DNA of 64,000 bases, taken from positions 4,559,001 through 4,623,000 of the forward strand of contig NZ_CP137573.1 in NCBI RefSeq assembly GCF_033343995.1, given 5' to 3'. Within the stretch, counting starts at the first letter, position 1. The number at the start of each line of letters is the position of its first letter. Positions 1 through 64,000 of this stretch are shown here, in pieces. A program made the position numbers and the translations under genes. The notes beneath the pieces were generated by a model, which made no database searches, was not told the DNA's origin, and saw only the letters and a list, made by a program, of their open reading frames with translations. Source of the DNA: Streptomyces sp. HUAS YS2 (GTDB taxonomy: Bacteria > Actinomycetota > Actinomycetes > Streptomycetales > Streptomycetaceae).

Positions 1-1191
1 CTCGACGCCGTCCATCGCGACCTGGGCCACCGAGCGGTCCGCCGTGCCCAGGGCCGCGGGCGAGTCCAGGGCGATGTACCAGTGGCCGCCGCCCGAGCCC
101 TCGATCTCCAGGTGCAGCGAGCGGCCGGGGGAGCCCGCCGCGACCAGATGGCGCGCCGGGGACGCGAGCCCCGCGCGGCGGCGGTCCGCCAGGGCGGCCG
201 GCAGCAGCCGGGCGGCCAGGTCGATCATGCCGCGCAGATGCGCCCCGCTGGGCGGCGCGTACGGGTAGTCCACCGCGCTCGCGATGTCGTCCGCGTGCAG
301 CCAGCACTCGAAGGCCCGGTCGAGCAGCGCGTCCCGCAGCGGCAGCGCGAAGTCCCCGTACGTCACCGTCAGGTCCGCCACGCCCCGCCCGGCGAACGAC
401 ACCGTCCGCACCAGCGTGTGGCTCTGGTCCCGCCAGGGGACCCGGATCTTCCGGGTCGCCGGCCAGTCCCCGTCCTGCCAGAACGCCTCCGTGCGCTCGG
501 TCGGCGAGGCGCCGGCCGTCCCGGCCAGGGCTCCCAGCGGGTCGTCGAGGCCGAGCGCACGGGCGACCAGGCCGTCCACGGCCATCAGATGCCCGATCAC
601 CCCGGCGACCGTCGTCCGCCGGGTCACCTGCTGCTCGCCCTCGAACCACTTCAGCCGGACCGGCGCGTGCCACTCCGAGTCCCCGATGTCCCGCAGCAGC
701 GCGTCGAGCCGCGCGGTCTCCGCGTCGTACGACGCCGCCCAGTCGGGCACCGGGATGCGGGCCGGCCGACGGCCCAGGCAGCTCTCCAGGACCCGGGACC
801 GCAGCAGCGGGTCCAGGTCCAGGTCGCGGTCCTCGTGCAGCAGCGCCACCGCGTCCCGCAGCCGCAGCGCCTCCTCCGCGCACGGCGCGCACGACGTGAG
901 GTGGTCCTCCAGCGCTCGGGTCTCCTCCGCCGAGCACGCCGAGAGCGCCCACGCGCCGAGCAGCGACTTCAGCACGCCGTGGGGCAGCACGAGCGGCGCC
1001 GCCGCCGACTCCTCGGCCGGCTGCGGCGAATCGGCGGGCCGCGACGTGAGGTCCGCGTGGTCGTCGGCCGCCCACCGGGGTCCCGGTATGCGCGGGACGC
1101 GGGCCACCTCCTCGGGCCCGTCCGGCCCGTCCGGGCCCTTCGGCTCGTCCGGCTCGTCGGGACCCCCGGGCCCGTTCCAGGGCCGGGTCAC
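1..1191 (-). CDS. zf-HC2 anti-sigma-like protein with mycothiol-dependent isomerase fold (3' end outside window)
   Basis: Reads leftward off the window edge; 397 codons are seen. The GTG start at 1191 shares GTGA with the stop of the sigma-factor gene upstream, so the two are probably translationally coupled. After a Pro/Gly/Asp-rich leader, residues ~60-105 form a zf-HC2 style zinc finger (HLTSCAPC, H-x3-C-x2-C), typical of anti-sigma factors. An MDMPI N-terminal helical bundle follows (WAASYDAETARLDALL, then VIGHLMAVDGL) and a C-terminal MDMPI-like region (AFECWLHADDIASAV). Proteins with this architecture act in the cytosol, and the family includes mycothiol-dependent enzymes. I infer a redox- or thiol-responsive partner that holds the neighbouring sigma factor inactive; enzyme activity is not shown. 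Confidence 0.88.
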   Translation of the reverse strand, partial: MTRPWNGPGGPDEPDEPKGPDGPDGPEEVARVPRIPGPRWAADDHADLTSRPADSPQPAEESAAAPLVLPHGVLKSLLGAWALSACSAEETRALEDHLTSCAPCAEEALRLRDAVALLHEDRDLDLDPLLRSRVLESCLGRRPARIPVPDWAASYDAETARLDALLRDIGDSEWHAPVRLKWFEGEQQVTRRTTVAGVIGHLMAVDGLVARALGLDDPLGALAGTAGASPTERTEAFWQDGDWPATRKIRVPWRDQSHTLVRTVSFAGRGVADLTVTYGDFALPLRDALLDRAFECWLHADDIASAVDYPYAPPSGAHLRGMIDLAARLLPAALADRRRAGLASPARHLVAAGSPGRSLHLEIEGSGGGHWYIALDSPAALGTADRSVAQVAMDGVE

Positions 1192-1760
1192 AGCGCACGT
1201 CCGTAGCCCGGCGGGCCCGGCGGCCCGCCGTTCGCCGTCGACAGCAGCTGCAGCCCGAGCCGCAGCCGCCGGCGCGCCTCCTCCTCGGTCACCCCGAGGT
1301 CCGCCGCCGTCTGCCGGTAGTCGCGACGCCGGCGGTACGCGAGGTCCAGCGCGGCCCGCAGCGGGGCGGGCATGGAGGTGACGATGTAGTCGGCCCGGGC
1401 GGCGGCCGACGCCCGGAGCACCTTCTGCTCCAGCTCCTCCGCGGACCCCTCGCCGGACTCCGCGAGCGCCGCCGCCTCCACCTGCCGCAGCCGCTGCACC
1501 GCCTGGCGGCGGGTCAGATACGCGACCCAGGCCCGCAGGTTCCCCTGCTTCGGGTCGTACGCGTCGGGGTTCTCCCAGACGTAGCCGAACACCTCGCGGG
1601 TGATCCGGTCGGCCGCGTCGTCGTCGTCGAGCACCCGGTGGGCGAGGTTGTGGACGAGGGAGGCGTAGCGGTCGTACAGCTCGCCGAGGGCAGCCGCCTC
1701 GCCGCGGGCCAGTCGCTGCTGCATCCGGCGGTCCCAGCGCGGTGGTGTGTCCTTCGCCAT
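1188..1760 (-). CDS. ECF-type RNA polymerase sigma factor
   Basis: 190 aa, ATG start at 1760. Residues ~25-95 form region 2 (ALGELYDRYASLVHNLAHRV, then FGYVWENPDAYDP), and ~125-180 form a region 4 helix-turn-helix (RQTAADLGVTEEEARRRLRL). It directs RNA polymerase to a small stress regulon. The stop overlaps the start of the zf-HC2 partner, the classic sigma/anti-sigma operon order. The 222-bp gap upstream separates it from a divergent STAS gene and should hold both promoters. The targets and the inducing signal are not visible. Confidence 0.93.
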   Translation of the reverse strand: MAKDTPPRWDRRMQQRLARGEAAALGELYDRYASLVHNLAHRVLDDDDAADRITREVFGYVWENPDAYDPKQGNLRAWVAYLTRRQAVQRLRQVEAAALAESGEGSAEELEQKVLRASAAARADYIVTSMPAPLRAALDLAYRRRRDYRQTAADLGVTEEEARRRLRLGLQLLSTANGGPPGPPGYGRAL

Positions 1761-1982
1761 ATGAGCCCTCCCGGCAGCCCTCCCGACCCGACTGTCCCTC
1801 GAATGTAATGCGCGCCGCCGACCTGCACTCCCCTTTGGGGCAAGTGCGCCCCCGCCCTGTGGAGCGATGGTAAGGAAAGCGTCAGACTGCGCCGAAGGAG
1901 TTTCGGCCCGGCGGAACGGGGCAGCGGGAGGGCACAGGAAGGGCATCCTCCGCTTGCCTTCACCTCTGGAAAGGTCCCCACC

Positions 1983-2357
1983 GTGACGCTCAAGGTCGAC
2001 GTCGACGAGCAGGGTTCCTGGACCGTGCTCCACATCAGCGGCGAACTGGACCTGGCGACCTCGCCGGTGATCCGCCGCAGAGTCCACGAGGCCGTGGCCA
2101 TCGGCCGGCACGACGTGGTCCTGGACCTGTCCGCCGTGCGGTTCTGCGACTCCAGCGGGGTCGGCGTGCTCATCGCCGCCCGCCGCCTCATGTACTCCTG
2201 CCGCGGCCGGCTGCGGCTGATCCTGCCCGCGCAGGGCGCGCCCACCGGGTCGCACGTCAACCGGGTGCTCGCCGCGCTGGGCGTGCGCCGGCTGTTCGAC
2301 GTGTACGAGGACGTGGCCGCCGCGACCGGCGAACGGGCGCAGCCGCTGTCCGCATAG
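1983..2357 (+). CDS. STAS-domain anti-sigma factor antagonist
   Basis: 124 aa, GTG start with GGAAAGG about 8 bp upstream. The whole protein is a STAS domain of the RsbV/SpoIIAA/BldG type. The phosphorylatable serine sits in the usual loop (FCDSSGVGVLIAA, around residue 58-60). Such proteins bind and neutralise ATPase-type anti-sigma factors when unphosphorylated. A possible partner of that kind lies 6 kb away (8247-8705), but no contact can be inferred. It is divergent from the ECF sigma gene at 1760. Confidence 0.94.
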   Translation: MTLKVDVDEQGSWTVLHISGELDLATSPVIRRRVHEAVAIGRHDVVLDLSAVRFCDSSGVGVLIAARRLMYSCRGRLRLILPAQGAPTGSHVNRVLAALGVRRLFDVYEDVAAATGERAQPLSA

Positions 2358-2425
2358 TGGGAGCACAGGCGATGCACAGTCGCCCCTCTCGGCAGAGCGG
2401 CCCTCCGCGTCGTACGCTCCGCTCC

Positions 2426-2947
2426 ATGGACTCCACGGATGCCGACGCGCTGTACCAACGCCGGATCGCGAACCGGTTCGCCGCCTTCGACCAGGACGGC
2501 GACGGGACCATCTCGCGCGAGGACTTCACCACCGCGGCCAAGCGGGTCCTCGCCGCCTTCGACGTCCCCTTCCGCTCCGACAAGGGCCAGGCCCTGTGGA
2601 GCGGCGCGGAGGCGTTCTGGCAGGGCATGGCCGGGATCGCCGACGTGGACGGCGACCAGAAGGTCAGTCACGAGGAGTTCGTCGGTGGCGCGGTGAAGCG
2701 GCTGCACGACCACCCCGAGCGGTTCGCCGAGATCGCCCGCCCGTTCCTGCACGCGCTGCTCGCGGTCGCCGACACCGAAGGCGACGGCCGGGCGACGACC
2801 GGCGACGTGGAGAAGGCCCTGGTGGTCCTCGGCATCGAGCCGCACATCGCCGCGCTGAGCGCCGAGTCGCTCGACACCGACCGCTCCGGCACGGTGGAGG
2901 AAGAGGAGGCCGTCACCGCCTTCGCCCGCTACTTCATGACGAACTGA
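2426..2947 (+). CDS. EF-hand calcium-binding protein (calerythrin-like)
   Basis: 173 aa from the ATG at 2426; an upstream in-frame start at 2357 overlaps the previous stop and adds no recognisable sequence. Four EF-hand positions are visible. EF1 DQDGDGTISREDF is canonical (~res 23-35), the second is DVDGDQKVSHEEF, the third DTEGDGRATTGDV and the fourth DTDRSGTVEEEEA. The length and spacing match the calerythrin/sarcoplasmic calcium-binding-like proteins of actinomycetes, which buffer cytosolic Ca2+. No signal peptide. It converges on the ligase gene ending at 2954, only 6 bp away. Confidence 0.93.
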   Translation: MDSTDADALYQRRIANRFAAFDQDGDGTISREDFTTAAKRVLAAFDVPFRSDKGQALWSGAEAFWQGMAGIADVDGDQKVSHEEFVGGAVKRLHDHPERFAEIARPFLHALLAVADTEGDGRATTGDVEKALVVLGIEPHIAALSAESLDTDRSGTVEEEEAVTAFARYFMTN

Positions 2948-2953
2948 GCGTCG

Positions 2954-4456
2954 TCACGACCCGTACCGCTCCCTGAGCTTGTACTTCAGGACCTTGCGCA
3001 GGGTCTTGTTGCGCGGCAGGGCGTCGACCACCTCCAGCTGTTCCGGCAGCTTGTGGACGGCGAGGCCCTGCTCGCGCAGGTACGCGCCGAGCCCTCGCAG
3101 CGTCAGCTCGGCGGCCCCCGCGGGCTGTTCCACCACCGCGCACACCCGCTCGCCGCGCTCGGCGTCCGGCAGCCCGATCACGGCGGCGTCGCCGACGTCC
3201 GGGTGGGTGTGCAGCAGGTCCTCGATCTCCTTGGCCGAGATGTTCTCGCCCTTGCGGATGATGATGTCCTTGATCCGTCCGGTGAGGACGAGGTGGCCGC
3301 TCTCCGTGAGATGCCCGACGTCCCCGGTGATCAGGAAGCCGTCCTCGTCGAAGGCGGCGGCGGTCTGTTCCGGGTCGAGGTAGCCGCGGCAGACGGCCTC
3401 GCCGCGCAGCCGCACCTCGCCGTCCTCCGCGATGCGTATCTCCATCCCCGCCGGCGGCCTGCCCTCGGTCGTCGCGAGGTTCTCCGCGGTGTCCTCCGGG
3501 TCGCCCATGGTGATCATGGGGACCTCGGTCATGCCGTAGCCGTGGGTGAGCCGGCAGCCCATCTCACGGACCACGGAGTGGTAGATCTCCGGGGGCTTGG
3601 GGGCCCCGCCGCCGGCCAGCAGCCGGAGCGTAGGGATGACCTTCTCGCCGGGCTGTTTGCGCTGTTCGGCGAGGAACATCGAGTAGAACGCGGTGGAGCC
3701 GCCGGCCACGGTGACGCCGTGCTTGCGGTACTCCTCCAGGGCGTCCGGAAGCGCGAACTGTTCGAACATGACGGCCGGGAATCCGTACAGCAGCAGCATC
3801 ACCGTGTAGTCGGGCCCGGCGATGTGGGCGAACGGGAAGGCCATCGAGCCGACGTCGTCCGGCGTCAGCCGCAGCGCGTGGGCGAGGCAGGAGCCGCCCG
3901 CGATGAGGGACCGGTCGGTGTGCAGCACGCCCTTGGGGTCGGAGGTGGTGCCCGAGGTCCAGTAGATCCAGCGGACCTCCTCGCCGGAGGACGGCGGTGG
4001 CGGGAGCACCGCCGGGTCGCCCTCGGGCAGGGTCTCGTACGCCTCGAAGACCCCGCGCGCACCGAGCCGCTCGGCCAGCGCGGTGTGGTCGTAGCCGCGC
4101 CACACGCCGGGCACGGCGAAGTACTCGGCGCGGGACTCGCGCAGCGCGAAGCCGACCTCGCGGTCCCGGTAGAACGGGATCACCGGGGACTGCACGGCGC
4201 CCAGGCGGGCCAGGGCGAACGAGAGCAGCGCGGTCTCGATCCGGGTGGGCAGCTGCCAGGCGACGACCGTGCCGGGGCGTACGCCCCGGTCGTGCAGGCC
4301 GGCGGCCACCCGTTCGGCGCGGTCCCGCAGCTCGCCGAAGGTGAGGGTGCGGTCGCCCTGGAGCAGGACGGGGCGGTCGGGGGTGAGTGCGGCGCGGCGT
4401 TCGACGAGCTCCCAGAGCGTGCGGGACTCGCCGAGGGCGTGGGCGGTGTCGGTCAC
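2954..4456 (-). CDS. Acyl-CoA synthetase (AMP-forming, FadD-like)
   Basis: 500 aa, GTG start at 4456. An ANL-superfamily ligase activates a carboxylic acid to acyl-AMP and then acyl-CoA. The P-loop is YWTSGTTSDPKG (~res 165-177), the A5 motif HGYGMTEVP (~res 312), the A7/A8 region GFLITGDVGHL and GRIKDIIIRKGENI (~res 385-415), and the A10 lysine lies in PRNKTLRKVLKY. It most resembles medium-chain or cyclic-acid CoA ligases (cyclohexanecarboxylate and sterol side-chain types), but the substrate is open. A CTGACG-N3-CGTCAG box lies 27 bp upstream. It is divergent from the amidohydrolase operon, which has its own box, so both are probably repressed by one regulator. Confidence 0.94.
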   Translation of the reverse strand: MTDTAHALGESRTLWELVERRAALTPDRPVLLQGDRTLTFGELRDRAERVAAGLHDRGVRPGTVVAWQLPTRIETALLSFALARLGAVQSPVIPFYRDREVGFALRESRAEYFAVPGVWRGYDHTALAERLGARGVFEAYETLPEGDPAVLPPPPSSGEEVRWIYWTSGTTSDPKGVLHTDRSLIAGGSCLAHALRLTPDDVGSMAFPFAHIAGPDYTVMLLLYGFPAVMFEQFALPDALEEYRKHGVTVAGGSTAFYSMFLAEQRKQPGEKVIPTLRLLAGGGAPKPPEIYHSVVREMGCRLTHGYGMTEVPMITMGDPEDTAENLATTEGRPPAGMEIRIAEDGEVRLRGEAVCRGYLDPEQTAAAFDEDGFLITGDVGHLTESGHLVLTGRIKDIIIRKGENISAKEIEDLLHTHPDVGDAAVIGLPDAERGERVCAVVEQPAGAAELTLRGLGAYLREQGLAVHKLPEQLEVVDALPRNKTLRKVLKYKLRERYGS

Positions 4457-4483
4457 GGCGCTCCCTCGGTCGGTCGGGCCGAC

Positions 4484-4498
4484 CTGACGTGGCGTCAG
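4484..4498. promoter_or_regulatory. Operator box, fadD promoter
   Basis: CTGACGTGGCGTCAG, a perfect 6-bp inverted repeat around a 3-bp centre, 27 bp upstream of the ligase start at 4456. It belongs to the repeated palindrome family of this window (consensus CTGACG-N3-CGTCAG), with the spacing and symmetry of a TetR-family operator. Confidence 0.85.
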
Positions 4499-4561
4499 AT
4501 CGTGCGCAGAGCGTAGGCCCCTCCTCCTTGTCGGTCCAGGGGTGCGGGGCTAGCCTGCGTT

Positions 4562-4576
4562 CTGACGGGTCATCAG
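4562..4576. promoter_or_regulatory. Operator box, amidohydrolase operon
   Basis: CTGACGGGTCATCAG, 37 bp upstream of the ATG at 4614. One arm base differs from a perfect palindrome. The same 15-mer occurs at 23964 in front of the flavin reductase. Confidence 0.85.
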
Positions 4577-4613
4577 ATAAGGGTGGACTACGTACGTGCC
4601 ACGGAGGCGTCCC

Positions 4614-5804
4614 ATGACAGAACTGCCGCGGATCGTCAGCGTCGACGACCACGTGATCGAGCCGGCCCATCTCTTCGAGACCTGGCTGCCCGCCAAGTAC
4701 CGGGACCGCGGCCCCAAGCCGCTGACCGCCGGCATCGGCGAGCTGGCCTACGTCGGCGGCAAGTACCAGATCACCATGGACCCCGACGGTCCGCCGACCG
4801 ACTGGTGGATCTACGAGGACCTCAAGTTCCCGTACAAGCGGAACATCGCCGCCGTCGGCTTCGACCGCGACGACATGACGCTGGAGGGAATCACCCGCGA
4901 GGAGATGCGCCGCGGCTGCTGGGACCCCGCCGCGCGGCTCAAGGACATGGACCTCAACCATGTCGAGGCGTCGCTCTGCTTCCCGACCTTCCCGCGCTTC
5001 TGCGGCCAGACCTTCGCCGAGGCCAAGGACAAGGAGGTCGCGCTCGCCTGCGTCCGCGCCTACAACGACTGGATGGTCGAGGAGTGGTGCGGCGACAGCG
5101 GCGGCCGGCTCATCCCGCTGTGCATCATCCCGCTCTGGGACATCGACCTGGCCGTGGCGGAGATCCGGCGCAACGCGGCGCGCGGCGTGCGGGCGGTCAC
5201 GTTCTCGGAGATCCCCACCCACCTCGGACTCCCGTCCATCCACTCCGGGTACTGGGACCCGTTCTTCGCGGTCTGCCAGGAGACCGGCACCGTCGTGAAC
5301 ATGCACATCGGGTCGTCCTCGCAGATGCCGGCCGCGTCCCCGGACGCGCCGCCCGCCGTCCAGGCCTCGCTCAGCTTCAACAACGCGATGGCGTCGATGA
5401 TGGACTTCCTGTTCAGCGGCGTCCTGGTGAAGTTCCCGCGGCTGAAGCTGGCGTACAGCGAGGGCCAGATGGGGTGGATCCCGTACGCCCTGGAGCGGGC
5501 CGACGACGTGTGGGAGGAGCACCGCGCCTGGGGCGGGGTGCGCGACCTGATCCCCGAGCCGCCGTCCACGTACTACTACCGGCAGATCTTCTGCTGCTTC
5601 TTCCGCGACAAGCACGGCATCGCCTCGCTGGACGTGGTCGGGCGGGACAACGCCACGTTCGAGACCGACTACCCGCACGTCGACTCGACCTTCCCGCACA
5701 CCAAGGAGGTCGCCCTCGACCACGTCAAGGGACTGGACGACGAGACGATCTACAAACTGATGCGCGGCAACGCCATCCGGATGCTGGGCCTGGACCTCGT
5801 CTGA
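4614..5804 (+). CDS. Amidohydrolase-family metal-dependent hydrolase (paralogue 1)
   Basis: 396 aa; start ATG 4614 chosen for the GGAGG at 4603-4607. TIM-barrel hydrolase/decarboxylase of the amidohydrolase_2 (ACMSD-like) group. The N-terminal metal motif reads SVDDHVIEP rather than HxH. MHIGSSS (~res 228) supplies the barrel histidine, and FETDYPHVDSTFP near the C terminus the catalytic Asp and His. PTFPRFCGQTF and YNDWMVEEWCG are shared with its paralogue at 57430. First gene of an operon with two acyl-CoA dehydrogenases; its stop overlaps the next ATG by 1 bp (TGATG). Probable role: a hydrolytic or decarboxylating step on a CoA ester or ring-cleavage product. Substrate unknown. Confidence 0.92.
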   Translation: MTELPRIVSVDDHVIEPAHLFETWLPAKYRDRGPKPLTAGIGELAYVGGKYQITMDPDGPPTDWWIYEDLKFPYKRNIAAVGFDRDDMTLEGITREEMRRGCWDPAARLKDMDLNHVEASLCFPTFPRFCGQTFAEAKDKEVALACVRAYNDWMVEEWCGDSGGRLIPLCIIPLWDIDLAVAEIRRNAARGVRAVTFSEIPTHLGLPSIHSGYWDPFFAVCQETGTVVNMHIGSSSQMPAASPDAPPAVQASLSFNNAMASMMDFLFSGVLVKFPRLKLAYSEGQMGWIPYALERADDVWEEHRAWGGVRDLIPEPPSTYYYRQIFCCFFRDKHGIASLDVVGRDNATFETDYPHVDSTFPHTKEVALDHVKGLDDETIYKLMRGNAIRMLGLDLV

Positions 5805-6937
5805 TGGACCTGACGTACACGGCCGAGGAGGAGGAGTTCCGGGCCCGGCTGCGGGACTGGCTCGGCACCGTCCTGCCCAAACTGCCGCCGCGGCCCGATC
5901 CGCTCGACTGGCCCGGGCGGCGCGCGTACGACACCGGCTGGCAGCGGCTGCTGTACGACGCCGGCTACGCCGACGTGCACTGGGACGCGTCCCCCACCCA
6001 GCGGCTGATCTTCCTGGAGGAGACCGAGCGCGCCGGAGCCCCGTACGTCGGCGCGAACTTCGTCGGACTCCTGCACGCCGGGCCCACGATCGCCGCCGAG
6101 GGCACCGAGGAGCAGCGGGCGCGCTGGCTGCCGGGCGTGCTCAGCGGCGACGAGGTGTGGTGCCAGGGCTTCAGCGAACCCGACGCCGGTTCCGACCTGG
6201 CCTCCCTGCGCACCCGGGCGGTCCGGGACGGCGACGCGTACGTCGTGACCGGGTCGAAGATCTGGACCTCGCACGCCGAGGTCGCCGACTGGTGCGAACT
6301 GCTGGTCCGCACCGACCCCGACGCGCCGAAGCACCGCGGCATCAGCTGGCTCGCCATGCCGATGACCAGCCCCGGGATCACCGTGCGACCGCTGCGGACG
6401 CTGGCCGGCTCGACCGAGTTCGCGGAGATGTTCCTCGACGAGGTGCGGGTGCCGGTCGGCAACCGGGTCGGCGCGGAGAACGACGGCTGGCGGGTCACCA
6501 TGGTGACCCTGTCGTTCGAACGCGGCACCGCCTTCGTGGGCGAGGTCGTCGCCTGCCGCCGCACCCTCGGCGAACTGGCCCGCGCGGCCCGGGAGAACGG
6601 CTCCTGGGACGACCCGGTGATCCGGCGCCGGCTCGGCAGGCTGGCCGCCGAGTTCGCCGCGCTGTGGCGGCTCACCCAGTGGAACGTCAGCGAGGCGCAG
6701 GCGAGCGGCGGGGTGCCGGGGGTCGGCGGGTCGGTGTTCAAGCTCCAGTACTCGCACGCGCGGCAGGAGCTCTACGACATGGCGGCGGAGGTGCTCGGGC
6801 CGGACGCGCTGGACCTCGGGCAGGAGTGGAACGTGGACCGGCTGTCCTCGCTGTCGTACACGATCGCCGCGGGCACCTCGCAGATCCAGCGGAACATCGT
6901 CGCCGAGCGCATCCTCGGCCTGCCGAAGGGGCGGTGA
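5804..6937 (+). CDS. Acyl-CoA dehydrogenase, large subunit type
   Basis: 377 aa; ATG at 5804 overlaps the previous stop. Complete three-domain ACAD fold. The middle-domain signature is CQGFSEPDAGSDLASL (~res 118-133) and FAD/substrate residues lie in GSKIWTSHAE. The C-terminal helical signature is YTIAAGTSQIQRNIVAERIL (~res 350-370). It oxidises acyl-CoA to enoyl-CoA using FAD. The next gene, 7 bp on, is a second shortened ACAD. Such adjacent pairs in actinobacterial steroid degradation form alpha2beta2 enzymes (the FadE26/27 and FadE28/29 type), so a heteromer is likely here. Controlled by the box at 4562. Confidence 0.95.
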   Translation: MDLTYTAEEEEFRARLRDWLGTVLPKLPPRPDPLDWPGRRAYDTGWQRLLYDAGYADVHWDASPTQRLIFLEETERAGAPYVGANFVGLLHAGPTIAAEGTEEQRARWLPGVLSGDEVWCQGFSEPDAGSDLASLRTRAVRDGDAYVVTGSKIWTSHAEVADWCELLVRTDPDAPKHRGISWLAMPMTSPGITVRPLRTLAGSTEFAEMFLDEVRVPVGNRVGAENDGWRVTMVTLSFERGTAFVGEVVACRRTLGELARAARENGSWDDPVIRRRLGRLAAEFAALWRLTQWNVSEAQASGGVPGVGGSVFKLQYSHARQELYDMAAEVLGPDALDLGQEWNVDRLSSLSYTIAAGTSQIQRNIVAERILGLPKGR

Positions 6938-6944
6938 CCCAGCC

Positions 6945-7826
6945 ATGGACTTCCGGCTCACCGAGGACCAGAAGGCGCTGCGGGCGGGCGTGCGGGAGCT
7001 GCTCGCCCGGCGCTTCGACCGCGACGCGCTGCGGGCCGCCGTCGACGCGGGCGGGACGCTCGACCGCGCGCTGTGGCGGGAGCTCGGCGCGGCGGGCTTC
7101 TTCGCGCTGCGGCTCCCCGAGGAGGCGGGCGGCGTCGGGCTCGGGCTGCCCGAGGCCGTGCTGCTCTTCGAGGAGGCGGGCCGGGCGCTGCTGCCGGGGC
7201 CGCTGATCGCCACGCACCTGGCGGCGGGGGAGGTGCCGGGTGCGGCGGAGGGTGAGGTCGTGGTCACGGCGCGGGACGGCGCCCTGGTGGAGTGGCTGGA
7301 CGCGGCGGACGTGGTGCTCGGCGAGACCGGTGAGGCCGTGCCCGTACGGTCGGTGGACCCGCTCACGCCGCTGCACCGGGTGCCGTCGGCGGCGGGAACC
7401 GCGGTCTCGGTGGCCCCGCGGGCCGGCGCGGCGGCCCTGCTCAGCGCCGCCGAGCAGCTCGGCAGCGCCTCCGCGACCACGGACATGGCCGTCGCGTACG
7501 CCAAGGACCGGATCCAGTTCGGGCAGGCGATCGGCGGGTTCCAGGCCGTCAAGCACCTGTGCGCCGGGATGCTCGTACGGACCGAGCTGGCGCGGGCCGC
7601 CGTGTACGCGGCGGCCGTCACCGCGGACCCCGTCGAGATCGCCGGGGCCAAGCTGCTCGCCGACGAGGCGGCGGTGCGGGGCGCGCGGGACTGCCTGCAG
7701 GTGCACGGCGGGATGGGCTTCACCTGGGAGGCGGACGTGCACCTGCACCTGAAACGGGCCTGGGTGCGGGCCGAGCGGTGGATGCCGGCCGCGGCCGCCG
7801 AGGAGGCGGTGGCGGCGGCGCTGTGA
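6945..7826 (+). CDS. Acyl-CoA dehydrogenase, short partner subunit
   Basis: 293 aa, clearly shorter than a normal ~380-aa ACAD. The N-terminal helices are present (LPEEAGGVGLGLPEAVLLFE, ~res 58-77), but the middle beta-barrel is reduced to about 70 residues. The C-terminal helical domain keeps RIQFGQAIGGFQAVKH (~res 190) and QVHGGMGFTWEADVHLHLKR (~res 248-267). It follows the larger ACAD by 7 bp in the same operon, so I read it as the beta-like subunit of a heteromeric dehydrogenase. No frameshift is visible; the shortening looks native. It has no obvious activity on its own. Confidence 0.9.
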   Translation: MDFRLTEDQKALRAGVRELLARRFDRDALRAAVDAGGTLDRALWRELGAAGFFALRLPEEAGGVGLGLPEAVLLFEEAGRALLPGPLIATHLAAGEVPGAAEGEVVVTARDGALVEWLDAADVVLGETGEAVPVRSVDPLTPLHRVPSAAGTAVSVAPRAGAAALLSAAEQLGSASATTDMAVAYAKDRIQFGQAIGGFQAVKHLCAGMLVRTELARAAVYAAAVTADPVEIAGAKLLADEAAVRGARDCLQVHGGMGFTWEADVHLHLKRAWVRAERWMPAAAAEEAVAAAL

Positions 7827-8246
7827 CCGGGGCGGCGGCACGGTGACCGGGGCGGCCCGGGCGCTCACGGAGCGTCGATATCGGGTTGTGTCCTCGGCGG
7901 GGGCCGTCACGGGCCGGAGTCGAGCCCCGGCTCCGGTACGCTCCGTGGGATGCGAGTGGTTCTCAGCCCGGTACCCGCCGGTGTCGCCCCAGCGGCGGCA
8001 TCGCTCCCGGGAATGCCCGCCGCTCGTGGCCCGTGGAGGCGTTCTGCGCCCTCCTGTTCGACTCCCCGCAGCGTGCGTCGCACAGTATGCACCACGCGTA
8101 CTCCTTCGCGCTGGAATATGCCCGAAGCGCTTGTTGCGGTGACTGTACGTCAACCATGCTGTCTCACAAGGGAATCACGTTCCGTGATGACGCCGTTGTC
8201 TGTGAGGCGCGAGGCGATGTGTCCGCCGGTTCGGATGGTGTGAGCG
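7827..8246. other. 420-bp gap without a convincing gene
   Basis: The short ORFs here have no recognisable domain, and their codon use does not match the neighbours. From about 8085 the DNA becomes AT-richer than its surroundings, consistent with a promoter and a long untranslated leader for the ATP-binding protein gene at 8247. No operator box of the CTGACG type is present, so the ACAD operon ends at 7826. Confidence 0.6.
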
Positions 8247-8705
8247 GTGCAGGTGCTTCAGGTTCAGTTGGAGGTCGGGCCGGACCCGGCTGAGGTGGGA
8301 CGTGCCCGGCGCTGGGCCCGGTCGAGGCTCGAGGGTTCGGGCATCGGGGATGACGAACCGCTTTCCGAGACGCTGGTACTGCTCATCTCCGAGCTGGTGA
8401 CCAACGCCGTGGTGCACACGGGCTGTCCGGCTGTGCTGCGGATGCTCTTCGGAGCGGGCGCGGCCGAGGCCGGGACGGTACGGGTGGAGGTCGCCGACGC
8501 GAGCGACTGCCCGCCCCGCCCGCGGCGCGCGGGCGGTGACGACACCAACGGCCGCGGCCTGGAGCTGGTCGACGGGCTCGCGGACCGCTGGGGCTGGCAG
8601 CCGGAGGGCGCCGGCAAGCGGATCTGGTGCGAGGTGGACCGCGGCGCCCCGATGACCGGGAGCGCGGTGCGCGAGCCGTTGGGAGTCGTCACGCGCCACG
8701 CGTGA
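8247..8705 (+). CDS. Histidine-kinase-like ATP-binding protein (RsbW-type regulator)
   Basis: 152 aa, GTG start at 8247. A single HATPase_c_2 domain. The N box is LVLLISELVTNAVVHTG (~res 43-60), the G1-like part ADASDCPPRPR and the G2 box GGDDTNGRGLELVDGLADRW (~res 98-117). Such small proteins are common in Streptomyces and act as anti-sigma kinases or as partners of STAS proteins and SpoIIE-type phosphatases. No sigma factor is adjacent, so the target is unknown. It converges with the cyclase gene, with a 12-bp palindrome (GGGTGATCACCC, 8744-8755) in the gap. Confidence 0.92.
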   Translation: MQVLQVQLEVGPDPAEVGRARRWARSRLEGSGIGDDEPLSETLVLLISELVTNAVVHTGCPAVLRMLFGAGAAEAGTVRVEVADASDCPPRPRRAGGDDTNGRGLELVDGLADRWGWQPEGAGKRIWCEVDRGAPMTGSAVREPLGVVTRHA

Positions 8706-8905
8706 CGGGTGAAGCCCCGAGGCCCCGTTGACGGATCGTGTCCGGGTGATCACCCTGGGGTGAGCGATTCGTTGCGAGGGGACGACGAGGGACGCGCCCG
8801 TACGGCTGCGCCCTCGACGAGTGCGGGTCGTGGCGGGGTGGCGGCTCCCCCTGCCGTGCTCGGGGTGCGCAGGTGGGCCGCCACCCGGAGATCGAGCGCC
8901 CCGTC

Positions 8906-9844
8906 CTACAGGATCGCCACCGGCGCCACCGGGCTTCCCGTGCCGCCGACGAAGGGTTCGGGTGTCGCGGAGAGCAGGAACGCGTACCGCCGCTCTTGTG
9001 CACAGGCTGTGGACAAGTTTTCCAGGTTCCAGTTCTGGCCCTGCAGCATTCCCATCTCGACGAGGTCGAGACCGTGCACCGGCAGCCACAGGTTCTCGAC
9101 CTCCGGCGGGAAGATCTCGAACGTGAGGGTGTCGTTCGCGACGGCGGCGACGTCACGGGCGTGGAACCACTCCGGCGTACGGATCGACAGGCCGGGGGAC
9201 GGGAACGCGTACCCGTGCTTGTCGCCGGCCAGATACGCCTGGACCTGCCCGGTCCGTACCAGCACGATGTCGCCGGCCCCGACCGTGACCCCGCCGAACT
9301 CCGCCGCCTCGTCCAGGTCCTCCGGCGTCACCGCGTGGTCGCCGGGGAGCCGGTCGACGCCCTTCGCGGCGGCGACGTCGAGCAGTACGCCCCGGCTCAC
9401 GAGGTGCCGGGCGGTGTGGATGCCGCTGAACTCGGAACGCCCGTGCGGGGTGATGGAGCCGGCGGGGCGGCCGTTGTAGATCCGGCCCGAGTGCGAGACG
9501 TGGGTGAGGGCGTCCCAGTGGGTGGCCGCCTGCAGTCCGAGGGTCACGGCGTCGTCGCTGGTGGCGATGGTGCCGGGGCCGAACAGCTCCTGATTGATCT
9601 GCACCATGACGTGCAGCGGGTTGACGCGGCCCGGGATCATGCCGGTCTGCACGCCGTCCTGCACCAGGTCCAGCGCGAGCGGCACGCGGAGGCCGGAGCG
9701 GACGGTGCGGGCGGCCTCCCGGACCACCTCGTCGGTGATGAGGTTGAGCGTCCCGATCTCGTCGTCGGCGCCCCAGCGGCCCCAGTTGTTGACGCGCTTG
9801 GCGATGTCGTGGAACTCGGCGGGGAGAGGGGCGGGGACAGACAT
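8906..9844 (-). CDS. Cyclase-family (kynurenine formamidase-like) metal-dependent hydrolase
   Basis: 312 aa; ATG at 9844 behind a strong GGAGG. Member of the cyclase (PF04199) family. The metal-binding signature is ATHWDALTHVSHSG (~res 108-121), the family's HxGTHxDxxxH motif with W in place of G. Family members hydrolyse N-formylkynurenine or other amides and lactones. C-terminal conserved piece: NLWLPVHGLDLVEMGMLQGQ. Divergent from an SDR gene; the 96-bp gap holds a box with one arm mismatch and a half-box of the regulon palindrome. A hydrolytic ring-opening or lactonase step in the catabolic pathway is a reasonable guess. Confidence 0.9.
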   Translation of the reverse strand: MSVPAPLPAEFHDIAKRVNNWGRWGADDEIGTLNLITDEVVREAARTVRSGLRVPLALDLVQDGVQTGMIPGRVNPLHVMVQINQELFGPGTIATSDDAVTLGLQAATHWDALTHVSHSGRIYNGRPAGSITPHGRSEFSGIHTARHLVSRGVLLDVAAAKGVDRLPGDHAVTPEDLDEAAEFGGVTVGAGDIVLVRTGQVQAYLAGDKHGYAFPSPGLSIRTPEWFHARDVAAVANDTLTFEIFPPEVENLWLPVHGLDLVEMGMLQGQNWNLENLSTACAQERRYAFLLSATPEPFVGGTGSPVAPVAIL

Positions 9845-9873
9845 CGGGCCTCCGGGGTCTTGTTTTCCGGTAT

Positions 9874-9888
9874 CTGACGGGCCATAGA
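9874..9888. promoter_or_regulatory. Degenerate operator half-box
   Basis: CTGACGGGCCATAGA: one intact CTGACG arm and a decayed second arm, 29 bp upstream of the cyclase start at 9844. Paired with the better box at 9904. Confidence 0.5.
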
Positions 9889-9903
9889 ATCCAGAAGGCG
9901 AAT

Positions 9904-9918
9904 CTAACGGACCGTCAG
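9904..9918. promoter_or_regulatory. Operator box, SDR/cyclase divergent promoter
   Basis: CTAACGGACCGTCAG, one mismatch from a perfect CTGACG-N3-CGTCAG, 22 bp upstream of the SDR start at 9941. Centre-to-centre distance to the half-box at 9874 is 30 bp. Confidence 0.75.
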
Positions 9919-9940
9919 AAACCTCGGGAAGGGGCCGGGC

Positions 9941-10855
9941 GTGGGGAACTTCTTGGCAGGCAAGGTCGTCGCCGTCACCGGAGCGGGACGGGGCATCGGC
10001 CGTGCCGTCGCCCTCGCATGTGCGGCGGAGGGCGCGAAGGTCGTCGTCAACGACTACGGGGTGTCGATCGAGGGCGGCGAGCCGACCTCGGACGTGGCGC
10101 TGTCCGTGGTGAAGGAGATCGAGGAGGCGGGCGGTTCGGCCGTCGCCGTCGCCGACGACATCTCGACGATGGCCGGTGGACAGCGGGTCGTCGACACGGC
10201 GCTCGCGGAGTACGGGCGGATCGACGGGGTCGTGTGCGTGGCGGGCATCCTGCGCGAACGGATGCTCTTCAACATGTCCGAGGAGGAGTGGGACCCGGTG
10301 GTCGCCACCCACCTCAAGGGCACCTTCACCGTCTTCCGGGCGGCCTCCGCGGTCATGCGGAAGCAGGGCGGCGGCACGCTGATCGGCTTCACCAGCGGCA
10401 ACCACCAGGGCTCCGTCGCGCAGGCGAACTACTCGGCGGCGAAGGGCGGGATCATCTCGCTCGTCCGGAGCGCGGCGCTCGGGCTGCACAAGTACGGGGT
10501 GACCGCGAACGCGGTCGCGCCGGTGGCGCGGACCCGGATGTCGGCGAACGTACCGATGGAACTGAAGGAGATCGGCGAGCCGGAGGACGTGGCGGCGCTC
10601 GTCGTCTACCTGCTCTCCGAGCGGGCGAGGGCGGAGAGGATCACCGGCCAGGTGTACACGATCGCCGGCCCGAAGATCGCGGTCTGGGCCCAGCCCAGGG
10701 AACTGCGCGCCGGCTACGCGGAGTCGGGCGCGTGGACCCCGGAACGCATCGCGGACTTCCTGCCGGGGACGGTGGGGGTGGACCCGATGCCGATGCTGGC
10801 GATGCTGGAGGAAATGGCAAAGGCCGCGGCCTCGGGAGACCGGCCGAACGGGTAG
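9941..10855 (+). CDS. SDR-family 3-hydroxyacyl-CoA dehydrogenase-like oxidoreductase
   Basis: 304 aa, GTG start at 9941. Classical short-chain dehydrogenase: cofactor loop TGAGRGIGRA (~res 14-23), a VAGIL segment replacing NNAG (~res 98), catalytic Tyr/Lys in YSAAK (~res 165-169). The long N-terminal loop (VVVNDYGVSIEGGEP) and overall shape match the dehydrogenase domain of 17-beta-HSD type 4/MFE-2 and Hsd4 proteins, which oxidise 3-hydroxyacyl-CoA. The C-terminal tail (ERIADFLPGTVGVDPMP) is longer than in minimal SDRs. Placed in the regulon by the box at 9904. Confidence 0.93.
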   Translation: MGNFLAGKVVAVTGAGRGIGRAVALACAAEGAKVVVNDYGVSIEGGEPTSDVALSVVKEIEEAGGSAVAVADDISTMAGGQRVVDTALAEYGRIDGVVCVAGILRERMLFNMSEEEWDPVVATHLKGTFTVFRAASAVMRKQGGGTLIGFTSGNHQGSVAQANYSAAKGGIISLVRSAALGLHKYGVTANAVAPVARTRMSANVPMELKEIGEPEDVAALVVYLLSERARAERITGQVYTIAGPKIAVWAQPRELRAGYAESGAWTPERIADFLPGTVGVDPMPMLAMLEEMAKAAASGDRPNG

Positions 10856-10874
10856 CGGCGCCGCGGGGTGGTCC

Positions 10875-10918
10875 CCCGTGTGGGCAATCGTCCCGCTGGG
10901 GCGGGACGGGTGGGCACA
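10875..10918. repeat. Imperfect intergenic inverted repeat
   Basis: Arms CCCGTGTG...CGTCCCG and CGGGACG...CACACGGG around CTGG form a long imperfect hairpin between the SDR and the next ACAD. From memory, closely similar palindromes recur in Streptomyces intergenic regions; copy number in this genome cannot be checked here. It may also terminate the SDR transcript. Confidence 0.6.
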
Positions 10919-11101
10919 CGGGACGGCGCCCTGGCGGGCGCGTTCCGCACGTGTTCCTGCCCGCGCCACGGGGCGGTGCACCTGGAGAGCGGGCCGGGTA
11001 CGGGGTGCGGGTACGAGCTTGGGGCGGAGGCGCTCGAGCAGGGGGACCCCCATCGCCCCAGCGGAGTGAATGCCCACAACGGTGGTGGAGAGGAGGCAGG
11101 C

Positions 11102-12247
11102 GTGGACTTCGAGTTCGGGGTGGAGGACGAGGCGTTCAGGTCGGAGGCTCGGGAGTGGTTTCACGCGCATCCGCCGCAGCGCGGCGACCCGCGCGCGTGG
11201 GAGCGGGAGCTCGGTGCCGGGGGGTGGGTCGGGATCGGGTGGGGGGCCGGCGGGTTCGGGAATCGAACCGCCTCGCTGACCCAGCAGGTCGTCTGGGGCG
11301 AGGAGTACGCGCGGGCCGGCGGGCCGACCCGGCTCGGGCACATCGGGGAGAACCTGCTCGCGCCGACCCTGCTCGCTCATGGGACCGAGGAGCAGCGGCG
11401 GCGGTTCCTTCCCCCCATCGCCCGCGGCGAGGAGCTGTGGTGTCAGGGGTACTCCGAGCCCGGGGCCGGGTCCGATCTCGCCGGGGTGCGGACCCGCGCC
11501 GTGCGGGACGGGGACCGGTACCTGATCAGTGGGCAGAAGATCTGGACCTCGCTCGCCCTCGACGCCGACTGGTGTTTCGTGCTCGCCCGGACCGAGGAAG
11601 GGTCCGTCAGACATCGGGGGCTGTCCTTCCTGCTCGTTCCCATGGACCAGCCCGGTCGCATCGAGGTGCGGCCCATCCGGCAGATGTCCGGGACCAGCGA
11701 GTTCAACGAGGTCTTCTTCGACGGCGCCGTCGCCCACGCCCGGGACCTCGTCGGCGCCGAGGGCGACGGCTGGCGCGTCGCCATGGGGCTGCTCGCCCTG
11801 GAGCGCGGGGTGTCCACCCTCGTCCAGCAGGTCGGGTTCGCCGTCGAGTTGGAGGATGTGATCCGGACGGCCGTCCGTAACGGCGCCGTTCGAGATCCCG
11901 TCCTCGCCGAGCGGCTCGTCCGACAGTGGGCCGAGCTGCGCGTCATGCGGTGGAACGCCCTGCGCACCCTCGGCCGCACCGACGACCCCGGCGCGCCCAG
12001 CGTCGCCAAGCTGCTGTGGGGCGGCTGGCACCGTCGGCTCGGGGAGCTGGCGATGGCGGTGCGCGGCGCCGCCGCGACCAGCGGGCCCGGGCCGTGGGAC
12101 GGCGCGTACGAACTCGACGACCAGCAGCGGATGTTCCTCTTCAGCCGGGCCGACACCATCTACGGCGGCTCGGACGAGATCCAGCGCAACATCATCGCCG
12201 AGCGCGTGCTCGGCCTGCCGAGGGAAGCGAAGGAGGAGAGCCGATGA
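11102..12247 (+). CDS. Acyl-CoA dehydrogenase
   Basis: 381 aa; GTG start at 11102 supported by AGGAGG at 11091-11096. Full-length ACAD: YSEPGAGSDLAGVRTRAV (~res 117), GQKIWTSLALDADW, and the C-terminal DTIYGGSDEIQRNIIAERVL (~res 350-370). FAD-dependent oxidation of an acyl-CoA. Its stop shares ATGA with the downstream alcohol dehydrogenase. No regulon box lies directly upstream; it may be read from the SDR promoter through a 246-bp gap or from its own promoter. The gap contains repeat-like sequence (10875-10918, and GGGGGACCCCC at 11040-11050 within a CTCGAG-containing element). Confidence 0.94.
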   Translation: MDFEFGVEDEAFRSEAREWFHAHPPQRGDPRAWERELGAGGWVGIGWGAGGFGNRTASLTQQVVWGEEYARAGGPTRLGHIGENLLAPTLLAHGTEEQRRRFLPPIARGEELWCQGYSEPGAGSDLAGVRTRAVRDGDRYLISGQKIWTSLALDADWCFVLARTEEGSVRHRGLSFLLVPMDQPGRIEVRPIRQMSGTSEFNEVFFDGAVAHARDLVGAEGDGWRVAMGLLALERGVSTLVQQVGFAVELEDVIRTAVRNGAVRDPVLAERLVRQWAELRVMRWNALRTLGRTDDPGAPSVAKLLWGGWHRRLGELAMAVRGAAATSGPGPWDGAYELDDQQRMFLFSRADTIYGGSDEIQRNIIAERVLGLPREAKEESR

Positions 12248-13293
12248 GAGGTGTCGTGTTCGACGGCAAGGAGGCCCTGGTCGTCGATGATCTGGAGATA
12301 CGCGACCCCGGCCCCGGCGAGGTGCTCGTCGCGATCGCCGCGGCCGGACTGTGCCACAGCGACCTGTCCGTCATCGACGGGACCATCCCGTTCCCGCCGC
12401 CGGTGGTCCTCGGCCACGAGGGCGCCGGGGTCGTCGAGGCCGTCGGCGCGGGCGTCACGCACGTCGCCCCCGGCGACCACGTGGCCCTGTCCACCCTCGC
12501 GAGCTGCGGCGCCTGCGCCGACTGCGACCGGGGCCGGCCGACGATGTGCCGCAAGGCGATCGGGATGCCCGGGCAGCCGTTCTCCCGGGGCGGGAAGCCG
12601 ATCTTCCAGTTCGCCTCGAACTCCGCCTTCGCGGAACGGACGATCGTCAAGGCCGTCCAGGCCGTGAAGATCCCCGCCGACATCCCGCTGACCTCCGCCG
12701 CCCTGATGGGATGCGGTGTCCTCACCGGCGTCGGTGCCGTCCTCAACCGGGCCAAGGTCGAACCCGGCGACACCGTCGTCGTGATCGGCACCGGCGGGAT
12801 CGGCCTCAACGTGCTGCAGGGCGCCCGGATCGCCGCCGCGTCCGTGATCGTCGCGGTCGACACCAACCCCGCGAAGGAGGAGGTCGCCCTGCAGTTCGGC
12901 GCGACGCACTTCCTCACCTCCGCCGACGCCGTACGGGACGTCCTGCCGACCGGCGCCGACCACGTCTTCGAGTGCGTCGGCCACACCGGTCTCGTCCGGC
13001 AGGCGATCGACCTGCTCGACCGGCACGGCCAGGCGATCCTGCTCGGCATGACCTCGCCGAAGGCCGAGGCGACGTTCCTGCCCGCCGCGATGTTCCTGGA
13101 CAAGTCGATCCTCGGCTGCCGGTACGGCTCCTCCCGGCCGCAGCGCGACCTCGCCCTGTACGCGGAGCTGTACCGGCAGGGGCGGCTGCTGCTCGACGAA
13201 CTCGTCACCGAGACCTACCCGGTGGAGGACTTCGCCAAGGCCGCCGAGGACGCCCACCAGGGGCGGGTCGCGCGGGGCGTGCTCACGTTCTGA
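12244..13293 (+). CDS. Zn-dependent alcohol dehydrogenase (MDR family)
   Basis: 349 aa, ATG overlapping the previous stop (ATGA). Catalytic zinc: C37-H38 in AAGLCHSDLS and GHEGAGVVE (~res 58-66). Structural zinc: a four-Cys lobe CGACADCDRGRPTMC (~res 89-103). NAD(P) Rossmann loop: VIGTGGIGLNVLQGA (~res 180). It oxidises an alcohol to aldehyde or ketone in the cytosol. Most similar in layout to class III/benzyl-alcohol type enzymes. It is coupled to the acyl-CoA dehydrogenase, so probably handles a hydroxylated pathway intermediate; substrate unknown. Confidence 0.94.
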   Translation: MRGVVFDGKEALVVDDLEIRDPGPGEVLVAIAAAGLCHSDLSVIDGTIPFPPPVVLGHEGAGVVEAVGAGVTHVAPGDHVALSTLASCGACADCDRGRPTMCRKAIGMPGQPFSRGGKPIFQFASNSAFAERTIVKAVQAVKIPADIPLTSAALMGCGVLTGVGAVLNRAKVEPGDTVVVIGTGGIGLNVLQGARIAAASVIVAVDTNPAKEEVALQFGATHFLTSADAVRDVLPTGADHVFECVGHTGLVRQAIDLLDRHGQAILLGMTSPKAEATFLPAAMFLDKSILGCRYGSSRPQRDLALYAELYRQGRLLLDELVTETYPVEDFAKAAEDAHQGRVARGVLTF

Positions 13294-13298
13294 GCCTT

Positions 13299-13329
13299 CC
13301 GGGCCGACTGCTCCGGGCGTGCGGCCCGG
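13299..13329. terminator. Probable terminator after the ADH gene
   Basis: Perfect 8-bp stem, CCGGGCCG (13299-13306) with CGGCCCGG (13322-13329), 15-nt loop, starting 6 bp after the stop codon. No U-run follows, as is usual in Streptomyces. Confidence 0.55.
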
Positions 13330-13407
13330 CGGGCGCGGGGGGAGACTGGTGATGTAGCGCGGCCGGGGACGATCGAGCCTGTTCGGCAGTCCGATCGAGG
13401 AGTTCCC

Positions 13408-14799
13408 ATGGATGGCACGGCACTGGACACCCTGCGCGAGGCGCTGCGCGGCGAGGTGATCGGACCGCAGGACGAGGGCTACGACGAGGCCCGCTCGATC
13501 TACAACGCGATGGTCGACAAACGGCCCGCCGCGATCGTGCGGGCCGCCGACACGACGGACGTGCGGGCGACGGTGCGGTTCGCCCGCGACACCGGGGTGG
13601 AGTTCGGGGTGCAGGGCGGCGGCCACAGCGGCGCCGGCCTGGGCCTGATCGACGGCGGACTCACGCTCGACCTCTCCGGCGGACTGCGCTGGGTGCACGT
13701 CGATCCCGCGTCCCGGACCGCCAGGGTGGGCGGCGGGGCGCAGCTCGGCGACCTCGACCACGAGGCGCACGGCTTCGGCCTGGCGACCCCGGCAGGGATC
13801 ATGTCGACCACCGGTGTCGGCGGGCTGACCCTCGGCGGCGGCCACGGCCACCTGACCCGGGCGTACGGCCTGACCGTGGACAACCTGCTCGCCGCGGACG
13901 TGGTCCTTTCCGACGGCTCGTTCGTGACGGCCTCACAAGAGGAGCACCCGGAACTGTTCTGGGCGCTGCGCGGTGGCGGCGGGAACTTCGGCGTCGTGAC
14001 CTCGTTCACGTTCCGGATGCACCCGGTGGACACGGTCGGCCTCGGCGTGACGGTGTGGCTGCCGGAGCAGATGAGCGAGGTGGCGCGCTGGTACCGGGAG
14101 TTCCTGCCAGCCGCGCCGCGCGACCTGAACGGGTTCCTCGCGACCCTCGTGGTGCCCCCGGAACCACCGTTCCCCGAAGAGCTGCACGGGCGGAAGGTGT
14201 TCGGCGTGGTGTGGTGCTACACCGGGGAGAACCCGGACGAGGACCGGCTGACGGACGTGTTCGCCGAGGTGAACGAGCCCGCCCCGCCGGCCTTCCACTT
14301 CGCGACGCCCATCCCCTACCCGGCGCTGCAGTCCCTGAACGACCACCTGATCCCGAAGGGTCTGCAGTGGTACTGGCGCGGGGACTTCTTCGACCGGATC
14401 ACGGACGAGTCGATCGACGTGCACGCCGCGTACCTGGACAGCATGCCGACGGAACTGTCGCTCATGCACCTGTACCCGGTGGACGGCGCGGCACGCGACG
14501 TCGGCCCGGACGACACGGCCTGGGCGTACCGGGACGCCGTCTGGTCCGGGGTGATCGCCGGGATCAGCCCCTACCCGGGACAGGCGGACACGATCAGGCA
14601 GTGGTGCGTGGACTACTGGGACGCCCTGCACACGCAGTCGATGGGCGGCTCGTACGTGAACTTCATCGGCGCGGACGAGGGCCAGGAGCGGGTCCGCGCC
14701 ACGTACCGCGGCCACTACGACCGGCTCGCGGGGATCAAGCGCGAGTACGACCCGGACAACTTCTTCCGGAACACGCAGGACATCCTGCCGGCGGCCTGA
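13408..14799 (+). CDS. FAD-linked oxidase (VAO/berberine bridge enzyme family)
   Basis: 463 aa, ATG at 13408. N-terminal FAD_binding_4 domain with the flavin-attachment-type motif QGGGHSGAGLG (~res 70-80; His is the likely 8-alpha-histidyl site) and PAGIMSTTGVGGLTLGGGHG (~res 130-149). C-terminal BBE domain ends in YDPDNFFRNTQDILP. Such enzymes oxidise sugars, alkaloids or polyketides with O2. No signal peptide. It sits alone, without the regulon box, so it is probably not part of the same pathway. Confidence 0.92.
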   Translation: MDGTALDTLREALRGEVIGPQDEGYDEARSIYNAMVDKRPAAIVRAADTTDVRATVRFARDTGVEFGVQGGGHSGAGLGLIDGGLTLDLSGGLRWVHVDPASRTARVGGGAQLGDLDHEAHGFGLATPAGIMSTTGVGGLTLGGGHGHLTRAYGLTVDNLLAADVVLSDGSFVTASQEEHPELFWALRGGGGNFGVVTSFTFRMHPVDTVGLGVTVWLPEQMSEVARWYREFLPAAPRDLNGFLATLVVPPEPPFPEELHGRKVFGVVWCYTGENPDEDRLTDVFAEVNEPAPPAFHFATPIPYPALQSLNDHLIPKGLQWYWRGDFFDRITDESIDVHAAYLDSMPTELSLMHLYPVDGAARDVGPDDTAWAYRDAVWSGVIAGISPYPGQADTIRQWCVDYWDALHTQSMGGSYVNFIGADEGQERVRATYRGHYDRLAGIKREYDPDNFFRNTQDILPAA

Positions 14800-14886
14800 A
14801 CTCCTCGGACCGAACGTCGGCGTACTCGGGTGGAGTTGAGTATCCGTACCCTGTCCGGCCCGCGGCGGGGCGCGAACACTGGTGCC

Positions 14887-15279
14887 ATGAGCGAAGGAAC
14901 GAACAAGACCGTTGTCCACCTGGTGGCGACCTTGGTCACGGCCGTAGTGGCGGCCGGTCTGTGGGCCGCGTGGCTGGGCTGGGACCAGCAGCGCGACGTC
15001 CACCCCGACGGCTCGGTCAGCGGCCCCTACGAGGCGTGGCAGGTGATCGGACTCGGCGTGACGCTGCTCGTGGCGACGTACGGGACGGCCGCCATGGGGT
15101 GGTTCGTGGCCGCGGTGCTCGGCACCACTGCCGGGCTGACCGTGGCCGCGTTCGCCGACTGGTCGGACGACGCGAGCGGGCTGTTCGTGATCGGCGTGGG
15201 GATGATCGCGGTCGGCAGCATGGTCGGCACGACCGCCGTGACCGCCGCTGCGGGCGCCCTGCGGCAGAAAAGGGCTTAG
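14887..15279 (+). CDS. Small integral membrane protein
   Basis: 130 aa from ATG 14887. Hydrophobic segments: HLVATLVTAVVAAGLWAAWL (~res 10-30), VIGLGVTLLVATYGTAAMGW and AVLGTTAGLTVAAF (~res 54-92), and a last one around LFVIGVGMIAVGSMVG. Four transmembrane helices, short Lys/Arg C-terminal tail (RQKRA). No family recognised. It precedes the MFS gene by 33 bp in the same direction and may be co-transcribed with it. Confidence 0.8.
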   Translation: MSEGTNKTVVHLVATLVTAVVAAGLWAAWLGWDQQRDVHPDGSVSGPYEAWQVIGLGVTLLVATYGTAAMGWFVAAVLGTTAGLTVAAFADWSDDASGLFVIGVGMIAVGSMVGTTAVTAAAGALRQKRA

Positions 15280-15312
15280 GACCACGACCGCGGGTCGCCT
15301 ACGGTCGTGACC

Positions 15313-16590
15313 ATGTCCTATCGCGAGATCGTCACCCGGCCCGTCCTCGTCTGGTGCGCGGTGACCGCCGGCGCGCGGCTGCCGGTCGCGATGGCGCCGC
15401 TGGCCGTGGTGTTCCTGGTCCGCGAGCGGCCCGGCGGGTACAGCCTCGGAGCGGCGCTCGCCGCCGTGTACGTGATCGGCGAGATCGTCGGAGCGCCGCT
15501 GCTCGGGGTGCGGCTGAACCCCGTACGGGCCCGGCCCGCGCTCGCGTTCGGCTGCGGATTCGGCGCGCTCGGCTTCGCCGGGCTCGGCCTGGCGCCCGGC
15601 GCGCATCCGGTGTTCCTCGGCGGGTGCGCGTTCGTCGCGGGCTTCGCACCGGCCGCCGTGTCGGGCGCGATGCGCGCCCTGCTCACCGAGATGGTGCCGC
15701 AACGGGCGGTGTCCCAGGCGATGAGCCTGGAGTCGATGCTGGTCTTCGCGGTCTGGGCGGCCGCGCCCGCGCTGGTGACCGGACTCGCCCTCGGCGTCGA
15801 CCCGACACTGCCGCTGCTGCTCCAGGCCGCGCTGATGGCCGCGTCCGTCGCCGGGCTGTGGGCGCTGCCCGCCGGCTGGCAGGCCGAGCCCTCCGAAGGC
15901 GGCGGCGAGTCGATGACCCGGATCCTCGCCCGGGCCTGGCCGGTGTACGCGATGGGCGCCGGCAGCCTCACCCTTCTTGCGCTGGCCGAGCTGATCCTGC
16001 CCGCGCTGCTCGAACAGCGAGGCATCGGGATCGGCTGGGCCGGGCCGCTGCTCGCCGGGTTCTCGATCGCCTCGGCGGTCGGCGCGTTCGTGTACGGGCT
16101 GCGCTCCCGCTGGCCGGGGCGGCTGCCCGTGCAGAGCCTGGTGCTCGTGCTGAGCGTCGCGGCGCTGGTCGCGCTCACCGCCGTCCTGCCGTACACGGCG
16201 GCCATCGGAGCGGCGCTGGTCCTCGCCGGCCTGCTCCAGGCCCCCGCGATGCTCACCCGGAACCTCGCGCTGCGCGAGGCGCTCCCGCCGAGTGCGCTGG
16301 CCGCCGGCTACTCGGTGATGTACGCCGCCGTCGGCGCGGGCTACGCGGCCAGCGGCTCGCTGGCGGGCGGCCTGCTCCAGGTGGTCGCCCCGTCGACCGC
16401 GATCCTCTGCGGCGTCGGCCTGACGCTGCTGCTGACCTTGATCGGCGCGGCGGGCGAGCGGCGGATGCGCCGGCCGGCGGCGGCCGGCGCGCAGGCCGGC
16501 CACGGCGGTGCGCCGACCGCCGCCGGCACGCCTGCCGAGGCCGTCGGCGACGCCGGGGCCGCCGCGGACGGCGGCGCGAGGACGCCCTAG
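15313..16590 (+). CDS. MFS transporter
   Basis: 425 aa from ATG 15313 (GTG at 15307 is an alternative giving two more residues). Twelve hydrophobic helices typical of a drug/metabolite:H+ antiporter-type MFS protein. The cytosolic loop between TM2 and TM3 is LGVRLNPVRARP, which lacks the usual GxxxDRxGRR signature, so it belongs to a divergent subgroup. The tail is Ala/Gly-rich and low-complexity (~res 395-425). Substrate not predictable. Confidence 0.88.
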   Translation: MSYREIVTRPVLVWCAVTAGARLPVAMAPLAVVFLVRERPGGYSLGAALAAVYVIGEIVGAPLLGVRLNPVRARPALAFGCGFGALGFAGLGLAPGAHPVFLGGCAFVAGFAPAAVSGAMRALLTEMVPQRAVSQAMSLESMLVFAVWAAAPALVTGLALGVDPTLPLLLQAALMAASVAGLWALPAGWQAEPSEGGGESMTRILARAWPVYAMGAGSLTLLALAELILPALLEQRGIGIGWAGPLLAGFSIASAVGAFVYGLRSRWPGRLPVQSLVLVLSVAALVALTAVLPYTAAIGAALVLAGLLQAPAMLTRNLALREALPPSALAAGYSVMYAAVGAGYAASGSLAGGLLQVVAPSTAILCGVGLTLLLTLIGAAGERRMRRPAAAGAQAGHGGAPTAAGTPAEAVGDAGAAADGGARTP

Positions 16591-16691
16591 CGCCCTCCAC
16601 CCGCCGCCGCGACAGGCCGCGACGCGGCCCAATAGGCGGTTGGGCGCCCAGCGCCGCCCCTCGCCCGCCCGGCCTGCTCGCTCCCCCGGCT

Positions 16692-16798
16692 CGGCTGCTC
16701 GCGCGGCCGGTTCGGCTTGGTCGCCGTTCCCTCGTCCGGCCTGCCCGGCCTGCGCACTCGGCCTGCTTGCGCGGCCGGTTCGGCCTGGTCGCCGTCCC
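16692..16798. repeat. Two-copy imperfect repeat in GC-rich gap
   Basis: A ~39-bp unit occurs at 16692-16730 and 16759-16798 (shared core GCGCGGCCGGTTCGGC then TGGTCGCCGT), within a 265-bp gap rich in CCCGGCC runs between convergent genes. No gene is supported in 16591-16855. Confidence 0.7.
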
Positions 16799-16855
16799 CC
16801 CGCCCGGCCCGGTTGTCGTCCCCCGGCCCGGTCGCTGTCCCCCCGCCCGGCCCCC

Positions 16856-17857
16856 TCAGCGTGCGGGCGTCGTGCGGAAGGTGCGGCGGTAGGCGGTCGG
16901 GGTGACGCCGATGGCGGTCTGGAGGTGGACGCGGAGGGACTGCGGGGTGCCGAAGCCGGCGTCGCGGGCGACCTGGTCGACCGGGAGGTCGGACGATTCG
17001 AGCAGGTGGCGGGCGCGTTCCACGCGCTGCTGGGTCAGCCACTGGCCCGGGCTGATGCCGACCTCCTCGCGGAACCGGCGCGTGAACGTCCGTACGCTCA
17101 TCGCCTCCCGCACCGCCAGGTCCCGCAGCTGGATCGGCTCGTGCAGGTGCGCCAGCGCCCACGCGCGGGCGCTCGTGGTGGTCGACGTGCCCGCCTCGGG
17201 GACGGGCCGCGCGATGAACTGGGCCTGCCCGCCGTCCCGGTGCGGCGGGACGACCGTGCGGCGGGCCACCTCGTTGGCGACGGCCGTGCCGTGGTCCTTG
17301 CGGACGATGTGCAGGCACAGGTCGAGCCCGGCCGCGACGCCCGCCGAGGTCATCACGTCCCCGTCGTCGACGAACAGCACGTCCGCGTCGACCCGGACCG
17401 AAGGGAACAGCCGCTGGAAGTGCTCGGCCGAGGCCCAGTGCGTGGTGGCCGGGCGCCCGTCGAGGAAGCCGGCCGCGGCCAGCACGTACCCGCCGGTGCA
17501 GATCGCGACCAGGCGGGTGCCGGGCCGGATGTGCGCGAGGGCCGCGGCGAGTTCGCCGGTCAGCCGGCCCTCCTCGTAGACCGGTCCGAGCTCGTACGAG
17601 GCCGGGACGACGACGGTGTCCGCGGTCGCCAGCGCCTCCGGGCCGTGCTCCACGTCGACGGCGAAGTCCGCGTCCGTCTGGACCCGGCCCGCCGTCGGGG
17701 CGCAGGTGACGATCTCGTACAGCGGCCGGCCTGCGGTGTCCTTGGCGCGGCCGAAGATCCGGTGCGGGATGCCGAGTTCGAAGGGCAGCAGTCCGTGCAG
17801 GGCGAGGACCGCGACGCGGTGCGGCCGGTGCTCCGGCTCCAGCGGCGGCTGCGGCAT
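16856..17857 (-). CDS. GlxA-family transcriptional regulator (DJ-1/PfpI + AraC)
   Basis: 333 aa, ATG at 17857. Residues ~12-185 form a DJ-1/PfpI-like domain (VLALHGLLPFELGIPHRIFG; nucleophile-elbow region VAICTGGYVLAAAG with Cys ~119). Residues ~225-325 carry two AraC helix-turn-helix motifs (MSVRTFTRRFREEVGISPGQ, and VARDAGFGTPQSLRVHLQ). Members are transcription activators whose amidase-like domain binds nitrogenous ligands. It is divergent from the MFS gene at 17938 (80 bp between starts), a likely target. Confidence 0.94.
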   Translation of the reverse strand: MPQPPLEPEHRPHRVAVLALHGLLPFELGIPHRIFGRAKDTAGRPLYEIVTCAPTAGRVQTDADFAVDVEHGPEALATADTVVVPASYELGPVYEEGRLTGELAAALAHIRPGTRLVAICTGGYVLAAAGFLDGRPATTHWASAEHFQRLFPSVRVDADVLFVDDGDVMTSAGVAAGLDLCLHIVRKDHGTAVANEVARRTVVPPHRDGGQAQFIARPVPEAGTSTTTSARAWALAHLHEPIQLRDLAVREAMSVRTFTRRFREEVGISPGQWLTQQRVERARHLLESSDLPVDQVARDAGFGTPQSLRVHLQTAIGVTPTAYRRTFRTTPAR

Positions 17858-17937
17858 GGTGTTCCCTCCGGAAAGTCCTCGTAGACCCTCGAATAATCCC
17901 TGGTGGTCCAGACCACTCGGGTGGTAGATGTCGGCCC

Positions 17938-19197
17938 GTGACGGACAAGTACACGTACAAGTCTGAGGCCCCCGAGCACATTCCCCTGCCGGCCGGGCCG
18001 CCCCCGCTCTGGAACCGTAACTTCCGGCTGTTCTTCGTGGCCCGGGCCGTCGCCGTCCTCGGTGAGGGCATGGTCCCGGTCGGCCTCGCCGCCGGACTCC
18101 TCGGCGACGGCCGGCCGGACTCCTCCGTCGGCTACGCGCTCGGCGCGTGGATCGGCACCTTCGCCGCGCTCGTCCTCTTCGGCGGGGTGCTCGCGGACCG
18201 CTTCACCGCCCGCCGGATGATGATCATCGCGGACCTGCTGCGGCTGCCCGGCGCCGCCGTCCTCGCCGTCGCGTTCACCGTCGGCAGCCCGCCGCTGTGG
18301 TCCGTGTACGCGCTCTCCGCGCTCAGCGGTGTCGGCGCGGCGCTCTTCCAGCCCGGCGTCGCCTCGACGATCCCGCGCATCGCCTCCGACGTGCAGCGCG
18401 CCAACGCCGTGCTGCGGGTCGTCGAGTCGCTGATGACCATGGCCGGACCCGCCCTGGCGGGCCTGCTCCTCGCGTTCTCGGACGTCGGCACCGTCTTCGC
18501 GGTCAACGCCGCGACCTTCGGCGTCAGCGCCCTCTGCCTCGCCCTGATGCGCATCCCGGCCCTCGCCCACGACCGCATCGCGCGCGGCTCCATGCGGGCC
18601 GAACTGGCGATCGGCTGGCGCGAGTTCACGGCACGGAACTGGCTGTGGGGGGTCATCGCGATCTGGACCGTGTACGGCCTGACCGTCGCCGGCCCCATGA
18701 CGACCCTGACCGCGACCCTGGTGACCGGCGACCACGGCTCGTCCACGTACGGCGTGCTGATGGCCGTCAACGGGGCCGGCAACGCGGCCGGCGGCCTGCT
18801 CGCCCTGCGGCTGCGGCCGCGCCGCCCGCTGGCGGCGGGCGCGGTGGCCCTGCTCGGCCTGCCGGTGAACCTGTACCTGCTCGGGTCGGGCGCGTCCGTG
18901 GCACTGCTCGGCGCGGGCCAGTTCATCGCCGGCGCGGCGTTCGCGTTCTGGCTGGTCATGTGGTCGACCTCGGTCCAGACGCACGTGCCGCAGGAGGCCC
19001 TCAACCGCATGCACGCGTACGACGTGGCCGGATCGCTGCTGATGATGGCCGCGGGCCGGGCGCTCGCCGGGCCGGTCGCGGAGGCGGTGGGCGCGGAGCA
19101 CGTGCTGCTGGTGGGGGCGGGGATCGCGGTCCTTGTGGTGGGCGCGCTGCTGGTGGTCCGGCCGATCCGGACGCTGGGGCGGGCGCACGGGACCTGA
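17938..19197 (+). CDS. MFS transporter
   Basis: 419 aa, GTG start at 17938. Twelve-helix MFS protein of the enterobactin exporter/tetracycline-efflux-like subgroup: FVARAVAVLGEGMVPVGLA in TM1 and LADRFTARRMMIIADLLR as the loop 2-3 signature (~res 84-101). C-terminal half: MHAYDVAGSLLMMAAGRALAG-type helices. Divergent from the GlxA-type regulator, which probably controls it. The substrate is unknown. Confidence 0.92.
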   Translation: MTDKYTYKSEAPEHIPLPAGPPPLWNRNFRLFFVARAVAVLGEGMVPVGLAAGLLGDGRPDSSVGYALGAWIGTFAALVLFGGVLADRFTARRMMIIADLLRLPGAAVLAVAFTVGSPPLWSVYALSALSGVGAALFQPGVASTIPRIASDVQRANAVLRVVESLMTMAGPALAGLLLAFSDVGTVFAVNAATFGVSALCLALMRIPALAHDRIARGSMRAELAIGWREFTARNWLWGVIAIWTVYGLTVAGPMTTLTATLVTGDHGSSTYGVLMAVNGAGNAAGGLLALRLRPRRPLAAGAVALLGLPVNLYLLGSGASVALLGAGQFIAGAAFAFWLVMWSTSVQTHVPQEALNRMHAYDVAGSLLMMAAGRALAGPVAEAVGAEHVLLVGAGIAVLVVGALLVVRPIRTLGRAHGT

Positions 19198-19215
19198 GGG
19201 CGACGGCGGCGGTCG

Positions 19216-19265
19216 CCCGATCCGTGGCCCGACCCCCATGGCCCGATCCATGGCCCGATCCGTGC
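19216..19265. repeat. Short tandem repeats CCCGATCCRTGG
   Basis: Four successive copies of a 12-14-bp unit (CCCGATCCGTGG, CCCGACCCCCATGG, CCCGATCCATGG, CCCGATCCGTGC) between the two MFS genes. A further palindrome, CGTGTACACG at 19300-19309, lies 14 bp before the next start and could be an operator. Confidence 0.75.
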
Positions 19266-19322
19266 GAAAGCTGGCAGTCGGGCCAATGGTCGGCGGGACC
19301 GTGTACACGCCATGCTCTTGGC

Positions 19323-20624
19323 GTGGCACAGACAACCGAGACCCCCGCCGAGACCCGTCCCCCCGTCCGCACCCCACGCGTCCACCGCGCCTGGTTCGTC
19401 GCGACGGTCGCCTTCGTCACGATCATCGGCGCGGCCGCCTTCCGCTCCCTGCCCGGCCTCCTGATCGACCCGCTGAACGAGGACTTCGGCTGGTCGCGCG
19501 GTCTCATCGGACTCGCCGTCTCCATCAACCTCGCGCTGTACGGGCTCACCGCGCCGTTCGCCGCCGCGCTGATGGACAAGTACGGCATCCGGAAGGTCGT
19601 CGCCGCCGCGCTCACGATCATCGCCCTCGGCTCCGGCCTCACCGTGTGGATGACGGCCCCCTGGCAGTTGCTGCTCTGCTGGGGCCTGCTCGTCGGCCTC
19701 GGCACCGGCTCGATGGCGCTCGCCTTCGCCGCGACCGTCACCAACCGCTGGTTCACCGAACGCCGCGGCCTGGTCACCGGCATCCTGACCGCCGCCTCGG
19801 CCTCCGGTCAGCTGATCTTCCTGCCGACGCTGGCGTGGATCGTGGACGAGTACCGCTGGCGTCCCGCCGCCGTCACCGTCGCGCTCGCCGCGCTCCTCGT
19901 CGTCCCGTTCGTCTGGCTGCTGCTGCGCGACCACCCGGCGGACGTCGGCCTCGCCCCGTACGGCGCGAAGGAGTTCGTCCCGAAGCCGCCGCCGGTGCCG
20001 GGCGCCGCCCGGCGTACGGTCACGGTCCTGTTCAAGGCCGCCAGGACCGGCCCGTTCTGGCTGCTCGCCGGCACCTTCGCGATCTGCGGCGCCTCGACCA
20101 ACGGCCTCGTCCAGACCCACTTCGTGCCCGCCGCGCACGACCACGGCATGCCCATCACGGCGGCGGCCTCGCTGCTCGCGGTGATCGGCGTCTTCGACGT
20201 CGTCGGCACGATCGCGTCGGGCTGGTTCACCGACCGCTTCGACGCCCGCCGGCTGCTCGCCGTGTACTACGCGCTGCGCGGCGTCTCGCTGCTCTTCCTG
20301 CCGATGCTGCTCGCCCCGTCCGTGCACCCGCCGATGGTCTTCTTCATCGTGTTCTACGGCCTGGACTGGGTGGCCACCGTCCCGCCGACCATCGCCCTGT
20401 GCCGCGAGCACTACGGCGAGGACAGCGCGATCGTCTTCGGCTGGGTCCTCGCCTCCCACCAGGTCGGCGCGGCGGTCGTAGCCTTCGCCGGCGGCGTGGC
20501 CCGCGACCTCACCGGCTCGTACGACGTGGTCTGGTACGCCTCCGGCGCGCTGTGCGCGGCGGCGGCCCTGATGGCCCTGGTGATCCGGCGGCGGGGGACG
20601 GCTCCGGCGCCCGCGGTCGCGTAG
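19323..20624 (+). CDS. MFS transporter (OFA/nitrate-permease-like subgroup)
   Basis: 433 aa, GTG at 19323. Twelve transmembrane helices: FVATVAFVTIIGAAAFRSLP in TM1, loop 2-3 MDKYGIRKVVAAAL, loop 8-9 GWFTDRFDARRLLAVYYALR, helix pair FIVFYGLDWVATVPPTIALC near the C terminus. This layout fits the monocarboxylate/oxalate-formate antiporter-like group. It probably moves an organic acid or related metabolite, but no substrate can be assigned. It ends 18 bp before a strong hairpin. Confidence 0.9.
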   Translation: MAQTTETPAETRPPVRTPRVHRAWFVATVAFVTIIGAAAFRSLPGLLIDPLNEDFGWSRGLIGLAVSINLALYGLTAPFAAALMDKYGIRKVVAAALTIIALGSGLTVWMTAPWQLLLCWGLLVGLGTGSMALAFAATVTNRWFTERRGLVTGILTAASASGQLIFLPTLAWIVDEYRWRPAAVTVALAALLVVPFVWLLLRDHPADVGLAPYGAKEFVPKPPPVPGAARRTVTVLFKAARTGPFWLLAGTFAICGASTNGLVQTHFVPAAHDHGMPITAAASLLAVIGVFDVVGTIASGWFTDRFDARRLLAVYYALRGVSLLFLPMLLAPSVHPPMVFFIVFYGLDWVATVPPTIALCREHYGEDSAIVFGWVLASHQVGAAVVAFAGGVARDLTGSYDVVWYASGALCAAAALMALVIRRRGTAPAPAVA

Positions 20625-20642
20625 GGGCCCCGGTGTGCGCGA

Positions 20643-20679
20643 CCCCTCCCGCAGGGTGCATGATGCCCTGCGGGAGGGG
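20643..20679. terminator. Strong hairpin: terminator of the MFS gene or SD-masking element
   Basis: Perfect 14-bp stem, CCCCTCCCGCAGGG with CCCTGCGGGAGGGG, and a 9-nt loop. It ends 6 bp before the ATG at 20686. Its 3' arm contains the only Shine-Dalgarno-like sequence (GGGAGGGG, 20672-20679) for that gene. No U-run follows. Confidence 0.75.
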
Positions 20680-20685
20680 ATTTGA

Positions 20686-21576
20686 ATGCGTTCAGAAATG
20701 CGGCTGATCCGGGCACGGGAGCGGTACGGCGCCCTGCTGACGGCGTCGATCACGGTGCTGATCCTGGAGGCGGTGCTCGGCGGGATCGCGCTGACGGTGT
20801 GGACCTGGACGCAGGTGAGCCCGGATCTGCCGTACAACGCGATGAATTACGTCTTCTGGGCCGTGATGGCGGTGGTCCTCGCGGTGGTCGGGGTGGTCGC
20901 GATCGCGGTGGCGTCGGTCGGACTGGTGATCCCGTTGGCGCAGGTGGCCGGGTGGCTCGGCCGGGCCTGGTGGTGGATCCCGGTGGTCGCGGCCTCGGTG
21001 TCGCTGGCGCCGGTGTTCGGCTGGGCGCTGGCGCACCACGCGGGCTTCCGGGGGGCGCTCGGGATGTGGCTGGCGGCAGCGGCGGGGTGGGCGGTCCCGG
21101 CGCTGGTCGTACGGCGGCTGTTGTTGCCGGACCGGCCGCGGATCGGCGGCGGCGCGATGTTCGGGTGGCTGGCTCTGTACGGGACGCTCGCGGTCGTGAC
21201 CGCCGTCGCGCTGGCGGGCATCGGCCGGTGGGCCGGGATCGGGTACGAGCCGCCGCGGATGAGCGTGGAGCGCCTCGCCGGCACGTGGACGGACGGCGAG
21301 GGCGGCACGCTGGTCCTCGGGAAGGACGGCCGGGCGACGGCGACCGGCCTGAACATGTACGACTTCGAGGGGACGAAGGAGGAGTGCTCGGGCGCGGGGA
21401 GTTGGTCGTACCAACCGGGTGGGGGCGCCTGGGACCAGGGGGTCGGGGTGACGGTGGAGGGCTGCGAGAGCGGGTTCTCGTGGGAGTTCTACGGCACGGA
21501 GGAACAACCGAGGCTCTTCTCCTACATCGGTGACCCCGACTCCTGGGACACGTACGAGCTCGAACGCCGCGGCTAG
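20686..21576 (+). CDS. Membrane protein of unknown function with C-terminal soluble domain
   Basis: 296 aa, ATG at 20686. Residues ~15-185 hold five or six transmembrane helices (LLTASITVLILEAVLGGIAL; VFWAVMAVVLAVVGVVAIAV; WWWIPVVAASVSLAPVFGW and others). Residues ~200-296 are a soluble extracytoplasmic beta-rich domain (ERLAGTWTDGEGGTLVLGKD; ATGLNMYDFEGT), resembling small calycin-like domains seen in Streptomyces membrane proteins. Function unknown. The stop overlaps the convergent gene at 21573 by 4 bp (CTAG). Its ribosome-binding site lies in the hairpin at 20643. Confidence 0.85.
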   Translation: MRSEMRLIRARERYGALLTASITVLILEAVLGGIALTVWTWTQVSPDLPYNAMNYVFWAVMAVVLAVVGVVAIAVASVGLVIPLAQVAGWLGRAWWWIPVVAASVSLAPVFGWALAHHAGFRGALGMWLAAAAGWAVPALVVRRLLLPDRPRIGGGAMFGWLALYGTLAVVTAVALAGIGRWAGIGYEPPRMSVERLAGTWTDGEGGTLVLGKDGRATATGLNMYDFEGTKEECSGAGSWSYQPGGGAWDQGVGVTVEGCESGFSWEFYGTEEQPRLFSYIGDPDSWDTYELERRG

Positions 21577-22586
21577 GGAGCCTCACCCGCGCGCTCGGCC
21601 GCGGCCGTCGTCAGCACCGCGGACGCGCCGGTGACGGTCCCGGCCGGGCCGGCGTCCGTCGACTCGACGAGGACGGTGCGCTCCCCGAGGTACGCGTACG
21701 TGGTCCGGTCGAAGATCCACTGGGTCTGCTGCCCGTGCACGGTACGGGCGACGGTGACGCCCTCCCGGCCCGCCGCGTCCTCAGCGGTCCCGGCCACCGT
21801 CACCCCGGGGATCTTCGCCGCCGCCCGGTAGAGCGCGGCGGACACCTGCGGCGGGGCCCAGGTCTCGGCGAGCAGCTCGCCGATCGCGGTGAACGCGCGC
21901 TGGTCCGGGTCCTGGCCCTGGCCGCGGGTCTCCTTGCGGATCAGGGCGAGCAGGGCGTCCGGGTCGGTGGGCAGCGAGGAGACGTACACGTGGGTCGGGT
22001 TCGTGACGGACGCGTCGCCGGAACCCATGGTGACGACCGTGGAGTCGGCGTCGCCCTCCTGCCTGACGAGGCCGGGACGGCTGCCGTCGGCGGAGAGCCA
22101 GACCTGACGGGTGCGGACCGGGGACAGGGTCGCCGGGCCGCCGCCGGCGCTCTGACCGGCGTACGCGACCTTGCTCTCGACGTACAGGAACTGGTCGGCC
22201 CGGACGGCCGGCGGTGTCGCGGAGGCGGCGGCGAGGGCGATGCGGTCGAGCAGCCGGGTCGCCTCGGGAGCGGCGGCTTCATGCACGCCGCCGCCTTTCC
22301 GGGGGGCGGTGCCGGTGTCGGTCTCGCCGAGGTCCAGGGCGATCACACCCCCGACGGCGAGGGCGCAGGCGACCGCCGGCGCGGCGAAGCGCACGAGGAG
22401 GGGACGGGCGCGGCGGGCGGGGGCGGGCCGCGCGGCCTGGTGGAGCAGCGCCTGCTTCAGCAGCGGGGCGCGGTCGCGGGGCAGGCCGGGGACGGCCGGC
22501 GGGGGCAGCAGATCGGTGAGCGCGATCCGGTCGGCCTCGTCGGAGGGGCGGCGCTGCGGGGTACGGCTGCTCGGGGCGGCGGTCAT
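21573..22586 (-). CDS. CU044_5270-family membrane-anchored protein, probable ECF sigma partner
   Basis: 337 aa; ATG at 22586 shares ATGA with the sigma gene upstream. Cytosolic N-terminal ~60 residues (ALTDLLPPPAVPGLP, then basic KQALLHQAARPAPARRARP), one transmembrane helix (FAAPAVACALAVGGVIALDL, ~res 67-86) and a ~240-residue outside domain (DQFLYVESKVAYAGQ; TRQVWLSADGSRPGLV; WIFDRTTYAYLGERTVLV). This layout and its position behind an ECF sigma gene match the CU044_5270 family, which is often an anti-sigma-like partner. It lacks a zf-HC2 motif. Convergent 4-bp overlap at its 3' end. Confidence 0.88.
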   Translation of the reverse strand: MTAAPSSRTPQRRPSDEADRIALTDLLPPPAVPGLPRDRAPLLKQALLHQAARPAPARRARPLLVRFAAPAVACALAVGGVIALDLGETDTGTAPRKGGGVHEAAAPEATRLLDRIALAAASATPPAVRADQFLYVESKVAYAGQSAGGGPATLSPVRTRQVWLSADGSRPGLVRQEGDADSTVVTMGSGDASVTNPTHVYVSSLPTDPDALLALIRKETRGQGQDPDQRAFTAIGELLAETWAPPQVSAALYRAAAKIPGVTVAGTAEDAAGREGVTVARTVHGQQTQWIFDRTTYAYLGERTVLVESTDAGPAGTVTGASAVLTTAAAERAGEAP

Positions 22587-23254
22587 CGGTGGTTCTCCTG
22601 GGGCAGCGACCGGGGCGACCCGGCAGGGGCGGGGGAGGGGGAGGGAGAGACGGCGACGCGCGGGGGGTCGGCCGGGCGGGGCGCCCGTTGCGTCTGTTGC
22701 GTCCGTTGCGTCCGGGGCGTTCGGCGCTGCTCGCCGGCGGCGAGTTCGCGCAGCCGGGTACGGGCGCGGGACAGCCGGGAGCGGACGGTGCCGACCGGGA
22801 CGCCGAGTGCCTCGGCCGCCGCGGCGTAGTCCAGGCCCGCCCAGACCACCAGCATGAAGACCTCGCGGTCGCGCCGCCGCAGGCGGGCCAGCGCGGCGTG
22901 CGCGGCGCGCAGTTGCTCGCTGTCGGCGAGCTGCGCGACGACGTCGTCGGAGAAGTCCGGCACCGAGCCGCGCTCGGGGATCCGGGCCAGCGCGATGTCG
23001 CGGAGCCGGCGGGAGCGGGCGCCGCGGCGCATGACGTTGGTGGCGATGCCGAGCAGCCAGGGCCGTAGCCCGTCGCCCTCGGGCCGCAGCTTCTCCCGGC
23101 CGCGCCAGGCCTCCAGGAAGGTCGCCGAGACGACGTCCTCGGCCTCCGCCCAATTGCCCGTGACGCGCAGGGCATAGCGGTAGAGCACGTCGGCGTGCTC
23201 GTCGTACAGCTCCGCCAGGGCGTCGGGATCGCCGCGGCGGAATCGGTTCCTCAT
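22583..23254 (-). CDS. ECF sigma factor (SigE-like group)
   Basis: 223 aa from ATG 23254, chosen for GGAAG five bases upstream; a GTG at 23314 would add 20 residues. Region 2: ALAELYDEHADVLYRYALRV and NWAEAEDVVSATFLEAWRG (~res 10-55). Region 4: RDREVFMLVVWAGLDYAAAA and GVPVGTVRSRLSRARTRL (~res 110-155). The C terminus carries a low-complexity RTQRTQQTQR/Pro-Ser tail (~res 175-223) beyond the normal family end. Coupled by ATGA to the CU044_5270 gene, which probably controls it. Confidence 0.92.
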   Translation of the reverse strand: MRNRFRRGDPDALAELYDEHADVLYRYALRVTGNWAEAEDVVSATFLEAWRGREKLRPEGDGLRPWLLGIATNVMRRGARSRRLRDIALARIPERGSVPDFSDDVVAQLADSEQLRAAHAALARLRRRDREVFMLVVWAGLDYAAAAEALGVPVGTVRSRLSRARTRLRELAAGEQRRTPRTQRTQQTQRAPRPADPPRVAVSPSPSPAPAGSPRSLPQENHR

Positions 23255-23350
23255 GTTTGCTTCCACACTCTGCACTGCCGCGGGCGTTGCGCGGGTTCCG
23301 GTGACCTGCGTCACGCCGCCGGGGCGGAGGTGGTGGAGAAGCGGAGGCGG

Positions 23351-23947
23351 TTACGCGGTGAAGCGGCCGAAGCGGCCGCGGTGGAACAGCAGCGGCGCGC
23401 CGTCGTCCTCCGCGCCCAGGGCCTCGACCGCGCCGACGACGATCAGGTGGTCGCCCCCGGTGTGGACGGTGCGGATCGTGCAGTCGATCCAGGCCGGGAC
23501 CCCGGCGAGCCGGGGCGCGCCGGTCACCGGGGCGGGGGCGTGCGCGACACCGGCGAACTTGTCGGCGCCGCTCACCGCGAAGCCCCGGCACAGCTCGCCC
23601 TGGTCGGCGCCCAGCACGTTCACGCAGAACGCCCCGGCACGCGCGATCCGCGGCCAGGTCGTCGACGTGCGGGCCACCATGAACGCGACGAGCGGCGGGT
23701 CCAGGGAGAGCGAGGCGAACGACTGGCAGGCGAAGCCGGCCGGTCCGTCCTCGTCCAGGGCCGTGACGATCGTGACCCCGCTCGCGAAGTGTCCGAGGAC
23801 GCGGCGGAACTCGGCGGGATCGACGGGCGCACGCTCGTCCTCCCGTACGGCCCGCAGTTCCGGGCGCGGCAGCGTCTCGACGCCCGTCGGGGCGCCGACC
23901 GACCGGAGGTATCGGACGGCGGTGGCCGCCATCCCAGCGTGTCCCAT
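23351..23947 (-). CDS. Flavin reductase (flavin_reduct family, HsaB-like)
   Basis: 198 aa from ATG 23947 with GGTGG just upstream; GTG 23950 is an alternative. Residues ~45-198 form the flavin reductase-like split barrel: FRRVLGHFASGVTIVTALD, GFACQSFASLSLDPPLVAFM, FCVNVLGADQGELCRGFA, DCTIRTVHTGGDHLIVVG. These enzymes supply FMNH2/FADH2 to two-component monooxygenases, as HsaB does in steroid ring cleavage. No monooxygenase large subunit is adjacent; the luciferase-like proteins at 60912 and 62728 are more likely F420 enzymes. A perfect regulon box lies 17 bp upstream. Confidence 0.93.
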   Translation of the reverse strand: MGHAGMAATAVRYLRSVGAPTGVETLPRPELRAVREDERAPVDPAEFRRVLGHFASGVTIVTALDEDGPAGFACQSFASLSLDPPLVAFMVARTSTTWPRIARAGAFCVNVLGADQGELCRGFAVSGADKFAGVAHAPAPVTGAPRLAGVPAWIDCTIRTVHTGGDHLIVVGAVEALGAEDDGAPLLFHRGRFGRFTA

Positions 23948-23963
23948 CACACCACCATTGAAA

Positions 23964-23978
23964 CTGACGGGTCATCAG
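23964..23978. promoter_or_regulatory. Operator box, flavin reductase/trpF gap
   Basis: CTGACGGGTCATCAG, identical to the box at 4562. It is 17 bp upstream of the flavin reductase start and 59 bp upstream of the divergent trpF ATG, so it could affect both. Confidence 0.85.
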
Positions 23979-24036
23979 ATGGGAACCCCCGCGGACCCTC
24001 CGGAAGCGCCGTACCCGCCTGCGTAGAGTGGCCCGC

Positions 24037-24645
24037 ATGTTCGTCAAAGTCTGCGGTCTGCGCACCGAGCCCGACGTCGACACCGCCGTCGAGGCCGGCG
24101 CCGACGCCATCGGTTTCGTCTTCGCCGAGAGCCCGCGCCGCATCGACGCCGACACCGCCCGCCGGCTCGCCGCGCGCGTGCCGGACGGGATCCTGACCGT
24201 CGGCGTCTTCCGCGACCAGCCGCTGGACGATGTACGGGACCTGGTCGAGGCGACCGGTGTGCGCGCCGTCCAGCTGCACGGCCACGAGGACCTCGGCTAC
24301 TTCGACGCCGTGCGCGCCTTCCTGCCCACCGGCCGGACCCTGATCCGCGCCGCGTCCGTACGTGACGAGGCCCCGCCCCACGGCGAGCGCGGCGAGGACG
24401 TCCTGCTCCTCGACGCGCCGGTCCCCGGCGCCGGCGAGACCTGGGACCTCACCGGAAAGCGGCTCCCGGGCCCCGACGTCCGCTGGCTCCTCGCCGGCGG
24501 ACTCACGCCGGCGAACGTCGGCGCGGCGATCCGGGCCGCCCGCCCCTGGGGCGTCGACGTCTCCAGCGGCATCGAGGCGAGCCGCGGCGTGAAGGACCCG
24601 GCACTGATCCGCGCCTTCCTGGCGGCGGCCCGCGCGGAGGCGTGA
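24037..24645 (+). CDS. trpF: Phosphoribosylanthranilate isomerase
   Basis: 202 aa from ATG 24037 (GTG 24028 adds three residues). TIM-barrel TrpF: VKVCGLRTEPDVDTAVEAG with catalytic Cys7 at the N terminus, DAIGFVFAESPRRI, VGVFRDQ, AVQLHGHED, and the phosphate loop LLAGGLTPANV with GVDVSSGIE at the C-terminal end (~res 150-185). It converts N-(5-phosphoribosyl)anthranilate to CdRP in tryptophan synthesis. Streptomyces usually rely on bifunctional PriA for this step, so a separate trpF is notable. No other trp gene is nearby. It shares its upstream gap with a regulon box. Confidence 0.93.
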   Translation: MFVKVCGLRTEPDVDTAVEAGADAIGFVFAESPRRIDADTARRLAARVPDGILTVGVFRDQPLDDVRDLVEATGVRAVQLHGHEDLGYFDAVRAFLPTGRTLIRAASVRDEAPPHGERGEDVLLLDAPVPGAGETWDLTGKRLPGPDVRWLLAGGLTPANVGAAIRAARPWGVDVSSGIEASRGVKDPALIRAFLAAARAEA

Positions 24646-24674
24646 GCCGCGCGGAGGCGTGAGCCGCGCGGAGG
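24632..24674. repeat. 17-bp tandem repeat over the trpF stop
   Basis: GCGCGGAGGCGTGAGCC begins at 24632 and 24649, with a partial third copy from 24666. The first copy contains the trpF stop codon (TGA 24643-24645). Looks like a local slippage duplication. Confidence 0.8.
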
Positions 24675-24739
24675 AGTAGGGGTGGCGGGGCTTTCGTGAA
24701 TCTCCCGTCTGCACTGGAGAGTTGGACTATCTTTCCCGT

Positions 24740-27223
24740 GTGGATCAGTTGACCGGTGAAGACCCCACCCATATCGGCGCGTACCGCCTGATCGCCCGCC
24801 TCGGCGCCGGCGGGATGGGCCTGGTCTATCTGGGCCGCTCCGAAGGCGGCCGCACCGTGGCCGTCAAGGTCGTCCAGGCCGAGCACGCCGGGCACCCCGA
24901 GTTCCGCCGCCGCTTCGCCCGCGAGGTCGCCGCCGCGCGGCGGGTGGGCGGGGACTGGACGGCGGCCGTGCTCGACGCCGACCCCGAGGCGGCCGTGCCC
25001 TGGGTGGCGACCCAGTACATCCCGGGCCCCGACCTGACCACGGTGGTCGCCGAGGACTTCGGGCCGCTGCCCGAGCACTCGGTCCGGGTGCTCGCCAACC
25101 GGCTAGCCCTGGCGCTGCGGACCGTGCACGACGCGGGCCTGATCCACCGCGACCTCAAGCCGTCCAACGTCCTCGTCACCGTCGACGGCCCCCGCGTCAT
25201 CGACTTCGGCATCGCGCGCGCGATGGACAGCCTCGGCGGCGACAGCCTGCACACCCGTACCGGCATGCTGATCGGCTCGCCCGGCTTCATGTCGCCGGAG
25301 CAGGTCCGCGGCCTCGAACTCACCCCCGCGAGCGACGTGTTCTGCCTGGGCGCGGTCCTGGTGTACGCGGCGACCGGGCGGCTCCTGTTCGGCGCGACGG
25401 ACACCGGTCTGAGCGCGCACCTGTTCAAGATCGCCGAGGACGAGCCGGACCTGACCGGCGTACCGGGGACGCTGCTGCCGCTCGTACGGGAGTGCCTGCA
25501 GAAGGACCCTGCCCGGCGGCCCACCCCGGAGCAGATCGCCGAACTCACGGTGACGGACGCCACGGAGGAGTGGCTGCCCGGCGCGGTCCTCGCCCAACTC
25601 GGACGGCACGCCGCCCGGTTGCTGGACTACGCGCCGACGGACGCCGCCGTCCGGCCGCCCGCGACAGTGCCGGACGTACCGTCGGACCCGCGCATCGACC
25701 TCGCCAAGGCCGCCGCGCCCATGCCGCCCGCGTACGCGCCGACGGCCCCGGCGGGATTCGGCCCGCCGCAGGGCTTCGGCCCGCCGGCGGCGTACCCGTC
25801 CCCGCATCCCGACACCCCGGGCGCCGACCCCAGGCGCCGGCGGGGCCTGGTGGTGGCCGCGTTCGCGCAGTTCTCGGTCCTGTTCGCCACATTGGCGTTC
25901 GCCATGGCGATCCCGGAGATCCAGAGCGATCTGGGGCTCGGCTCCGTCAACCCGCTCTCCGGCCTCTACGCCCTTGCCTTCGGCGGGCTGCTCCTGCTCG
26001 GCGGGCATCTCGCGGACGTCCGCGGGGCCCGGCGGACGCTGACCATCGGCCTGGCCGGATACATCGCGGTCTCCGCGGTCGTCGGCTTCCTCCCCGACTC
26101 CACGACGATGCTCGTGGCCCGCGCCCTGCAGGGCGCCTCCGCCGCGCTGGTGGTGTCGGCGGGACTGTCCCTGGTGGTCGGGGGCTTCACGGACCCGAAG
26201 GAACGCGGCCGGGCCTTCGGCGTCTACGCCGCGGTCGCCGTCGGCGGCACGGTCCTCGCCATGACCGTGGGCGGTCTCCTCACCGAGTTCGTGGGCTGGC
26301 GCGTCGTGCTGCTCGCCGCCCTCCCGTTCGCCGTCACCGCGCTGATCCTCGCGCGCACGCTGCCGGCGGACGGCCCGAACCGCGTCCCGTTCGACATGGC
26401 CGGCACGCTGCTCGGCTGCGCCGGAATGCTGGCGCTCACCTACGGCGTCACGCTCGACGCCTTCGGCACCGGCACCGGCATGAGCGGGGGGCCGTCCCTG
26501 TTGACGGTGGTTCCTACCGTGGCGGGCATCGGTCTGCTCGCGGGCTTCCTGGTACGGCAGTTCACGATGCCGGGCGGCTTCGCCACCGGGTCCGAGGTCA
26601 GGACCGCCGACCGGGTGGGCGGTCTCGTGGGCCTGGTCATGGTCGGCGCCGCCGTCGCGGTGACGTTCTGGAGCCTGAGCATCCACCTGCAGCACGCCCT
26701 CGGCATGGCCCCGGTGGCGGCCGGGACCGCCCTCCTGCCCATGGCCGCCGCGCTCGCGATCGGCTGCTTCGTGGCCGCCCGTCTCGCGGACCGGGTCCCG
26801 CAGCGCGTGCCGGTCACCGGGGGCCTGGTCGCGGCGGCGCTCGGCCTGGCGCTGCTGACCCGGCTCGACGCGGGCAGCGGCGGGTACGTGGGCTGGGTCC
26901 TGCCCGGCTTGATCGTCGTGGGCCTCGGCGTCGGTCTCGCCCTCGGCCCGCTCCTCGACGTCGCGACCGCCGGCGTCCCCCTGCCGTTCGCGGGCTCGGC
27001 CGCGGCGACCGCCGTCGCGGCCCAGGGGATCGGCGAGACGATCGGCGGGGCGCTGCTGGCCAGTTCGCCCCCGGTGCTCTCGGAGCCGGACGGGAACGGT
27101 TACTACAGACTGCTGGGCCCCAGCCCCGTCCCCCTCTGGTGCGCCGCGGGCGCCCTGCTCGTCGCCGCCGTGGTGGCGGGCACGACCCTCACGAAGAGGC
27201 CCCCGGCGGGGGCGAACCGCTAG
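24740..27223 (+). CDS. Serine/threonine protein kinase fused to a 14-TM MFS transporter
   Basis: 827 aa from GTG 24740; the preceding TGGACT-like -10 suggests a leaderless message, and TTG 24722 is an alternative. Residues ~13-270 are a complete Hanks-type kinase: G-loop GAGGMG (22-27), K43 in [15 protein letters not shown] (~136), DFGIA (~155), SPEQ activation segment. A Pro/Gly-rich linker (~300-360) leads into a 14-helix DHA2/EmrB-like MFS domain (~370-820) with LADVRGARRTLTIGL and RALQGASAALVVSAGLS. One continuous frame, no internal stop. Usual kinases of this type have one TM helix and an outer sensor domain; here an exporter takes that place. The kinase may gate the transporter or sense its traffic. 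Confidence 0.94.
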   Translation: MDQLTGEDPTHIGAYRLIARLGAGGMGLVYLGRSEGGRTVAVKVVQAEHAGHPEFRRRFAREVAAARRVGGDWTAAVLDADPEAAVPWVATQYIPGPDLTTVVAEDFGPLPEHSVRVLANRLALALRTVHDAGLIHRDLKPSNVLVTVDGPRVIDFGIARAMDSLGGDSLHTRTGMLIGSPGFMSPEQVRGLELTPASDVFCLGAVLVYAATGRLLFGATDTGLSAHLFKIAEDEPDLTGVPGTLLPLVRECLQKDPARRPTPEQIAELTVTDATEEWLPGAVLAQLGRHAARLLDYAPTDAAVRPPATVPDVPSDPRIDLAKAAAPMPPAYAPTAPAGFGPPQGFGPPAAYPSPHPDTPGADPRRRRGLVVAAFAQFSVLFATLAFAMAIPEIQSDLGLGSVNPLSGLYALAFGGLLLLGGHLADVRGARRTLTIGLAGYIAVSAVVGFLPDSTTMLVARALQGASAALVVSAGLSLVVGGFTDPKERGRAFGVYAAVAVGGTVLAMTVGGLLTEFVGWRVVLLAALPFAVTALILARTLPADGPNRVPFDMAGTLLGCAGMLALTYGVTLDAFGTGTGMSGGPSLLTVVPTVAGIGLLAGFLVRQFTMPGGFATGSEVRTADRVGGLVGLVMVGAAVAVTFWSLSIHLQHALGMAPVAAGTALLPMAAALAIGCFVAARLADRVPQRVPVTGGLVAAALGLALLTRLDAGSGGYVGWVLPGLIVVGLGVGLALGPLLDVATAGVPLPFAGSAAATAVAAQGIGETIGGALLASSPPVLSEPDGNGYYRLLGPSPVPLWCAAGALLVAAVVAGTTLTKRPPAGANR

Positions 27224-27279
27224 TAGCGGCCCGGATCACGGCCGGGGCCGCGGCGCCCGGCGTCTGCGGTGCGGCTCAC

Positions 27280-27346
27280 CCTGCCCGGCGGACCGGCCGA
27301 CACCGGTCCCTCGGGCAGGCCCCGGCGCACGACCTCCGCCGGGGCC
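27280..27346. terminator. Two hairpins between convergent genes
   Basis: First, CCTGCCCG...GACCGG pairs with CCGGTC...CGGGCAGG (27280-27319, 3-nt internal loop). Second, a perfect 10-bp stem, GGCCCCGGCG with CGCCGGGGCC (27318-27346, 9-nt loop). They sit between the kinase-MFS gene and the crotonase gene and could stop transcription from both sides. Confidence 0.6.
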
Positions 27347-27360
27347 TCCGCCCGGTACCC

Positions 27361-28161
27361 CTACCGCCCCCGGTACTCCGGGGCGCGGCGCTCGACGAAG
27401 CTCGCGACGCCCTCGTTGGCGTCGCGGGTGGTCATGTTGATCTCCTGGGCCGCCGCCTCCGCCGCGAAGGCGGTGGCGCGGTCGGAGTCCAGGGAGGCGT
27501 TGACGAGCTGCTTCGTCAGGGTCAGGGCGCGCGTCGGGCCCTGGGCGAGGCGCTCGGCCCACTCACGGGCGGTCTTCTCCAACTCCTCCGCCGGCACCAC
27601 CCGGTTCACGAGCCCGAGGCGCTCCGCTTCCGCCGCCGGGAGCGCGTCGCCGAAGAACATCAGCTCCTTCGCCCGCTGCGGGCCGATCAGCCGCGGCAGC
27701 AGGTACGCCCCACCGCCGTCCGGCACCAGACCGCGCCGTACGAACACCTCGATGAACCGCGCGCCCTCCGCCGCGATCACCAGGTCGCAGGCGAGGGCGA
27801 GATGCGCGCCGATCCCGGCCGCGGTGCCGTTGACCGCCGCGATCACCGGCTTCTCGCAGTCCAGGACCGCCGCGATGAAGCGCTGCGCGCCGCGCCGGAT
27901 GGTCCGCGCCACGTCCCCCGCGACGCGCTCGCCCGACGCCGGGGGCGTGCCCCTGAGGTCCGCGCCCGCGCAGAAGCCCTTGCCGGTCGCGGTGACGACC
28001 ACGGCCCGTACGTCCGGGTCGGCCGAGGCGTCCGCGAGCAGCTCCATGATCCGCTCCCGCTGGTCCCAGGTGACGGCGTTCATCGCCTCGGGGCGGTTGA
28101 GGGTGATCCAGGAGACGCCGTTCTCGACGGCGTGCAGTACCTCGTCCACGTGCTCGTCCAC
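27361..28161 (-). CDS. Enoyl-CoA hydratase/isomerase (crotonase)
   Basis: 266 aa; GTG at 28161 with AAGGGA upstream. Crotonase fold: ITLNRPEAMNAVTWDQRERI, oxyanion-hole residues in GKGFCAGADLRG (~res 60-71) and NGTAAGIGAHLALACDLVIA (~res 107-126), then GLVPDGGGAYLLPRLIG (~res 142), where the second acidic residue appears as D rather than the usual catalytic E. It hydrates enoyl-CoA. It follows the ADP-forming acyl-CoA synthetase by 14 bp in one operon under two tandem boxes. Confidence 0.94.
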   Translation of the reverse strand: MDEHVDEVLHAVENGVSWITLNRPEAMNAVTWDQRERIMELLADASADPDVRAVVVTATGKGFCAGADLRGTPPASGERVAGDVARTIRRGAQRFIAAVLDCEKPVIAAVNGTAAGIGAHLALACDLVIAAEGARFIEVFVRRGLVPDGGGAYLLPRLIGPQRAKELMFFGDALPAAEAERLGLVNRVVPAEELEKTAREWAERLAQGPTRALTLTKQLVNASLDSDRATAFAAEAAAQEINMTTRDANEGVASFVERRAPEYRGR

Positions 28162-28175
28162 GTACGGTCCCTTTC

Positions 28176-30398
28176 TCAGCGGCACACGGCCAGCGCGTCC
28201 AGCGCCACCGCGCCCTGCCCGCGCGGCAGCACCATCAGCGGATTGATGTCCAGCTCGGACAGTTCCCCGTCCAGTTCCAGGGCCATGCGCTGCACCCGGA
28301 GCACGACCTCCACCAGCGCGTCCACGTCGGCCGGCGGCGCGCCGCGCACGCCCTCCAGGAGGGCGTGGCCGCGGAGTTCGCCGAGCATGTCGCGGGCCTG
28401 GGCCTCGCCGAACGGCGGCACCCGTACCGCCGTGTCGTTCAGCACCTCGACGAGCACGCCGCCCAGGCCCACGGTCACCGTCGGCCCGAACAGGGCGTCC
28501 TGCGTCACGCCCACCACCATCTCGACGCCCCTGGCGACCATCTGGCAGACCAGGATGCCGTCGAGGTCGATGTCCTCGTAGCGGGCGATGTCGGTGAGCT
28601 CGCGGTACGCGTCGCGGACCTGGCTCGCGGAGGTCAGCCCGACCTTCACCAGGCCCAGCTCCGTCTTGTGCGCGAGCTGCGCGCCGGACGCCTTCATCAC
28701 CACCGGGTAGCCGACCAGACCGGCCGCGCGGACCGCCGCCGCCGCGCTGGTGACCAGCTGCTCGCGCGGCACCCGGATCCCGTACGCGCGCAGCAGCTGC
28801 TTCGCGCCGTGCTCGCTGAGCCGCCGGCCGGGCCGCATCAGGGCCTGGGCCTTGCGGAAGGAGGGCGACGGGGTGCGCGGGGCCTCGTCGAAGGGGGAGC
28901 GGTAGGCGGTGGTGAAGCGGTGGTGGTCGAGGTGGGCGCGGACGGCGGTGATGCAGTTCGCGAAGGTGCGGAAGGTGGCGACCCGGGAGGAGCCGAGCAG
29001 GGTGTGGCGGTACGCGTCCTCCGTGCCGACCGGGGAGCCCCACACCACGCAGACCAGCTTGTCGGTGGCCTCGGCGGCGTCGACCAGGTCCTGGGCGAGC
29101 TTGTCGCTCATGGGCGGGAACGGGCCGGTGATCGGGCAGATCAGCACCCCCACCTCCGGATCCGCGAGGATCGCGTCGATGATCTTCCGGCCGCGCCAGT
29201 CGCCCACCGGGTGGCCCCCGTTGTCGACCGGGTTGGCGACGTTCAGGTACTCCGGGATCCACTGGTGCAGCTCGTCCTGCTTGGCGTCGCTCAGGGTCGG
29301 GAGGCTCAGGCCGGCGGCGGTGGCGAGGTCGGCGAAGTGGGCGCCGGTGCCGCCGGAGATCGAGTACACGACGACGCCGTCCGCGACGGGCCTGCGGGCG
29401 CGGGCGAGGAGGGCCGCGGTGTCCTGGAGCTCGTCGAGCCCGTCCACCCGTATCACCCCGAACTGTCGCATGGCCGCGTCGACGACCTGGTCCGCGCCGG
29501 TCAGCTTGCCGGTGTGGGAGGCGGCGGTGCGGGCGCCGGTCTCGGTGCGGCCGACCTTGACCGCGACGACCGGGACGCCGGCCCGGGCGGCCCGGTCGGC
29601 GGCGAGCAGGAAGGACCGGCCGTCCTTGAGCCCCTCGACGTAGCAGGCTATGGACCCGACCTCGGGGCGCTGCGAGAAGTACGAGATGAAGTCCGCGGTC
29701 TCCAGGTCGGCCTCGTTGCCGGTGGGCGCCCAGTGGGAGAGCCGTACGCCGAGCTCCTGCATCGTGAAGACGGGGCGGCCCTGGTGGCCGGACTGGGTGA
29801 TGAGCGCGACGGCCGGGCCCTCGAGGTCGTCGCGGAACTTCTCGAAGGCGTTGAGATTGGTGTTCGGGCCGAGCAGCCGCAGCCCGGCCCCCTTGACCGC
29901 CTCGGCCAGCCGCGCCTGCGCGGCGGCCCCGTCCGCCCCGGTCTCGGCGAACCCGGAGGCGAAGGCGACGGCGAACCGCACCTTGGCCTCGGCGAGTTCG
30001 GCGACCAGCGGCAGCGGGTCGGCGACCAGCAGCACGGCGAGGTCGACCGGCTCGGGCAGCGCGCCGACGGACGGCACGCACGGCATGCCGAAGACGGTCT
30101 CCCGCGTCGGATGCACGGGATGCAGCCGCGCCCCCACCCGCTCGGCCCAGGCGACGAGCTGCCGGGTGATCCCGGTGTTCGGCCGCCCCTCGGCGTCGGA
30201 CGCCCCGACGACGGCGACGGACTCCGGCCGGAAGAACCGGTCGAGATCCGGCACGGCCGCGTGCAGCGGTCGCCCGCTGACGTCGCTGTCCCCGGGCACG
30301 GCCGCCACACCGTGCACGACGTTCCCGGGCTGCTCCCCGCAGGCGACCACGCGGGCGCGGAGATCGGTGGTGAAGGTGCCGTGGGTCGATCCAAGCAT
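28176..30398 (-). CDS. Acyl-CoA synthetase (ADP-forming), acetate-CoA ligase family
   Basis: 740 aa, ATG at 30398 with GAGGG upstream. Domains in order: CoA-binding Rossmann domain (PESVAVVGASDAEGRPNTG, ~res 48-66), succinyl-CoA-ligase-like flavodoxin domains (GPNTNLNAF; ITQSGHQGRPVF with the candidate phospho-His, ~res 190-201; SISGGTGAHFADLATAAGL) and a C-terminal ATP-grasp domain (YPVVMKASGAQLAHKTELG, ~res 555; LSELDINPLMVLPRG near the end). It makes an acyl-CoA from acid, CoA and ATP, giving ADP. The N-terminal half is fused to the ATP-grasp half. First gene of an operon with the crotonase. Confidence 0.94.
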   Translation of the reverse strand: MLGSTHGTFTTDLRARVVACGEQPGNVVHGVAAVPGDSDVSGRPLHAAVPDLDRFFRPESVAVVGASDAEGRPNTGITRQLVAWAERVGARLHPVHPTRETVFGMPCVPSVGALPEPVDLAVLLVADPLPLVAELAEAKVRFAVAFASGFAETGADGAAAQARLAEAVKGAGLRLLGPNTNLNAFEKFRDDLEGPAVALITQSGHQGRPVFTMQELGVRLSHWAPTGNEADLETADFISYFSQRPEVGSIACYVEGLKDGRSFLLAADRAARAGVPVVAVKVGRTETGARTAASHTGKLTGADQVVDAAMRQFGVIRVDGLDELQDTAALLARARRPVADGVVVYSISGGTGAHFADLATAAGLSLPTLSDAKQDELHQWIPEYLNVANPVDNGGHPVGDWRGRKIIDAILADPEVGVLICPITGPFPPMSDKLAQDLVDAAEATDKLVCVVWGSPVGTEDAYRHTLLGSSRVATFRTFANCITAVRAHLDHHRFTTAYRSPFDEAPRTPSPSFRKAQALMRPGRRLSEHGAKQLLRAYGIRVPREQLVTSAAAAVRAAGLVGYPVVMKASGAQLAHKTELGLVKVGLTSASQVRDAYRELTDIARYEDIDLDGILVCQMVARGVEMVVGVTQDALFGPTVTVGLGGVLVEVLNDTAVRVPPFGEAQARDMLGELRGHALLEGVRGAPPADVDALVEVVLRVQRMALELDGELSELDINPLMVLPRGQGAVALDALAVCR

Positions 30399-30431
30399 CG
30401 TTCCGCCCTCGCCGCTCTGACTCCAACTGAC

Positions 30432-30446
30432 CTGACGCATAGTCAG
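30432..30446. promoter_or_regulatory. Operator box A, synthetase/crotonase operon
   Basis: CTGACGCATAGTCAG, 33 bp upstream of the ATG at 30398. One arm mismatch. First of a tandem pair. Confidence 0.82.
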
Positions 30447-30455
30447 ATTACAAGT

Positions 30456-30470
30456 CTGACGCTGTGTCAG
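30456..30470. promoter_or_regulatory. Operator box B, synthetase/crotonase operon
   Basis: CTGACGCTGTGTCAG, centre 24 bp from box A, on nearly the same helix face (little more than two turns). One arm mismatch. Confidence 0.82.
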
Positions 30471-30614
30471 GAACAGTCGTGCAGCGGATGTCTGGGAGCG
30501 GCACCGGATCCTGACGGGGTCCGGGGTGCCCGGGCACCCTGCGCGAGGGCGGTCCATCTAGGTTGGGTCCCCGGACATGCCACGCCGCGCGAGCGGCGGG
30601 ACGGAAGGCGGAAC

Positions 30615-31157
30615 ATGCGCGGGACGGATGCGGTAGCGGCACTTTCCGAGCTCATGCCGGTGGCTCTCGGCGTCGACGAGCGGATCGACTGGAGCGAGGT
30701 CGAGGCGGCCTGGGGGACCCGGTTCCCCTCGGACTACGTCCGCTTCATGGAGGTGTACGGGTCGGGCGAGGTCGGCGACGTGATCGGCATCCTGCTGCCG
30801 GCGCCGCAGGCGGACGGGTACCCGTACACCTCGGGCCTGGAGGAGGAGACGGAGAACGCCCGCGCCACCTGGGAGATGTGCCGCGACGACGCCGGCTTCG
30901 ACGTCGCCCCCGAGTCGATCGTGGCGTGGGGCGTGACGTCGGGGGCGGACATCTACTGCTGGGTGACGACGGACGACGACCCGGACCGGTGGCCGGTCCT
31001 GGTCTGCGGGCGGCACACCAGCCCCGAGATGCAGCTGCACCGCCTCGGCATGGCCGAGTTTCTCCTCCGGCTCCTGACCGACGAGGAGTTCCAGGACGAG
31101 GCGATCAGCGTGGTTGTGAAGGACGGGGCGACCTTCGTGAACTGGCGGAACCGCTAA
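30615..31157 (+). CDS. SMI1/KNR4-family protein
   Basis: 180 aa, ATG at 30615. SMI1/KNR4 (SUKH) fold: DWSEVEAAWGTRFPSDYVRF (~res 25-44), MEVYGSGEVGDVIGILLP, and the central SGADIYCWVTTDDDPDRWPV (~res 113-132). SUKH proteins are often immunity proteins for contact-dependent or secreted toxins, but lone Streptomyces copies are common and no toxin gene is next to this one. The stop overlaps the convergent flavin monooxygenase by 4 bp. Confidence 0.85.
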   Translation: MRGTDAVAALSELMPVALGVDERIDWSEVEAAWGTRFPSDYVRFMEVYGSGEVGDVIGILLPAPQADGYPYTSGLEEETENARATWEMCRDDAGFDVAPESIVAWGVTSGADIYCWVTTDDDPDRWPVLVCGRHTSPEMQLHRLGMAEFLLRLLTDEEFQDEAISVVVKDGATFVNWRNR

Positions 31158-32320
31158 CCCTTCGACGCGACCCGCTTCTCGTGGGGCTTCGCGAGGTGCT
31201 TCGCGATGCGTTCCGCGTCGATCGCGATCTCGCGGAGCATGCCGCTGATCGGGTTCGTGAAGCCGGTGAAGTACAGGCCGGCGGCGTTCGGCGGGGACTT
31301 GGGTCCGGTGGTCCTCGGGCGTCCTCGGTCGTCCAGGACGTCCAGGTGGCCGAGGAGCGGCTCCAGGGCGCGGCGGTAGCCGGTGGCGGCGATCACCGAG
31401 TCCGGGGACAGGTGGGTGCCGTCGGCCAGGACGACCTTTCCGGGCTCGAACGACTCGACCGCGGCGACCGGTTCGACCCGGCCCGCGCGGATCGCGTCGA
31501 TCAGGCCGACGTCCTGGACCGGGATCGCGCCCTCGCGGACCCGGGAGTACAGGCCGGTGTCCGGGCGGGGCAGGCCGTGGGCGGAGAGGTCGGGGACGGC
31601 GAGGCGGGCCATCAGCTCGCCACACTTGTCCACCAGGCCGACCGGCAGTCGGCGGACCAGGATGCCGGTGCGCTGGGCGGGCCAGCCGGCCGTGGAGCGG
31701 CGCACGATGTGCGGGACGGTGCGCACCGCGAGCCGGACCCGCGCCGCGCCGCCCTCGGCGAGGTCGGCGGCGATCTCCGCGCCGGTGTTGCCGACGCCGA
31801 CGACCAGCACGTCCTTGCCCGCGTACGGCTCCGGGTTGCGGTACGCGCTCGCGTGCAGCAGGTCGCCCCCGTACGCCTCCAGGCCCGGCCAGTCGGGCAG
31901 TCGCGGCGTGTGGTTGAAGCCCGTCGCGACCACGACCGCGCGGCCGGTCAGCCGCCGCCCGCCGGTCGCGTGGAGCAGCCAGGTGCCGTCGTCCGCGCGC
32001 TCGACCCGGTCGACCTCGACACCGGTCACGATCTCCAGTTCGTGGAACTCGGCGTACTTCTCCAGGTACCGCACCAGGTCGGCGCGGGCGACCCAGCGGC
32101 CGAAGGAGCGGGGCATGGGGAGTCCGGGCAGCGCGGACAGCCTGCGGGTGGTGTGCAGGTGGAGGCGGTCGTAGTGCGAACGCCAGGACGCGCCGACGGC
32201 GTCGGACTTCTCGAGGACGACGGCGCGTACGCCCCGGCTGCGGAGCGCGGCGGCCGCGGCGAGTCCGCCCGGCCCGCCGCCGATGACGTAGACGGGGTGG
32301 TCGTGGGAGGTGGTGGCCAT
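31154..32320 (-). CDS. Flavin-containing monooxygenase-like NAD(P)-binding protein
   Basis: 388 aa, ATG at 32320. Two dinucleotide-binding motifs: FAD loop YVIGGGPGGLAAAAAL (~res 10-25) and NADPH loop VVGVGNTGAEIAADL (~res 176-190), with VVVATGFNHTPRLPDW (~res 140) and a C-terminal SVIAATGYRRALEPLL. This layout fits group B flavoprotein monooxygenases or CzcO-type oxidoreductases (Baeyer-Villiger or N/S-oxidation). It could act in the pathway. However, its start is preceded by a different palindrome (32335-32352), and the regulon box in the divergent gap is closer to the DoxX gene. Confidence 0.9.
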   Translation of the reverse strand: MATTSHDHPVYVIGGGPGGLAAAAALRSRGVRAVVLEKSDAVGASWRSHYDRLHLHTTRRLSALPGLPMPRSFGRWVARADLVRYLEKYAEFHELEIVTGVEVDRVERADDGTWLLHATGGRRLTGRAVVVATGFNHTPRLPDWPGLEAYGGDLLHASAYRNPEPYAGKDVLVVGVGNTGAEIAADLAEGGAARVRLAVRTVPHIVRRSTAGWPAQRTGILVRRLPVGLVDKCGELMARLAVPDLSAHGLPRPDTGLYSRVREGAIPVQDVGLIDAIRAGRVEPVAAVESFEPGKVVLADGTHLSPDSVIAATGYRRALEPLLGHLDVLDDRGRPRTTGPKSPPNAAGLYFTGFTNPISGMLREIAIDAERIAKHLAKPHEKRVASKG

Positions 32321-32334
32321 GACTGCCGAGCGTA

Positions 32335-32352
32335 ATGACGTGATCACCTCAT
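32335..32352. promoter_or_regulatory. Palindrome upstream of the flavin monooxygenase
   Basis: ATGACGTGATCACCTCAT, an 18-bp palindrome with one mismatched pair and a perfect GTGATCAC core, 15 bp upstream of the ATG at 32320. The shape suggests a GntR- or MarR-type operator, unlike the CTGACG boxes. Confidence 0.5.
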
Positions 32353-32455
32353 GGGTCTCGGTCAAGACGGGAATCGGTTGCGAATCGGTCACGCTCGTGC
32401 GGCTTCCGTGTGCCTCCTGCGTACCCCTTGCGCCCGGGCCCTGCCTTCCGGTGAA

Positions 32456-32470
32456 CTGACGTATCGTCAG
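32456..32470. promoter_or_regulatory. Operator box, DoxX/DUF35 operon
   Basis: CTGACGTATCGTCAG, perfect arms, 22 bp upstream of the ATG at 32493. Confidence 0.87.
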
Positions 32471-32492
32471 ATATGGCAGGGAGGGGACCGGG

Positions 32493-32942
32493 ATGCAGAC
32501 CGTCTGGCTCACCGGCGCCGAGTGGCTCGCCGTCCTCCGCATCGGCCTCGGCCTGTGGTGGCTCGAGAGCTGGCGCCACAAGGACAGGAAGGGCTGGTTC
32601 GAGCGCGGCACCGGCATCGCCTGGGCGGCGGACGTCGCGGGCAAGCACCGCTGGGGCGCCGTGCGCACCGGCTTCGAGAAGGTCGTCGCGCCCCGGCCCA
32701 AGCTGATGGCCTATGTCGTCGTCTACGCCGAACTCGCCCTCGGGCTCGGCCTCGTCGCCGGCTTCCTCACCCCGGTCGCCCTGGTCGGCGGGCTGCTCCT
32801 GAACCTGCTCTACCTCGTCCTGATGATCCACGACTGGGCCGAGCAGGGGCAGAACGCGATGATGGCGCTCATCTCGCTGGTCGCCCTGTTCGCGCTGTCC
32901 TGGCAGACCTGGTCCCTCGACCATGTGATCGGATGGTTCTGA
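32493..32942 (+). CDS. DoxX-family membrane protein
   Basis: 149 aa, ATG at 32493 with GGGAGGGGACCGGG upstream. Four hydrophobic helices: WLAVLRIGLGLWWLESW (~res 11-27), LMAYVVVYAELALGLGLVAG (~res 71-90), VALVGGLLLNLLYLVLMIH, and MALISLVALFALSWQTWSL at the C-terminal end. DoxX/TQO proteins are inner-membrane subunits linked to quinone-dependent oxidation. The WESW-RHKDRKGWFERG region is typical of the actinobacterial branch. Stop overlaps the DUF35 ATG by 1 bp. It may deliver electrons from a pathway oxidoreductase to quinone. Confidence 0.88.
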   Translation: MQTVWLTGAEWLAVLRIGLGLWWLESWRHKDRKGWFERGTGIAWAADVAGKHRWGAVRTGFEKVVAPRPKLMAYVVVYAELALGLGLVAGFLTPVALVGGLLLNLLYLVLMIHDWAEQGQNAMMALISLVALFALSWQTWSLDHVIGWF

Positions 32943-33370
32943 TGGCCGCGACCCGTTACGACCTGCCCGACGTCGACGCGTTCACCCGTCCGTACTGGGA
33001 CGCGGCGGCCGACGGCCGACTGCTGATCCGGCGCTGCGGGGCGTGCGGGAAGGCTCACCACTACCCGCGCGAGTTCTGCCCGTTCTGCTGGAGCGAGGAC
33101 GTGGTCTGGGAGCCGGCGAGCGGCCGGGCCACGCTCTACACCTGGTCCGTCGTGCACCGCAACGACCTGCCGCCGTTCGGCGAGCGGGTGCCGTACACGG
33201 CCGCCGTCGTCGACCTCGACGAGGGGCCGCGGATGATGACCGAGGTGGTCGACTGCCCGGAGGCGGAGCTGCGGATCGGGATGCCACTACAAGTGGCGTT
33301 CCGGGCGGCGGACGAGGGCCCCGCGGTCGCGGTGTTCGCGCCGGCGGACGAAGGCGCCGGTCCCGCCTAG
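32942..33370 (+). CDS. DUF35 OB-fold/zinc-ribbon protein, probable thiolase or aldolase partner
   Basis: 142 aa; ATG at 32942 inside the overlap TGATG. N-terminal rubredoxin-like zinc ribbon with two CxxC pairs (RRCGACGKAHHY and EFCPFCWSED, ~res 31-52), then an OB-fold (ATLYTWSVVHRNDLPPFGER; PYTAAVVDLDEGPRMMTEVV). Proteins of this family (ChsH2 C-terminal half, archaeal HMG-CoA synthase partners) bind acyl-CoA and complex with SCP-x-type thiolases or aldolases. The thiolase at 35433, also under a regulon box, is the closest candidate partner. Confidence 0.91.
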   Translation: MAATRYDLPDVDAFTRPYWDAAADGRLLIRRCGACGKAHHYPREFCPFCWSEDVVWEPASGRATLYTWSVVHRNDLPPFGERVPYTAAVVDLDEGPRMMTEVVDCPEAELRIGMPLQVAFRAADEGPAVAVFAPADEGAGPA

Positions 33371-33391
33371 CGGGCGCGGACCGGACCGCCG

Positions 33392-34084
33392 CTAAGGCCA
33401 GAGCAGTTCGCGCGTCCAGCCCGGTCCGTCCTCCCGGCGGTACCGGAGCCGTACGTGCCGCCGCCGCTCGTCGCCCTGGAAGAACTCGACCTCGCGCGGC
33501 TCCAGGACGTACGCCGTCCAGGTCTTCACGTCCGCCGCCGGCTCCCGCCCCGCCCGCTCCCATGCCGCGTCGCTCGCCTCGGAGAGCGTGGCCAGGTCGG
33601 GCAGGGGCTCGCTCTGCCGGCCGACCAGGGCCGCGGCGAGGGCGCCGGTCGAGCGGGCGTGGAGGTCGGCGTACGCCTCCTCGGCGGTGCCGGTGGCGAC
33701 CCGGCCCCGGATCCGGACCTGGCGGCCCTGCGCGGGCCAGTAGAACCCGAGCGCCGCGTCCGGGCGGGCCGCGAGCTGCCGCCCCTTCGCGCTGGTCGCG
33801 TGCGAGGCGAAGTGCCAGCCGCGGTCGTCGGCGTCGTGCATCATCAGCGTCCGTACGTCCGGCCGCCCGGCCTCGTCCACGGTCGCCAGGTGCATCGTGT
33901 GCGGCTCGACCACCCCGGCCCCGGCCGCCTCGACGAACCAGTCCCGGAAGAGCGCGACCGGCTCGGCGGGAGCGGTGGCCGGGTCGAAGGCGGGGAGTGC
34001 GGTCGCCCAGACCCGCTGGGAGTGGAGGGCCCGGGTGAACAGCGAGTCGTTCGGGGCGTTCGCGGGAGTCATGGGGACCATCAT
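33392..34084 (-). CDS. Pyridoxamine 5'-phosphate oxidase-family protein
   Basis: 230 aa from ATG 34084, which overlaps the upstream stop (ATGA); ATG 34072 is a plausible shorter start. Split-barrel FMN protein: VRTLMMHDADDRGWHFASHA (~res 82-101), FYWPAQGRQVRIRGRVATG (~res 118-136) and C-terminal RLRYRREDGPGWTRELLWP, the PNPOx C-terminal dimerisation motif. True PdxH makes pyridoxal phosphate. This copy lacks the WGGYRV segment (WTAYVLEP stands there), so it may be a PhzG-like or other oxidase. Coupled to the FAD monooxygenase. Confidence 0.88.
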   Translation of the reverse strand: MMVPMTPANAPNDSLFTRALHSQRVWATALPAFDPATAPAEPVALFRDWFVEAAGAGVVEPHTMHLATVDEAGRPDVRTLMMHDADDRGWHFASHATSAKGRQLAARPDAALGFYWPAQGRQVRIRGRVATGTAEEAYADLHARSTGALAAALVGRQSEPLPDLATLSEASDAAWERAGREPAADVKTWTAYVLEPREVEFFQGDERRRHVRLRYRREDGPGWTRELLWP

Positions 34085-35310
34085 GCGGCGTGCGCGAGGG
34101 TTCCGTACTCCGTGACCGGCACCGCGCGGGCCGCCGCCTGGATCTCGTCGCGGATCTTCTTCGCGATGAGGTTCTTCCAGGGGGTCTTCGGCAGCGTGCG
34201 GACCATGAACATGCGCAGGGCGATCTTCCACTTGCGGTCGACCGTCAGCTCCTTGACGAAGCCCTCCGCCATCTTCTGGTTCCGCTCCACGCCGGGCCGC
34301 ATCACCCGCTCGTAGGCCTCGAACGCCACCCGGTGGTCGCCGCCCGCCGCCGCCAGCTCGCCGGCCAGCGTGTACGCGCCGAGCAGGGCGAGCCCGGTGC
34401 CCTGGCCGGATGCGGGGGAGGCGCAGTGCGCGGCGTCGCCGAGCAGCACGACCCGGCCCTTGGACCAGCGGTCCATCTCCACCAGCGCGATGGAGTCGAA
34501 GTAGAAGTCGTCGGCGTCCGCCGCGTGCCGCATCAGCCGCGGGATCTCCCACCGGCCGCCCGCCGAGGCGTCGGCGAGCATCCGCTTCTGCGTGGCGACG
34601 TCCCGGTGGTCGTAGGAGAGCTCGGGCGAGGCGAAGACGAACATGTTCTTGGCGTCGGTCTCGCCGGCCGAGCTGTAGACGCAGGTCAGCCGGCCGGGGG
34701 AGGCGTGGTAGGTCTCCCAGCGCTCCAGGCCGAGGTGGTTCGGCGCGGTGAAGATCGAGATGTACGCGCCGAGGTGGCGCTTGAACTGCCGCTCGTCGCC
34801 GAAGACGAGGCGCCGGGTGTGGGAGTGCATGCCGTCGGCGCCGACGACGAGGTCGAAGCGGCGGCGGAGGCCGCTCTCGAAGGTGACCTCTACGCCGTCC
34901 GCGTCCTCCGCCAGGGTGGCGATCGAGTCGCCGAAGAGGTACTCGACGTCGTCGCGGGTCCGCTCGTACATGATCCGGGCCAGTTCGCCGCGCATGATCT
35001 CGTCGTCGCCCTCGACCCGGCCGCCGAAGATCTCGGCCGGCATCTCCCCGATGGTGCGGCCGGCCTCGTCCACGTACGAACCGCCGTCCATGTCCGTCGA
35101 GTTGGTGCGGATCTCGTCGAGGATCCCCATCCGCCGGCAGACCTCGATCGCGGTGCCGCGGATGTCGACCTTGTAGCCGCCCGTGCGCAGTTCGGGGGCG
35201 CGCTCGACGACGGTCGGGGTGAAGCCGTACTCGTGGAGCCAGTACGCGAGGGCCGGGCCGGCGATCGAGGCGCCGGAGATCAGGACGGTCTTGGCGGTGG
35301 TGTGCGTCAT
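34081..35310 (-). CDS. FAD-dependent aromatic/tetracycline-type monooxygenase
   Basis: 409 aa; ATG at 35310 with AAGGAG upstream. Group A flavin monooxygenase: FAD loop VLISGASIAGPALAYWLHEY (~res 9-28), DG motif FDLVVGADGMHSHTRRLVF (~res 152-170), GD motif GRVVLLGDAAHCASPASGQG (~res 286-305). It hydroxylates an aromatic or polyketide-like substrate using NAD(P)H and O2; the TetX/rifampicin-monooxygenase and PHBH branches share these motifs. Promoter region has its own palindromic element (35364-35405), so it is probably regulated apart from the CTGACG set. Confidence 0.92.
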   Translation of the reverse strand: MTHTTAKTVLISGASIAGPALAYWLHEYGFTPTVVERAPELRTGGYKVDIRGTAIEVCRRMGILDEIRTNSTDMDGGSYVDEAGRTIGEMPAEIFGGRVEGDDEIMRGELARIMYERTRDDVEYLFGDSIATLAEDADGVEVTFESGLRRRFDLVVGADGMHSHTRRLVFGDERQFKRHLGAYISIFTAPNHLGLERWETYHASPGRLTCVYSSAGETDAKNMFVFASPELSYDHRDVATQKRMLADASAGGRWEIPRLMRHAADADDFYFDSIALVEMDRWSKGRVVLLGDAAHCASPASGQGTGLALLGAYTLAGELAAAGGDHRVAFEAYERVMRPGVERNQKMAEGFVKELTVDRKWKIALRMFMVRTLPKTPWKNLIAKKIRDEIQAAARAVPVTEYGTLAHAA

Positions 35311-35363
35311 GGCAGGACTCCTTGTCGGGTGGTGCGGGCCGGTTCCCCTGCCCGCACCAACGA

Positions 35364-35405
35364 CTATACGGATGTCCTACACGATTGTCTATGACGTTTG
35401 TATAG
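35364..35405. promoter_or_regulatory. AT-rich palindromic promoter element of the FAD monooxygenase
   Basis: CTATAC (35364-35369) and GTATAG (35400-35405) bracket an AT-rich stretch with GATTGTCTATGACG, 54-95 bp upstream of the start at 35310. This is the most AT-rich DNA for kilobases and probably contains promoter and operator. No regulator gene is adjacent. Confidence 0.5.
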
Positions 35406-35432
35406 ATACTTCGGGGCGCTGCCCGCAGGGCC

Positions 35433-36620
35433 TCAGTCCCGGCCCAGCACCACCGTTCCCGAGGAGCAGAACCAACCGCCCGTCCCGGACGCCACCGCCA
35501 GCTCCGGCAGGCTCCCGTCCGCCCGCCGCACCTGCCGCCCGTCCGCCTCGCCGCGCAGCTGCCGCACCGCCTCCACCAGCAGGAACAGCCCCCGCATGCC
35601 GGGATGGCAGGCCGACAGGCCGCCGCCGTCGGTGTTCACCGGCAGCCCGCCGCCGCCGACCGTGAGCCGGTTCTTCTCGACGAACGCGCCCCCCTCGCCC
35701 TTCGCGCAGAAGCCCAGGTCCTCCAGGGTCACCAGGGTCATGTAGGTGAAGGCGTCGTAGATCTGGGCGAGGTCGATGTCGGCGGGCGAGACGCCCGCGC
35801 GTTCGAAGGCCAGCCGGCCGCTGACCGCCGCCGGGGAGACCGTGAAGTCCTCCCACTCCGACATCGTGGTGTGCGAGACGTGCTCGCCGGCGCCGAGCAC
35901 CCAGACCGGCGCCTTCGCCGTGTCCGGCACGTACTCCTCGGCGACGAGCAGCACCGCGCAGCCGCCGTCGCTGCGGATGCAGCAGTGCAGCTTGGTGAAC
36001 GGGTCGGCGATCATCGGCCCGGCCAGCACGTCGTCGACGGTGATCGGGTCGCGGAACATCGCGTCCGGATTGAGCGCGGCGTTCGCCCGTGCCTGCACCG
36101 CGACCTCGGCGAGCTGCTCCAGCGTCGTGCCGTACTCGTGCATGTGCCGACGAGCCGCCATCGCGTACTTGGCGATGAGTGTGTGGCCGTACGGGACCTC
36201 GAACTGCAGCGGCCCGCGGGCGCCGAACGAGAGGTTGGAGGTGCGCCGACGAGCCTTGATGTCGGCGCGCGCGGTGGAGCCGTACACCAGCAGGACGGCG
36301 TTGGCGTGGCCGGCGGCGATGGCGTCGGCGGCGTGGCCGGCCATGACCTCCCAGGTGGCGCCGCCGACGGCGGTCGAGTCCACCCAGCGGGGCCGCAGCC
36401 CCAGGTACTCGGCGACCTCGACGGGCGCGAGCGTGCCGAGCCCGGCCGAGGCGAAGCCGTCGATCAGCGAGCGGTCGAGCCCGCTGTCGGCGAGGGCGCG
36501 GCGGGCGGCCTGGGCGTGCAGGGCGTAGGGCGTCGCCTCGTCGACCCGTCCGCCGTCGGAGAGCGATATGCCGACGACGGCGACGCGGCGACCGGGGCGG
36601 TTCCGTGAAGTGGTGGGCAT
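35433..36620 (-). CDS. SCP-x-type thiolase/aldolase (lipid-transfer protein Ltp) without catalytic Cys
   Basis: 395 aa, ATG at 36620. Thiolase fold: VAVVGISLSDGGRVDEATPY, AGHAADAIAAGHANAVLLVY, RRHMHEYGTTLEQLAEVAVQ (~res 157-176), LAQIYDAFTYMTLVTLEDLG (~res 292-311) and GGGGLPVNTDGGGLSACHPG (~res 325-345). Where SCP-x thiolases have a nucleophilic Cys, this protein reads GGATWEVMAGH (W90/E91), so it is more likely a retro-aldolase like Ltp2. The Tyr in YDAFT fits. The start lies only 4 bp from an operator box, with no room for an SD: a leaderless mRNA is likely. Confidence 0.92.
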   Translation of the reverse strand: MPTTSRNRPGRRVAVVGISLSDGGRVDEATPYALHAQAARRALADSGLDRSLIDGFASAGLGTLAPVEVAEYLGLRPRWVDSTAVGGATWEVMAGHAADAIAAGHANAVLLVYGSTARADIKARRRTSNLSFGARGPLQFEVPYGHTLIAKYAMAARRHMHEYGTTLEQLAEVAVQARANAALNPDAMFRDPITVDDVLAGPMIADPFTKLHCCIRSDGGCAVLLVAEEYVPDTAKAPVWVLGAGEHVSHTTMSEWEDFTVSPAAVSGRLAFERAGVSPADIDLAQIYDAFTYMTLVTLEDLGFCAKGEGGAFVEKNRLTVGGGGLPVNTDGGGLSACHPGMRGLFLLVEAVRQLRGEADGRQVRRADGSLPELAVASGTGGWFCSSGTVVLGRD

Positions 36621-36624
36621 GAAT

Positions 36625-36639
36625 CTGACGGTACATCAG
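36625..36639. promoter_or_regulatory. Operator box at the thiolase/aldolase start
   Basis: CTGACGGTACATCAG, 4 bp upstream of the ATG at 36620. If the message is leaderless the box covers the transcription start. Confidence 0.83.
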
Positions 36640-36730
36640 ATATGGCGTTCCGGTGCCGCCTCGTCCGGCCGGTCGTCGCCGTCGATCCGTCCCGCCCTAC
36701 CCCTGGGCATCCCGGCCGCACCGCCCTAAC

Positions 36731-36745
36731 ATGACGGCCCGTCAG
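36731..36745. promoter_or_regulatory. Operator box, ACAD/DDN operon
   Basis: ATGACGGCCCGTCAG: perfect TGACG-N3-CGTCA core, 17 bp upstream of the ATG at 36763. The other box of this divergent gap is at 36625. Confidence 0.85.
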
Positions 36746-36762
36746 ATACGGAGGGGAGCTCC

Positions 36763-37974
36763 ATGGACGCCGCCTTCACCGACGAGCAGGAAGAGATCCG
36801 CCGCACCCTGCGGGAACTGCTCGCCAAACGGTCCGGACCCGACGAGGTCCGGGCGGCGGTCGCCACCGCCGCCGGACACGACCCCGAGCTGTGGACCCAG
36901 CTCGCCGAGCGGCTCGGGCTGCCCGGACTCGCCCTGCCCGAGGAGTACGGAGGCGTCGGCTGCGGGCCCGCCGAACTCGCCCTCGCCTGCGAGGAGACCG
37001 GCCGCGCCCTCGCCCCCTCGCCGCTGCTCGCCACCGCGGTGCTGGCCGCCCCGCTGATCGCCGCGCTCGGCACCGAGCCGCAGCGTGCCGAGCTGCTGCC
37101 CGAGATCGCCGCCGGCACCCTCACCGCCGCGCTCGCCGTGCCCGGCGGCTCCCTCGCCGTCGCCCTCGGGCTGACCGGCGAGGGAGCGGAGGCGCACTGG
37201 TCCGGCGACGGCCGCGCGGGCGGTGTGCAGGCCCGGCCGGTACGGGACGGCTGGACGCTCTACGGCGAGGCCGGCCAGGTCCTCGACGGGCACAGCGCCG
37301 ACCTGCTCCTCGTCGCCGCGCACACCGGCGGCTTCGCCCGCAGCCGCACCCTGCTCTTCCTGGTCCGCGCGGACGCCGACGGGCTCACCCGCACCCGGCG
37401 CACCTCGCTGGACGACACCCGGCCGCAGGCGACCGTCGAACTGCGCGACGTACCGGCCGAGTTGCTCGGCACCGATCCGGCGGACGTGGCCGGCGCGCTG
37501 ACCGCGGCCGGCCGGACCGCGGCCGCCGTCGTCGCCGCCGAGGCGGTCGGCGCGGCGGCGCACTGCCTGGACCGTACGGTCGAACACGTCCGCGCCCGCG
37601 AGCAGTTCGGGCGCCCCGTCGGCTCCTTCCAGGCCGTGAAGCACCGGCTCGCCGACCTGTACGTCCAGCTCCAGGCGGCCCGCTCGGCCGCCTGCTACGC
37701 CGCCTGGGACGCGGGACGCCCGGGCCCGGGCGAACCCGGGGCGGCGCAGCTCGCGCTCGCCCAGTGCCTGGAGACCGCCCGGGCGGTCACCGGCGAGACG
37801 ATCCAGCTGCACGGCGGCATCGGCTTCACCTGGGAGCACGAGGCCCACCTGTACTTCAAACGGGCGAGCGCCGACGAGCTGCTCTTCGGGCCGGTGCACC
37901 GGCTCCGGGCGGCCGCGGCGCAGGCGACCGGACTCCTCGCACCGCACGGAACCGGAAAGGGGGCGGCGGCCTGA
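36763..37974 (+). CDS. Acyl-CoA dehydrogenase
   Basis: 403 aa; ATG at 36763 with GGAGGGGAGCTCC. N-terminal helices TDEQEEIRRTLRELLAKRSG and LALPEEYGGVGCGPAELALA (~res 55-75), a short middle domain (PVRDGWTLYGEAGQVLDGHS), and the C-terminal helical domain AREQFGRPVGSFQAVKHRLA (~res 280) plus QLHGGIGFTWEHEAHLYFKR (~res 347-366). The catalytic Glu region is not of the standard short-chain type. It resembles the partner-type FadE subunits of sterol-degrading actinobacteria. Stop/start overlap of 1 bp with the next gene. Confidence 0.94.
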   Translation: MDAAFTDEQEEIRRTLRELLAKRSGPDEVRAAVATAAGHDPELWTQLAERLGLPGLALPEEYGGVGCGPAELALACEETGRALAPSPLLATAVLAAPLIAALGTEPQRAELLPEIAAGTLTAALAVPGGSLAVALGLTGEGAEAHWSGDGRAGGVQARPVRDGWTLYGEAGQVLDGHSADLLLVAAHTGGFARSRTLLFLVRADADGLTRTRRTSLDDTRPQATVELRDVPAELLGTDPADVAGALTAAGRTAAAVVAAEAVGAAAHCLDRTVEHVRAREQFGRPVGSFQAVKHRLADLYVQLQAARSAACYAAWDAGRPGPGEPGAAQLALAQCLETARAVTGETIQLHGGIGFTWEHEAHLYFKRASADELLFGPVHRLRAAAAQATGLLAPHGTGKGAAA

Positions 37975-38447
37975 TGCCGGTCGGACTGCGCCTGATGCAG
38001 AAGGTGTCCTCGACGCGCACCTTCGCCAAGATCGCGCCGCACTTCATCCCCGCGATGGACCGCACGGTCCACCGGCTGACCCGCGGCAAGGTGATGCTGA
38101 GCGCCCAGATGCTGCCCGGGGTGATCCTGACGGCGCGCGGGGCCAGGTCGGGGGTTCCGCGCACCACCCCGCTGGCCTGCATGCCGGAGGAGTCCGGCGC
38201 GACCTGGATCCTCATCGGCTCGAACTTCGGCCGACCGGGGCACCCGGCGTGGACGGCGAACCTGAAGGCCCACCCGGACGCGGAGGTGAGCTGGCGCGGC
38301 GAGACGATCCCGGTGCGCGCGGAGCTGCTGGCGGGGGAGGAGCGGGCGGCCGCCTGGAAGGCCGTACTCGCCTTCTGGCCCCCGTACGCGACGTACCAGG
38401 CCCGGGTGGAGCGCGAGATCCGGCTGTTCCGCCTCACGCGGCGTTGA
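37974..38447 (+). CDS. Deazaflavin (F420)-dependent nitroreductase-family protein (DDN-like)
   Basis: 157 aa, ATG at 37974 (TGATG with the ACAD). Split-barrel DUF385/DDN family: LTRGKVMLSAQMLPGVILTA (~res 34-53), ARSGVPRTTPLACMPEESG, WILIGSNFGRPGHPAWTANL (~res 76-95), HPDAEVSWRGETIPVRAELL. F420H2-dependent proteins of this family reduce enones, quinones or nitro groups. In this operon it could supply or remove hydride on an enoyl or ring intermediate. No signal peptide. Confidence 0.92.
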   Translation: MPVGLRLMQKVSSTRTFAKIAPHFIPAMDRTVHRLTRGKVMLSAQMLPGVILTARGARSGVPRTTPLACMPEESGATWILIGSNFGRPGHPAWTANLKAHPDAEVSWRGETIPVRAELLAGEERAAAWKAVLAFWPPYATYQARVEREIRLFRLTRR

Positions 38448-38468
38448 GTCGCGGGGCGGGGACGGGAA

Positions 38469-38504
38469 CGCCGGCGGCGGTCGTGGTGCGGACCGCCGCC
38501 GGCG
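38469..38504. terminator. Bidirectional terminator
   Basis: Perfect 14-bp stem, CGCCGGCGGCGGTC (38469-38482) with GACCGCCGCCGGCG (38491-38504), 8-nt loop, between the convergent DDN-like and TetR genes. Confidence 0.75.
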
Positions 38505-38549
38505 CGACAGGACGAGAGGTGGTGGGGCGTGCGCCCCGGAGCCGTGGGG

Positions 38550-39197
38550 TTACTTCACCGGCTTCTTGCCCGTGATCCCGAGGTGGACCAAAAGGGCCAG
38601 GTTGGGCTTGAGTTCGGCCTGCTTGACGCCCCAGGTCTGGAAGCCCTTCTGGTGCCCGGCCACCGACGCGAGCATCGCCACGAGCGAACCGGCCATCGCC
38701 GCCGGGCTGACGTCCTTGTCGACCTTGCCCTTGGCCTGGAGCTCCTTCACCGCATCCGTAAGGGAGTTGGTGACCGAGTTCAGGATCTTCATGCGGATCT
38801 TGTAGAACCGTTTGTCGCCCTCCGCGGCGCCCAGGTCCACCACCCGGAGGATGGCGTCGTGCTTGCGCCAGAAGTCGAGGAATCCCTCGACGAGGTCCTC
38901 GGAGGTCTGCCAGCCCGCCTTGCCGACCCAGGAGCGACCGGAGACCAGTTCGGTCAACCCTGCGCCCTCCTTGGCCATTTCCTCGGCGATCTCGAGGACG
39001 GCGCCCTCCACGTCGGGGAAGTACTGGTAGAACGTCGCGGGCGAAGTACCCGCCTTCCGGGCCACGTCGATGACCTTGACGTCCCGGTAGGGAGAGGAGC
39101 TGAGCATCTCGCTGAGGCAGTCGAGCAGCTTCTGCCGCGTCGCCTGACCTCGTCGACCGGCCACGCGGCCGTCGACGGTGCGTACTTGTCCTGTCAT
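38550..39197 (-). CDS. TetR-family transcriptional regulator; candidate regulon repressor
   Basis: 215 aa, ATG at 39197. N-terminal helix-turn-helix: TRQKLLDCLSEMLSSSPYRD, then VIDVARKAGTSPATFYQYFP (~res 20-63), the classic TetR motif. The C-terminal ligand domain (~res 80-215) is all-helical, with GFLDFWRKHDAILRVVDLGA and FYKIRMKILNSVTNSLTDAV. TetR proteins bind 15-20-bp palindromes as dimers and release on ligand binding. This is the only TetR gene seen in the window, and the start codon sits in a degenerate CTGACG box (39191-39205), suggesting autoregulation. Neighbour of the VOC/afsK pair, in an order I recall for S. coelicolor. Confidence 0.92.
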   Translation of the reverse strand: MTGQVRTVDGRVAGRRGQATRQKLLDCLSEMLSSSPYRDVKVIDVARKAGTSPATFYQYFPDVEGAVLEIAEEMAKEGAGLTELVSGRSWVGKAGWQTSEDLVEGFLDFWRKHDAILRVVDLGAAEGDKRFYKIRMKILNSVTNSLTDAVKELQAKGKVDKDVSPAAMAGSLVAMLASVAGHQKGFQTWGVKQAELKPNLALLVHLGITGKKPVK

Positions 39198-39205
39198 GCC
39201 GTCAG
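39191..39205. promoter_or_regulatory. Degenerate operator box over the TetR start codon
   Basis: CTGTCATGCCGTCAG on the + strand: one perfect CGTCAG arm, the other arm with two mismatches. It contains the ATG of the regulator (39195-39197 complement). Candidate autoregulatory site. Confidence 0.5.
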
Positions 39206-39333
39206 CTTACCGAGGGGTGATCGGGGCGCGATTCGGCCGACTGCAAATGGGGTGCACCCCACGCGACTGGGCTCCGGGGCCCTTCCGGGGGCTGGGCCGG
39301 CCTCGGGTCATGCGAATAGGCTTATTAACAGCC

Positions 39334-39355
39334 TGTGGACAACTTTGGTGGATAA
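39334..39355. promoter_or_regulatory. Two DnaA-box-like 9-mers
   Basis: On the minus strand TTGTCCACA (39334-39342; perfect Streptomyces DnaA box) and TTATCCACC (39347-39355; one mismatch to TTATCCACA), 13 bp apart in the same direction. Just upstream is TTATTAAC, an AT-rich patch. They lie in the promoter gap of the VOC/afsK genes. Confidence 0.6.
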
Positions 39356-39450
39356 CCATGCATCCATCTGTTCGATTTCATGGGGTGCGGGGTGATTCGC
39401 CCCGACCTAGCGTGGACACCGGATACCGGTATCTGGAAGGAACCACGCCC

Positions 39451-40341
39451 ATGGCCGCATTCGCAGAGGGCACGCCGTGCTGGGTGGACGCCCAGCTCCC
39501 CGACCTCGAAGCGGGCAAGCGTTTCTACGGCGAGCTCTTCGGCTGGACCTTCGACGCGGTCACCGGCGAGGCGAGGGTCGGCGGCCGGCGGGCCGCCGGT
39601 CTCGTCCCCAAGCGGGACGGGCGGATGCCCACCACCTGGACCGTCTACCTGGCCACCCCGGACGCCGGCGCACTCGCCGCCCGGATCAGGGCGGCCGGCG
39701 GCCAGATGGTCATGGAGCCGTATCCCGTCGGGCCGTACGGCGTCGTGGCGCTCGCCGCCGACCCGGGCGGGGCCGTGTTCGGGCTGCGCCAGGGCGGCGA
39801 CCTCGACGACGGACTCCAGACGGAGATGGAGCCCGGTTCCTTCTGCTGGATGGAGGTCTACACCCGCGAGAAGGACGCCGTGGACACCTTCTACGCGGCC
39901 GTCTTCGGGTACGTCGCCCAGGACCTCACCGAAGGCAGTCTCGACTACCGGGTCTGGTCCCCGCCCGGCTCGCGGCCCGGCGACGACACCGCGTTCGGCG
40001 GCCGTGCGGTGATCACCGAGGCGTTCCCGGCCGAGATGCCCGGCCATGTCCTCGTCTACTTCGCGGTCGCCGACTGCGACGCGGCCTGCGAGGCGACGGT
40101 GCGGATGGGCGGCCGGATCACCAACGCACCCTTCGACACCCCGCACGGTCGCATCGCCGTCCTCACCGACAACCAGGGCGCGCGGTTCGCGGTCCTCGCG
40201 GAGCCCGAGGAGGAGCCCGCGAAAGCGCGTGCGAAGGAGCCCACGAAAGAAGGGGACAAAGCGGGTGGCGGGGGTTCCAGGGCCGAGGACGACGCGGAAA
40301 CGGCCGAAAAGTCCGCTGAAAAGCCCGACGATATGACCTAG
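39451..40341 (+). CDS. VOC (glyoxalase-like) protein upstream of afsK, possible KbpA
   Basis: 296 aa; ATG at 39451 with GGAAGG upstream. Two VOC beta-alpha-beta-beta-beta modules: [20 protein letters not shown] (~res 11-30) and [20 protein letters not shown] (~res 133-152). A charged Lys/Glu/Ala tail follows (~res 260-296). The position just before afsK matches the S. coelicolor gene for KbpA, a protein reported to bind AfsK and limit its autophosphorylation. I recall that protein as a similar VOC-type protein of about 250 aa, but identity cannot be checked here. Catalytic function unknown. Confidence 0.88.
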
Positions 40342-40447
40342 GACACCCCGATCCGCCCCCGGGTTCGCAACCACCGCCCCGGACAGGAAGAATCAGGGTG
40401 CGACGGGGCCGTACTCTCATGGCCCGTACGGGGAGGTGGCAAGGCAA

Positions 40448-42856
<2,409 letters not shown>

Positions 42857-42904
42857 CGGTGGGGAGGGCCCGGCGGTTCCGAGGCCCTCGCCGGTTCCGC
42901 GGTC

Positions 42905-43519
42905 CTAGCGGCCCTGGTCGGGATGCCGGCCGGGGTCCTGGCCCGGGGGCGGCTCCGGGGCCTCCATGGTCCGCGTGGGCGTCTCGTACGGGTCCGGCGG
43001 CTGGTACGGATACGCGTAGGGCTCCGGCTCCGGCTCCGGCCGGTGTCCCTGTCCGTCGAGCGTCGGGTGCGTGGGCGCAGGCTCCGGGAGCCGGGTCGCG
43101 TGCGGGGCGTGGCGGCCCGACATGACGACCGCGGCCAGGAGCAGCAGGAACCCGCCGCCCACGGCCATCCCGACACCGATGCCCAGCCCTGTCCCGTCGC
43201 CGCTGACGGTCAGGCTGCCCTCGAACTGCCCGACCCGGACCATCCACAGGACGCTGAAGCCGAGCACGATCAGCCCGGCGAGGGCGACGAGGAGGCGGGA
43301 GCGCAGCACCACCCCGATCAGGGTGACCAGGGCGGCGAAGGCGAACGGCAGCAGCATCGACCCGATCACCTCGGCCCGGACGTCGGTGATCCCGCCGAAC
43401 AGGTCCTCGATCGGATAGTCGCTGCCGTGACGGCCGTCGTACCAGGCACGGAAGGGGCTCCATACGGCGGCCGTCGCTCCGGCGAGCGCCAGCACCGAAC
43501 CGACGATGTTGCGGATCAT
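42905..43519 (-). CDS. Membrane protein with Pro-rich cytosolic tail
   Basis: 204 aa, ATG at 43519. Four hydrophobic segments: MIRNIVGSVLALAGATAAVW (~res 1-20), IGSMLLPFAFAALVTLIGVV, LLVALAGLIVLGFSVLWMV (~res 75-93) and GIGVGMAVGGGFLLLLAAVV (~res 112-131). The rest is a Pro/Glu/Tyr-rich tail (EPEPEPYAYPYQPPDPYETP). No family assigned. It converges with afsK, with a 48-bp gap, and is divergent from the secreted-protein pair. Possibly a Streptomyces-specific envelope protein. Confidence 0.85.
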   Translation of the reverse strand: MIRNIVGSVLALAGATAAVWSPFRAWYDGRHGSDYPIEDLFGGITDVRAEVIGSMLLPFAFAALVTLIGVVLRSRLLVALAGLIVLGFSVLWMVRVGQFEGSLTVSGDGTGLGIGVGMAVGGGFLLLLAAVVMSGRHAPHATRLPEPAPTHPTLDGQGHRPEPEPEPYAYPYQPPDPYETPTRTMEAPEPPPGQDPGRHPDQGR

Positions 43520-43653
43520 CGTGCGGCCTCCTCGGTCCGGCTCCCGGTCCCGACGCTACGCCGGGTGCGGGGGGCCCGCCACGCGGCGCTAGGGTGGCGC
43601 GGACACGACAGGCGTGTGGTTCGAAATCGACGGTTCGAAAGGGGCGGTTCGCG

Positions 43654-44223
43654 GTGAGGGCAGGGCGACAGCTGCGGTTCTCGGCGGTGCTCGTGGCGGT
43701 CGTGCTGGCACTGACGGGCTTCCAGACGGGCAAGAGCAGCGGCGGCAGCGGCGGCAAGAGCCGGAGCGGCAAGAGCAGCGGCAAGAGCAGCGGTGGCGGC
43801 TGCTCCAGCTCCAAGAAGAAGAACCACGACTACGACCACGACGACGAAGACTCCTACGACGACAGCAGCGGCTCCGGCTCGTACACCACCGGCCCCACTC
43901 CGACGCCCATCGCCACCTCCACCGCGCTTGTGGACGTCGTGGTCGTGGACTGTGTGAAGCCTGCGCAGAAGAAGCGCAAGGGCCGGCCGGCCCGGAAGGC
44001 GGACTACACCGCGAGCGTGCGGATCACCTCGCGGGAGACGGTCACGGAGACCTTCCGCGTGAAGCTGGAGTTCCAGGACGCGGCCGGTACGGAGCGGGGT
44101 GAAGGGTACAAGGACGTCACCGTCGAGCCGGGCGCGACCGAGACCTTCGACGTGCTGACGGACGCGCCGACGATGGTCGACCGGGTGCGGAAGTGTGTCG
44201 TCGAGGGTGTCAGCGTCCAGTAG
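43654..44223 (+). CDS. Secreted low-complexity protein, Ser/Gly/Lys then Asp/His-rich (paralogue 1)
   Basis: 189 aa from GTG 43654. N-terminal signal sequence (RQLRFSAVLVAVVLALTGFQ, ~res 5-24), no clear lipobox. Residues ~25-60 are GKSSGGSGGKSRSGKSSGKS-like; ~62-85 contain KKKNHDYDHDDEDSYDDS, a basic patch followed by an acidic/His run that could bind metal ions. Residues ~95-189 form a beta-sandwich-like domain (TASVRITSRETVTETFRVKL; VTVEPGATETFDVLTDAP) shared with the next gene. Function unknown. Confidence 0.85.
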   Translation: MRAGRQLRFSAVLVAVVLALTGFQTGKSSGGSGGKSRSGKSSGKSSGGGCSSSKKKNHDYDHDDEDSYDDSSGSGSYTTGPTPTPIATSTALVDVVVVDCVKPAQKKRKGRPARKADYTASVRITSRETVTETFRVKLEFQDAAGTERGEGYKDVTVEPGATETFDVLTDAPTMVDRVRKCVVEGVSVQ

Positions 44224-44286
44224 GGTGACGTGCGCCCGTCAAGGTCGGGCCCTTTCACTCTGCACACACTCAACGGGGGTTGAAGC

Positions 44287-44793
44287 GTGAAGCTTCGTCA
44301 TGTCCGCGCTGTCGCCGTCTTCGGAATCGCCGTCGTCGCTCTCACCGGAGCCCGCGGCTCGCACGGCGCCAGCTGCGGCGGCAGCCACGGCTCGTCGAGC
44401 AGCTCCAGCAGCTCCGGTGGCTCCAGCTCCAGCGGCTCCGACAGCACCTCCGGTGGGTCGTCCACGGGCAGCGTCAGCGGCGTCGGCGGCTCCTCCCGCG
44501 ACAAGGCCCAGCGCGACATCCGCATCGACGAGTGCAAGCTGAGCGACGACCGCAAGAACCTGGTCGCCAAGATCACCATCACCAACAGCGACTCGACGGC
44601 GTACCTCTACGACGTCAGCCTGCAGTTCAAGGGCGACGCGAGCGCCAACATCGCCATGGCGAACGTCGACGACCTGCGGGTCGAGGGCGGCGCCTCGCAG
44701 TCCACCGAGGCGACCACCCCGTACACCGGCACCGGCGACGGCTCCGAGTACACGAAGTGCGTCGTCGTCACGGCGGACCGCTCCATCGGCTGA
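44287..44793 (+). CDS. Secreted Ser/Gly-rich protein (paralogue 2)
   Basis: 168 aa, GTG at 44287, 63 bp after its paralogue. Signal peptide (RAVAVFGIAVVALTGARGSH, ~res 7-26), a Ser/Gly linker (~30-70) and a C-terminal domain (RDIRIDECKLSDDRKNLVAK; TAYLYDVSLQFKGDASANI; final Cys in YTKCVVVTADRS) with the same order of strands as the neighbour's domain (one Cys each near start and end). Likely an extracellular or cell-wall protein. No known function. Confidence 0.85.
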   Translation: MKLRHVRAVAVFGIAVVALTGARGSHGASCGGSHGSSSSSSSSGGSSSSGSDSTSGGSSTGSVSGVGGSSRDKAQRDIRIDECKLSDDRKNLVAKITITNSDSTAYLYDVSLQFKGDASANIAMANVDDLRVEGGASQSTEATTPYTGTGDGSEYTKCVVVTADRSIG

Positions 44794-44865
44794 CGCACGT
44801 CCATCGGCTGCGGCCCCATCGGCTGACACGCTCCGCCTGGTGACGCGGCTCTGCCGGCCACCGCT

Positions 44866-45657
44866 CTAGCGGAGCCGGAAGCCGCCGCTCCCGCCCCGTC
44901 CGGTGAACAGCTCGGCCTGCCGCTCCGGCGGCAGGTTCCCGAGCGCCACCAGGTGCGGGGCGTGGGCGAGGGCCGCCGCCCGCGCCGCCTCCTTCGCGGA
45001 CCAGAGCGCGCGGACCGTGCCCTGCACCGCCTCCGTCGGGTACGAGGCCACGACGGCCGCCGCCGCCCGCGCGGCGGTCAGCGCCCCACCGGTCTCGGTC
45101 ACCTCGCTGACCAGGCCCGTCTCGTACGCACGCCGCGCGGAGACCCGTTCGGCCGTGCCCATGAGGGCCATCCGGGCGACTTCCCCGAACGGCATCTTCT
45201 GCGCCATGTGGACGGTCTCGAACGCGGAGACCATTCCGTACGTCGTGTGCGGGTCGAAGAAGGTCGCGTCCTGGCCGGCGATCACGAACTCCGCCTCGCC
45301 GATCAGATAGAACGCCCCGCCGCAGGCCATCCCCTCCACCGCCGCCACCACCGGTTTCCACAGGTCGTTCGCCTTGGGTCCGATCGCGACCAGCGGATCG
45401 TCGATCGTGTACGGCGACGAGGGCTGCGGGACCTCGGTCGCGGCCTTCCGGTCGATGCCGGTGCAGAACGCCCGGCCGCCCGCCCCGGTGACGACGATCG
45501 CGCGGACCTCGTCCTCGTACCGGAACCCGCGCCACACCTCGCCCAGCTCGCGCGCCATCTCCAGGGTGATCGCGTTGTGCTTCTCGGCCCGGTCGAGGGT
45601 GACGACGGCGACCCCGGTCTCCTTGTCGCGGTCGACGGTGATGCCGGGGACGCTCAT
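44866..45657 (-). CDS. Enoyl-CoA hydratase/isomerase (crotonase)
   Basis: 263 aa; ATG at 45657 shares ATGA with the DUF35 gene. Crotonase fold: VVTLDRAEKHNAITLEMARE (~res 18-37), oxyanion loop GGRAFCTGIDRKAA (~res 61-74), VAAVEGMACGGAFYLIGEAE (~res 104-123), FDPHTTYGMVSAFET (~res 133-147), where standard hydratases carry catalytic Glu; those positions differ, so an isomerase, lyase or hydratase of unusual specificity is possible. Last gene of a thiolase-DUF35-crotonase operon. Confidence 0.93.
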   Translation of the reverse strand: MSVPGITVDRDKETGVAVVTLDRAEKHNAITLEMARELGEVWRGFRYEDEVRAIVVTGAGGRAFCTGIDRKAATEVPQPSSPYTIDDPLVAIGPKANDLWKPVVAAVEGMACGGAFYLIGEAEFVIAGQDATFFDPHTTYGMVSAFETVHMAQKMPFGEVARMALMGTAERVSARRAYETGLVSEVTETGGALTAARAAAAVVASYPTEAVQGTVRALWSAKEAARAAALAHAPHLVALGNLPPERQAELFTGRGGSGGFRLR

Positions 45658-46085
45658 CCGCGCTCCAGCAGCCAGCGGGGCACGGTCATCCCGTCGATCT
45701 CGGTGAACGCCACCTTCACCGCCGCGCCGATCCGCAGCCGGGCCGGGTCCACGGAGTTCAGCGCGGCGTCGGGCGCGGCGACGACGTTGCCGGCCAGCCG
45801 GATGCGGGGCGCGTCGGCGAGCTCGACGAGGACCGCGTTGTACGGGGCCTGGGCGGCGTAGTCGGGCAGCAGCGGCGGATGCGGGATCACGTACGACCAG
45901 ATCCGGCCGCGGCCGGACATCAGCCGCCACTCGCTGTCGAAGGACTGGCAGTGCGGGCAGCAGGGGCGGGGCGGGAAGCGCAGCTCGCCGCAGTCGGGGG
46001 CCGCGCAGGCCTGGACGCGCAGCTCGCCCCGGGCGGCGTACTCCCAGAAGGGCGCGCCGTCCTCGTCGACGACGGGACTCAGCAT
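45654..46085 (-). CDS. DUF35 OB-fold/zinc-ribbon protein, thiolase partner
   Basis: 143 aa, ATG at 46085. Zinc ribbon QACAAPDCGELRFPPRPCCP with Cys pairs (C-x4-C and CCPHC, ~res 26-46), then an OB-fold (GRIWSYVIPHPPLLPDYAAQ; VLVELADAPRIRLAGNVV). It starts 6 bp after the thiolase stop, with its GAGGAG SD inside the thiolase gene, and overlaps the crotonase by ATGA. The tight coupling predicts a stable thiolase-DUF35 complex, as known for SCP-x/DUF35 pairs. Confidence 0.92.
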   Translation of the reverse strand: MLSPVVDEDGAPFWEYAARGELRVQACAAPDCGELRFPPRPCCPHCQSFDSEWRLMSGRGRIWSYVIPHPPLLPDYAAQAPYNAVLVELADAPRIRLAGNVVAAPDAALNSVDPARLRIGAAVKVAFTEIDGMTVPRWLLERG

Positions 46086-46091
46086 GACGGA

Positions 46092-47234
46092 TCAACTCCT
46101 CAGCAGGACGGCGGATGTGGGGACGCCCTCGCCGGCGGTGACGAGGCAGGTGGCGGCGTCGGGGACCTGGGCGGTGGAGGTGCCGCGCAGTTGCTTCACG
46201 CCCTCGTTGATGAGGTTGAAGCCGTGCACGTACGCCTCCGAGAGCCCGCCGCCGCCGGTGTTGAGGGGCAGCCGCCCGCCGATCTCCAGCGCGCCGCCCT
46301 CGGTGAACGCGCCGCCCTCGCCGCGTCCGCAGAACCCGTACCCCTCCAGGGAGAGCGGGACGAGCGGGGTGAAGGCGTCGTAGATCTGGGCGACGTCGAC
46401 GTCCTGGGGCCCGAAGTCGGCCTGCTTCCACAGGTGTCGGGCGGCCGTCCAGGCGGGGCCGGTGAGCGGGTCGTCGTTCCAGTAGTTGACCATGCCGTGG
46501 TGCTGGGCGGGCAGTCCCTGGGCGGCGGAGTGGACGTACACCGGCTTCTGCCGGCAGTCGCGGGCCCGTTCGGCGGAGACGATCACACAGGCCAGCGCGC
46601 CGTCGGTCTCCAGGCAGTTGTCGAAGAGGCAGAGCGGCTCGCTGATCCAGCGGGCGGTCATGTACATCTCGCGGGTCAGCGGGCGTTCGTACATGATCGC
46701 GTCGGGGTTCTGGTTGGCCCGGTTGCGGCAGGCGAGCGCGACGTTGAAGAGGTGGTCGCGGGTGGCGCCGTACTCGTGCATGTAGCGGCGGGCGAGCATG
46801 CCGATCTCGTCGGCGGGCCGCAGCAGCCCGAACGGCCGGGTCCACTGGCCGGGCGTGGGCAGCTGGACGGCGGTGTTCTTCCAGGGCCGGGGCCCGGAGC
46901 CGCGCTTGCGGGACCGCCAGGCGACGCCGACGGAGGCCTGCCCGGAGGCGATGGCGGCGGCGAGGTGCCCGACGGTGGCGCAGGAACCGCCGCCGCCGTA
47001 CCCCACCTTGCTGAAGAAGGTGACGTCGCCCGCCCCGATCGCCTTGGCGACCTCGACCTCGTCGGTCTCCTCCATCGTGTACGAGGCGAACGCGTCCACC
47101 TCGGAGGGTGCGATGCCCGCGTCGTCCAGAGCGGCGAGGATCGCCCGGCAGGCGAGTGTTCTCTCGGACTCGGGCAGTTGTTTGGCGAAGGGTGTCTGCC
47201 CGATCCCCACGATGGCTGTGCGGTCCTTGAGCAC
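46092..47234 (-). CDS. SCP-x-type thiolase (lipid-transfer protein family)
   Basis: 380 aa from GTG 47234, preferred because AAGGGG lies 5 bp upstream (GTG 47258 is possible). Thiolase fold: TAIVGIGQTPFAKQLPESER, YGGGGSCATVGHLAAAIASG with candidate nucleophile C85, RRYMHEYGATRDHLFNVALA (~res 148-167), VAQIYDAFTPLVPLSLEGYG (~res 281-300) and PLNTGGGGLSEAYVHGFNLI (~res 322-341). Unlike its relative at 35433 it keeps the Cys, so it can be a true thiolase releasing acetyl- or propionyl-CoA. First gene of the operon, controlled by the box at 47261. Confidence 0.92.
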   Translation of the reverse strand: MLKDRTAIVGIGQTPFAKQLPESERTLACRAILAALDDAGIAPSEVDAFASYTMEETDEVEVAKAIGAGDVTFFSKVGYGGGGSCATVGHLAAAIASGQASVGVAWRSRKRGSGPRPWKNTAVQLPTPGQWTRPFGLLRPADEIGMLARRYMHEYGATRDHLFNVALACRNRANQNPDAIMYERPLTREMYMTARWISEPLCLFDNCLETDGALACVIVSAERARDCRQKPVYVHSAAQGLPAQHHGMVNYWNDDPLTGPAWTAARHLWKQADFGPQDVDVAQIYDAFTPLVPLSLEGYGFCGRGEGGAFTEGGALEIGGRLPLNTGGGGLSEAYVHGFNLINEGVKQLRGTSTAQVPDAATCLVTAGEGVPTSAVLLRS

Positions 47235-47260
47235 GGCAACCCCTTCGGTCGTCCCCACTG

Positions 47261-47275
47261 CTGACAGCGCGTCAG
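47261..47275. promoter_or_regulatory. Operator box, thiolase operon
   Basis: CTGACAGCGCGTCAG, one arm mismatch, 26 bp upstream of the thiolase start at 47234. Confidence 0.82.
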
Positions 47276-47287
47276 GCTACAGCTAAT

Positions 47288-47302
47288 CTGACGGACAGTC
47301 AG
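47288..47302. promoter_or_regulatory. Operator box, divergent fadD
   Basis: CTGACGGACAGTCAG, one arm mismatch, 18 bp upstream of the FadD ATG at 47321 and 27 bp centre-to-centre from the box at 47261. Confidence 0.83.
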
Positions 47303-47320
47303 CTCTTTGGAGGGGTGCAG

Positions 47321-48871
47321 ATGCGCGGCGACCTGGAGTGGGGCTCGATACCGAGGCTCGTGCGCTCGGCGGCGGAACGGTACGGGGCACAGGAGGCGGT
47401 CGTCGAGGGCCGCACCCGCGTCTCGTACGCCGAGCTGGGCGAACGCGTCGAACGCGCGGCGGCCGCGTGCATCGCGGCGGGCGTCCGGCCCGGCGACCGG
47501 GTCGCCCTCTGGGCCCCCAACACCCTCGACTGGATCGTCTCCGCGCTCGGCGCGGTGACGGCCGGGGCGGTGCTCGTCCCCCTGAACACCCGCTTCAAGG
47601 GGGCGGAGGCGGCGTACGTACTGGCCCGGTCGCGGGCCCGGCTGCTGTTCATCACCGGCACCTTCCTCGGCACCTCGTACGTGGCGTCGCTGCGCCGCTC
47701 CGGGGTCGAACTCCCCGACCTGGAACGGGTGGTGGTCTTCGGCGACGGCGCCCCTGACGACTACACGACCTGGAAGGAGTTCCTGGCCGCGGGGGACACG
47801 GTGAGCGCGGCGGAGGTACGGGAACGGGCGGACGCGGTGGACAGCTCGGCCCCCTCGGACATCATCTACACCTCGGGCACGACGGGCGCGCCCAAGGGCG
47901 CGGTGATCACCCACGCCCAGACCCTGCGCTGCTACGACGTCTGGTCGGAGCTGGCCGGGCTGCGACAGGGCGACCGCTACCTGATCGTGAACCCGTTCTT
48001 CCACACCTTCGGCTACAAGGCCGGCATCATCGCCTGCCTGATGCGGGGCGCGGTGATGATCCCGCAGCCGGTGTTCAACGTGGACACGGTGCTCGCCAAC
48101 ATCGCCTCGGAGCGCGTCTCGGTGCTGCCCGGCCCGCCGACGCTCCACCAGTCGCTCCTGGACCACCCGTCCCGCTCCTCGTACGACCTGTCGGCGCTGC
48201 GGCTGGTGGTCACGGGCGCGGCGGTCGTGCCGTTGCGGCTGGTCGAGCGGCTGCGCGGGGAGCTGGGCGTGGGGACGGTGCTGACGGCGTACGGCCTGTC
48301 GGAGGCCAGCGGCATCGTCACGATGTGCCGGCAGGGCGACGCGGCGGAGGTCATCGCCACGACGTCGGGCCGGGCGATCCCGGACACCGAGGTCCGCCTC
48401 TCGGAGGCGGGCGAGGTCCTGGTCCGCGGCCACAACGTGATGACCGGCTACTTCGAGGACGCCTCGGCCACGAGCGAGGCGATCGACGCGGACGGCTGGC
48501 TCCACACCGGCGACGTGGGCGTCCTCGACGAGGCGGGCAACCTGCGGATCACCGACCGGATCAAGGACATGTTCATCGTCGGCGGCTTCAACGCGTACCC
48601 GGCGGAGATCGAACAACTCCTGGGCCTGCACCCGGACATCGCGGACGTGGCGGTGATCGGCATCAGCGACCCCCGCCTCGGCGAGGTCGGCAAGGCCTTC
48701 GCCGTCCGCCGCCCGGGCGCGACGGTGACGGCGGACGACCTGATCGCCTGGTCGCGTCGCGAGATGGCGAACTACAAGGTCCCGCGCGAGGTCGAGTTCG
48801 TCACCGAACTCCCGCGCAACGCCAGCGGGAAGGTCGTGAAGGGCGAACTGCGGGAGCGGACGGGCGCCTGA
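47321..48871 (+). CDS. Fatty-acid/steroid-type acyl-CoA ligase (FadD family)
   Basis: 516 aa; ATG at 47321 chosen for GGAGGGG five bases upstream. ANL ligase: P-loop IIYTSGTTGAPKGAVITH (~res 182-199), NPFFHTFGYKAG (~res 226), A5 YGLSEASGIVT (~res 325), DGWLHTGDVGVLDEAG (~res 392), and LPRNASGKVVKGELRE with the catalytic Lys (~res 500-511). It resembles FadD3/FadD17-type ligases of steroid-degrading actinobacteria. It acts on a different acid from the ligase at 2954, with which it shares only the family motifs. Divergent from the thiolase operon. Confidence 0.94.
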   Translation: MRGDLEWGSIPRLVRSAAERYGAQEAVVEGRTRVSYAELGERVERAAAACIAAGVRPGDRVALWAPNTLDWIVSALGAVTAGAVLVPLNTRFKGAEAAYVLARSRARLLFITGTFLGTSYVASLRRSGVELPDLERVVVFGDGAPDDYTTWKEFLAAGDTVSAAEVRERADAVDSSAPSDIIYTSGTTGAPKGAVITHAQTLRCYDVWSELAGLRQGDRYLIVNPFFHTFGYKAGIIACLMRGAVMIPQPVFNVDTVLANIASERVSVLPGPPTLHQSLLDHPSRSSYDLSALRLVVTGAAVVPLRLVERLRGELGVGTVLTAYGLSEASGIVTMCRQGDAAEVIATTSGRAIPDTEVRLSEAGEVLVRGHNVMTGYFEDASATSEAIDADGWLHTGDVGVLDEAGNLRITDRIKDMFIVGGFNAYPAEIEQLLGLHPDIADVAVIGISDPRLGEVGKAFAVRRPGATVTADDLIAWSRREMANYKVPREVEFVTELPRNASGKVVKGELRERTGA

Positions 48872-48878
48872 GGCGACG

Positions 48879-50294
48879 CTAGGGCGACGCGGGCACGCGG
48901 GTGAGCACGATGATGCCGCTCTCCTCCCGGACCCGCCGCCAGCCGAGCTCCTCCGCCCGCCGGACGACGGCGTCCACGGCGCCCCAGGGGAACGGGTCCG
49001 TCCGGTCGGCCACGATCCACTCCAGCTCCGGGCGGCGTTCGAGGACCCCGTCCGCGACCAGGTACGGCCGGGTTCGGTCGGTCAGATGCGGCACGAGGCC
49101 GTTGCTCGCCGCCACCGGCGCGCCGTCGGGTACGAGCCGCAGCGCCGCGCGGGCGGCGGCCTCCCGCGGATCCTGCTGCCAGAAACCGGGCCTCGCCAGG
49201 TCGCTCAGCGGCTGCGCCGGCAGCATCACGAGGGCGACCGCCAGGGGAACGGCGAGCGGCAGCCGCGCCCCGCGTCGCAGCGCGTCGATCAGGGCGGCGA
49301 AGGCGATCGGCGCGAGGACCGCCGAGTAGTGCAGGCCGGGTCCCCAGTAGGCCGGGTTGGACGAGGTGAACCGCCACACCAGGGTGGGCAGCAGCAGGAG
49401 AGCGAGGGGGCTGCGCAGCACCAGCCCGCCGGTCGCGGCCAACAGCACGAGCAGGGTCTCCGACTTCCCCGGCCAGCCGTCGAGGACGCCGTACGGGGAG
49501 GCCGCCTGGTCCAGGTACCCGTACCGGCCGTCCGGCGCCAGGGCCGGGAGCACCGCGCACACGACGAGGGCACTGCCCGCGGCGGCGAACGCGCACAGTG
49601 CGAGACCGGCACGGCGGTTCCGGGGGTCGTGGCGGTTGCGGTGCACCAGCAGCAGTCCGCACACGAACGCCGTCGCGCCCAGGTCCTCCTTCACGAGCAG
49701 CAGGGCTGCGGCCCACCACGCGGCGGCCCGGGGCCGGCCGTCGAGGTGGGCCCGGCAGGCCAGCGCCAGCAACGGGACCGCGAACGCCACCTCGTGGAAG
49801 TCGAAGCCGACGAGCTGCTGCACTCCCCAGCACAGGCCGGCGGCCGCGCCCACGGCCGTCGGCGCGAACCGCTGCTCCGGCAGATGGCGTTGGGCCGTGC
49901 GCGCGATCACGTACACGGACAGGGAGACGAGCCCCGCCTGCGCCACCAGCAGCGTCTCCACGTGCGGCGCGAGCCGGTAGAGCGGGGCGAGCACGGCGAG
50001 TACGGGATGGAAGTGGTCGCCGAGCAGCGGGAACGCGTCGCCCGTGAAGCCGGGCGGGGCGGTCGCCGTACGGATCTCCGAGGCCGGTGCGCGGCCCTCG
50101 GCGTACGCGCGCACCGCCTGCCCGAAGATCCCCAGGTCGTAGCCGGTCGTCCGGAACCGGGCGTGCTCGCGCAGCGCGTACGCCGTGTACAGCACGAAGA
50201 GGACCGCGGCGAGCAGAGCGGGGGCGGTGCGGGGTGCGGCCGCGGCGGCGGTCGGCGGCGCGGGCCTGCGTGCGGGAGCGGGGAGCGTGAGCAT
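48879..50294 (-). CDS. DUF2079 polytopic membrane protein
   Basis: 471 aa, ATG at 50294. About ten transmembrane helices; DUF2079 motifs TTGYDLGIFGQAVRAYAEGR (~res 48-67), LLGDHFHPVLAVLAPLYRLA (~res 91-110) and VGFDFHEVAFAVPLLALACR. The His-containing GDHFHP and FDFHE motifs and the C-terminal outside domain (ASNGLVPHLTDRTRPYLVAD) place it near GT-C-like membrane glycosyltransferases. Substrate unknown. It converges with fadD (7-bp gap) and is divergent from the response regulator. Confidence 0.9.
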   Translation of the reverse strand: MLTLPAPARRPAPPTAAAAAPRTAPALLAAVLFVLYTAYALREHARFRTTGYDLGIFGQAVRAYAEGRAPASEIRTATAPPGFTGDAFPLLGDHFHPVLAVLAPLYRLAPHVETLLVAQAGLVSLSVYVIARTAQRHLPEQRFAPTAVGAAAGLCWGVQQLVGFDFHEVAFAVPLLALACRAHLDGRPRAAAWWAAALLLVKEDLGATAFVCGLLLVHRNRHDPRNRRAGLALCAFAAAGSALVVCAVLPALAPDGRYGYLDQAASPYGVLDGWPGKSETLLVLLAATGGLVLRSPLALLLLPTLVWRFTSSNPAYWGPGLHYSAVLAPIAFAALIDALRRGARLPLAVPLAVALVMLPAQPLSDLARPGFWQQDPREAAARAALRLVPDGAPVAASNGLVPHLTDRTRPYLVADGVLERRPELEWIVADRTDPFPWGAVDAVVRRAEELGWRRVREESGIIVLTRVPASP

Positions 50295-50318
50295 GCGCAG
50301 GACCCTCGGCCACGGCCG

Positions 50319-50357
50319 CTGAGGAGCGCCTGAAGGAGGCTGAGGATTTCCTCAGCC
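50319..50357. promoter_or_regulatory. CTGAGGA repeats in the two-component promoter
   Basis: CTGAGGA at 50319 and 50340 (21 bp apart, two helical turns); the second forms a 9-bp palindrome GGCTGAGGA-TT-TCCTCAGCC (50338-50357), 33 bp upstream of the regulator's ATG. Probable binding site for the response regulator itself. Confidence 0.6.
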
Positions 50358-50389
50358 GCACGTCCGGCCCGCGGGCGATACTCGGCCGC

Positions 50390-51064
50390 ATGCGCGTACT
50401 GGTGATCGAGGACGAGGAACGGATCGCCGCCTCGCTGCGGCGCGGCCTGTCGGCCGTCGGCTACACCGTCGACGTGGCCCACGACGGCGTCACCGGGCTG
50501 CACCTGGCGCGTGAGCACCGCTACGCGGCGGTCCTGCTCGACCTCATGCTGCCCGGCCTCAACGGCTACCAGGTCTGTTCCCGGCTCCGCGCCGAGGACA
50601 ACGACGTGCCGGTGATGATGCTGACGGCCAAGAACGGCGAGTACGACGAGGCCGAGGGCCTGGACACCGGAGCCGACGACTACCTGGCGAAGCCCTTCTC
50701 GTACGTCGTCCTGGAGGCCCGGCTGCGGGCCCTGCTGCGCCGTGGCGGGGCCCGCGCCCGCACGCTTCTGGAGTGCGGGGACCTCTGGCTCGACCCCGCG
50801 CGCCGGACCTGTGGGCGGGGCGGGACCGTCGTCCGGCTGACGCCGAAGGAGTTCGCCGTGCTGCACTGCCTGATGGCGCGCGTGGACGAGGTGGTGCCGA
50901 CGCTGGACGTCCTCGACGAGGTGTGGTCGGCGGACTTCACGGGCGACCCGAACATCGTGCACGTCTACATCCGCGCCGTGCGGAAGAAGATCGACGCGCC
51001 GTTCGGGCGGGAGACGATCGAGACGGTGCGCGGGGCGGGATACCGGGTGGTGGGCCGTGGCTGA
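50390..51064 (+). CDS. OmpR/PhoB-family response regulator
   Basis: 224 aa, ATG at 50390. Receiver domain ~1-115: acidic pair E7/D8, phospho-acceptor D51 in VLLDLMLPG, T79, K101 in LAKPF. Winged-helix DNA-binding domain ~125-222 (VRLTPKEFAVLHCLMARVDE; VYIRAVRKKIDAPFGRETIE; GAGYRVV). It binds DNA as a dimer on direct repeats, and the CTGAGGA repeats upstream fit autoregulation. Overlaps the kinase gene by 8 bp. Similar to CutR-like regulators, but the target genes are not evident. Confidence 0.95.
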   Translation: MRVLVIEDEERIAASLRRGLSAVGYTVDVAHDGVTGLHLAREHRYAAVLLDLMLPGLNGYQVCSRLRAEDNDVPVMMLTAKNGEYDEAEGLDTGADDYLAKPFSYVVLEARLRALLRRGGARARTLLECGDLWLDPARRTCGRGGTVVRLTPKEFAVLHCLMARVDEVVPTLDVLDEVWSADFTGDPNIVHVYIRAVRKKIDAPFGRETIETVRGAGYRVVGRG

Positions 51065-52592
51065 GCGGCGGCGCCGGTACGGCCCGGTGTGGGCGTCGGG
51101 GCTCGCGGCGGCGTTCGTCGTGGTGGTCGCGGTGTGCTGGCTGGCGTACGCGGACGGCAGGGCGGGCCCGCGCTCGCCGGTGATCGCCGTGCTCATCCGC
51201 GACGACCGCGTCGGCCCCCAGGTCGAGCTGATCGCGGGCGGCGGCGCGGTCGCGGGGGCGCTGTGCGTCGCCGCCGCGTGCTGGTGGGCGGGGAGGGCCC
51301 ACCCGCGGGCCGTTCGCCTGCGGACGGCGGTGGTCGCGGGGGCGGTCTCGGGCATCCTGTTCACCACGTACTGCGCGTGGCTCAGGACGGAGAACGAGGT
51401 CAAGCCGTGGCTCGTGGCCGAGGAGGCCCTCCGCTGGGGGCTGGCATGCATCGCCCCGTCGGCCGGGCTGCTGACGGCGGCGGCCGTGTGGGCGGCGCTC
51501 GGACGGGGCGGCGGGCTGTCCTTCCGGAGCCGCCTGGCCCTCGCGGCGGCCGGCGCCACCGGCGCGCTCTCCCTGGGCGGGCTCGTGCTGCTCCGGCGGG
51601 CCCAGCTCGCGCAGGACGCCAATCTGATCTTCTGGATCGCGATGACCACCGGGGTGCCTCTGATCACCCTGCTCACCGGGGTGCTCGTGCATGTCTCGGT
51701 GGCGCGCGCCCTGCGTCCGGTCGAGGCGATCCGGCGCGAACTCGCCGACATCACCGGCCAGTCGCTGGACCGCCGGGTTCCGGTGCCGCCGACCGAGGAC
51801 GCGATCGCGCGTCTCGCCCGCACCACGAACGACACGCTCGACCGGCTCGAGCAGGCGTCGGCGCGGCAGCAGCAGTTCGTGGCCGACGCCGCCCACGAGC
51901 TGCGCAGCCCGCTGGCCGCCCTGCGCGCCCAGCTCGAATCGGCGCTCCGGCACCCGGACTCGGTCGCCTGGCCGGCCGTCGTGGCGGACGCCGCCGCCGA
52001 CGTCGTCCGGCTCCAGGCGCTGGCCGACGACCTCCTGCTCCTGGCGAGCCTGGACGGCACGCGGCACCGGAGCCGGGCGGCGGAGCCGGTCGACCTCGCG
52101 GCGCTGGCGGAGGACCTCGTCCGCGAGTACCAGCACCTCCCGGAATCCGCCCGCCTCCGAATCGCCTGCGCGGCCGTGACCCCGGCCGTCGTCGACGGCA
52201 GCGCGACGCAGCTGGAGCGGCTGCTGCGGAACCTCCTCGGCAACGCCTGTCGCCACGCGGCGGCGGTGGTCGACGTGACGGTCCGGGTGGCCGACGGAGC
52301 GGTCGTCCTGGAGGTCCACGACGACGGCCCGGGCATCCCGCCCGAGGACCGCGCCCGCGTCTTCGGCCGCTTCACGCGCCTCGACGAGTCCCGCACGCGC
52401 ACGGCCGGCGGCGCGGGCCTGGGCCTCCCGATCGCGCGCGACATCGCCACTCGTCACGGCGGCACGCTGGTGATCGCGGCGACGGAGCGGGGCGCCCGCC
52501 TGTTGGCGAGCTTCCCGACGGCCGGGGAGCCGGGGGTGCCGGGGGCGGGTCCGAGTGCGAGTGCGCAACCAACTCCCGTTGCCCGTACGTGA
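51057..52592 (+). CDS. Sensor histidine kinase
   Basis: 511 aa, GTG at 51057 overlapping the regulator stop. N-terminal half has several transmembrane helices (WASGLAAAFVVVVAVCWLAY; ELIAGGGAVAGALCVAAACW; TAVVAGAVSGILFTTYCAWL; a last one near WIAMTTGVPLITLLTGVLVH). HAMP-like region ~220-270, H box FVADAAHELRSPLAAL (~res 280-295), N box LLRNLLGNACRHA (~res 388), G1 HDDGPGIPPEDRARVFG, G2 AGGAGLGLPIARDI (~res 450-463). The many membrane helices and small outside loops suggest it senses a membrane-level signal. Confidence 0.94.
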   Translation: MAERRRRYGPVWASGLAAAFVVVVAVCWLAYADGRAGPRSPVIAVLIRDDRVGPQVELIAGGGAVAGALCVAAACWWAGRAHPRAVRLRTAVVAGAVSGILFTTYCAWLRTENEVKPWLVAEEALRWGLACIAPSAGLLTAAAVWAALGRGGGLSFRSRLALAAAGATGALSLGGLVLLRRAQLAQDANLIFWIAMTTGVPLITLLTGVLVHVSVARALRPVEAIRRELADITGQSLDRRVPVPPTEDAIARLARTTNDTLDRLEQASARQQQFVADAAHELRSPLAALRAQLESALRHPDSVAWPAVVADAAADVVRLQALADDLLLLASLDGTRHRSRAAEPVDLAALAEDLVREYQHLPESARLRIACAAVTPAVVDGSATQLERLLRNLLGNACRHAAAVVDVTVRVADGAVVLEVHDDGPGIPPEDRARVFGRFTRLDESRTRTAGGAGLGLPIARDIATRHGGTLVIAATERGARLLASFPTAGEPGVPGAGPSASAQPTPVART

Positions 52593-52645
52593 TATGAGGA
52601 GTTGCCCTCGCGTAACCTCCCCCTTCACGACTCTGGAGCGGTCCG

Positions 52646-53401
52646 GTGGAAATCGAGATCCCGCTGTCCCTCACGCCCCAGCAGGCAGCCGTCGGCGTCG
52701 GCCTCTCGGTCGACCTGCCGTCCGGCGACCAGGCCCATGTGGACATCCCGCCGGGCGTGCGGGACGGCGAAGTCCTGCGCCTCACGACGGCGTCCGGCCC
52801 GGTCCGGCTGCTCATCAGCGTCCCGGGCGGCCCGGCGACGGCGCCGATGCCCGTGCCCGGCCCGGCGGCGCCTGGGCAGAAGTCGGGGGCGGTGGGGGCC
52901 ATCGTGGCACTGTGCCTGGTGGGCGCGGTGATGGCGGCAGTGATCCTGGCCGGCGGCGACGAGGGCGACGAGGATCCGTCGGCGGGCCCGTCGTACGGCT
53001 CCTCGTACGACCCGTCACCGACGGACGAACCGTCGTACGGCTCGTCCTACACCCCGACGGACGAGCCGACCGAGGACGACACGGACGACTCGTCCTCGTA
53101 CCCGGACCCGGACCCCACGACCGAGGCCCCGCCGGACCCGTACACCACGGGAACGTGCCTGAACGGCTCACTCCCGACCTCCGACGGGCCGCAGAGCGTG
53201 AGCGACGTCGACGAGGTCCCCTGCTCGGCCTCGGACGCGCACTACAAGGTGATCCAGACGTTCCCGTTCACCTCGGACATGAACCGTTGCCGCGACAACC
53301 CCCGGACCCAGTACGCCTTCTCGTCCCGCTACACGATCAACGGCGCGACGATCAACGAGTACGTGTACTGCTTGGTGGGGCTGGGGTCCTACGCGCGCTG
53401 A
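52646..53401 (+). CDS. Single-pass membrane protein with DnaJ-C-like head and LppU-like outer domain
   Basis: 251 aa, GTG at 52646. Residues ~1-60 resemble one DnaJ C-terminal substrate-binding module (LPSGDQAHVDIPPGVRDGEV then LRLTTASG). A helix at ~83-101 (VGAIVALCLVGAVMAAVILA) is followed by an acidic Ser/Tyr/Asp/Pro linker (PSYGSSY and TDEPTEDDTDDSSSY repeats). An outer domain with four cysteines (~res 170-251: GTCLNGSLP, VPCSASDAHYKVI, MNRCRDNP, YVYCLVGLG) resembles the LppU/SCO3897 family. Function unknown; the head is probably cytosolic. Confidence 0.82.
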   Translation: MEIEIPLSLTPQQAAVGVGLSVDLPSGDQAHVDIPPGVRDGEVLRLTTASGPVRLLISVPGGPATAPMPVPGPAAPGQKSGAVGAIVALCLVGAVMAAVILAGGDEGDEDPSAGPSYGSSYDPSPTDEPSYGSSYTPTDEPTEDDTDDSSSYPDPDPTTEAPPDPYTTGTCLNGSLPTSDGPQSVSDVDEVPCSASDAHYKVIQTFPFTSDMNRCRDNPRTQYAFSSRYTINGATINEYVYCLVGLGSYAR

Positions 53402-53410
53402 GGGACTGCC

Positions 53411-53545
53411 TCAGACATCGACGACGGTGACGTGGATCCCGTCGACGTCGGTGACGTGCTGGTCCGCCAGGGCCGGGGTCGCGGTGCCGGCCGCGACCGT
53501 GGCGGCGAGGAAGAAGCAGGCGAGAAAACGCTTGGTGCGGGTCAT
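53411..53545 (-). CDS. Tiny secreted peptide precursor (44 aa)
   Basis: 44 aa from ATG 53545, backed by GAGGAG 6 bp upstream; a longer in-frame start has no SD. Basic N terminus MTRTKR, hydrophobic FLACFFLAATVAAGTA, and a signal-peptidase I site TPALA|DQH. The predicted mature peptide is only 17 residues, acidic and His-containing (DQHVTDVDGIHVTVVDV). It ends 9 bp from the convergent membrane-protein gene. It may be an extracellular signal or structural peptide; no family recognised. Confidence 0.72.
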   Translation of the reverse strand: MTRTKRFLACFFLAATVAAGTATPALADQHVTDVDGIHVTVVDV

Positions 53546-53861
53546 GTCCGACTCCTCGTGATGTCTGGGTACGCGGCAAGCTTTCTGATTTGCGTACGCC
53601 AATTCCATGGTTGCGTGCACTACCAGCCAATGTGCGGCCTGATATTCGCTGAAGCAGGGAATGCTGGGCACAAGAAGAGGGGCCGGGCATCTGCCCGGCC
53701 CCTCTTCTTCTGCATCCCGCCGTCGCGCTTCGCGCTCAGCTCATCCGGATCCCCCGAACCGGATGAGCGTCCCCCGAGCGCGTGCGTCCGATCGGCCGGA
53801 CGCTACGGCCCCGGCGGCTCCCCCGTTGGCGCCGCCGCGGCCGTACCCCGTGGGGGAGTGG
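53546..53861. other. 316-bp gap between peptide gene and afsS
   Basis: No gene supported. It contains an AT-richer patch around 53570-53640 (likely promoter of the peptide gene, with GCGTACGC), the afsS terminator at 53672-53709, and the GC-rich region running up to the afsS stop. Confidence 0.65.
53672..53709 (-). terminator. Strong terminator downstream of afsS
   Basis: 17-bp perfect stem, AAGAAGAGGGGCCGGGC with GCCCGGCCCCTCTTCTT, 4-nt loop (ATCT). On the afsS strand the 3' arm ends in TTCTTGTG, weakly U-rich. It starts 153 bp after the afsS stop and shields the peptide gene. Confidence 0.85.
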
Positions 53862-54062
53862 CTACTTGGCCGGCTCGGTCGTCGCGTGCTGGTCGAGCGG
53901 CTTGATCGGCGCGCCGGTGGCGTGCTGGTCCAGGGTCGTGATGTCGCCACCCGTGGCGTGCTGGTCCAGCGGCTTGATCGGCTCGGTCGTCGCGTGCTGG
54001 TCCAGCGTCGTGATCTCCTCGCCCGTCGCGTGCTGGTCGGCGGGCTTGAGGTTGTCGGCCAT
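53862..54062 (-). CDS. afsS: AfsS (AfsR2), small secondary-metabolism activator
   Basis: 66 aa, ATG at 54062. Five DQHAT motifs start at residues 9, 21, 33, 45 and 57, an exact 12-residue period, alternating ITTL and IKPL linkers (DQHATGEEITTL, DQHATTEPIKPL). This matches S. coelicolor AfsS, a 63-residue protein with TTxDxHA-type repeats that stimulates antibiotic production by an unknown mechanism. It lies just downstream of afsR in the same direction. In S. coelicolor its promoter is switched on by phosphorylated AfsR; an AfsR/PhoP-like repeat is visible here at 54231. Confidence 0.93.
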   Translation of the reverse strand: MADNLKPADQHATGEEITTLDQHATTEPIKPLDQHATGGDITTLDQHATGAPIKPLDQHATTEPAK

Positions 54063-54098
54063 GGAAGCTCCTGAAGTGGTTGGGCCTGTGGGACGGGA

Positions 54099-54140
54099 AC
54101 GTCCGCCCGGCAACTCCCCCGTGGATCGCCGGGCGGACGT
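54099..54140 (-). promoter_or_regulatory. Hairpin in the afsS leader
   Basis: Perfect 13-bp stem, ACGTCCGCCCGGC (54099-54111) with GCCGGGCGGACGT (54128-54140), 16-nt loop, 37-78 bp upstream of the afsS ATG and so probably within its 5' untranslated region. Possible attenuator or mRNA-stability element. Confidence 0.65.
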
Positions 54141-54230
54141 CCAGGGCCGATCACCATAACGGTGAGGCCTCGTGACGAACCGTCTGCCCCCCGACGCGAC
54201 GGATCGACATGCATGAGAGTGCCGTGCGGC

Positions 54231-54248
54231 GATAAACGATTGATGAAC
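54231..54248 (-). promoter_or_regulatory. AfsR/PhoP-like direct repeat in the afsS promoter
   Basis: On the afsS strand GTTCATC-AATC-GTTTATC, two 7-bp repeats 11 bp apart, 11 bp after the afsR stop. The spacing and GTTCAyC core match published PHO-box/AfsR-box architecture in Streptomyces. Confidence 0.65.
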
Positions 54249-54259
54249 GCCCAGGTCGG

Positions 54260-57200
54260 TCAGGCGACCGCCGCCGGGTGGAGCAGGGCGCGCACGTGAT
54301 CCGCCTCGGGAGAGCCGAGGTCGTCGTACGTGGCCAGCGCATCGCTCCAGCAGACGCGGGAGCGTCCCGTCTGCCCTATGCCCTGCAGTGCCCGGCCGAG
54401 CACGGTCAGGACGTTGGCGCGCCGCCAGTCCCCGCCGACACCGTTCAGCACCGCGAGCGCCTGCTCGGCCAACGCGGCCGCCTGGGCCGGCCGCCGTGCG
54501 GAGAGTTCGAGCTCCGCCAGGCGGTACAGGGTCATGCCCTCCCACAGACGCTGCCGACTGTCCCGGAACACCGCCAGCGCCTCGCGCAGCGCCTCCGCGC
54601 CCTGCGCGTGCTGGCCACTTTCGGTGAGAGCCATCCCCAGCGCGTACCGACCGTTGGCACCCCGGAACGAGTTGCCCGTGGAGTCGTAGATGGCGATCCC
54701 GCGCTCCGCCAGCGAGACGGCGCTCGTCAGCCGCCCCATCGCCAGGTGGATGCGCGACAGGTTGCACAACGCGCTGGCCTCGCTCGGCCGGTTCCCGTCC
54801 GCCCGGAACCAGTCGATGGCATGGGTCAGGTGCACTTCGCCGTCGGCGTGGCGACTCTGGTAGATCGCCACGATGCCCCGGGAGTTGGCCGCCCAGGCCA
54901 GCGTGAGGGCGTCCTCGGTCCGGTCGGCCAGTCCGGCCGCGAGTTCCGCGTCGCGGTCGGCGTCGTCGAAGCGTCCGGTGTGGGCGTGGACGTTGCTGAG
55001 TGCCATCAGCGCCCGCGCCTCGGCGTGCTCGTCACCGGTCTCGTGCGCGGCCTCGCGCAACGCAGCCGCCGCGGACTCGTACTGCTTGGAGTTGGCGCCG
55101 GACTCGCCGATGTCGATCGACGCCCACAGCAGATCGACCGCACGCCGCAGCGTTGCGGCGCCCGCCGACTGCCGGACGCACGCCAGGAGGCAGTTCGCCT
55201 CCCGGTACAGCCAGTCCTGGGCCTCGTGGCGGTCCGTGAACGTCAGGCCCTCGTAGGACGGCGGCTCCAAGTGGTCGACCAGGCGGTCGCCCGGTCGCTC
55301 GATCGCGTACACCCCCGCCGCCGTCGACAGGTAGAAGTCCAGCAGGCGCGAGAGCGCCGCCTCGCGTTCCGACGGGGGCTGTTCGTCGCGCTCCGCGCAT
55401 GCACGCGCGTAGAGGCGGACGAGGTCGTGGTAGCGGTACCGGCCCGGCGCGGCGGACTCCAGGAGGGACGTGTCGACGAGGGCCTCCAGGAGGTCCTCGG
55501 CGTCGTGGGGCGGGAGGTCCAGGACCGCCGCGGCGGCCGACAGGGAGATGTCGGGGCCGTCCGCGAGGCCGAGGAGACGGAAGGCGCGGGCCTGGGCCGG
55601 CTCCAGCTGGCCGTAACCCAGCTCGAACGTCGCCTTGACCGCGAGGTCGCCCGCCTGGAGCTCGTCCAGGCGGCGCCGCTCGTCGGCGAGCTTCGCCGCG
55701 AGGACCGACACGGTCCACGTGCGGCGGGCCGCCAGCCGGGACGCCGCGATGCGGATGGCCAGCGGCAGGAAGCCGCACGCCGCCACCACGTCCAGCGCCG
55801 CCTCCCGCTCCGCGGAGACCCGCTCCTCGCCCACGATCTTCGTGAAGAGCTGGAGCGCCTCCTCCGGGGACATCACGTCCAGGTCCACCAGATGCGCCCC
55901 GGCCAGGTCCACCATCCGGATCCGGCTGGTCACCAGCGCCGCGCAGCCCGCCGTGCCCGGCAGCAGCGGCCGGATCTGGGCGGCGTCGCGCGCGTTGTCG
56001 AGGAGGACCAGGACCCGGCGGCCGTCCAGCGTCGAGCGGTACAGCGCCGCCCGCTCGTCGAGCGAGTCGGGGATCGCGGAGTCCGGCGCACCCAGGGCGC
56101 GCAGGAACGCGCCCAGGACCGTCTCCGGCGCCGCCGCCCGCGCCCCCGCGCCCTGGAGGTCGACGTACAGCTGGCCGTCGGGGAAGTGCGGGCGGGCCGC
56201 GTGGGCGACGTGCACCGCGAGGGTCGTCTTGCCGACGCCGCCGATGCCCGCGAGCGCGGAGACCGCCATGACGGAGCCCTCCGCCGTGGCGAGCTGGTCC
56301 CCGAGTTCCCGGACGAAGGCGGCGCGGCCGGTGAAGTCGGCTACGGTCGCGGGGAGCTGGGCGGGCCGTGAGACGGTCGCCGGGGCCGGCGCGGACTCCT
56401 CGACCGGGCGGGCGAGTTCCGAGTCCGCCTGGAGGATCCGCTGCTGGAGCCGGGAGAGTTCGGGGCACGGGTCGACGCCCAGCTCGTCCGCGAGGAGCCG
56501 CCGGGTGTCCGCGTACACGGCGAGCGCCTCGGCCTGCCGGCCGCTGCGGTACAGCGCGAGCATCAGCAGCTCGCGCAGCCGCTCGCGGAGCGGGTGCGCG
56601 GCCGTGAGAGCGGTCAGCTCGGAGACGGCCTCCGCGTGGTTGCCGATCTCCAGGTCCATGTCGAGCCGGGTCTCCAGGAGGGTGAGCCGCCACTCCTCCA
56701 GGCGGGCCCGCTGGTTCTCGGCGTACGGGCCCGGTACGGAGGCCAGCACCTCGCCGTCCCACAGTCCGAGCGACTTGTTGATCAGGGCGCGTGCCTCGCT
56801 GCGCTCGCCCGACGCCCACAGTTTCTCGGCCTCGGCGGCCAGGTCCTGGGCGACGTCGAGGTCGAGGGCCCCGCGGTGGGTGCGGATCGCGTACCCGCCG
56901 GCGTCGCTGACCAGCACGCCCGGGTCGAGGACCTTGCGCAGCCGGGAGGCGTACGTGCGGAGCGCGGCGAGCGCCTGCGACGGCGGCTCCTCGCCCCAGA
57001 TCCCGTCGATCAGCTCCCCGGCGGTGGCGGTCCGGCCGTCGCGCAGCAACAGCGCGGCGAGAAGCGCCCGCTGCTGCGGGGAGCCGGACGGCAGCTGTTC
57101 GCCGTCCCGCCAGGCGCGGACGGGTCCGAGCACGGCGAAGCGCAGGTCCGATACCGGTTCCGGGGCGCCGGGCGCGCCTTCGGGCACGCCACCGCGCTCC

Positions 57201-57265
57201 GCGTCCTCGGGACCCGTTCGCGGAGCTCTCTGCTCCGGCACTCGCGGGCCGTTCTCACGGTCCAT
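54260..57265 (-). CDS. afsR: Global regulator AfsR (SARP-NB-ARC-TPR)
   Basis: 1001 aa; ATG at 57265 preceded by GGGGGAGCT. N-terminal SARP part: OmpR-type winged helix (SDLRFAVLGPVRAWRDGEQL; ALAALRTYASRLRKVLDPG, ~res 40-130) and BTAD (~res 140-280). NB-ARC ATPase: Walker A GIGGVGKTT (~res 340), Walker B-like RVLVLLDNA, then QLRP-like segments (~res 320-620). C-terminal TPR array (~res 680-1000; ARALMALSNVHAHTGRFDDA; YALGMALTESGQHAQGAEAL). S. coelicolor AfsR, 993 aa, is phosphorylated by AfsK and activates afsS. Gene order afsR-afsS is kept. Confidence 0.95.
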   Translation of the reverse strand: MDRENGPRVPEQRAPRTGPEDAERGGVPEGAPGAPEPVSDLRFAVLGPVRAWRDGEQLPSGSPQQRALLAALLLRDGRTATAGELIDGIWGEEPPSQALAALRTYASRLRKVLDPGVLVSDAGGYAIRTHRGALDLDVAQDLAAEAEKLWASGERSEARALINKSLGLWDGEVLASVPGPYAENQRARLEEWRLTLLETRLDMDLEIGNHAEAVSELTALTAAHPLRERLRELLMLALYRSGRQAEALAVYADTRRLLADELGVDPCPELSRLQQRILQADSELARPVEESAPAPATVSRPAQLPATVADFTGRAAFVRELGDQLATAEGSVMAVSALAGIGGVGKTTLAVHVAHAARPHFPDGQLYVDLQGAGARAAAPETVLGAFLRALGAPDSAIPDSLDERAALYRSTLDGRRVLVLLDNARDAAQIRPLLPGTAGCAALVTSRIRMVDLAGAHLVDLDVMSPEEALQLFTKIVGEERVSAEREAALDVVAACGFLPLAIRIAASRLAARRTWTVSVLAAKLADERRRLDELQAGDLAVKATFELGYGQLEPAQARAFRLLGLADGPDISLSAAAAVLDLPPHDAEDLLEALVDTSLLESAAPGRYRYHDLVRLYARACAERDEQPPSEREAALSRLLDFYLSTAAGVYAIERPGDRLVDHLEPPSYEGLTFTDRHEAQDWLYREANCLLACVRQSAGAATLRRAVDLLWASIDIGESGANSKQYESAAAALREAAHETGDEHAEARALMALSNVHAHTGRFDDADRDAELAAGLADRTEDALTLAWAANSRGIVAIYQSRHADGEVHLTHAIDWFRADGNRPSEASALCNLSRIHLAMGRLTSAVSLAERGIAIYDSTGNSFRGANGRYALGMALTESGQHAQGAEALREALAVFRDSRQRLWEGMTLYRLAELELSARRPAQAAALAEQALAVLNGVGGDWRRANVLTVLGRALQGIGQTGRSRVCWSDALATYDDLGSPEADHVRALLHPAAVA

Positions 57266-57394
57266 AGCTCCCCCTGCCCGTACCGCTGGTTTCGCCCAAG
57301 ACAGTCTGCCTTGTCCGGAGGGGGCGCGTCAGCATCGGGTGACTGTCTGCACAGGATCTGCCGCACCGATCACGAACCGGTGGCGGACGGGGAG

Positions 57395-57409
57395 CTGACG
57401 GAGCGTCAG
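57395..57409. promoter_or_regulatory. Operator box, amidohydrolase 2
   Basis: CTGACGGAGCGTCAG, perfect arms, 20 bp upstream of the ATG at 57430 and 129 bp upstream of the divergent afsR start. Confidence 0.88.
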
Positions 57410-57429
57410 ATCAGCGCTACCGTGAAAGC

Positions 57430-58650
57430 ATGGAGACCTTCCCGAAGATCATCTCGGTGGACGACCACACCGTGGAGCCCCCCAGCGTCTGGCGGGACCG
57501 GCTCCCGTCCAAGTACCGCGACGTCGGCCCCCGCATCGTCCGCGCCCCCCTGAAGGAAATGACCTTCCTGGGCGGGAAGTTCGCGCCCGTCATGGGCGCC
57601 AAGGGCGACGACGGGCCGATCGGCGACTGGTGGGTGTACGAGGACCTGCACCGCCCGCTGACCCGGCTCGACACCGCCGTCGGCTACGACAGGGACGAGA
57701 TCAAGCTCGAGGTCATCACGTACGAGCAGATGCGGCCGGGCTCCTGGTCCGTCCCCGACCGGCTCGCCGACATGGACGTCAACCACGTCCAGTCCGCCCT
57801 CTGTTTCCCCACCTTCCCCCGCTTCTGCGGCCAGACGTTCACCGAGGCGTCAGACCGCGAACTGGGACTGCTCGGCGTGCGCGCGTACAACGACTGGATG
57901 GTGGAGGAGTGGTGCGGTCCCGAGGCGCGGGGCCGGCTCATCCCGCTCACCCTCGTCCCGCTCTGGGACGCGCACCTCGCCGCCGAGGAGGTCCGGCGCA
58001 ACGCCGCCCGCGGCGTGCGCGCCGTGGCGTTCTCCGAGATACCGCCGCACCTGGGCCTGCCGTCGATCCACACCGACTACTGGGACCCGTTCCTCGCCGC
58101 CTGCGACGAGACCGGGACCGTCGTCGCCATGCACATCGGCTCCTCCAGCCGGATGCCGTCCACCTCGGCGGACGCGCCGCCCGCCGTCGGCTCCACGATC
58201 ACCTTCGCGAACTGCTGCTTCTCGATGGTCGACTGGCTGATGAGCGGCAAGTTCGAGCGCTTCCCCAACCTGAAGATCATGTACGCGGAGGGCCAGATCG
58301 GCTGGATCCCGTACATCCTGGAGCGCGCCGACGTGGTCTGGGAGGAGAACCGCGGCTGGGGCGGCGTCGCCGACAAGGTGCTGCGCCCGCCGTCCGAGCT
58401 GTTCGCGAACCACGTGTACGGCTGCTTCTTCGACGACGCGTTCGGCCTGAAGAACCTGGACGCGATCGGCGTGGGCAACGTCCTGTACGAGACGGACTAC
58501 CCGCACTCCGACTCCACCTGGCCCAAGTCCCGCGAGGTCGGCGAGGCCCAGATGGGGCACCTGGACCCGGCGACCGTGGACCGGATCGTGCGCGGCAACG
58601 CCATCGACCTGCTCCAGCTGACGAAGGACGGCCTCTGGCCGGGCGCGTAG
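57430..58650 (+). CDS. Amidohydrolase-family metal-dependent hydrolase (paralogue 2)
   Basis: 406 aa, ATG at 57430 with GTGAAAG upstream. Close paralogue of the protein at 4614: ISVDDHTVEPPSVWRDRLPS (~res 8-27), WVYEDLHRPLTRLDTAVGYD, CFPTFPRFCGQTFTEASDRE (~res 124-143), MHIGSSSRMPSTSADAPP (~res 235) and YETDYPHSDSTWP (~res 354-366). TIM-barrel hydrolase with the same H-x2-E type N-terminal motif instead of HxH. It stands alone under its own regulon box. The two copies probably act on related compounds or at successive steps. Confidence 0.92.
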   Translation: METFPKIISVDDHTVEPPSVWRDRLPSKYRDVGPRIVRAPLKEMTFLGGKFAPVMGAKGDDGPIGDWWVYEDLHRPLTRLDTAVGYDRDEIKLEVITYEQMRPGSWSVPDRLADMDVNHVQSALCFPTFPRFCGQTFTEASDRELGLLGVRAYNDWMVEEWCGPEARGRLIPLTLVPLWDAHLAAEEVRRNAARGVRAVAFSEIPPHLGLPSIHTDYWDPFLAACDETGTVVAMHIGSSSRMPSTSADAPPAVGSTITFANCCFSMVDWLMSGKFERFPNLKIMYAEGQIGWIPYILERADVVWEENRGWGGVADKVLRPPSELFANHVYGCFFDDAFGLKNLDAIGVGNVLYETDYPHSDSTWPKSREVGEAQMGHLDPATVDRIVRGNAIDLLQLTKDGLWPGA

Positions 58651-58726
58651 GAAGGACGTCGGGGGCGCGTGCCGGACCGCGGCGCGCGCCCCGCTTCCGC
58701 CACAACTGACGGCATTCTGCGCCCGG

Positions 58727-58765
58727 TTGACAATGATCTCCCGCGTGATTGCATACGTGTATGCA
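58727..58765 (+). promoter_or_regulatory. Promoter and palindrome over the methyltransferase start
   Basis: TTGACA at 58727-58732 is a consensus -35. The palindrome TGCATAC-GT-GTATGCA (58750-58765) begins 17 bp later, supplies a poor -10 (TGCATA) and contains the ATG at 58761. The layout fits a leaderless message with an operator across the start. Confidence 0.55.
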
Positions 58766-59591
58766 CACCGGAGTGGAGCAGACCGCGTACCTCGTCAACG
58801 AGTCCCGGGCCCGTCGGCCCGAACTCGCCCGCGATCCCCTGGCAGCCGCCTGGATCCCGGACGGAGAGCGGGGCGGCGTCCGCGCCCTGTGGGAGGAGTT
58901 CGCCGGCGACGTCTACCCGCACGACGACCTGGTGGTCTCGCTGCGCGGCAGATACATCGCGGACACGCTCGAACGCGCCCTGGAGCTGGACCCCGACACC
59001 GTGCTCGTCGTCTGCGGCGCCGGTTTCTCCTCGTACCCCTGGCTGCTGCCCTTCCGCACGGCCCTCGAGGTCGACCTGCCCACCATGATCGAGGCCAAGC
59101 GGCAGCGTGCCGCCGAGCTGATGGACGCGGGCGCGATCCCGCGCCGCGACGTGCACCACCTGGCCGCCGACCTCGGCACCCCGGCCGGCCGCGAGGCCGT
59201 CGCCGCGGCGGTGCGCGAGCTCGCCGCCGGGCGGCCGGTCGCGTACGTGGCCGAGGGCCTGGTCTTCTACCTGTCGCCGGACGACGCCCGGGCGGTCGCC
59301 CGGCTCGGCGCCGAGTTCGGGGACCACGCGGTCACCGCCGTCAGCTACTGGCCGGACTGGGCCGAGGACAACCGGGTCCTCGCCGACCAGCGGCTCTGGT
59401 TCCGGCGCCGCTCCGTCCCGGAGGACGCCAGCTACCTGACCCACGGCGAGCTGCCCGGCCTCCTCGGCGGCGCCCAGGTCGAGGACCACGGGCCGGAGTC
59501 CCTGCAGCGCCGCTACCTGGACCGCGTGGAGGTCCCGGAGAGCGATCTGATCCCCGAGTACGTCGCGGTGTCCTGGGCCGGTGAGAGATGA
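58761..59591 (+). CDS. Class I SAM-dependent methyltransferase (LCM/PPM1-like family)
   Basis: 276 aa from ATG 58761 (TTG 58749 or GTG 58773 possible; none has an SD). Leucine carboxyl methyltransferase-like fold: SLRGRYIADTLERALELDPD (~res 60-79), motif I VLVVCGAGFSSYPWLLPF (~res 81-98), acidic VDLPTMIEAKRQRAAEL (~res 105-121) and RPVAYVAEGLVFYLSPDDAR (~res 157-176, motif IV-like). Actinobacterial members of this family methylate carboxylates or phenols in secondary metabolism. Stop overlaps the next ATG (ATGA). Probably not part of the CTGACG regulon. Confidence 0.88.
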   Translation: MHTGVEQTAYLVNESRARRPELARDPLAAAWIPDGERGGVRALWEEFAGDVYPHDDLVVSLRGRYIADTLERALELDPDTVLVVCGAGFSSYPWLLPFRTALEVDLPTMIEAKRQRAAELMDAGAIPRRDVHHLAADLGTPAGREAVAAAVRELAAGRPVAYVAEGLVFYLSPDDARAVARLGAEFGDHAVTAVSYWPDWAEDNRVLADQRLWFRRRSVPEDASYLTHGELPGLLGGAQVEDHGPESLQRRYLDRVEVPESDLIPEYVAVSWAGER

Positions 59592-60766
59592 CGGAGGTAC
59601 TGCACCTGCAGAGCAGGGCGTACCCCCTCCACTACAGCTCGCCCGACCTCACCCAGGGCTCCGTCCTGGTCCCGGGGCACGGCGAGTTACGGCCGGTCGC
59701 GGGCCGGCTCGGGTCGCTGGCGTACAACCACGACGCGACCATCGAGATAGACCTCACCGACATGGCACTGGCCGGGATATCCCTGCCGGGCATAGAGATA
59801 GCTGGCTGCCACGCCCGCATCCTGAGCGGCGGGTCGGTGCTGGTCGTCTACGCGCTGCGGCACGAGCGGGACCTGCGGGGGCTGTCGCTGTTCGAGCTCG
59901 ACGCGCTGGACGCCCGGGTCAACAACGCGCTGCGAGAGGCGGACGCGCCGATCCTGTCCGCGATGCTCACCGCCTCCGTCGGCAGCGGGCTCGTGCGGGG
60001 CCTGCGGCTGCGGCCGGACCGGATGCTGGACGGCGACGAGTCGCCGACCGACCGCCGCTCGGTCCGCTACAACTGCCACTTCGTGACGCAGGACCCGCCG
60101 TGGGGCACCGACCCCCGGGTGCCGGAGCTCATCATGGGCCCGGCCTGCCGGGTCCTGCTCCCGTTCACGTACGCCTGGGACCTGGACCCGCGCGCCCCCA
60201 TCGGCGACCTGCTCACCATGACCGAGCCGACCGACATCGCGGTGGCGCAGCAGTCGCTGCTCGCCGGCGCGCTGCTGGCCGGCCGGGAGATCCTCGTCGA
60301 CCTGGCCGGGACCCATCCCGACCGGGCCGACGTGCACGCCTTCCGGCACTTCCTGGACGGCATCTGGGCCGGCTTCTACCACCTGGACAGCTACCGCATC
60401 GAGTCCGCGCAGGACCACCGGGCCACCTATCTCGCGGCGCGCGAGGTCATCGGGCTCGACGGCACCCAGGAGCGGGCGGACAAGCTGCTCAGTTACGTGA
60501 GCAGCTCGATGGTGGCGTCGGCGATGCAGCGCACCGAGGAGCTGGACAACCGGCTCAACCGGGTCGCCTCCGCGCTCGCCGTGTTCACCGTCGTGGCCTT
60601 CGCGCTGGACGCGGCGGTCTTCCTGATCGGCGAGGACGGACCCCTGTGGGGACGGCTCGCCGCCGTCGTCGGCGTGATCGCCGCGGGCTCGGCCGGGCTG
60701 TACGCCACGATCCACCCGCGGGCGCGGGAGCGCCGCCGCCGGAGGTCCGCCCAGCCCGGTTCCTGA
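59588..60766 (+). CDS. Unknown protein with two C-terminal transmembrane helices and a TTA codon
   Basis: 392 aa, ATG at 59588 coupled to the methyltransferase. Residues 1-330 show no domain I recognise. Residues ~300-330 (YVSSSMVASAMQRTEELDNR, then LNRVASALAV) resemble the helix before the membrane in CorA-like or coiled proteins. Two helices follow: VASALAVFTVVAFALDAAVF (~res 326-345) and LAAVVGVIAAGSAGLYATIH (~res 358-377), then a basic tail RARERRRRRS. Leucine 34 is encoded by TTA (59687-59689), the rare codon read by bldA tRNA in Streptomyces, so its translation may be tied to development. Confidence 0.82.
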   Translation: MTEVLHLQSRAYPLHYSSPDLTQGSVLVPGHGELRPVAGRLGSLAYNHDATIEIDLTDMALAGISLPGIEIAGCHARILSGGSVLVVYALRHERDLRGLSLFELDALDARVNNALREADAPILSAMLTASVGSGLVRGLRLRPDRMLDGDESPTDRRSVRYNCHFVTQDPPWGTDPRVPELIMGPACRVLLPFTYAWDLDPRAPIGDLLTMTEPTDIAVAQQSLLAGALLAGREILVDLAGTHPDRADVHAFRHFLDGIWAGFYHLDSYRIESAQDHRATYLAAREVIGLDGTQERADKLLSYVSSSMVASAMQRTEELDNRLNRVASALAVFTVVAFALDAAVFLIGEDGPLWGRLAAVVGVIAAGSAGLYATIHPRARERRRRRSAQPGS

Positions 60767-60827
60767 GTTGCCGCCGGACGGCCGCCCGGCCCGGTTCCCG
60801 GCAGCCCCCTCGTGTCCCACCCCTTGC

Positions 60828-60842
60828 CTGACGGTCCGTCAG
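60828..60842. promoter_or_regulatory. Operator box A, LLM/SDR operon
   Basis: CTGACGGTCCGTCAG, perfect arms, 69 bp upstream of the ATG at 60912. Paired with the box at 60871. Confidence 0.85.
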
Positions 60843-60870
60843 TGACGACGATGGGGGCTCGCGTCCATAT

Positions 60871-60885
60871 CTGACGAGCCGTCAG
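60871..60885. promoter_or_regulatory. Operator box B, LLM/SDR operon
   Basis: CTGACGAGCCGTCAG, perfect arms, 26 bp upstream of the ATG at 60912; 43 bp centre-to-centre (about four turns) from box A. Confidence 0.87.
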
Positions 60886-60911
60886 GCTCGCGGTCGAGGG
60901 GTGGGTTTCCC

Positions 60912-61832
60912 ATGGTCATGTACGGGATGCAGCTCCCGGTCCAGTCGCAGAGCGCCCTGTACGCCGAGTCCTGGGAGGCCGCCGCGGGCCCCGCCGACCT
61001 GGTGGAGATCGCCCGGGTCGCCGACCGGACCGGCTTCGGCTACCTCGCCTCCTGCGACCACGTCGCCATCCCGCGGCGGCTCGCCGGGGCGATGAGCACG
61101 ATCTGGTACGACCCGGTCGCCACGCTCTCCTACCTCGCCGCCGCCACCGAGCGGGTCCGGCTGATGTCGCACGTCGCCATCGTCGGCCTGCGTCACCCGC
61201 TGGTCTCCGCCAAGGCGTACGCGACCCTCGACCGCCTGTCCGGCGGCCGGCTGATCCTCGGCGTCGGCGCCGGGCACGTGCAGGAGGAGTTCGAGGCGGT
61301 CGGCGCGGACTTCGCCCGGCGCGGTGCGCTGCTCGACGAGACGATCGACGCGCTCCGGGCCGCGCTGGGCCCGGAGGAGTACCCGGAGTTCGGCGGCGAG
61401 CGCTTCTCCTTCAAGGACCTGGGGCAGCAGCCCCGGCCCGTGCAGCAGCGGGTGCCGCTCTGGGTGGGCGGCTCCTCGCCGGCCGCCGTGCGGCGCGCCG
61501 CGCTGCGCGGCGACGGCTGGCTGCCGCAGGGCGACCCGCGCGACAAGCTGCCGGAGAAGATCGCGAAGCTCCGCGCGCTGCGCGAGGAGGCCGGCATCGA
61601 GGCGCCGTTCACCGTCGGCGCGATCACCGAGGCGCTGTACGTCGGGGAGGCCGGCTGGGACGTCGGCCGGCGCACCCTGACGGGCGCGCCGGAGGCGCTG
61701 GCGGCCTCGCTGCGGGCCTACGGGGAGATGGGCGTGCACCAGATCCAGGTCCGGTTCCGGTCCCGGAGCCGTACCGAACTCACCGACCAGATGGCGGCGT
61801 TCGCCGCGGAGGTCGCACCACACCTGAGCTGA
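60912..61832 (+). CDS. LLM-class F420-dependent oxidoreductase
   Basis: 306 aa, ATG at 60912. Luciferase-like TIM barrel of the F420 subgroup: IARVADRTGFGYLASCDHVA (~res 33-52), TERVRLMSHVAIVGLRHPLV (~res 78-97), AKAYATLDRLSGGRLILGVG (~res 99-118), GAGHVQEEFEAVGADFARRG, VPLWVGGSSPAAVRRAALRG (~res 184-203). It transfers hydride between F420 and an alcohol, ketone or enone. First gene of an operon with an SDR, under two boxes. Substrate unknown. Confidence 0.93.
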   Translation: MVMYGMQLPVQSQSALYAESWEAAAGPADLVEIARVADRTGFGYLASCDHVAIPRRLAGAMSTIWYDPVATLSYLAAATERVRLMSHVAIVGLRHPLVSAKAYATLDRLSGGRLILGVGAGHVQEEFEAVGADFARRGALLDETIDALRAALGPEEYPEFGGERFSFKDLGQQPRPVQQRVPLWVGGSSPAAVRRAALRGDGWLPQGDPRDKLPEKIAKLRALREEAGIEAPFTVGAITEALYVGEAGWDVGRRTLTGAPEALAASLRAYGEMGVHQIQVRFRSRSRTELTDQMAAFAAEVAPHLS

Positions 61833-61846
61833 GGAGCGTGGCAGGC

Positions 61847-62608
61847 ATGGGCAAGCTGGACGGGCGCGTCGTGATCGTGACGGGCGCGGCGCGCGGGCAG
61901 GGCGAGCAGGAGGCCCGGCTGTTCGCCGCCGAGGGGGCCCGGGTGGTCCTCGGTGACGTGCTCGACGACGCCGGAGAGGCGCTGGCGAAGGAGCTGGGCG
62001 AGGACCGGGCGGCGTACGTCCACCTCGACGTGACGCGCGAGACGGACTGGACGGCGGCGGTCGCGCGGGCCAAGGAGAGGTTCGGGCGGATCGACGGCCT
62101 CGTCAACAACGCGGGGATCCTGCGGTTCAACGAGCTGGTGTCGACGCCGCTTGAGGAGTTCCAGGCGATCATCCAGGTCAACCAGATCGGCTGCTTCCTG
62201 GGGATCCGTACGGTCGCGCCCGAGATCGAGGCGGCCGGCGGCGGCACGATCGTCAACACCTCCTCGTACACCGGGGTGACCGGCATGGCCGGGGTGGGCG
62301 CGTACGCGGCGACCAAGCACGCGGTGCTCGGCCTGACCCGGGTCGCGGCGGTGGAGCTGGCGGGGAAGAACATCCGGGTGAACGCGGTCTGCCCGGGCGC
62401 CATCGACACCCCGATGAGCAACCCGGAGGGCGTGGATCCGGCGGCGACGGCGGAGCTGTACCGGAGCCTGGTGCCGCTGGGCCGGATCGGGAAGCCGGAG
62501 GAGGTCGCGGCGCTCGCGCTGTTCCTGACCTCGGAGGACTCGGCGTACATCACGGGACAGCCGTTCGTGATCGACGGCGGCTGGCTGGCCGGCGTCAAGC
62601 TCTTCTGA
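61847..62608 (+). CDS. SDR-family oxidoreductase
   Basis: 253 aa from ATG 61847, 10 bp after GAGGAG (GTG 61838 is too close to it). Classical SDR: VIVTGAARGQGEQEARLFAA (~res 9-28), DVTRETDW, VNNAGIL (~res 86-92), catalytic Ser and Tyr/Lys in NTSSYTGVTG and YAATKHAVLGLTRVAAVEL (~res 152-170), VNAVCPGAIDTPM (~res 180-192). Resembles 20-beta- or 3-alpha-hydroxysteroid dehydrogenases in length and motifs, which is weak evidence for a steroid-like substrate. 14 bp after the F420 oxidoreductase. Confidence 0.94.
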   Translation: MGKLDGRVVIVTGAARGQGEQEARLFAAEGARVVLGDVLDDAGEALAKELGEDRAAYVHLDVTRETDWTAAVARAKERFGRIDGLVNNAGILRFNELVSTPLEEFQAIIQVNQIGCFLGIRTVAPEIEAAGGGTIVNTSSYTGVTGMAGVGAYAATKHAVLGLTRVAAVELAGKNIRVNAVCPGAIDTPMSNPEGVDPAATAELYRSLVPLGRIGKPEEVAALALFLTSEDSAYITGQPFVIDGGWLAGVKLF

Positions 62609-62625
62609 CCCTCGCGTCGAATCAT

Positions 62626-62640
62626 CTGACGCTTCATCAG
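62626..62640. promoter_or_regulatory. Operator box A, second LLM gene
   Basis: CTGACGCTTCATCAG, one arm mismatch, 87 bp upstream of the TTG start at 62728. Confidence 0.8.
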
Positions 62641-62688
62641 CTATTGACGCACCCGCCGTGCGGTGCGACAGTCGGGCACATCAAGGAT

Positions 62689-62703
62689 CTGACGGTACGT
62701 CAG
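62689..62703. promoter_or_regulatory. Operator box B, second LLM gene
   Basis: CTGACGGTACGTCAG, perfect arms, 24 bp upstream of the TTG at 62728; 63 bp centre-to-centre (six turns) from box A. Confidence 0.87.
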
Positions 62704-62727
62704 AAATCACGAGGACGGTGAACCCCC

Positions 62728-63852
62728 TTGGAATTCGGGATCTTCGTACAGGGATACGTCGGCAAGCGCGCCGAGACCGATCCCGAGGCCGAGCACAAGG
62801 CGCTGATGGAGGAGACCGAGTACGTCATCCAGGCGGACAAGTCCGGGTTCAAGTACGCCTGGGCCTCCGAGCACCACTTCCTGGAGGAGTACTCGCACCT
62901 CTCGGCGAACGACGTCTACCTCGGGTATCTCGCCCACGCGACGGAACGCATCCACCTGGGCTCGGGCATCTTCAACCCGCTCGCCCCCGTCAACCACCCG
63001 GTCAAGGTCGCCGAGAAGGTCGCGATGCTCGACCACCTCTCCGGCGGGCGCTTCGAGTTCGGCTCCGGACGCGGCGCCGGCTCCCACGAGATCCTGGGCT
63101 TCTTCCCCGGCATCACGGACATGAACCACACCAAGGAACTCTGGGAAGAGACGATCGCCGAGTTCCCCAAGATGTGGCTCCAGGACGAGTACGCCGGCTT
63201 CCAGGGCAAGCACTGGTCCCTGCCGCCGCGCAAGATCCTGCCCAAGCCGTACGGGAAGTCCCACCCGGCGATGTGGTACGCGGCCGGCTCGCCGTCCTCG
63301 TACGCGATGGCCGGCAAGAAGGGGCTGGGCGTGCTCGGCTTCAGCGTGCAGAAGGTCTCCGACATGGAGTGGGTCGTCGAGTCGTACAAGACGGCGATCA
63401 AGGAGGCCAAGGCGATCGGTGACTTCGTCAACGACAACGTCATGGTGACGTCGACGGCGATCTGTGCGGAGACGCACGAGAAGGCGGTCGAGATCGCGGT
63501 CGGCGGCGGGCTGAACTACCTGCAGTCGCTGCTCTTCCGCTACCACGACACGTTCCCGCGGCCCGAGGGCATCCCGGAGTGGCCGGAGCTGCTGCCGGAG
63601 TACTCGGCGGAGATCATCGAACTCCTCATCCAGGAGGAGCTGATGATCTGCGGCGACCCGAGCGAGGTGCTGGCCCAGTGCAAGCGCTGGGAGCAGGCGG
63701 GCGCGGACCAGCTGTCGTTCGGCCTGCCGATCGGGGTGTCCTACGAGGACACGATGAACTCGATCAAGCTCATCGGCGAACACGTCATCCCCGAGATCGA
63801 CACCGACCCGGTGCACCGCACGACCCGCTTCCGCGGGGCGGCAGGGAACTAG
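62728..63852 (+). CDS. LLM-class flavin/F420-dependent oxidoreductase (luciferase-like)
   Basis: 374 aa. Start TTG 62728 is inferred: GAGGACGGTG lies upstream, no ATG or GTG is in frame nearby, and the family begins MEFGIFVQG. Bacterial-luciferase fold: GFKYAWASEHHFLEEYSHLS (~res 40-59, EHHF motif), TERIHLGSGIFNPLAPVNHP (~res 72-91), EKVAMLDHLSGGRFEFGSGR (~res 95-114), MWYAAGSPSSYAMAGKKGLG. The EHH motif also occurs in FMN-dependent luciferase-type monooxygenases, so it may pair with the flavin reductase at 23351. Substrate unknown. Confidence 0.92.
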   Translation: MEFGIFVQGYVGKRAETDPEAEHKALMEETEYVIQADKSGFKYAWASEHHFLEEYSHLSANDVYLGYLAHATERIHLGSGIFNPLAPVNHPVKVAEKVAMLDHLSGGRFEFGSGRGAGSHEILGFFPGITDMNHTKELWEETIAEFPKMWLQDEYAGFQGKHWSLPPRKILPKPYGKSHPAMWYAAGSPSSYAMAGKKGLGVLGFSVQKVSDMEWVVESYKTAIKEAKAIGDFVNDNVMVTSTAICAETHEKAVEIAVGGGLNYLQSLLFRYHDTFPRPEGIPEWPELLPEYSAEIIELLIQEELMICGDPSEVLAQCKRWEQAGADQLSFGLPIGVSYEDTMNSIKLIGEHVIPEIDTDPVHRTTRFRGAAGN

Positions 63853-64000
63853 GGGAGCGACGGGGGCGGGTCGCCTTCGGGGCTTCGCCGAGAACCCCGC
63901 TCCCGGCGCGCCGCCGGGGGAATCTCCCCGCCCCCACGAGCGCGGGGTGGTGTCTTCCCGGACCGCCGCCTCGTACCGGCCCCGGCCGGCGGCCGTTCCG
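63853..64000. other. 148-bp GC-rich end of window
   Basis: No gene start seen. Short GC-rich inverted repeats (for example CGGGG...CCCCG around 63878-63900) may terminate the LLM transcript. Confidence 0.5.

What the first reader, a model, noticed from the sequence alone, without database searches (positions are those of the whole stretch)
4484..62703. A dispersed catabolic regulon defined by one 15-bp palindrome
CTGACG-N3-CGTCAG or a close variant occurs at 4484, 4562, 9904, 23964, 30432, 30456, 32456, 36625, 36731, 47261, 47288, 57395, 60828, 60871, 62626 and 62689, with weaker copies at 9874 and 39191. All lie in promoter gaps, mostly 4-40 bp from a start codon. They sit in front of about fourteen units of one functional type: two AMP-ligases, an ADP-forming synthetase, ACADs, crotonases, two thiolase/aldolase systems, DUF35 proteins, SDRs, F420 enzymes, a flavin reductase, DoxX and two amidohydrolases. 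Unrelated genes between them (MFS, sigma, kinases, afsR) lack boxes. One local repressor probably controls a complete degradation pathway for an unknown acid, possibly steroid- or terpenoid-like.
Basis: partly seen in the sequence, partly recalled or inferred. Interest (0 to 1): 0.93.

Follow-up and report, generated by a model that had tools for sequence, protein, structure and literature searches.

The report
Steroid-like degradation regulon in Streptomyces
A soil bacterium marks a scattered set of genes, which look built to break down steroid-like or other terpenoid molecules, with one short mirror-image DNA tag, and a repressor gene sitting among them with no previously assigned function is the likely protein that reads the tag.

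Summary
Allowing one mismatch, the 15-mer occurs 16 times in the window, exactly the 16 listed sites, against 0.6 in shuffles. The fuller operator is ATCTGACG-N3-CGTCAGAT. Genome-wide, 27 of 28 near-consensus 19-mers are intergenic.

The window is Streptomyces. The regulon is not only local: distal boxes lie before a CYP125-type P450 divergent from a FadA5-type steroid thiolase, and before MaoC, ACAD, SDR, LLM, NMO and DUF35 genes. One promoter examined in 80 close relatives has a box in all 80.

The likely regulator is the window's only TetR, 38550-39197(-), homologue of S. coelicolor SCO4421 (name recalled), an orphan with no deletion phenotype. In five genomes of three other families it lies among or beside boxes, in three with a box at its start. 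Its DNA-reading segment is almost unchanged.

Function: most likely catabolism of a polycyclic isoprenoid (sterol- or terpenoid-like) acid. KshA is not boxed here and undetected in 5 of 10 regulon-bearing genomes tested, so the regulon is not simply the classical pathway. Binding, inducer and substrate are untested.

The parts
4484..4498 (.). operator CTGACGTGGCGTCAG, 27 bp from the AMP-ligase start
4562..4576 (.). operator, 37 bp from amidohydrolase 1
   Evidence: a box in this promoter in 80 of 80 close relatives
9904..9918 (.). operator between cyclase(-) and SDR(+)
23964..23978 (.). operator before HsaB-like flavin reductase(-)
30432..30446 (.). operator before ADP-forming acyl-CoA synthetase(-)
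30456..30470 (.). second operator of the same gap
32456..32470 (.). operator before DoxX/DUF35 unit(+)
36625..36639 (.). operator before thiolase 1(-); the gene's called start, 4 bp away, may be too early
   Evidence: the match in G055 starts further in
36731..36745 (.). operator before ACAD(+)
39191..39205 (.). weak operator-like palindrome over the TetR start codon
   Evidence: 12.2 bits; nearly invariant in relatives
47261..47275 (.). operator (weaker, 14.8 bits as 19-mer) of the Ltp/FadD3 gap
47288..47302 (.). operator of the Ltp/FadD3 gap
57395..57409 (.). operator before amidohydrolase 2(+)
60828..60842 (.). operator before LLM 1
60871..60885 (.). operator before LLM 1
62626..62640 (.). 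operator before LLM 2
62689..62703 (.). operator before LLM 2
38550..39197 (-). TetR-family regulator, 215 aa, proposed reader of the operator
   Evidence: Pfam PF19352 and PF00440 (on the shorter 185-aa call); single copy in 60 of 61 family genomes, two copies in one; among or beside boxes in five genomes of three other families; AlphaFold model pLDDT 91, EthR-like fold
2954..4456 (-). AMP-forming acyl-CoA ligase
4614..7826 (+). amidohydrolase 1 (DitZ-like) and two ACAD genes
8906..9844 (-). PF04199 cyclase/hydrolase
9941..13293 (+). SDR, ACAD, zinc alcohol dehydrogenase
23351..23932 (-). flavin reductase, HsaB-like (199 bits, cut-off 230)
27361..30398 (-). enoyl-CoA hydratase and ADP-forming acyl-CoA synthetase
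32493..33370 (+). DoxX-like protein (23.1 bits, cut-off 23.6) and DUF35/ChsH2-type protein
35433..36620 (-). thiolase/aldolase 1
36763..38447 (+). ACAD (best PDB match 6wy8 Tcur3481; IpdE2-like 208 bits, cut-off 450) and F420H2-dependent quinone reductase
44866..47234 (-). enoyl-CoA hydratase, DUF35 protein, lipid-transfer-protein thiolase (best PDB match 6ok1)
47321..48871 (+). FadD3-family acyl-CoA ligase (823 bits, cut-off 657)
57430..58650 (+). amidohydrolase 2 (DitZ-like)
60912..62608 (+). F420-type LLM oxidoreductase and SDR
62728..63852 (+). second LLM oxidoreductase

Best explanation
The palindrome is the operator of one TetR-family repressor, most likely the SCO4421-type protein encoded at 38550-39197. 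As a dimer it would sit on ATCTGACG-N3-CGTCAGAT boxes placed mostly 15-60 bp before start codons and block transcription of about 14 units in the window, and of roughly 9-11 more elsewhere in this Streptomyces chromosome. A hydrophobic acid or its CoA thioester would release it. The controlled enzymes would activate and beta-oxidise an isoprenoid side chain (CYP125-type P450, acyl-CoA ligases, ACADs, hydratases, FadA5-type thiolase, Ltp/DUF35 retro-aldolases) and then attack a ring system using LLM flavin/F420 enzymes and DitZ-like amidohydrolases; KshA is not among the boxed genes. Shown by sequence: boxes, placement, conservation, co-occurrence, enzyme families. Inferred: binding, repression, inducer, substrate, reaction order.
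For: 16 boxes against 0.6 expected. 27 of 28 genome sites intergenic, binomial p 2e-22. In 80 of 80 named loci (the best 80 of 592 candidates, so close relatives) the amidohydrolase 1 promoter carries a box of 17 bits or more (79 have two or more), against none in 400 bp of coding control per locus. Boxed genes behave as a set: 24 of 24 are found at the locus in G052 and G055, and 1, 0 and 0 of 24 in G044, G012 and G060, where 9, 7 and 12 of 30 unboxed genes remain (12 and 10 of 30 in the two box-rich genomes). TetR: in genomes of f12, f14 and f18 it lies among or beside boxes, with a box about 3-42 bp before its start (as called or aligned) in G071, G073 and G095 and about 230-250 bp before it in G184 and G114; in G095, G114 and G184 close homologues of the Streptomyces targets (about 50-70% identity) share the cluster. 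11 of 16 TetR-positive genomes outside f1 and f13 have 7 or more sites against 1 of 243 TetR-negative (the limit of 7 was chosen after seeing the counts). The segment GTSxATFYQYF and the DGRxxGRRG arm are kept in the f1, f12, f14 and f18 rows although identity falls to 47-53%. Enzymes: CYP125 516 bits against CYP124 324; FadA5 502 bits against next 251 and equivalog NF005889 688 over cut-off 515; Ltp 6ok1 335 bits; FadD3 family 823 over 657.
Against: No binding or expression data. The TetR is kept with its promoter in genomes with almost no boxes (G012 0, G044 1, G060 3), so it must do something else too. In the own genome its nearest strong box is 1.8 kb away and its own box is weak. G201 has 16 sites and no TetR found (68% complete assembly), G203 6 and none; G081 has a TetR and 0 sites; G090's has an in-frame TGA. 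In G071 the genes around the TetR match Streptomyces targets at only 28-43%, and in G073 the better matches are on other contigs. Counts in f13 and in f1-g14 are high, but the sampled sites sit largely inside genes or between convergent genes (gene calls with the window's codon model), so part of the motif excess in the class is not operator. FadA5 (E to 1e-130) is missing in 27 of 61 family genomes, some with many sites, and present in box-less G012. In f14 no box of 17 bits or more lies between the CYP125 and FadA5 genes. Enrichment tests are not corrected for phylogeny.
Confidence: 0.73

Rival explanations
1. The boxes are operators of one coregulon, but a different regulator, encoded elsewhere (one of 137 TetR_N matches, or another family), reads them; the SCO4421-type TetR is only a neighbour.
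For: The TetR persists in box-poor genomes. Its own Streptomyces box is weak. 137 TetR_N matches exist in the genome. Among the own-genome sites examined no regulator gene was seen with a strong box clearly its own, the window TetR included.
Against: Of the window's regulators it is the only one found with good identity beside boxes in the f12, f14 and f18 stretches (a response regulator and kinase pair matched weakly, 39 and 31%, in G073); three of those genomes carry a box right at its start; presence tracks box number outside the family. Comparing by eye, the other TetR_N matches lie about 7 kb or more from every site of up to 2 mismatches.
Confidence: 0.16
2. The regulon degrades ordinary branched or long-chain fatty or alicyclic acids; CYP125 and FadA5 likeness is generic.
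For: Many members are generic beta-oxidation families; pimeloyl-CoA dehydrogenase models match the ACADs below cut-off; the f14 cluster also has lipase-like, wax-ester synthase and branched-chain-type ABC transporter genes.
Against: The P450 and the thiolase match the steroid enzymes far better than their paralogues, and Ltp/DUF35 aldolase pairs are hallmarks of cyclic-terpenoid side-chain cleavage (recalled).
Confidence: 0.25
3. The palindrome is mainly a transcription terminator or a dispersed structural repeat.
For: In G141 and G027 24 of 38 and 13 of 20 sampled sites are in genes or between convergent genes, some holding both stop codons. A few own-genome sites follow stop codons (5624827, 2568436, 3435286).
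Against: In the own genome the 30 sites of 19 bits or more were classed 17 divergent, 11 tandem, 2 in genes, none convergent (with the earlier gene calls 5624827 is convergent). Window sites lie before starts of functionally related genes and stay with them in another genus.
Confidence: 0.05

Closest known systems
KstR and KstR2 cholesterol regulons of mycobacteria and rhodococci
   Same: TetR repressors with palindromic operators over dispersed ACAD, thiolase, Ltp, DUF35, CYP125 and FadD3-type genes (KstR side partly recalled)
   Different: Regulator not matched to KstR in the PDB sequence search (one search lists 10 sequences, none named KstR) and fold closest to EthR; operator differs from the KstR motif (recalled); KshA not at a listed box; LLM and DitZ-like amidohydrolase genes prominent
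SCO4421 of Streptomyces coelicolor
   Same: TetR gene close to afsK, the place of the window gene; assignment by position and recalled locus name
   Different: Known only as a whiA-dependent, spore-expressed gene with no deletion phenotype detected (PMC3878966, passages); no regulon in those passages
DitZ and PtmU3 (diterpenoid-related amidohydrolases; pathway link recalled)
   Same: Both boxed amidohydrolases match DitZ best (193 and 197 bits) and PtmU3 next (128 and 138)
   Different: Distant; the role of DitZ was not found in the library listing
EthR
   Same: Closest solved fold, TM about 0.78
   Different: 16-18% identity in those matches; regulates a neighbouring monooxygenase gene in mycobacteria (recalled)

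Membership tests
TetR-family repressor | N-terminal HTH with alpha-helical ligand domain | tested here: met
   Pfam PF00440 25.5 over 24 and PF19352 246 bits; model of 10 helices, EthR-like
TetR-family repressor | binds a palindromic operator, often in its own promoter | tested here: inconclusive
   boxes before the gene in f12, f14, f18 genomes, weak in Streptomyces; no binding test
KstR/KstR2 steroid regulon | regulator orthologous to KstR or KstR2 | tested here: not met
   one search lists EthR and others, none named KstR; ranks EthR first; no direct comparison with a KstR sequence was made
KstR/KstR2 steroid regulon | sterol side-chain type genes (CYP125, FadA5, Ltp/DUF35, FadD3) in the regulon | tested here: met
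   with boxes
KstR/KstR2 steroid regulon | KshA in the regulon | tested here: not met
   own KshA_C match (5996803, 297 bits) is far from the sites; of 10 regulon-bearing genomes tested 5 have no match (G052, G055, G003, G095, G071) and 5 do (G000 at 297 bits; G073, G184, G155, G114 with best matches of 136, 90, 98 and 98 bits), none near a site
KstR/KstR2 steroid regulon | KstD, HsaA/C/D and the Mce4 uptake system | not tested
   no search made

The most novel reading that the evidence does not exclude
Many Streptomyces, and members of several other actinobacterial families, carry an unrecognised KshA-independent route for sterols, hopanoids or other polycyclic terpenoids: a CYP125/FadA5/Ltp side-chain module plus a new ring-opening module built from FMN- and F420-dependent LLM oxygenases and DitZ-like amidohydrolases, all under an SCO4421-type repressor whose inducer is a pathway CoA thioester and whose spore expression links it to development.
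Probability: 0.29. Interest if true: 0.82.

Novelty: new member of a known kind. Interest (0 to 1): 0.64.

Why it matters
It would give a function to a conserved orphan regulator of Streptomyces (found in 61 of 61 family genomes sampled) and reveal a large sterol- or terpenoid-type catabolic regulon in a genus that a 2016 survey found almost devoid of the known steroid pathways (55 of 57 Streptomyces genomes lacked them, PMC4810484, passages). About two thirds of the sampled genomes of the genus are box-rich (18 of 28 with 15 or more sites). It offers an operator and repressor pair as a possible biosensor and predicts why the S. coelicolor deletion might show nothing, if that strain lacks the boxed genes (not tested).

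Tried and rejected
Count-only argument: motif counts per genome first looked like a near-perfect match with TetR presence, including 68-244 sites in family f13. Sampling the sites showed those of G141 (f13) and G027 (f1-g14) mostly inside genes or between convergent genes, so the five f13 genomes were dropped from the TetR test, together with four weak f18-g51 matches. The eight g14 genomes stayed in the FadA5 test, which was also run without them (p 4e-6 with, 1e-7 without). Only one f13 and one g14 genome were sampled; other high-count genera (g2, g4, g5, g6) were not.

A 3-mismatch scan of the window gave no excess. The reversed-pattern control of the genome search was set aside as an unfair null for a palindrome. 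PRAI (24028-24645), SUKH (30654-31157) and AfsR (54260-57187) face boxes but are taken as bystanders: neither PRAI nor SUKH was found in the five compared stretches, and AfsR stays where boxes are gone. Own-genome sites without an evident catabolic target: 1392650 (inside a GntR gene), 2568436 (maltokinase gap), 3435286 (2-oxoacid oxidoreductase), 3770909, 5624827 and 6043776 (PorA). Papers: none of four typed forms of the motif is in the library; the listings showed no description of this regulon.
Full report
Observation. The 15-mer CTGACG-N3-CGTCAG with at most one mismatch occurs 16 times in the window, at exactly the 16 listed positions; shuffles give 0.60 on average. At three mismatches there is no excess. 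All 16 lie in gaps between predicted genes. Aligning them shows A/T preference on both sides, so the element is a 19-bp palindrome ATCTGACG-N3-CGTCAGAT. The weak copy at 39191 lies over the start codon of the only TetR gene in the window; the one at 9874 is a half-site.

Genome-wide test. The window is bases 4,559,001-4,623,000 of a 7.88-Mb single-contig genome. The 19-mer with up to two mismatches occurs 28 times, 13 in the window. All 28 were examined: 27 are intergenic by midpoint, although about 86% of the examined DNA is coding. Outside the window, boxes lie before an SDR and a 284-aa protein (4638840), an LLM enzyme (2400771), a MaoC hydratase (5635099, 173 bp away), a ferredoxin reductase (5858558), a ChsH2-type zinc-ribbon protein (6718286), another SDR (2240984), an ACAD (4134570), an NMO-type enzyme (7530036) and a divergent P450/thiolase pair (5588824, 15 and 227 bp). 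Six of the 28 have no evident catabolic target (listed under Tried and rejected).

Organism. The best named match of amidohydrolase 1 is Streptomyces sp. SKN60 at 98%, and the Streptomyces KbpA model of NCBIfam matches gene 39451-40341 over cut-off. The unboxed backbone (sigma, STAS, TetR, KbpA, a kinase in the place of AfsK, AfsR-type) looks like the afsK/afsR neighbourhood.

Conservation. One search kept the best 80 of 592 candidate loci (93-98% protein identity, so close relatives). In 80 of 80 the promoter of amidohydrolase 1 holds a box of 17 bits or more, 79 of them two or more, with none in 400 bp of coding control per locus. In the proximal box ten of twelve half-site columns are invariant and the other two have 78 or 79 of 80 (one of them conserves an A that departs from the overall consensus); the spacer (0.2-1.05 bits) and the flanks beyond the A next to the box (at most about 0.5 bits) vary, as does the distance to the start. 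The boxes were picked by score, so the column figures lean towards the motif; the 80 of 80 and the empty control do not. In two box-rich relatives, G052 (same genus) and G055 (another genus), boxes sit before the same genes. In three box-poor relatives (G044, G012, G060) 1, 0 and 0 of 24 boxed genes are found at the locus, while 9, 7 and 12 of 30 unboxed genes remain; in the box-rich pair it is 24 and 24 of 24 boxed, and 12 and 10 of 30 unboxed. These counts cover only the 40-80 kb fetched around the TetR. The boxed units thus appear or vanish as a set from a fixed backbone. In the family, genomes with a FadA5-type thiolase have more boxes (34 against 27 genomes, p 4e-6; without genus g14 1e-7), with clear exceptions, among them G012, which has the thiolase and no box.

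Regulator. The TetR at 38550-39197 has matches in 61 of 61 family genomes, one copy in 60 and two in G022. In the class sample (296 genomes), outside f1 and f13, 11 of 16 genomes with a clear homologue have seven or more sites against 1 of 243 without one (limit chosen after seeing the counts); four weak f18-g51 matches are in neither group. The exception, G201, is 68% complete. In G071, G073 and G095 (f12, f14) a box lies about 3-42 bp before the TetR start as called or aligned, and in G184 and G114 (f18) about 230-250 bp before it. In G095, G114 and G184 the same cluster holds homologues of Streptomyces targets at about 50-70% identity, among them targets that are distal in Streptomyces (P450, NMO or 284-aa protein, and FadA5 in G095 and G114). 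In G073 such homologues lie on other contigs, and in G071 the neighbours match at only 28-43%. The segment GTSxATFYQYF and the DGRxxGRRG arm are kept across these families at 47-53% overall identity. An AlphaFold model (pLDDT 91) resembles EthR best. Against: the gene and its promoter persist in genomes without boxes, so it has at least one other role, and in the own genome its nearest strong box is 1.8 kb away. The S. coelicolor gene close to afsK, SCO4421, is whiA-dependent and spore-expressed, and its deletion had no phenotype detected (PMC3878966, passages).

Pathway. The P450 matches CYP125 (516 bits, CYP124 324), the thiolase FadA5 (502 bits, next 251; equivalog over cut-off), the window Ltp the lipid-transfer protein 6ok1 (335 bits), the ligase the FadD3 family over cut-off, an ACAD the protein Tcur3481 (124 bits). 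HsaB-like and IpdE2-like matches are below their cut-offs. Both boxed amidohydrolases match DitZ. This composition points to a polycyclic isoprenoid acid with a side chain. The KshA_C family was sought in 17 genomes and found over cut-off in 7. Of the 10 regulon-bearing ones, 5 have none (G052, G055, G003, G095, G071); the own genome has one (297 bits), far from any near-consensus site, and G073, G184, G155 and G114 have weaker ones (best 136, 90, 98 and 98 bits), none near a site. Box-less G012 has a strong one. So KshA does not travel with the regulon, but a KshA-type enzyme is not excluded in half of these genomes. KstD, HsaC and uptake genes were not searched.

Confounder found. One f13 genome (G141) and one g14 genome (G027) have many motif copies, but 24 of 38 and 13 of 20 sampled copies lie in genes or between convergent genes, some with both stop codons in the palindrome. 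They may be terminators or another repeat; f13 was kept out of the TetR argument.

Verdict. A real, strongly conserved, genome-wide catabolic regulon with a probable regulator; a new member of the known kind 'TetR-controlled lipid catabolism'. Substrate and ring chemistry are open. I found no account of it in the library (listings only, apart from passages of PMC4810484 and PMC9782250).

Noticed in passing
L162-L176 (G141) and L177-L191 (G027): Two lineages carry many copies of a similar palindrome inside genes and between convergent genes, some with both stop codons inside it; perhaps bidirectional terminators or another dispersed repeat.
   Followed up: partly
window 39195-39210: The TetR start region TAA(A/G)CTGACGGC-ATG is nearly invariant in the family and looks like a -10 box directly before a leaderless start codon overlapping the weak operator.
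   Followed up: partly
L094:14903 (G044:C1:2929903): A genome lacking the other boxed genes at this locus keeps one strong box before the HsaB-like flavin reductase.
   Followed up: no
G000:C1:5996803-5997426 (L155): A KshA_C-type protein in the own genome, far from any near-consensus box; similar strong match in box-less G012; no NCBIfam match for its 570-aa frame.
   Followed up: partly
window 24740-27223: Protein kinase domain fused to an MFS transporter.
   Followed up: no
window 59588-60766: 392-aa protein with no Pfam or NCBIfam match, downstream of amidohydrolase 2 and an LCM-type methyltransferase.
   Followed up: no

Follow-up and report, generated by a model that had tools for sequence, protein, structure and literature searches.

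Why should a bacterial Ser/Thr kinase carry a whole transporter fold as its membrane half, and what could that half do for the kinase? The question is raised by one gene of the window, a stretch of 64,000 nucleotides that sits in the single-contig 7.88 Mb chromosome of Streptomyces sp. HUAS YS2. A sequence-only reading of this stretch had described a catalytically complete kinase fused to a 14-helix DHA2-like exporter, and had proposed that the transporter could be the sensor or the substrate of the kinase. In our analysis the fusion is best read as a receptor-type kinase of the AfsK subfamily or family, and its membrane half suggests an old pump turned into a receptor or a membrane anchor.

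Kinase, linker and transporter fold in one frame

The gene lies at positions 24740-27223 on the forward strand, as do all of its segments described below, and consists of an uninterrupted frame of 827 residues and a stop, as confirmed by the ORF check. Translation probably begins at the GTG at 24740, given that homologues open at the same residue with the same V-(D/E)-Q-L. Within this single frame, Pfam recognizes both Pkinase (PF00069; residues 15-268, 125 bits, cut-off 31.7) and MFS_1 (residues 374-769, 107 bits, cut-off 33.4), which bears out the proposed joining of a kinase to an MFS protein. A sequencing error joining two genes, the objection raised together with that proposal, can be dismissed, as about 20 relatives in other genomes are intact.

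The first 275 residues (24740-25564) form a cytosolic, AfsK-like kinase domain with all the hallmarks of a Hanks-type Ser/Thr kinase: the Gly-rich loop, the VAVK Lys, the alpha-C Glu, the HRDxKxxN and DFG motifs and an APE-like Glu. The Gly-rich loop, Lys43, Glu62, HRD (136-138), Lys140, Asn143, DFG (155-157) and the APE-like Glu are invariant in 22/22 aligned relatives, in agreement with the catalytic completeness, Lys43 included, claimed beforehand; the activation-loop Thr are T172/T174. The best NCBIfam match of this half is AfsK, with 288 bits over residues 1-269. The match covers model positions 1-264 only, and its score stays far below the cut-off of 1300 of the full-length model, which comprises kinase and PQQ propeller, so that the fusion does not belong to AfsK proper. 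The window also contains a true afsK as a gene of its own (40436-42856, forward strand; NCBIfam AfsK 1525 bits, cut-off 1300), which follows the fusion gene at a distance of about 13 kb on the downstream side.

The kinase domain is followed by a conserved helix, 'EWLPGAVLAQLGRHAARLLDYAP' (residues 276-300, 25565-25639), which is also found in non-fused sister kinases, and by a Pro-rich linker (residues 301-364, 25640-25831) that is predicted to be disordered, with pLDDT <50 over residues 285-362. The most conserved stretch of this otherwise fast-evolving linker is P-x-Y-x-P-T, which lies here within PPAYAPTAP (residues 329-337, 25724-25750): P330, Y332 and T335 are each kept in 20/22 aligned members and P334 in 22/22, Thr335 being present in 22/24 when counted by eye. 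The motif may be a phosphosite or a docking site, and with regard to the earlier idea of the transporter as substrate of the kinase, Thr335 is the candidate phosphosite. In one relative (L085) the linker has the motif P-P-x-Y-x-P-T-x-P twice, and the members without the linker Thr are L014 and L084, both with a damaged MFS half.

The remainder of the protein (residues 365-827, 25832-27220) is a degenerate DHA2/MFS membrane domain. In the AlphaFold2 model, 14 membrane helices in the MFS arrangement are predicted within residues 364-816, and among solved structures the nearest folds are those of the 14-TM DHA2 proteins EfpA, NorC and QacA (for EfpA, VIA-align Z 43.5, 453 residues aligned, rmsd 3.3), as anticipated from the sequence. 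The kinase half of the model is poor owing to the little kinase diversity in the alignment, and the relative placement of the domains was left out of use. On the DHA2/EmrB model TIGR00711 (cut-off 230.2) the window copy scores 75.8 bits and a slow-evolving relative, L077, 204 bits. The prediction of 14 helices extends to L034, which is among the two most diverged members (mean pLDDT 80, on an alignment that favours that fold).

Distribution and origin of the fusion

The phylogenetic profile of the fusion, suggested earlier as a check, was drawn with the kinase and linker as query. Across 81 Streptomyces genomes the outcome is bimodal: fusion-type kinases, at least 72% identical, are encoded by 19 genes in 17/81 genomes, and the remaining kinases reach at most 67% identity. 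This search, together with named species and one plasmid copy, makes up the total of 24 members considered here. Full-length fusions with 53-62% identity are present in many other genomes, and all relatives found are Streptomyces. No fusion appeared in the genomes of other genera sampled at E 1e-125 and 1e-95, cut-offs that unrelated kinase-MFS fusions could escape. The plasmid copy (L025, NZ_CP108116.1, 8001-9686) encodes a complete kinase with half an MFS, and its public annotation reads merely 'MFS transporter'.

The fusion kinases group in a single clade (SH-aLRT 100). The fused MFS halves likewise fall into one (SH-aLRT 100), and their sisters are the free DHA2 pumps L105-L107. Since both halves are monophyletic, one old fusion accounts for them, and a recent chance join is ruled out, each half being an old single clade. 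Small groups recur in the kinase and MFS trees (L011/L012/L013, L032/L034/L085 and L030/L081), a pattern that a shared history of the two halves since a single fusion would produce.

Regarding the genomic surroundings, seven fusion loci have a common neighbourhood from which the window locus differs, and no neighbour common to the window locus and other fusion loci was found that would define an operon or a partner gene. Just upstream of the fusion lies a trpF-like gene for a stand-alone phosphoribosylanthranilate isomerase (24028-24645, forward strand), which scores below the NCBIfam cut-offs; the gene itself is present in 1/20 relatives. In Streptomyces this isomerase step is usually carried out by PriA. 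An anti-phage defence role is unsupported: PADLOC matches the kinase domain, mostly as PD-T4-6-like, and no phage record has most of the fusion.

Residues lost and kept, and rates of evolution

The membrane halves of the 22 aligned fusions were compared with 38 stand-alone DHA2 proteins. The TM1 Asp is present in 38/38 of the stand-alone proteins and in 8/22 fusions; it is lost in 14/22 and replaced in the window copy by Ala383 (25886-25888). Three further residues are each retained in a single fusion (1/22): Trp405 (38/38 stand-alone; Pro here, 25952-25954), Asn527 of the F-(V/I)-N-(V/I)-P motif (35/38; Ala here, 26318-26320) and the TM13 residue Asn759 (36/38; Val here, 27014-27016). Additionally, Asn388 drops from 35/38 to 8/22, and Gln651 is partly lost (38/38 versus 10/22). 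With Ala383, Pro405, Ala527 and Val759, the window copy lacks the residues expected of a DHA2 proton-coupled exporter. Judging by phmmer coordinates, the TM1 Asp would correspond to QacA D34, and Asn759 would lie near E407. In QacA, D34 and E407 are needed for all substrates, and D34 interacts with R114 and Y63 (PMC10425836).

The losses in the fusion clade follow the fusion, because the sister free pumps L105-L107 retain all of the lost residues; W405, N527 and N759 look to have disappeared close to the root of that clade, and D383 later. The fusions keep motif A, with Gly421/Gly422, Asp426 and Gly429, as well as Arg489 and Asp552; conservation of 85% or more holds for G422, D426, G429, R489, D552 and about 85 further MFS columns. 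Motif-B Arg461 and Tyr410 are kept in most fusions, including the window copy.

Taken together, the fused MFS has probably been repurposed and no longer transports, and the word exporter in the earlier description becomes doubtful, the residues of proton-coupled export being mostly lost across the fusions. One alternative is a working exporter gated by its own kinase, which would phosphorylate the linker or the MFS loops. The retained DHA2 fold, motif A together with Arg461 and Tyr410 in the window copy, and the conserved linker Thr335 are what such a device would require. However, the absence of N527, N759 and W405 (each lost in 21/22) and of the TM1 Asp strikes sites that include the presumed counterparts of QacA D34/E407, essential there, and the fused halves diverge rapidly, unlike their free DHA2 relatives; we consider kinase-gated export quite improbable. 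Nevertheless, the eight members with the TM1 Asp, and Arg461 and Tyr410 in the window copy, make some transport possible, which counts against the receptor reading.

The halves of the protein evolve at very different rates. Averaged over pairs of members, the kinase is 86% identical and the post-kinase helix 82%; the linker stands at 43%, and the MFS at 49% for its N-half and 37% for its C-half, this last value being slightly low because pairs with two truncated members are included. Fifteen fusion-bearing genomes each encode an orthologue of the closest free DHA2; with the copy of genome G000 as reference, the remaining 14 are 84-92% identical to it. The kinase, the free DHA2 and the fused MFS could thus be compared by the same method in the same genomes. 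Over 91 genome pairs of similar dS (0.44-0.49), NG86 dN/dS is 0.18 for the kinase, 0.26 for the free DHA2 and 0.98 for the fused MFS, figures that are crude at about 93% GC3 and in which alignment error at 40% identity raises dN. On the reading favoured below, the kinase half has stayed under strong purifying selection.

A ratio near 1 in the fused MFS could also mean that this half is dispensable baggage in the course of being shed by an otherwise soluble-type kinase. In this regard, the MFS half is truncated or frameshifted in 4/24 members: L014 is damaged at both ends, L079 has one frame break, and L025 and L084 have half an MFS. The remaining 20/24 have an open MFS frame, for which the probability under drift is 0.01-0.2 per lineage. 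The helices of the fused MFS contain a mean of 8.3 charged residues, against 9.9 in free pumps and 17-40 expected under simulated neutral drift. Simulations of stops, charge and hydropathy therefore rule out neutral decay of the MFS half, and the comparison points to a fold, motif A and hydrophobic helices retained far better than drift would allow. Ongoing decay appears very improbable in view of these values, of the 14 helices still predicted in the long-diverged L034, and of a break in L079 that could have arisen lately or through faulty assembly, as it is single and the remainder is open. In L079 (locus G081:C1:1507000-1521000) the break lies inside the MFS, the remainder being open in another frame.

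The membrane half as a sensory module

The sister kinases, which make up one set of AfsK-like receptor kinases together with the fusion kinase, offer a frame for interpreting this pattern. In L002, L036 and L087 the second half reads as a single helix with an ectodomain, and in L035 and L057 as a multi-helix domain other than the MFS of the fusions; judging by these last two, Streptomyces kinases may often be equipped with polytopic sensor modules. At 80-91% kinase identity the C-terminal domains of the sisters are about 48-64% identical, with one example combining a kinase at 90% and a tail at 56%. As the sisters vary in their second half, and the tail diverges faster than the kinase, the MFS of the fusion occupies the sensor slot. 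The fused MFS would accordingly be evolving at a sensor-like rate, even faster than the sister tails. These features fit well with the earlier idea of the transporter as sensor, and we place slightly better than even confidence in a receptor kinase whose fused MFS, with its export residues lost, serves the kinase in cis as its sensor.

The findings allow us to propose how such a receptor may have arisen and may operate. In a single event, an ancestral kinase of Streptomyces and a DHA2 exporter, near to a free DHA2 subfamily that still exists, would have come together in one chain with a Pro-rich linker between them. The membrane half would then have lost the residues of proton-coupled export and retained its 14-helix fold, its hydrophobic helices and, on the cytosolic side, the gating loops of motif A. 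A small molecule, probably hydrophobic or cationic, bound in the cavity, or else a state of the membrane, would shift the conformation or the oligomeric state of the MFS. In a dimer-driven activation, this shift would alter the trans-autophosphorylation of the activation loop at T172/T174, and perhaps of the linker at Thr335, and consequently the phosphorylation of cytosolic targets.

The main rival is that the MFS serves as anchor or scaffold only, tethering and clustering the kinase at the membrane and leaving the signal to come from elsewhere. Residue-level constraint on the MFS is nearly absent, hydrophobicity being retained, and L025 and L084 combine an intact kinase with half an MFS, which implies that the full cavity is not always needed and counts against a sensor. 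The long, predicted disordered linker likewise argues against a rigid conformational coupling of MFS to kinase. Yet one helix would be enough for a tether, and most members keep a full-length MFS frame with the conserved motif A, Arg489, Asp552 and further columns described above; we therefore find a pure anchor unlikely.

Returning to the sensory reading, known systems resemble the fusion in part. The receptor kinases AfsK, PknB and PknD also have an N-terminal Hanks kinase followed by a membrane or repeat module, but the place taken in AfsK by a C-terminal PQQ propeller, and in PknB by one helix with PASTA repeats, is occupied in the fusion by a 14-helix MFS fold. The yeast proteins Snf3 and Rgt2 are of MFS origin. 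They act as membrane receptors for glucose, with 12 helices and a signalling tail in the cytosol (PMC10876965), and differ from the fusion in a tail without kinase, in helix number and in belonging to the unrelated sugar-porter branch. CbrA joins an SLC5 transporter, STAC and a histidine kinase in one chain as a nutrient-sensing transceptor (PMC13022988); it shares with the fusion the single chain of transporter and kinase, but its transporter is N-terminal and histidine transport is retained, whereas here a Hanks kinase precedes an MFS whose transport residues are lost.

The survey of prokaryotic Ser/Thr kinase architectures by Krupa and Srinivasan does not mention MFS, facilitator or permease (PMC1262709). 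The family TCDB 2.A.1.34, 'Sensor Kinase-MFS Fusion' (SK-MFS), has one member in the S. coelicolor/M. xanthus table, with substrate unknown (PMC3924187). By its name alone, this family would resemble the fusion in uniting kinase and MFS permease on a single chain, and its kinase may be histidine or Ser/Thr. Among the papers covered, our literature search found none on this kinase-MFS fusion, which agrees with the earlier remark that similar fusions are annotated in databases but have no described function.

If correct, the receptor reading would provide an instance, among bacterial Ser/Thr kinases, of a transporter converted into a receptor, and one whose evolution can be followed clearly through free pump relatives, a single fusion and the subsequent loss of proton-coupling residues. 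A broader proposal, which we hold only tentatively, is that these are Streptomyces-specific receptor Ser/Thr kinases whose retired exporter cavity has diversified by lineage, strains sensing different small molecules through the same kinase. Streptomyces make and meet many exported compounds, and through such receptors development or the production of antibiotics could be tied to drug-like molecules.

The DHA2 exporters EfpA, QacA and LfrA and the free Streptomyces proteins L067 and L105-L107 share with the fused half the 14-helix fold and motif A. The fused halves, at most 50% identical to the free L067 family, differ from them in lacking the cavity residues and the TM1 proton site, in their link to a kinase and in a dN/dS about four times higher. 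The slow-evolving members L077 and L027 and the free sister pumps form ready pairs for studying the passage from pump to receptor.
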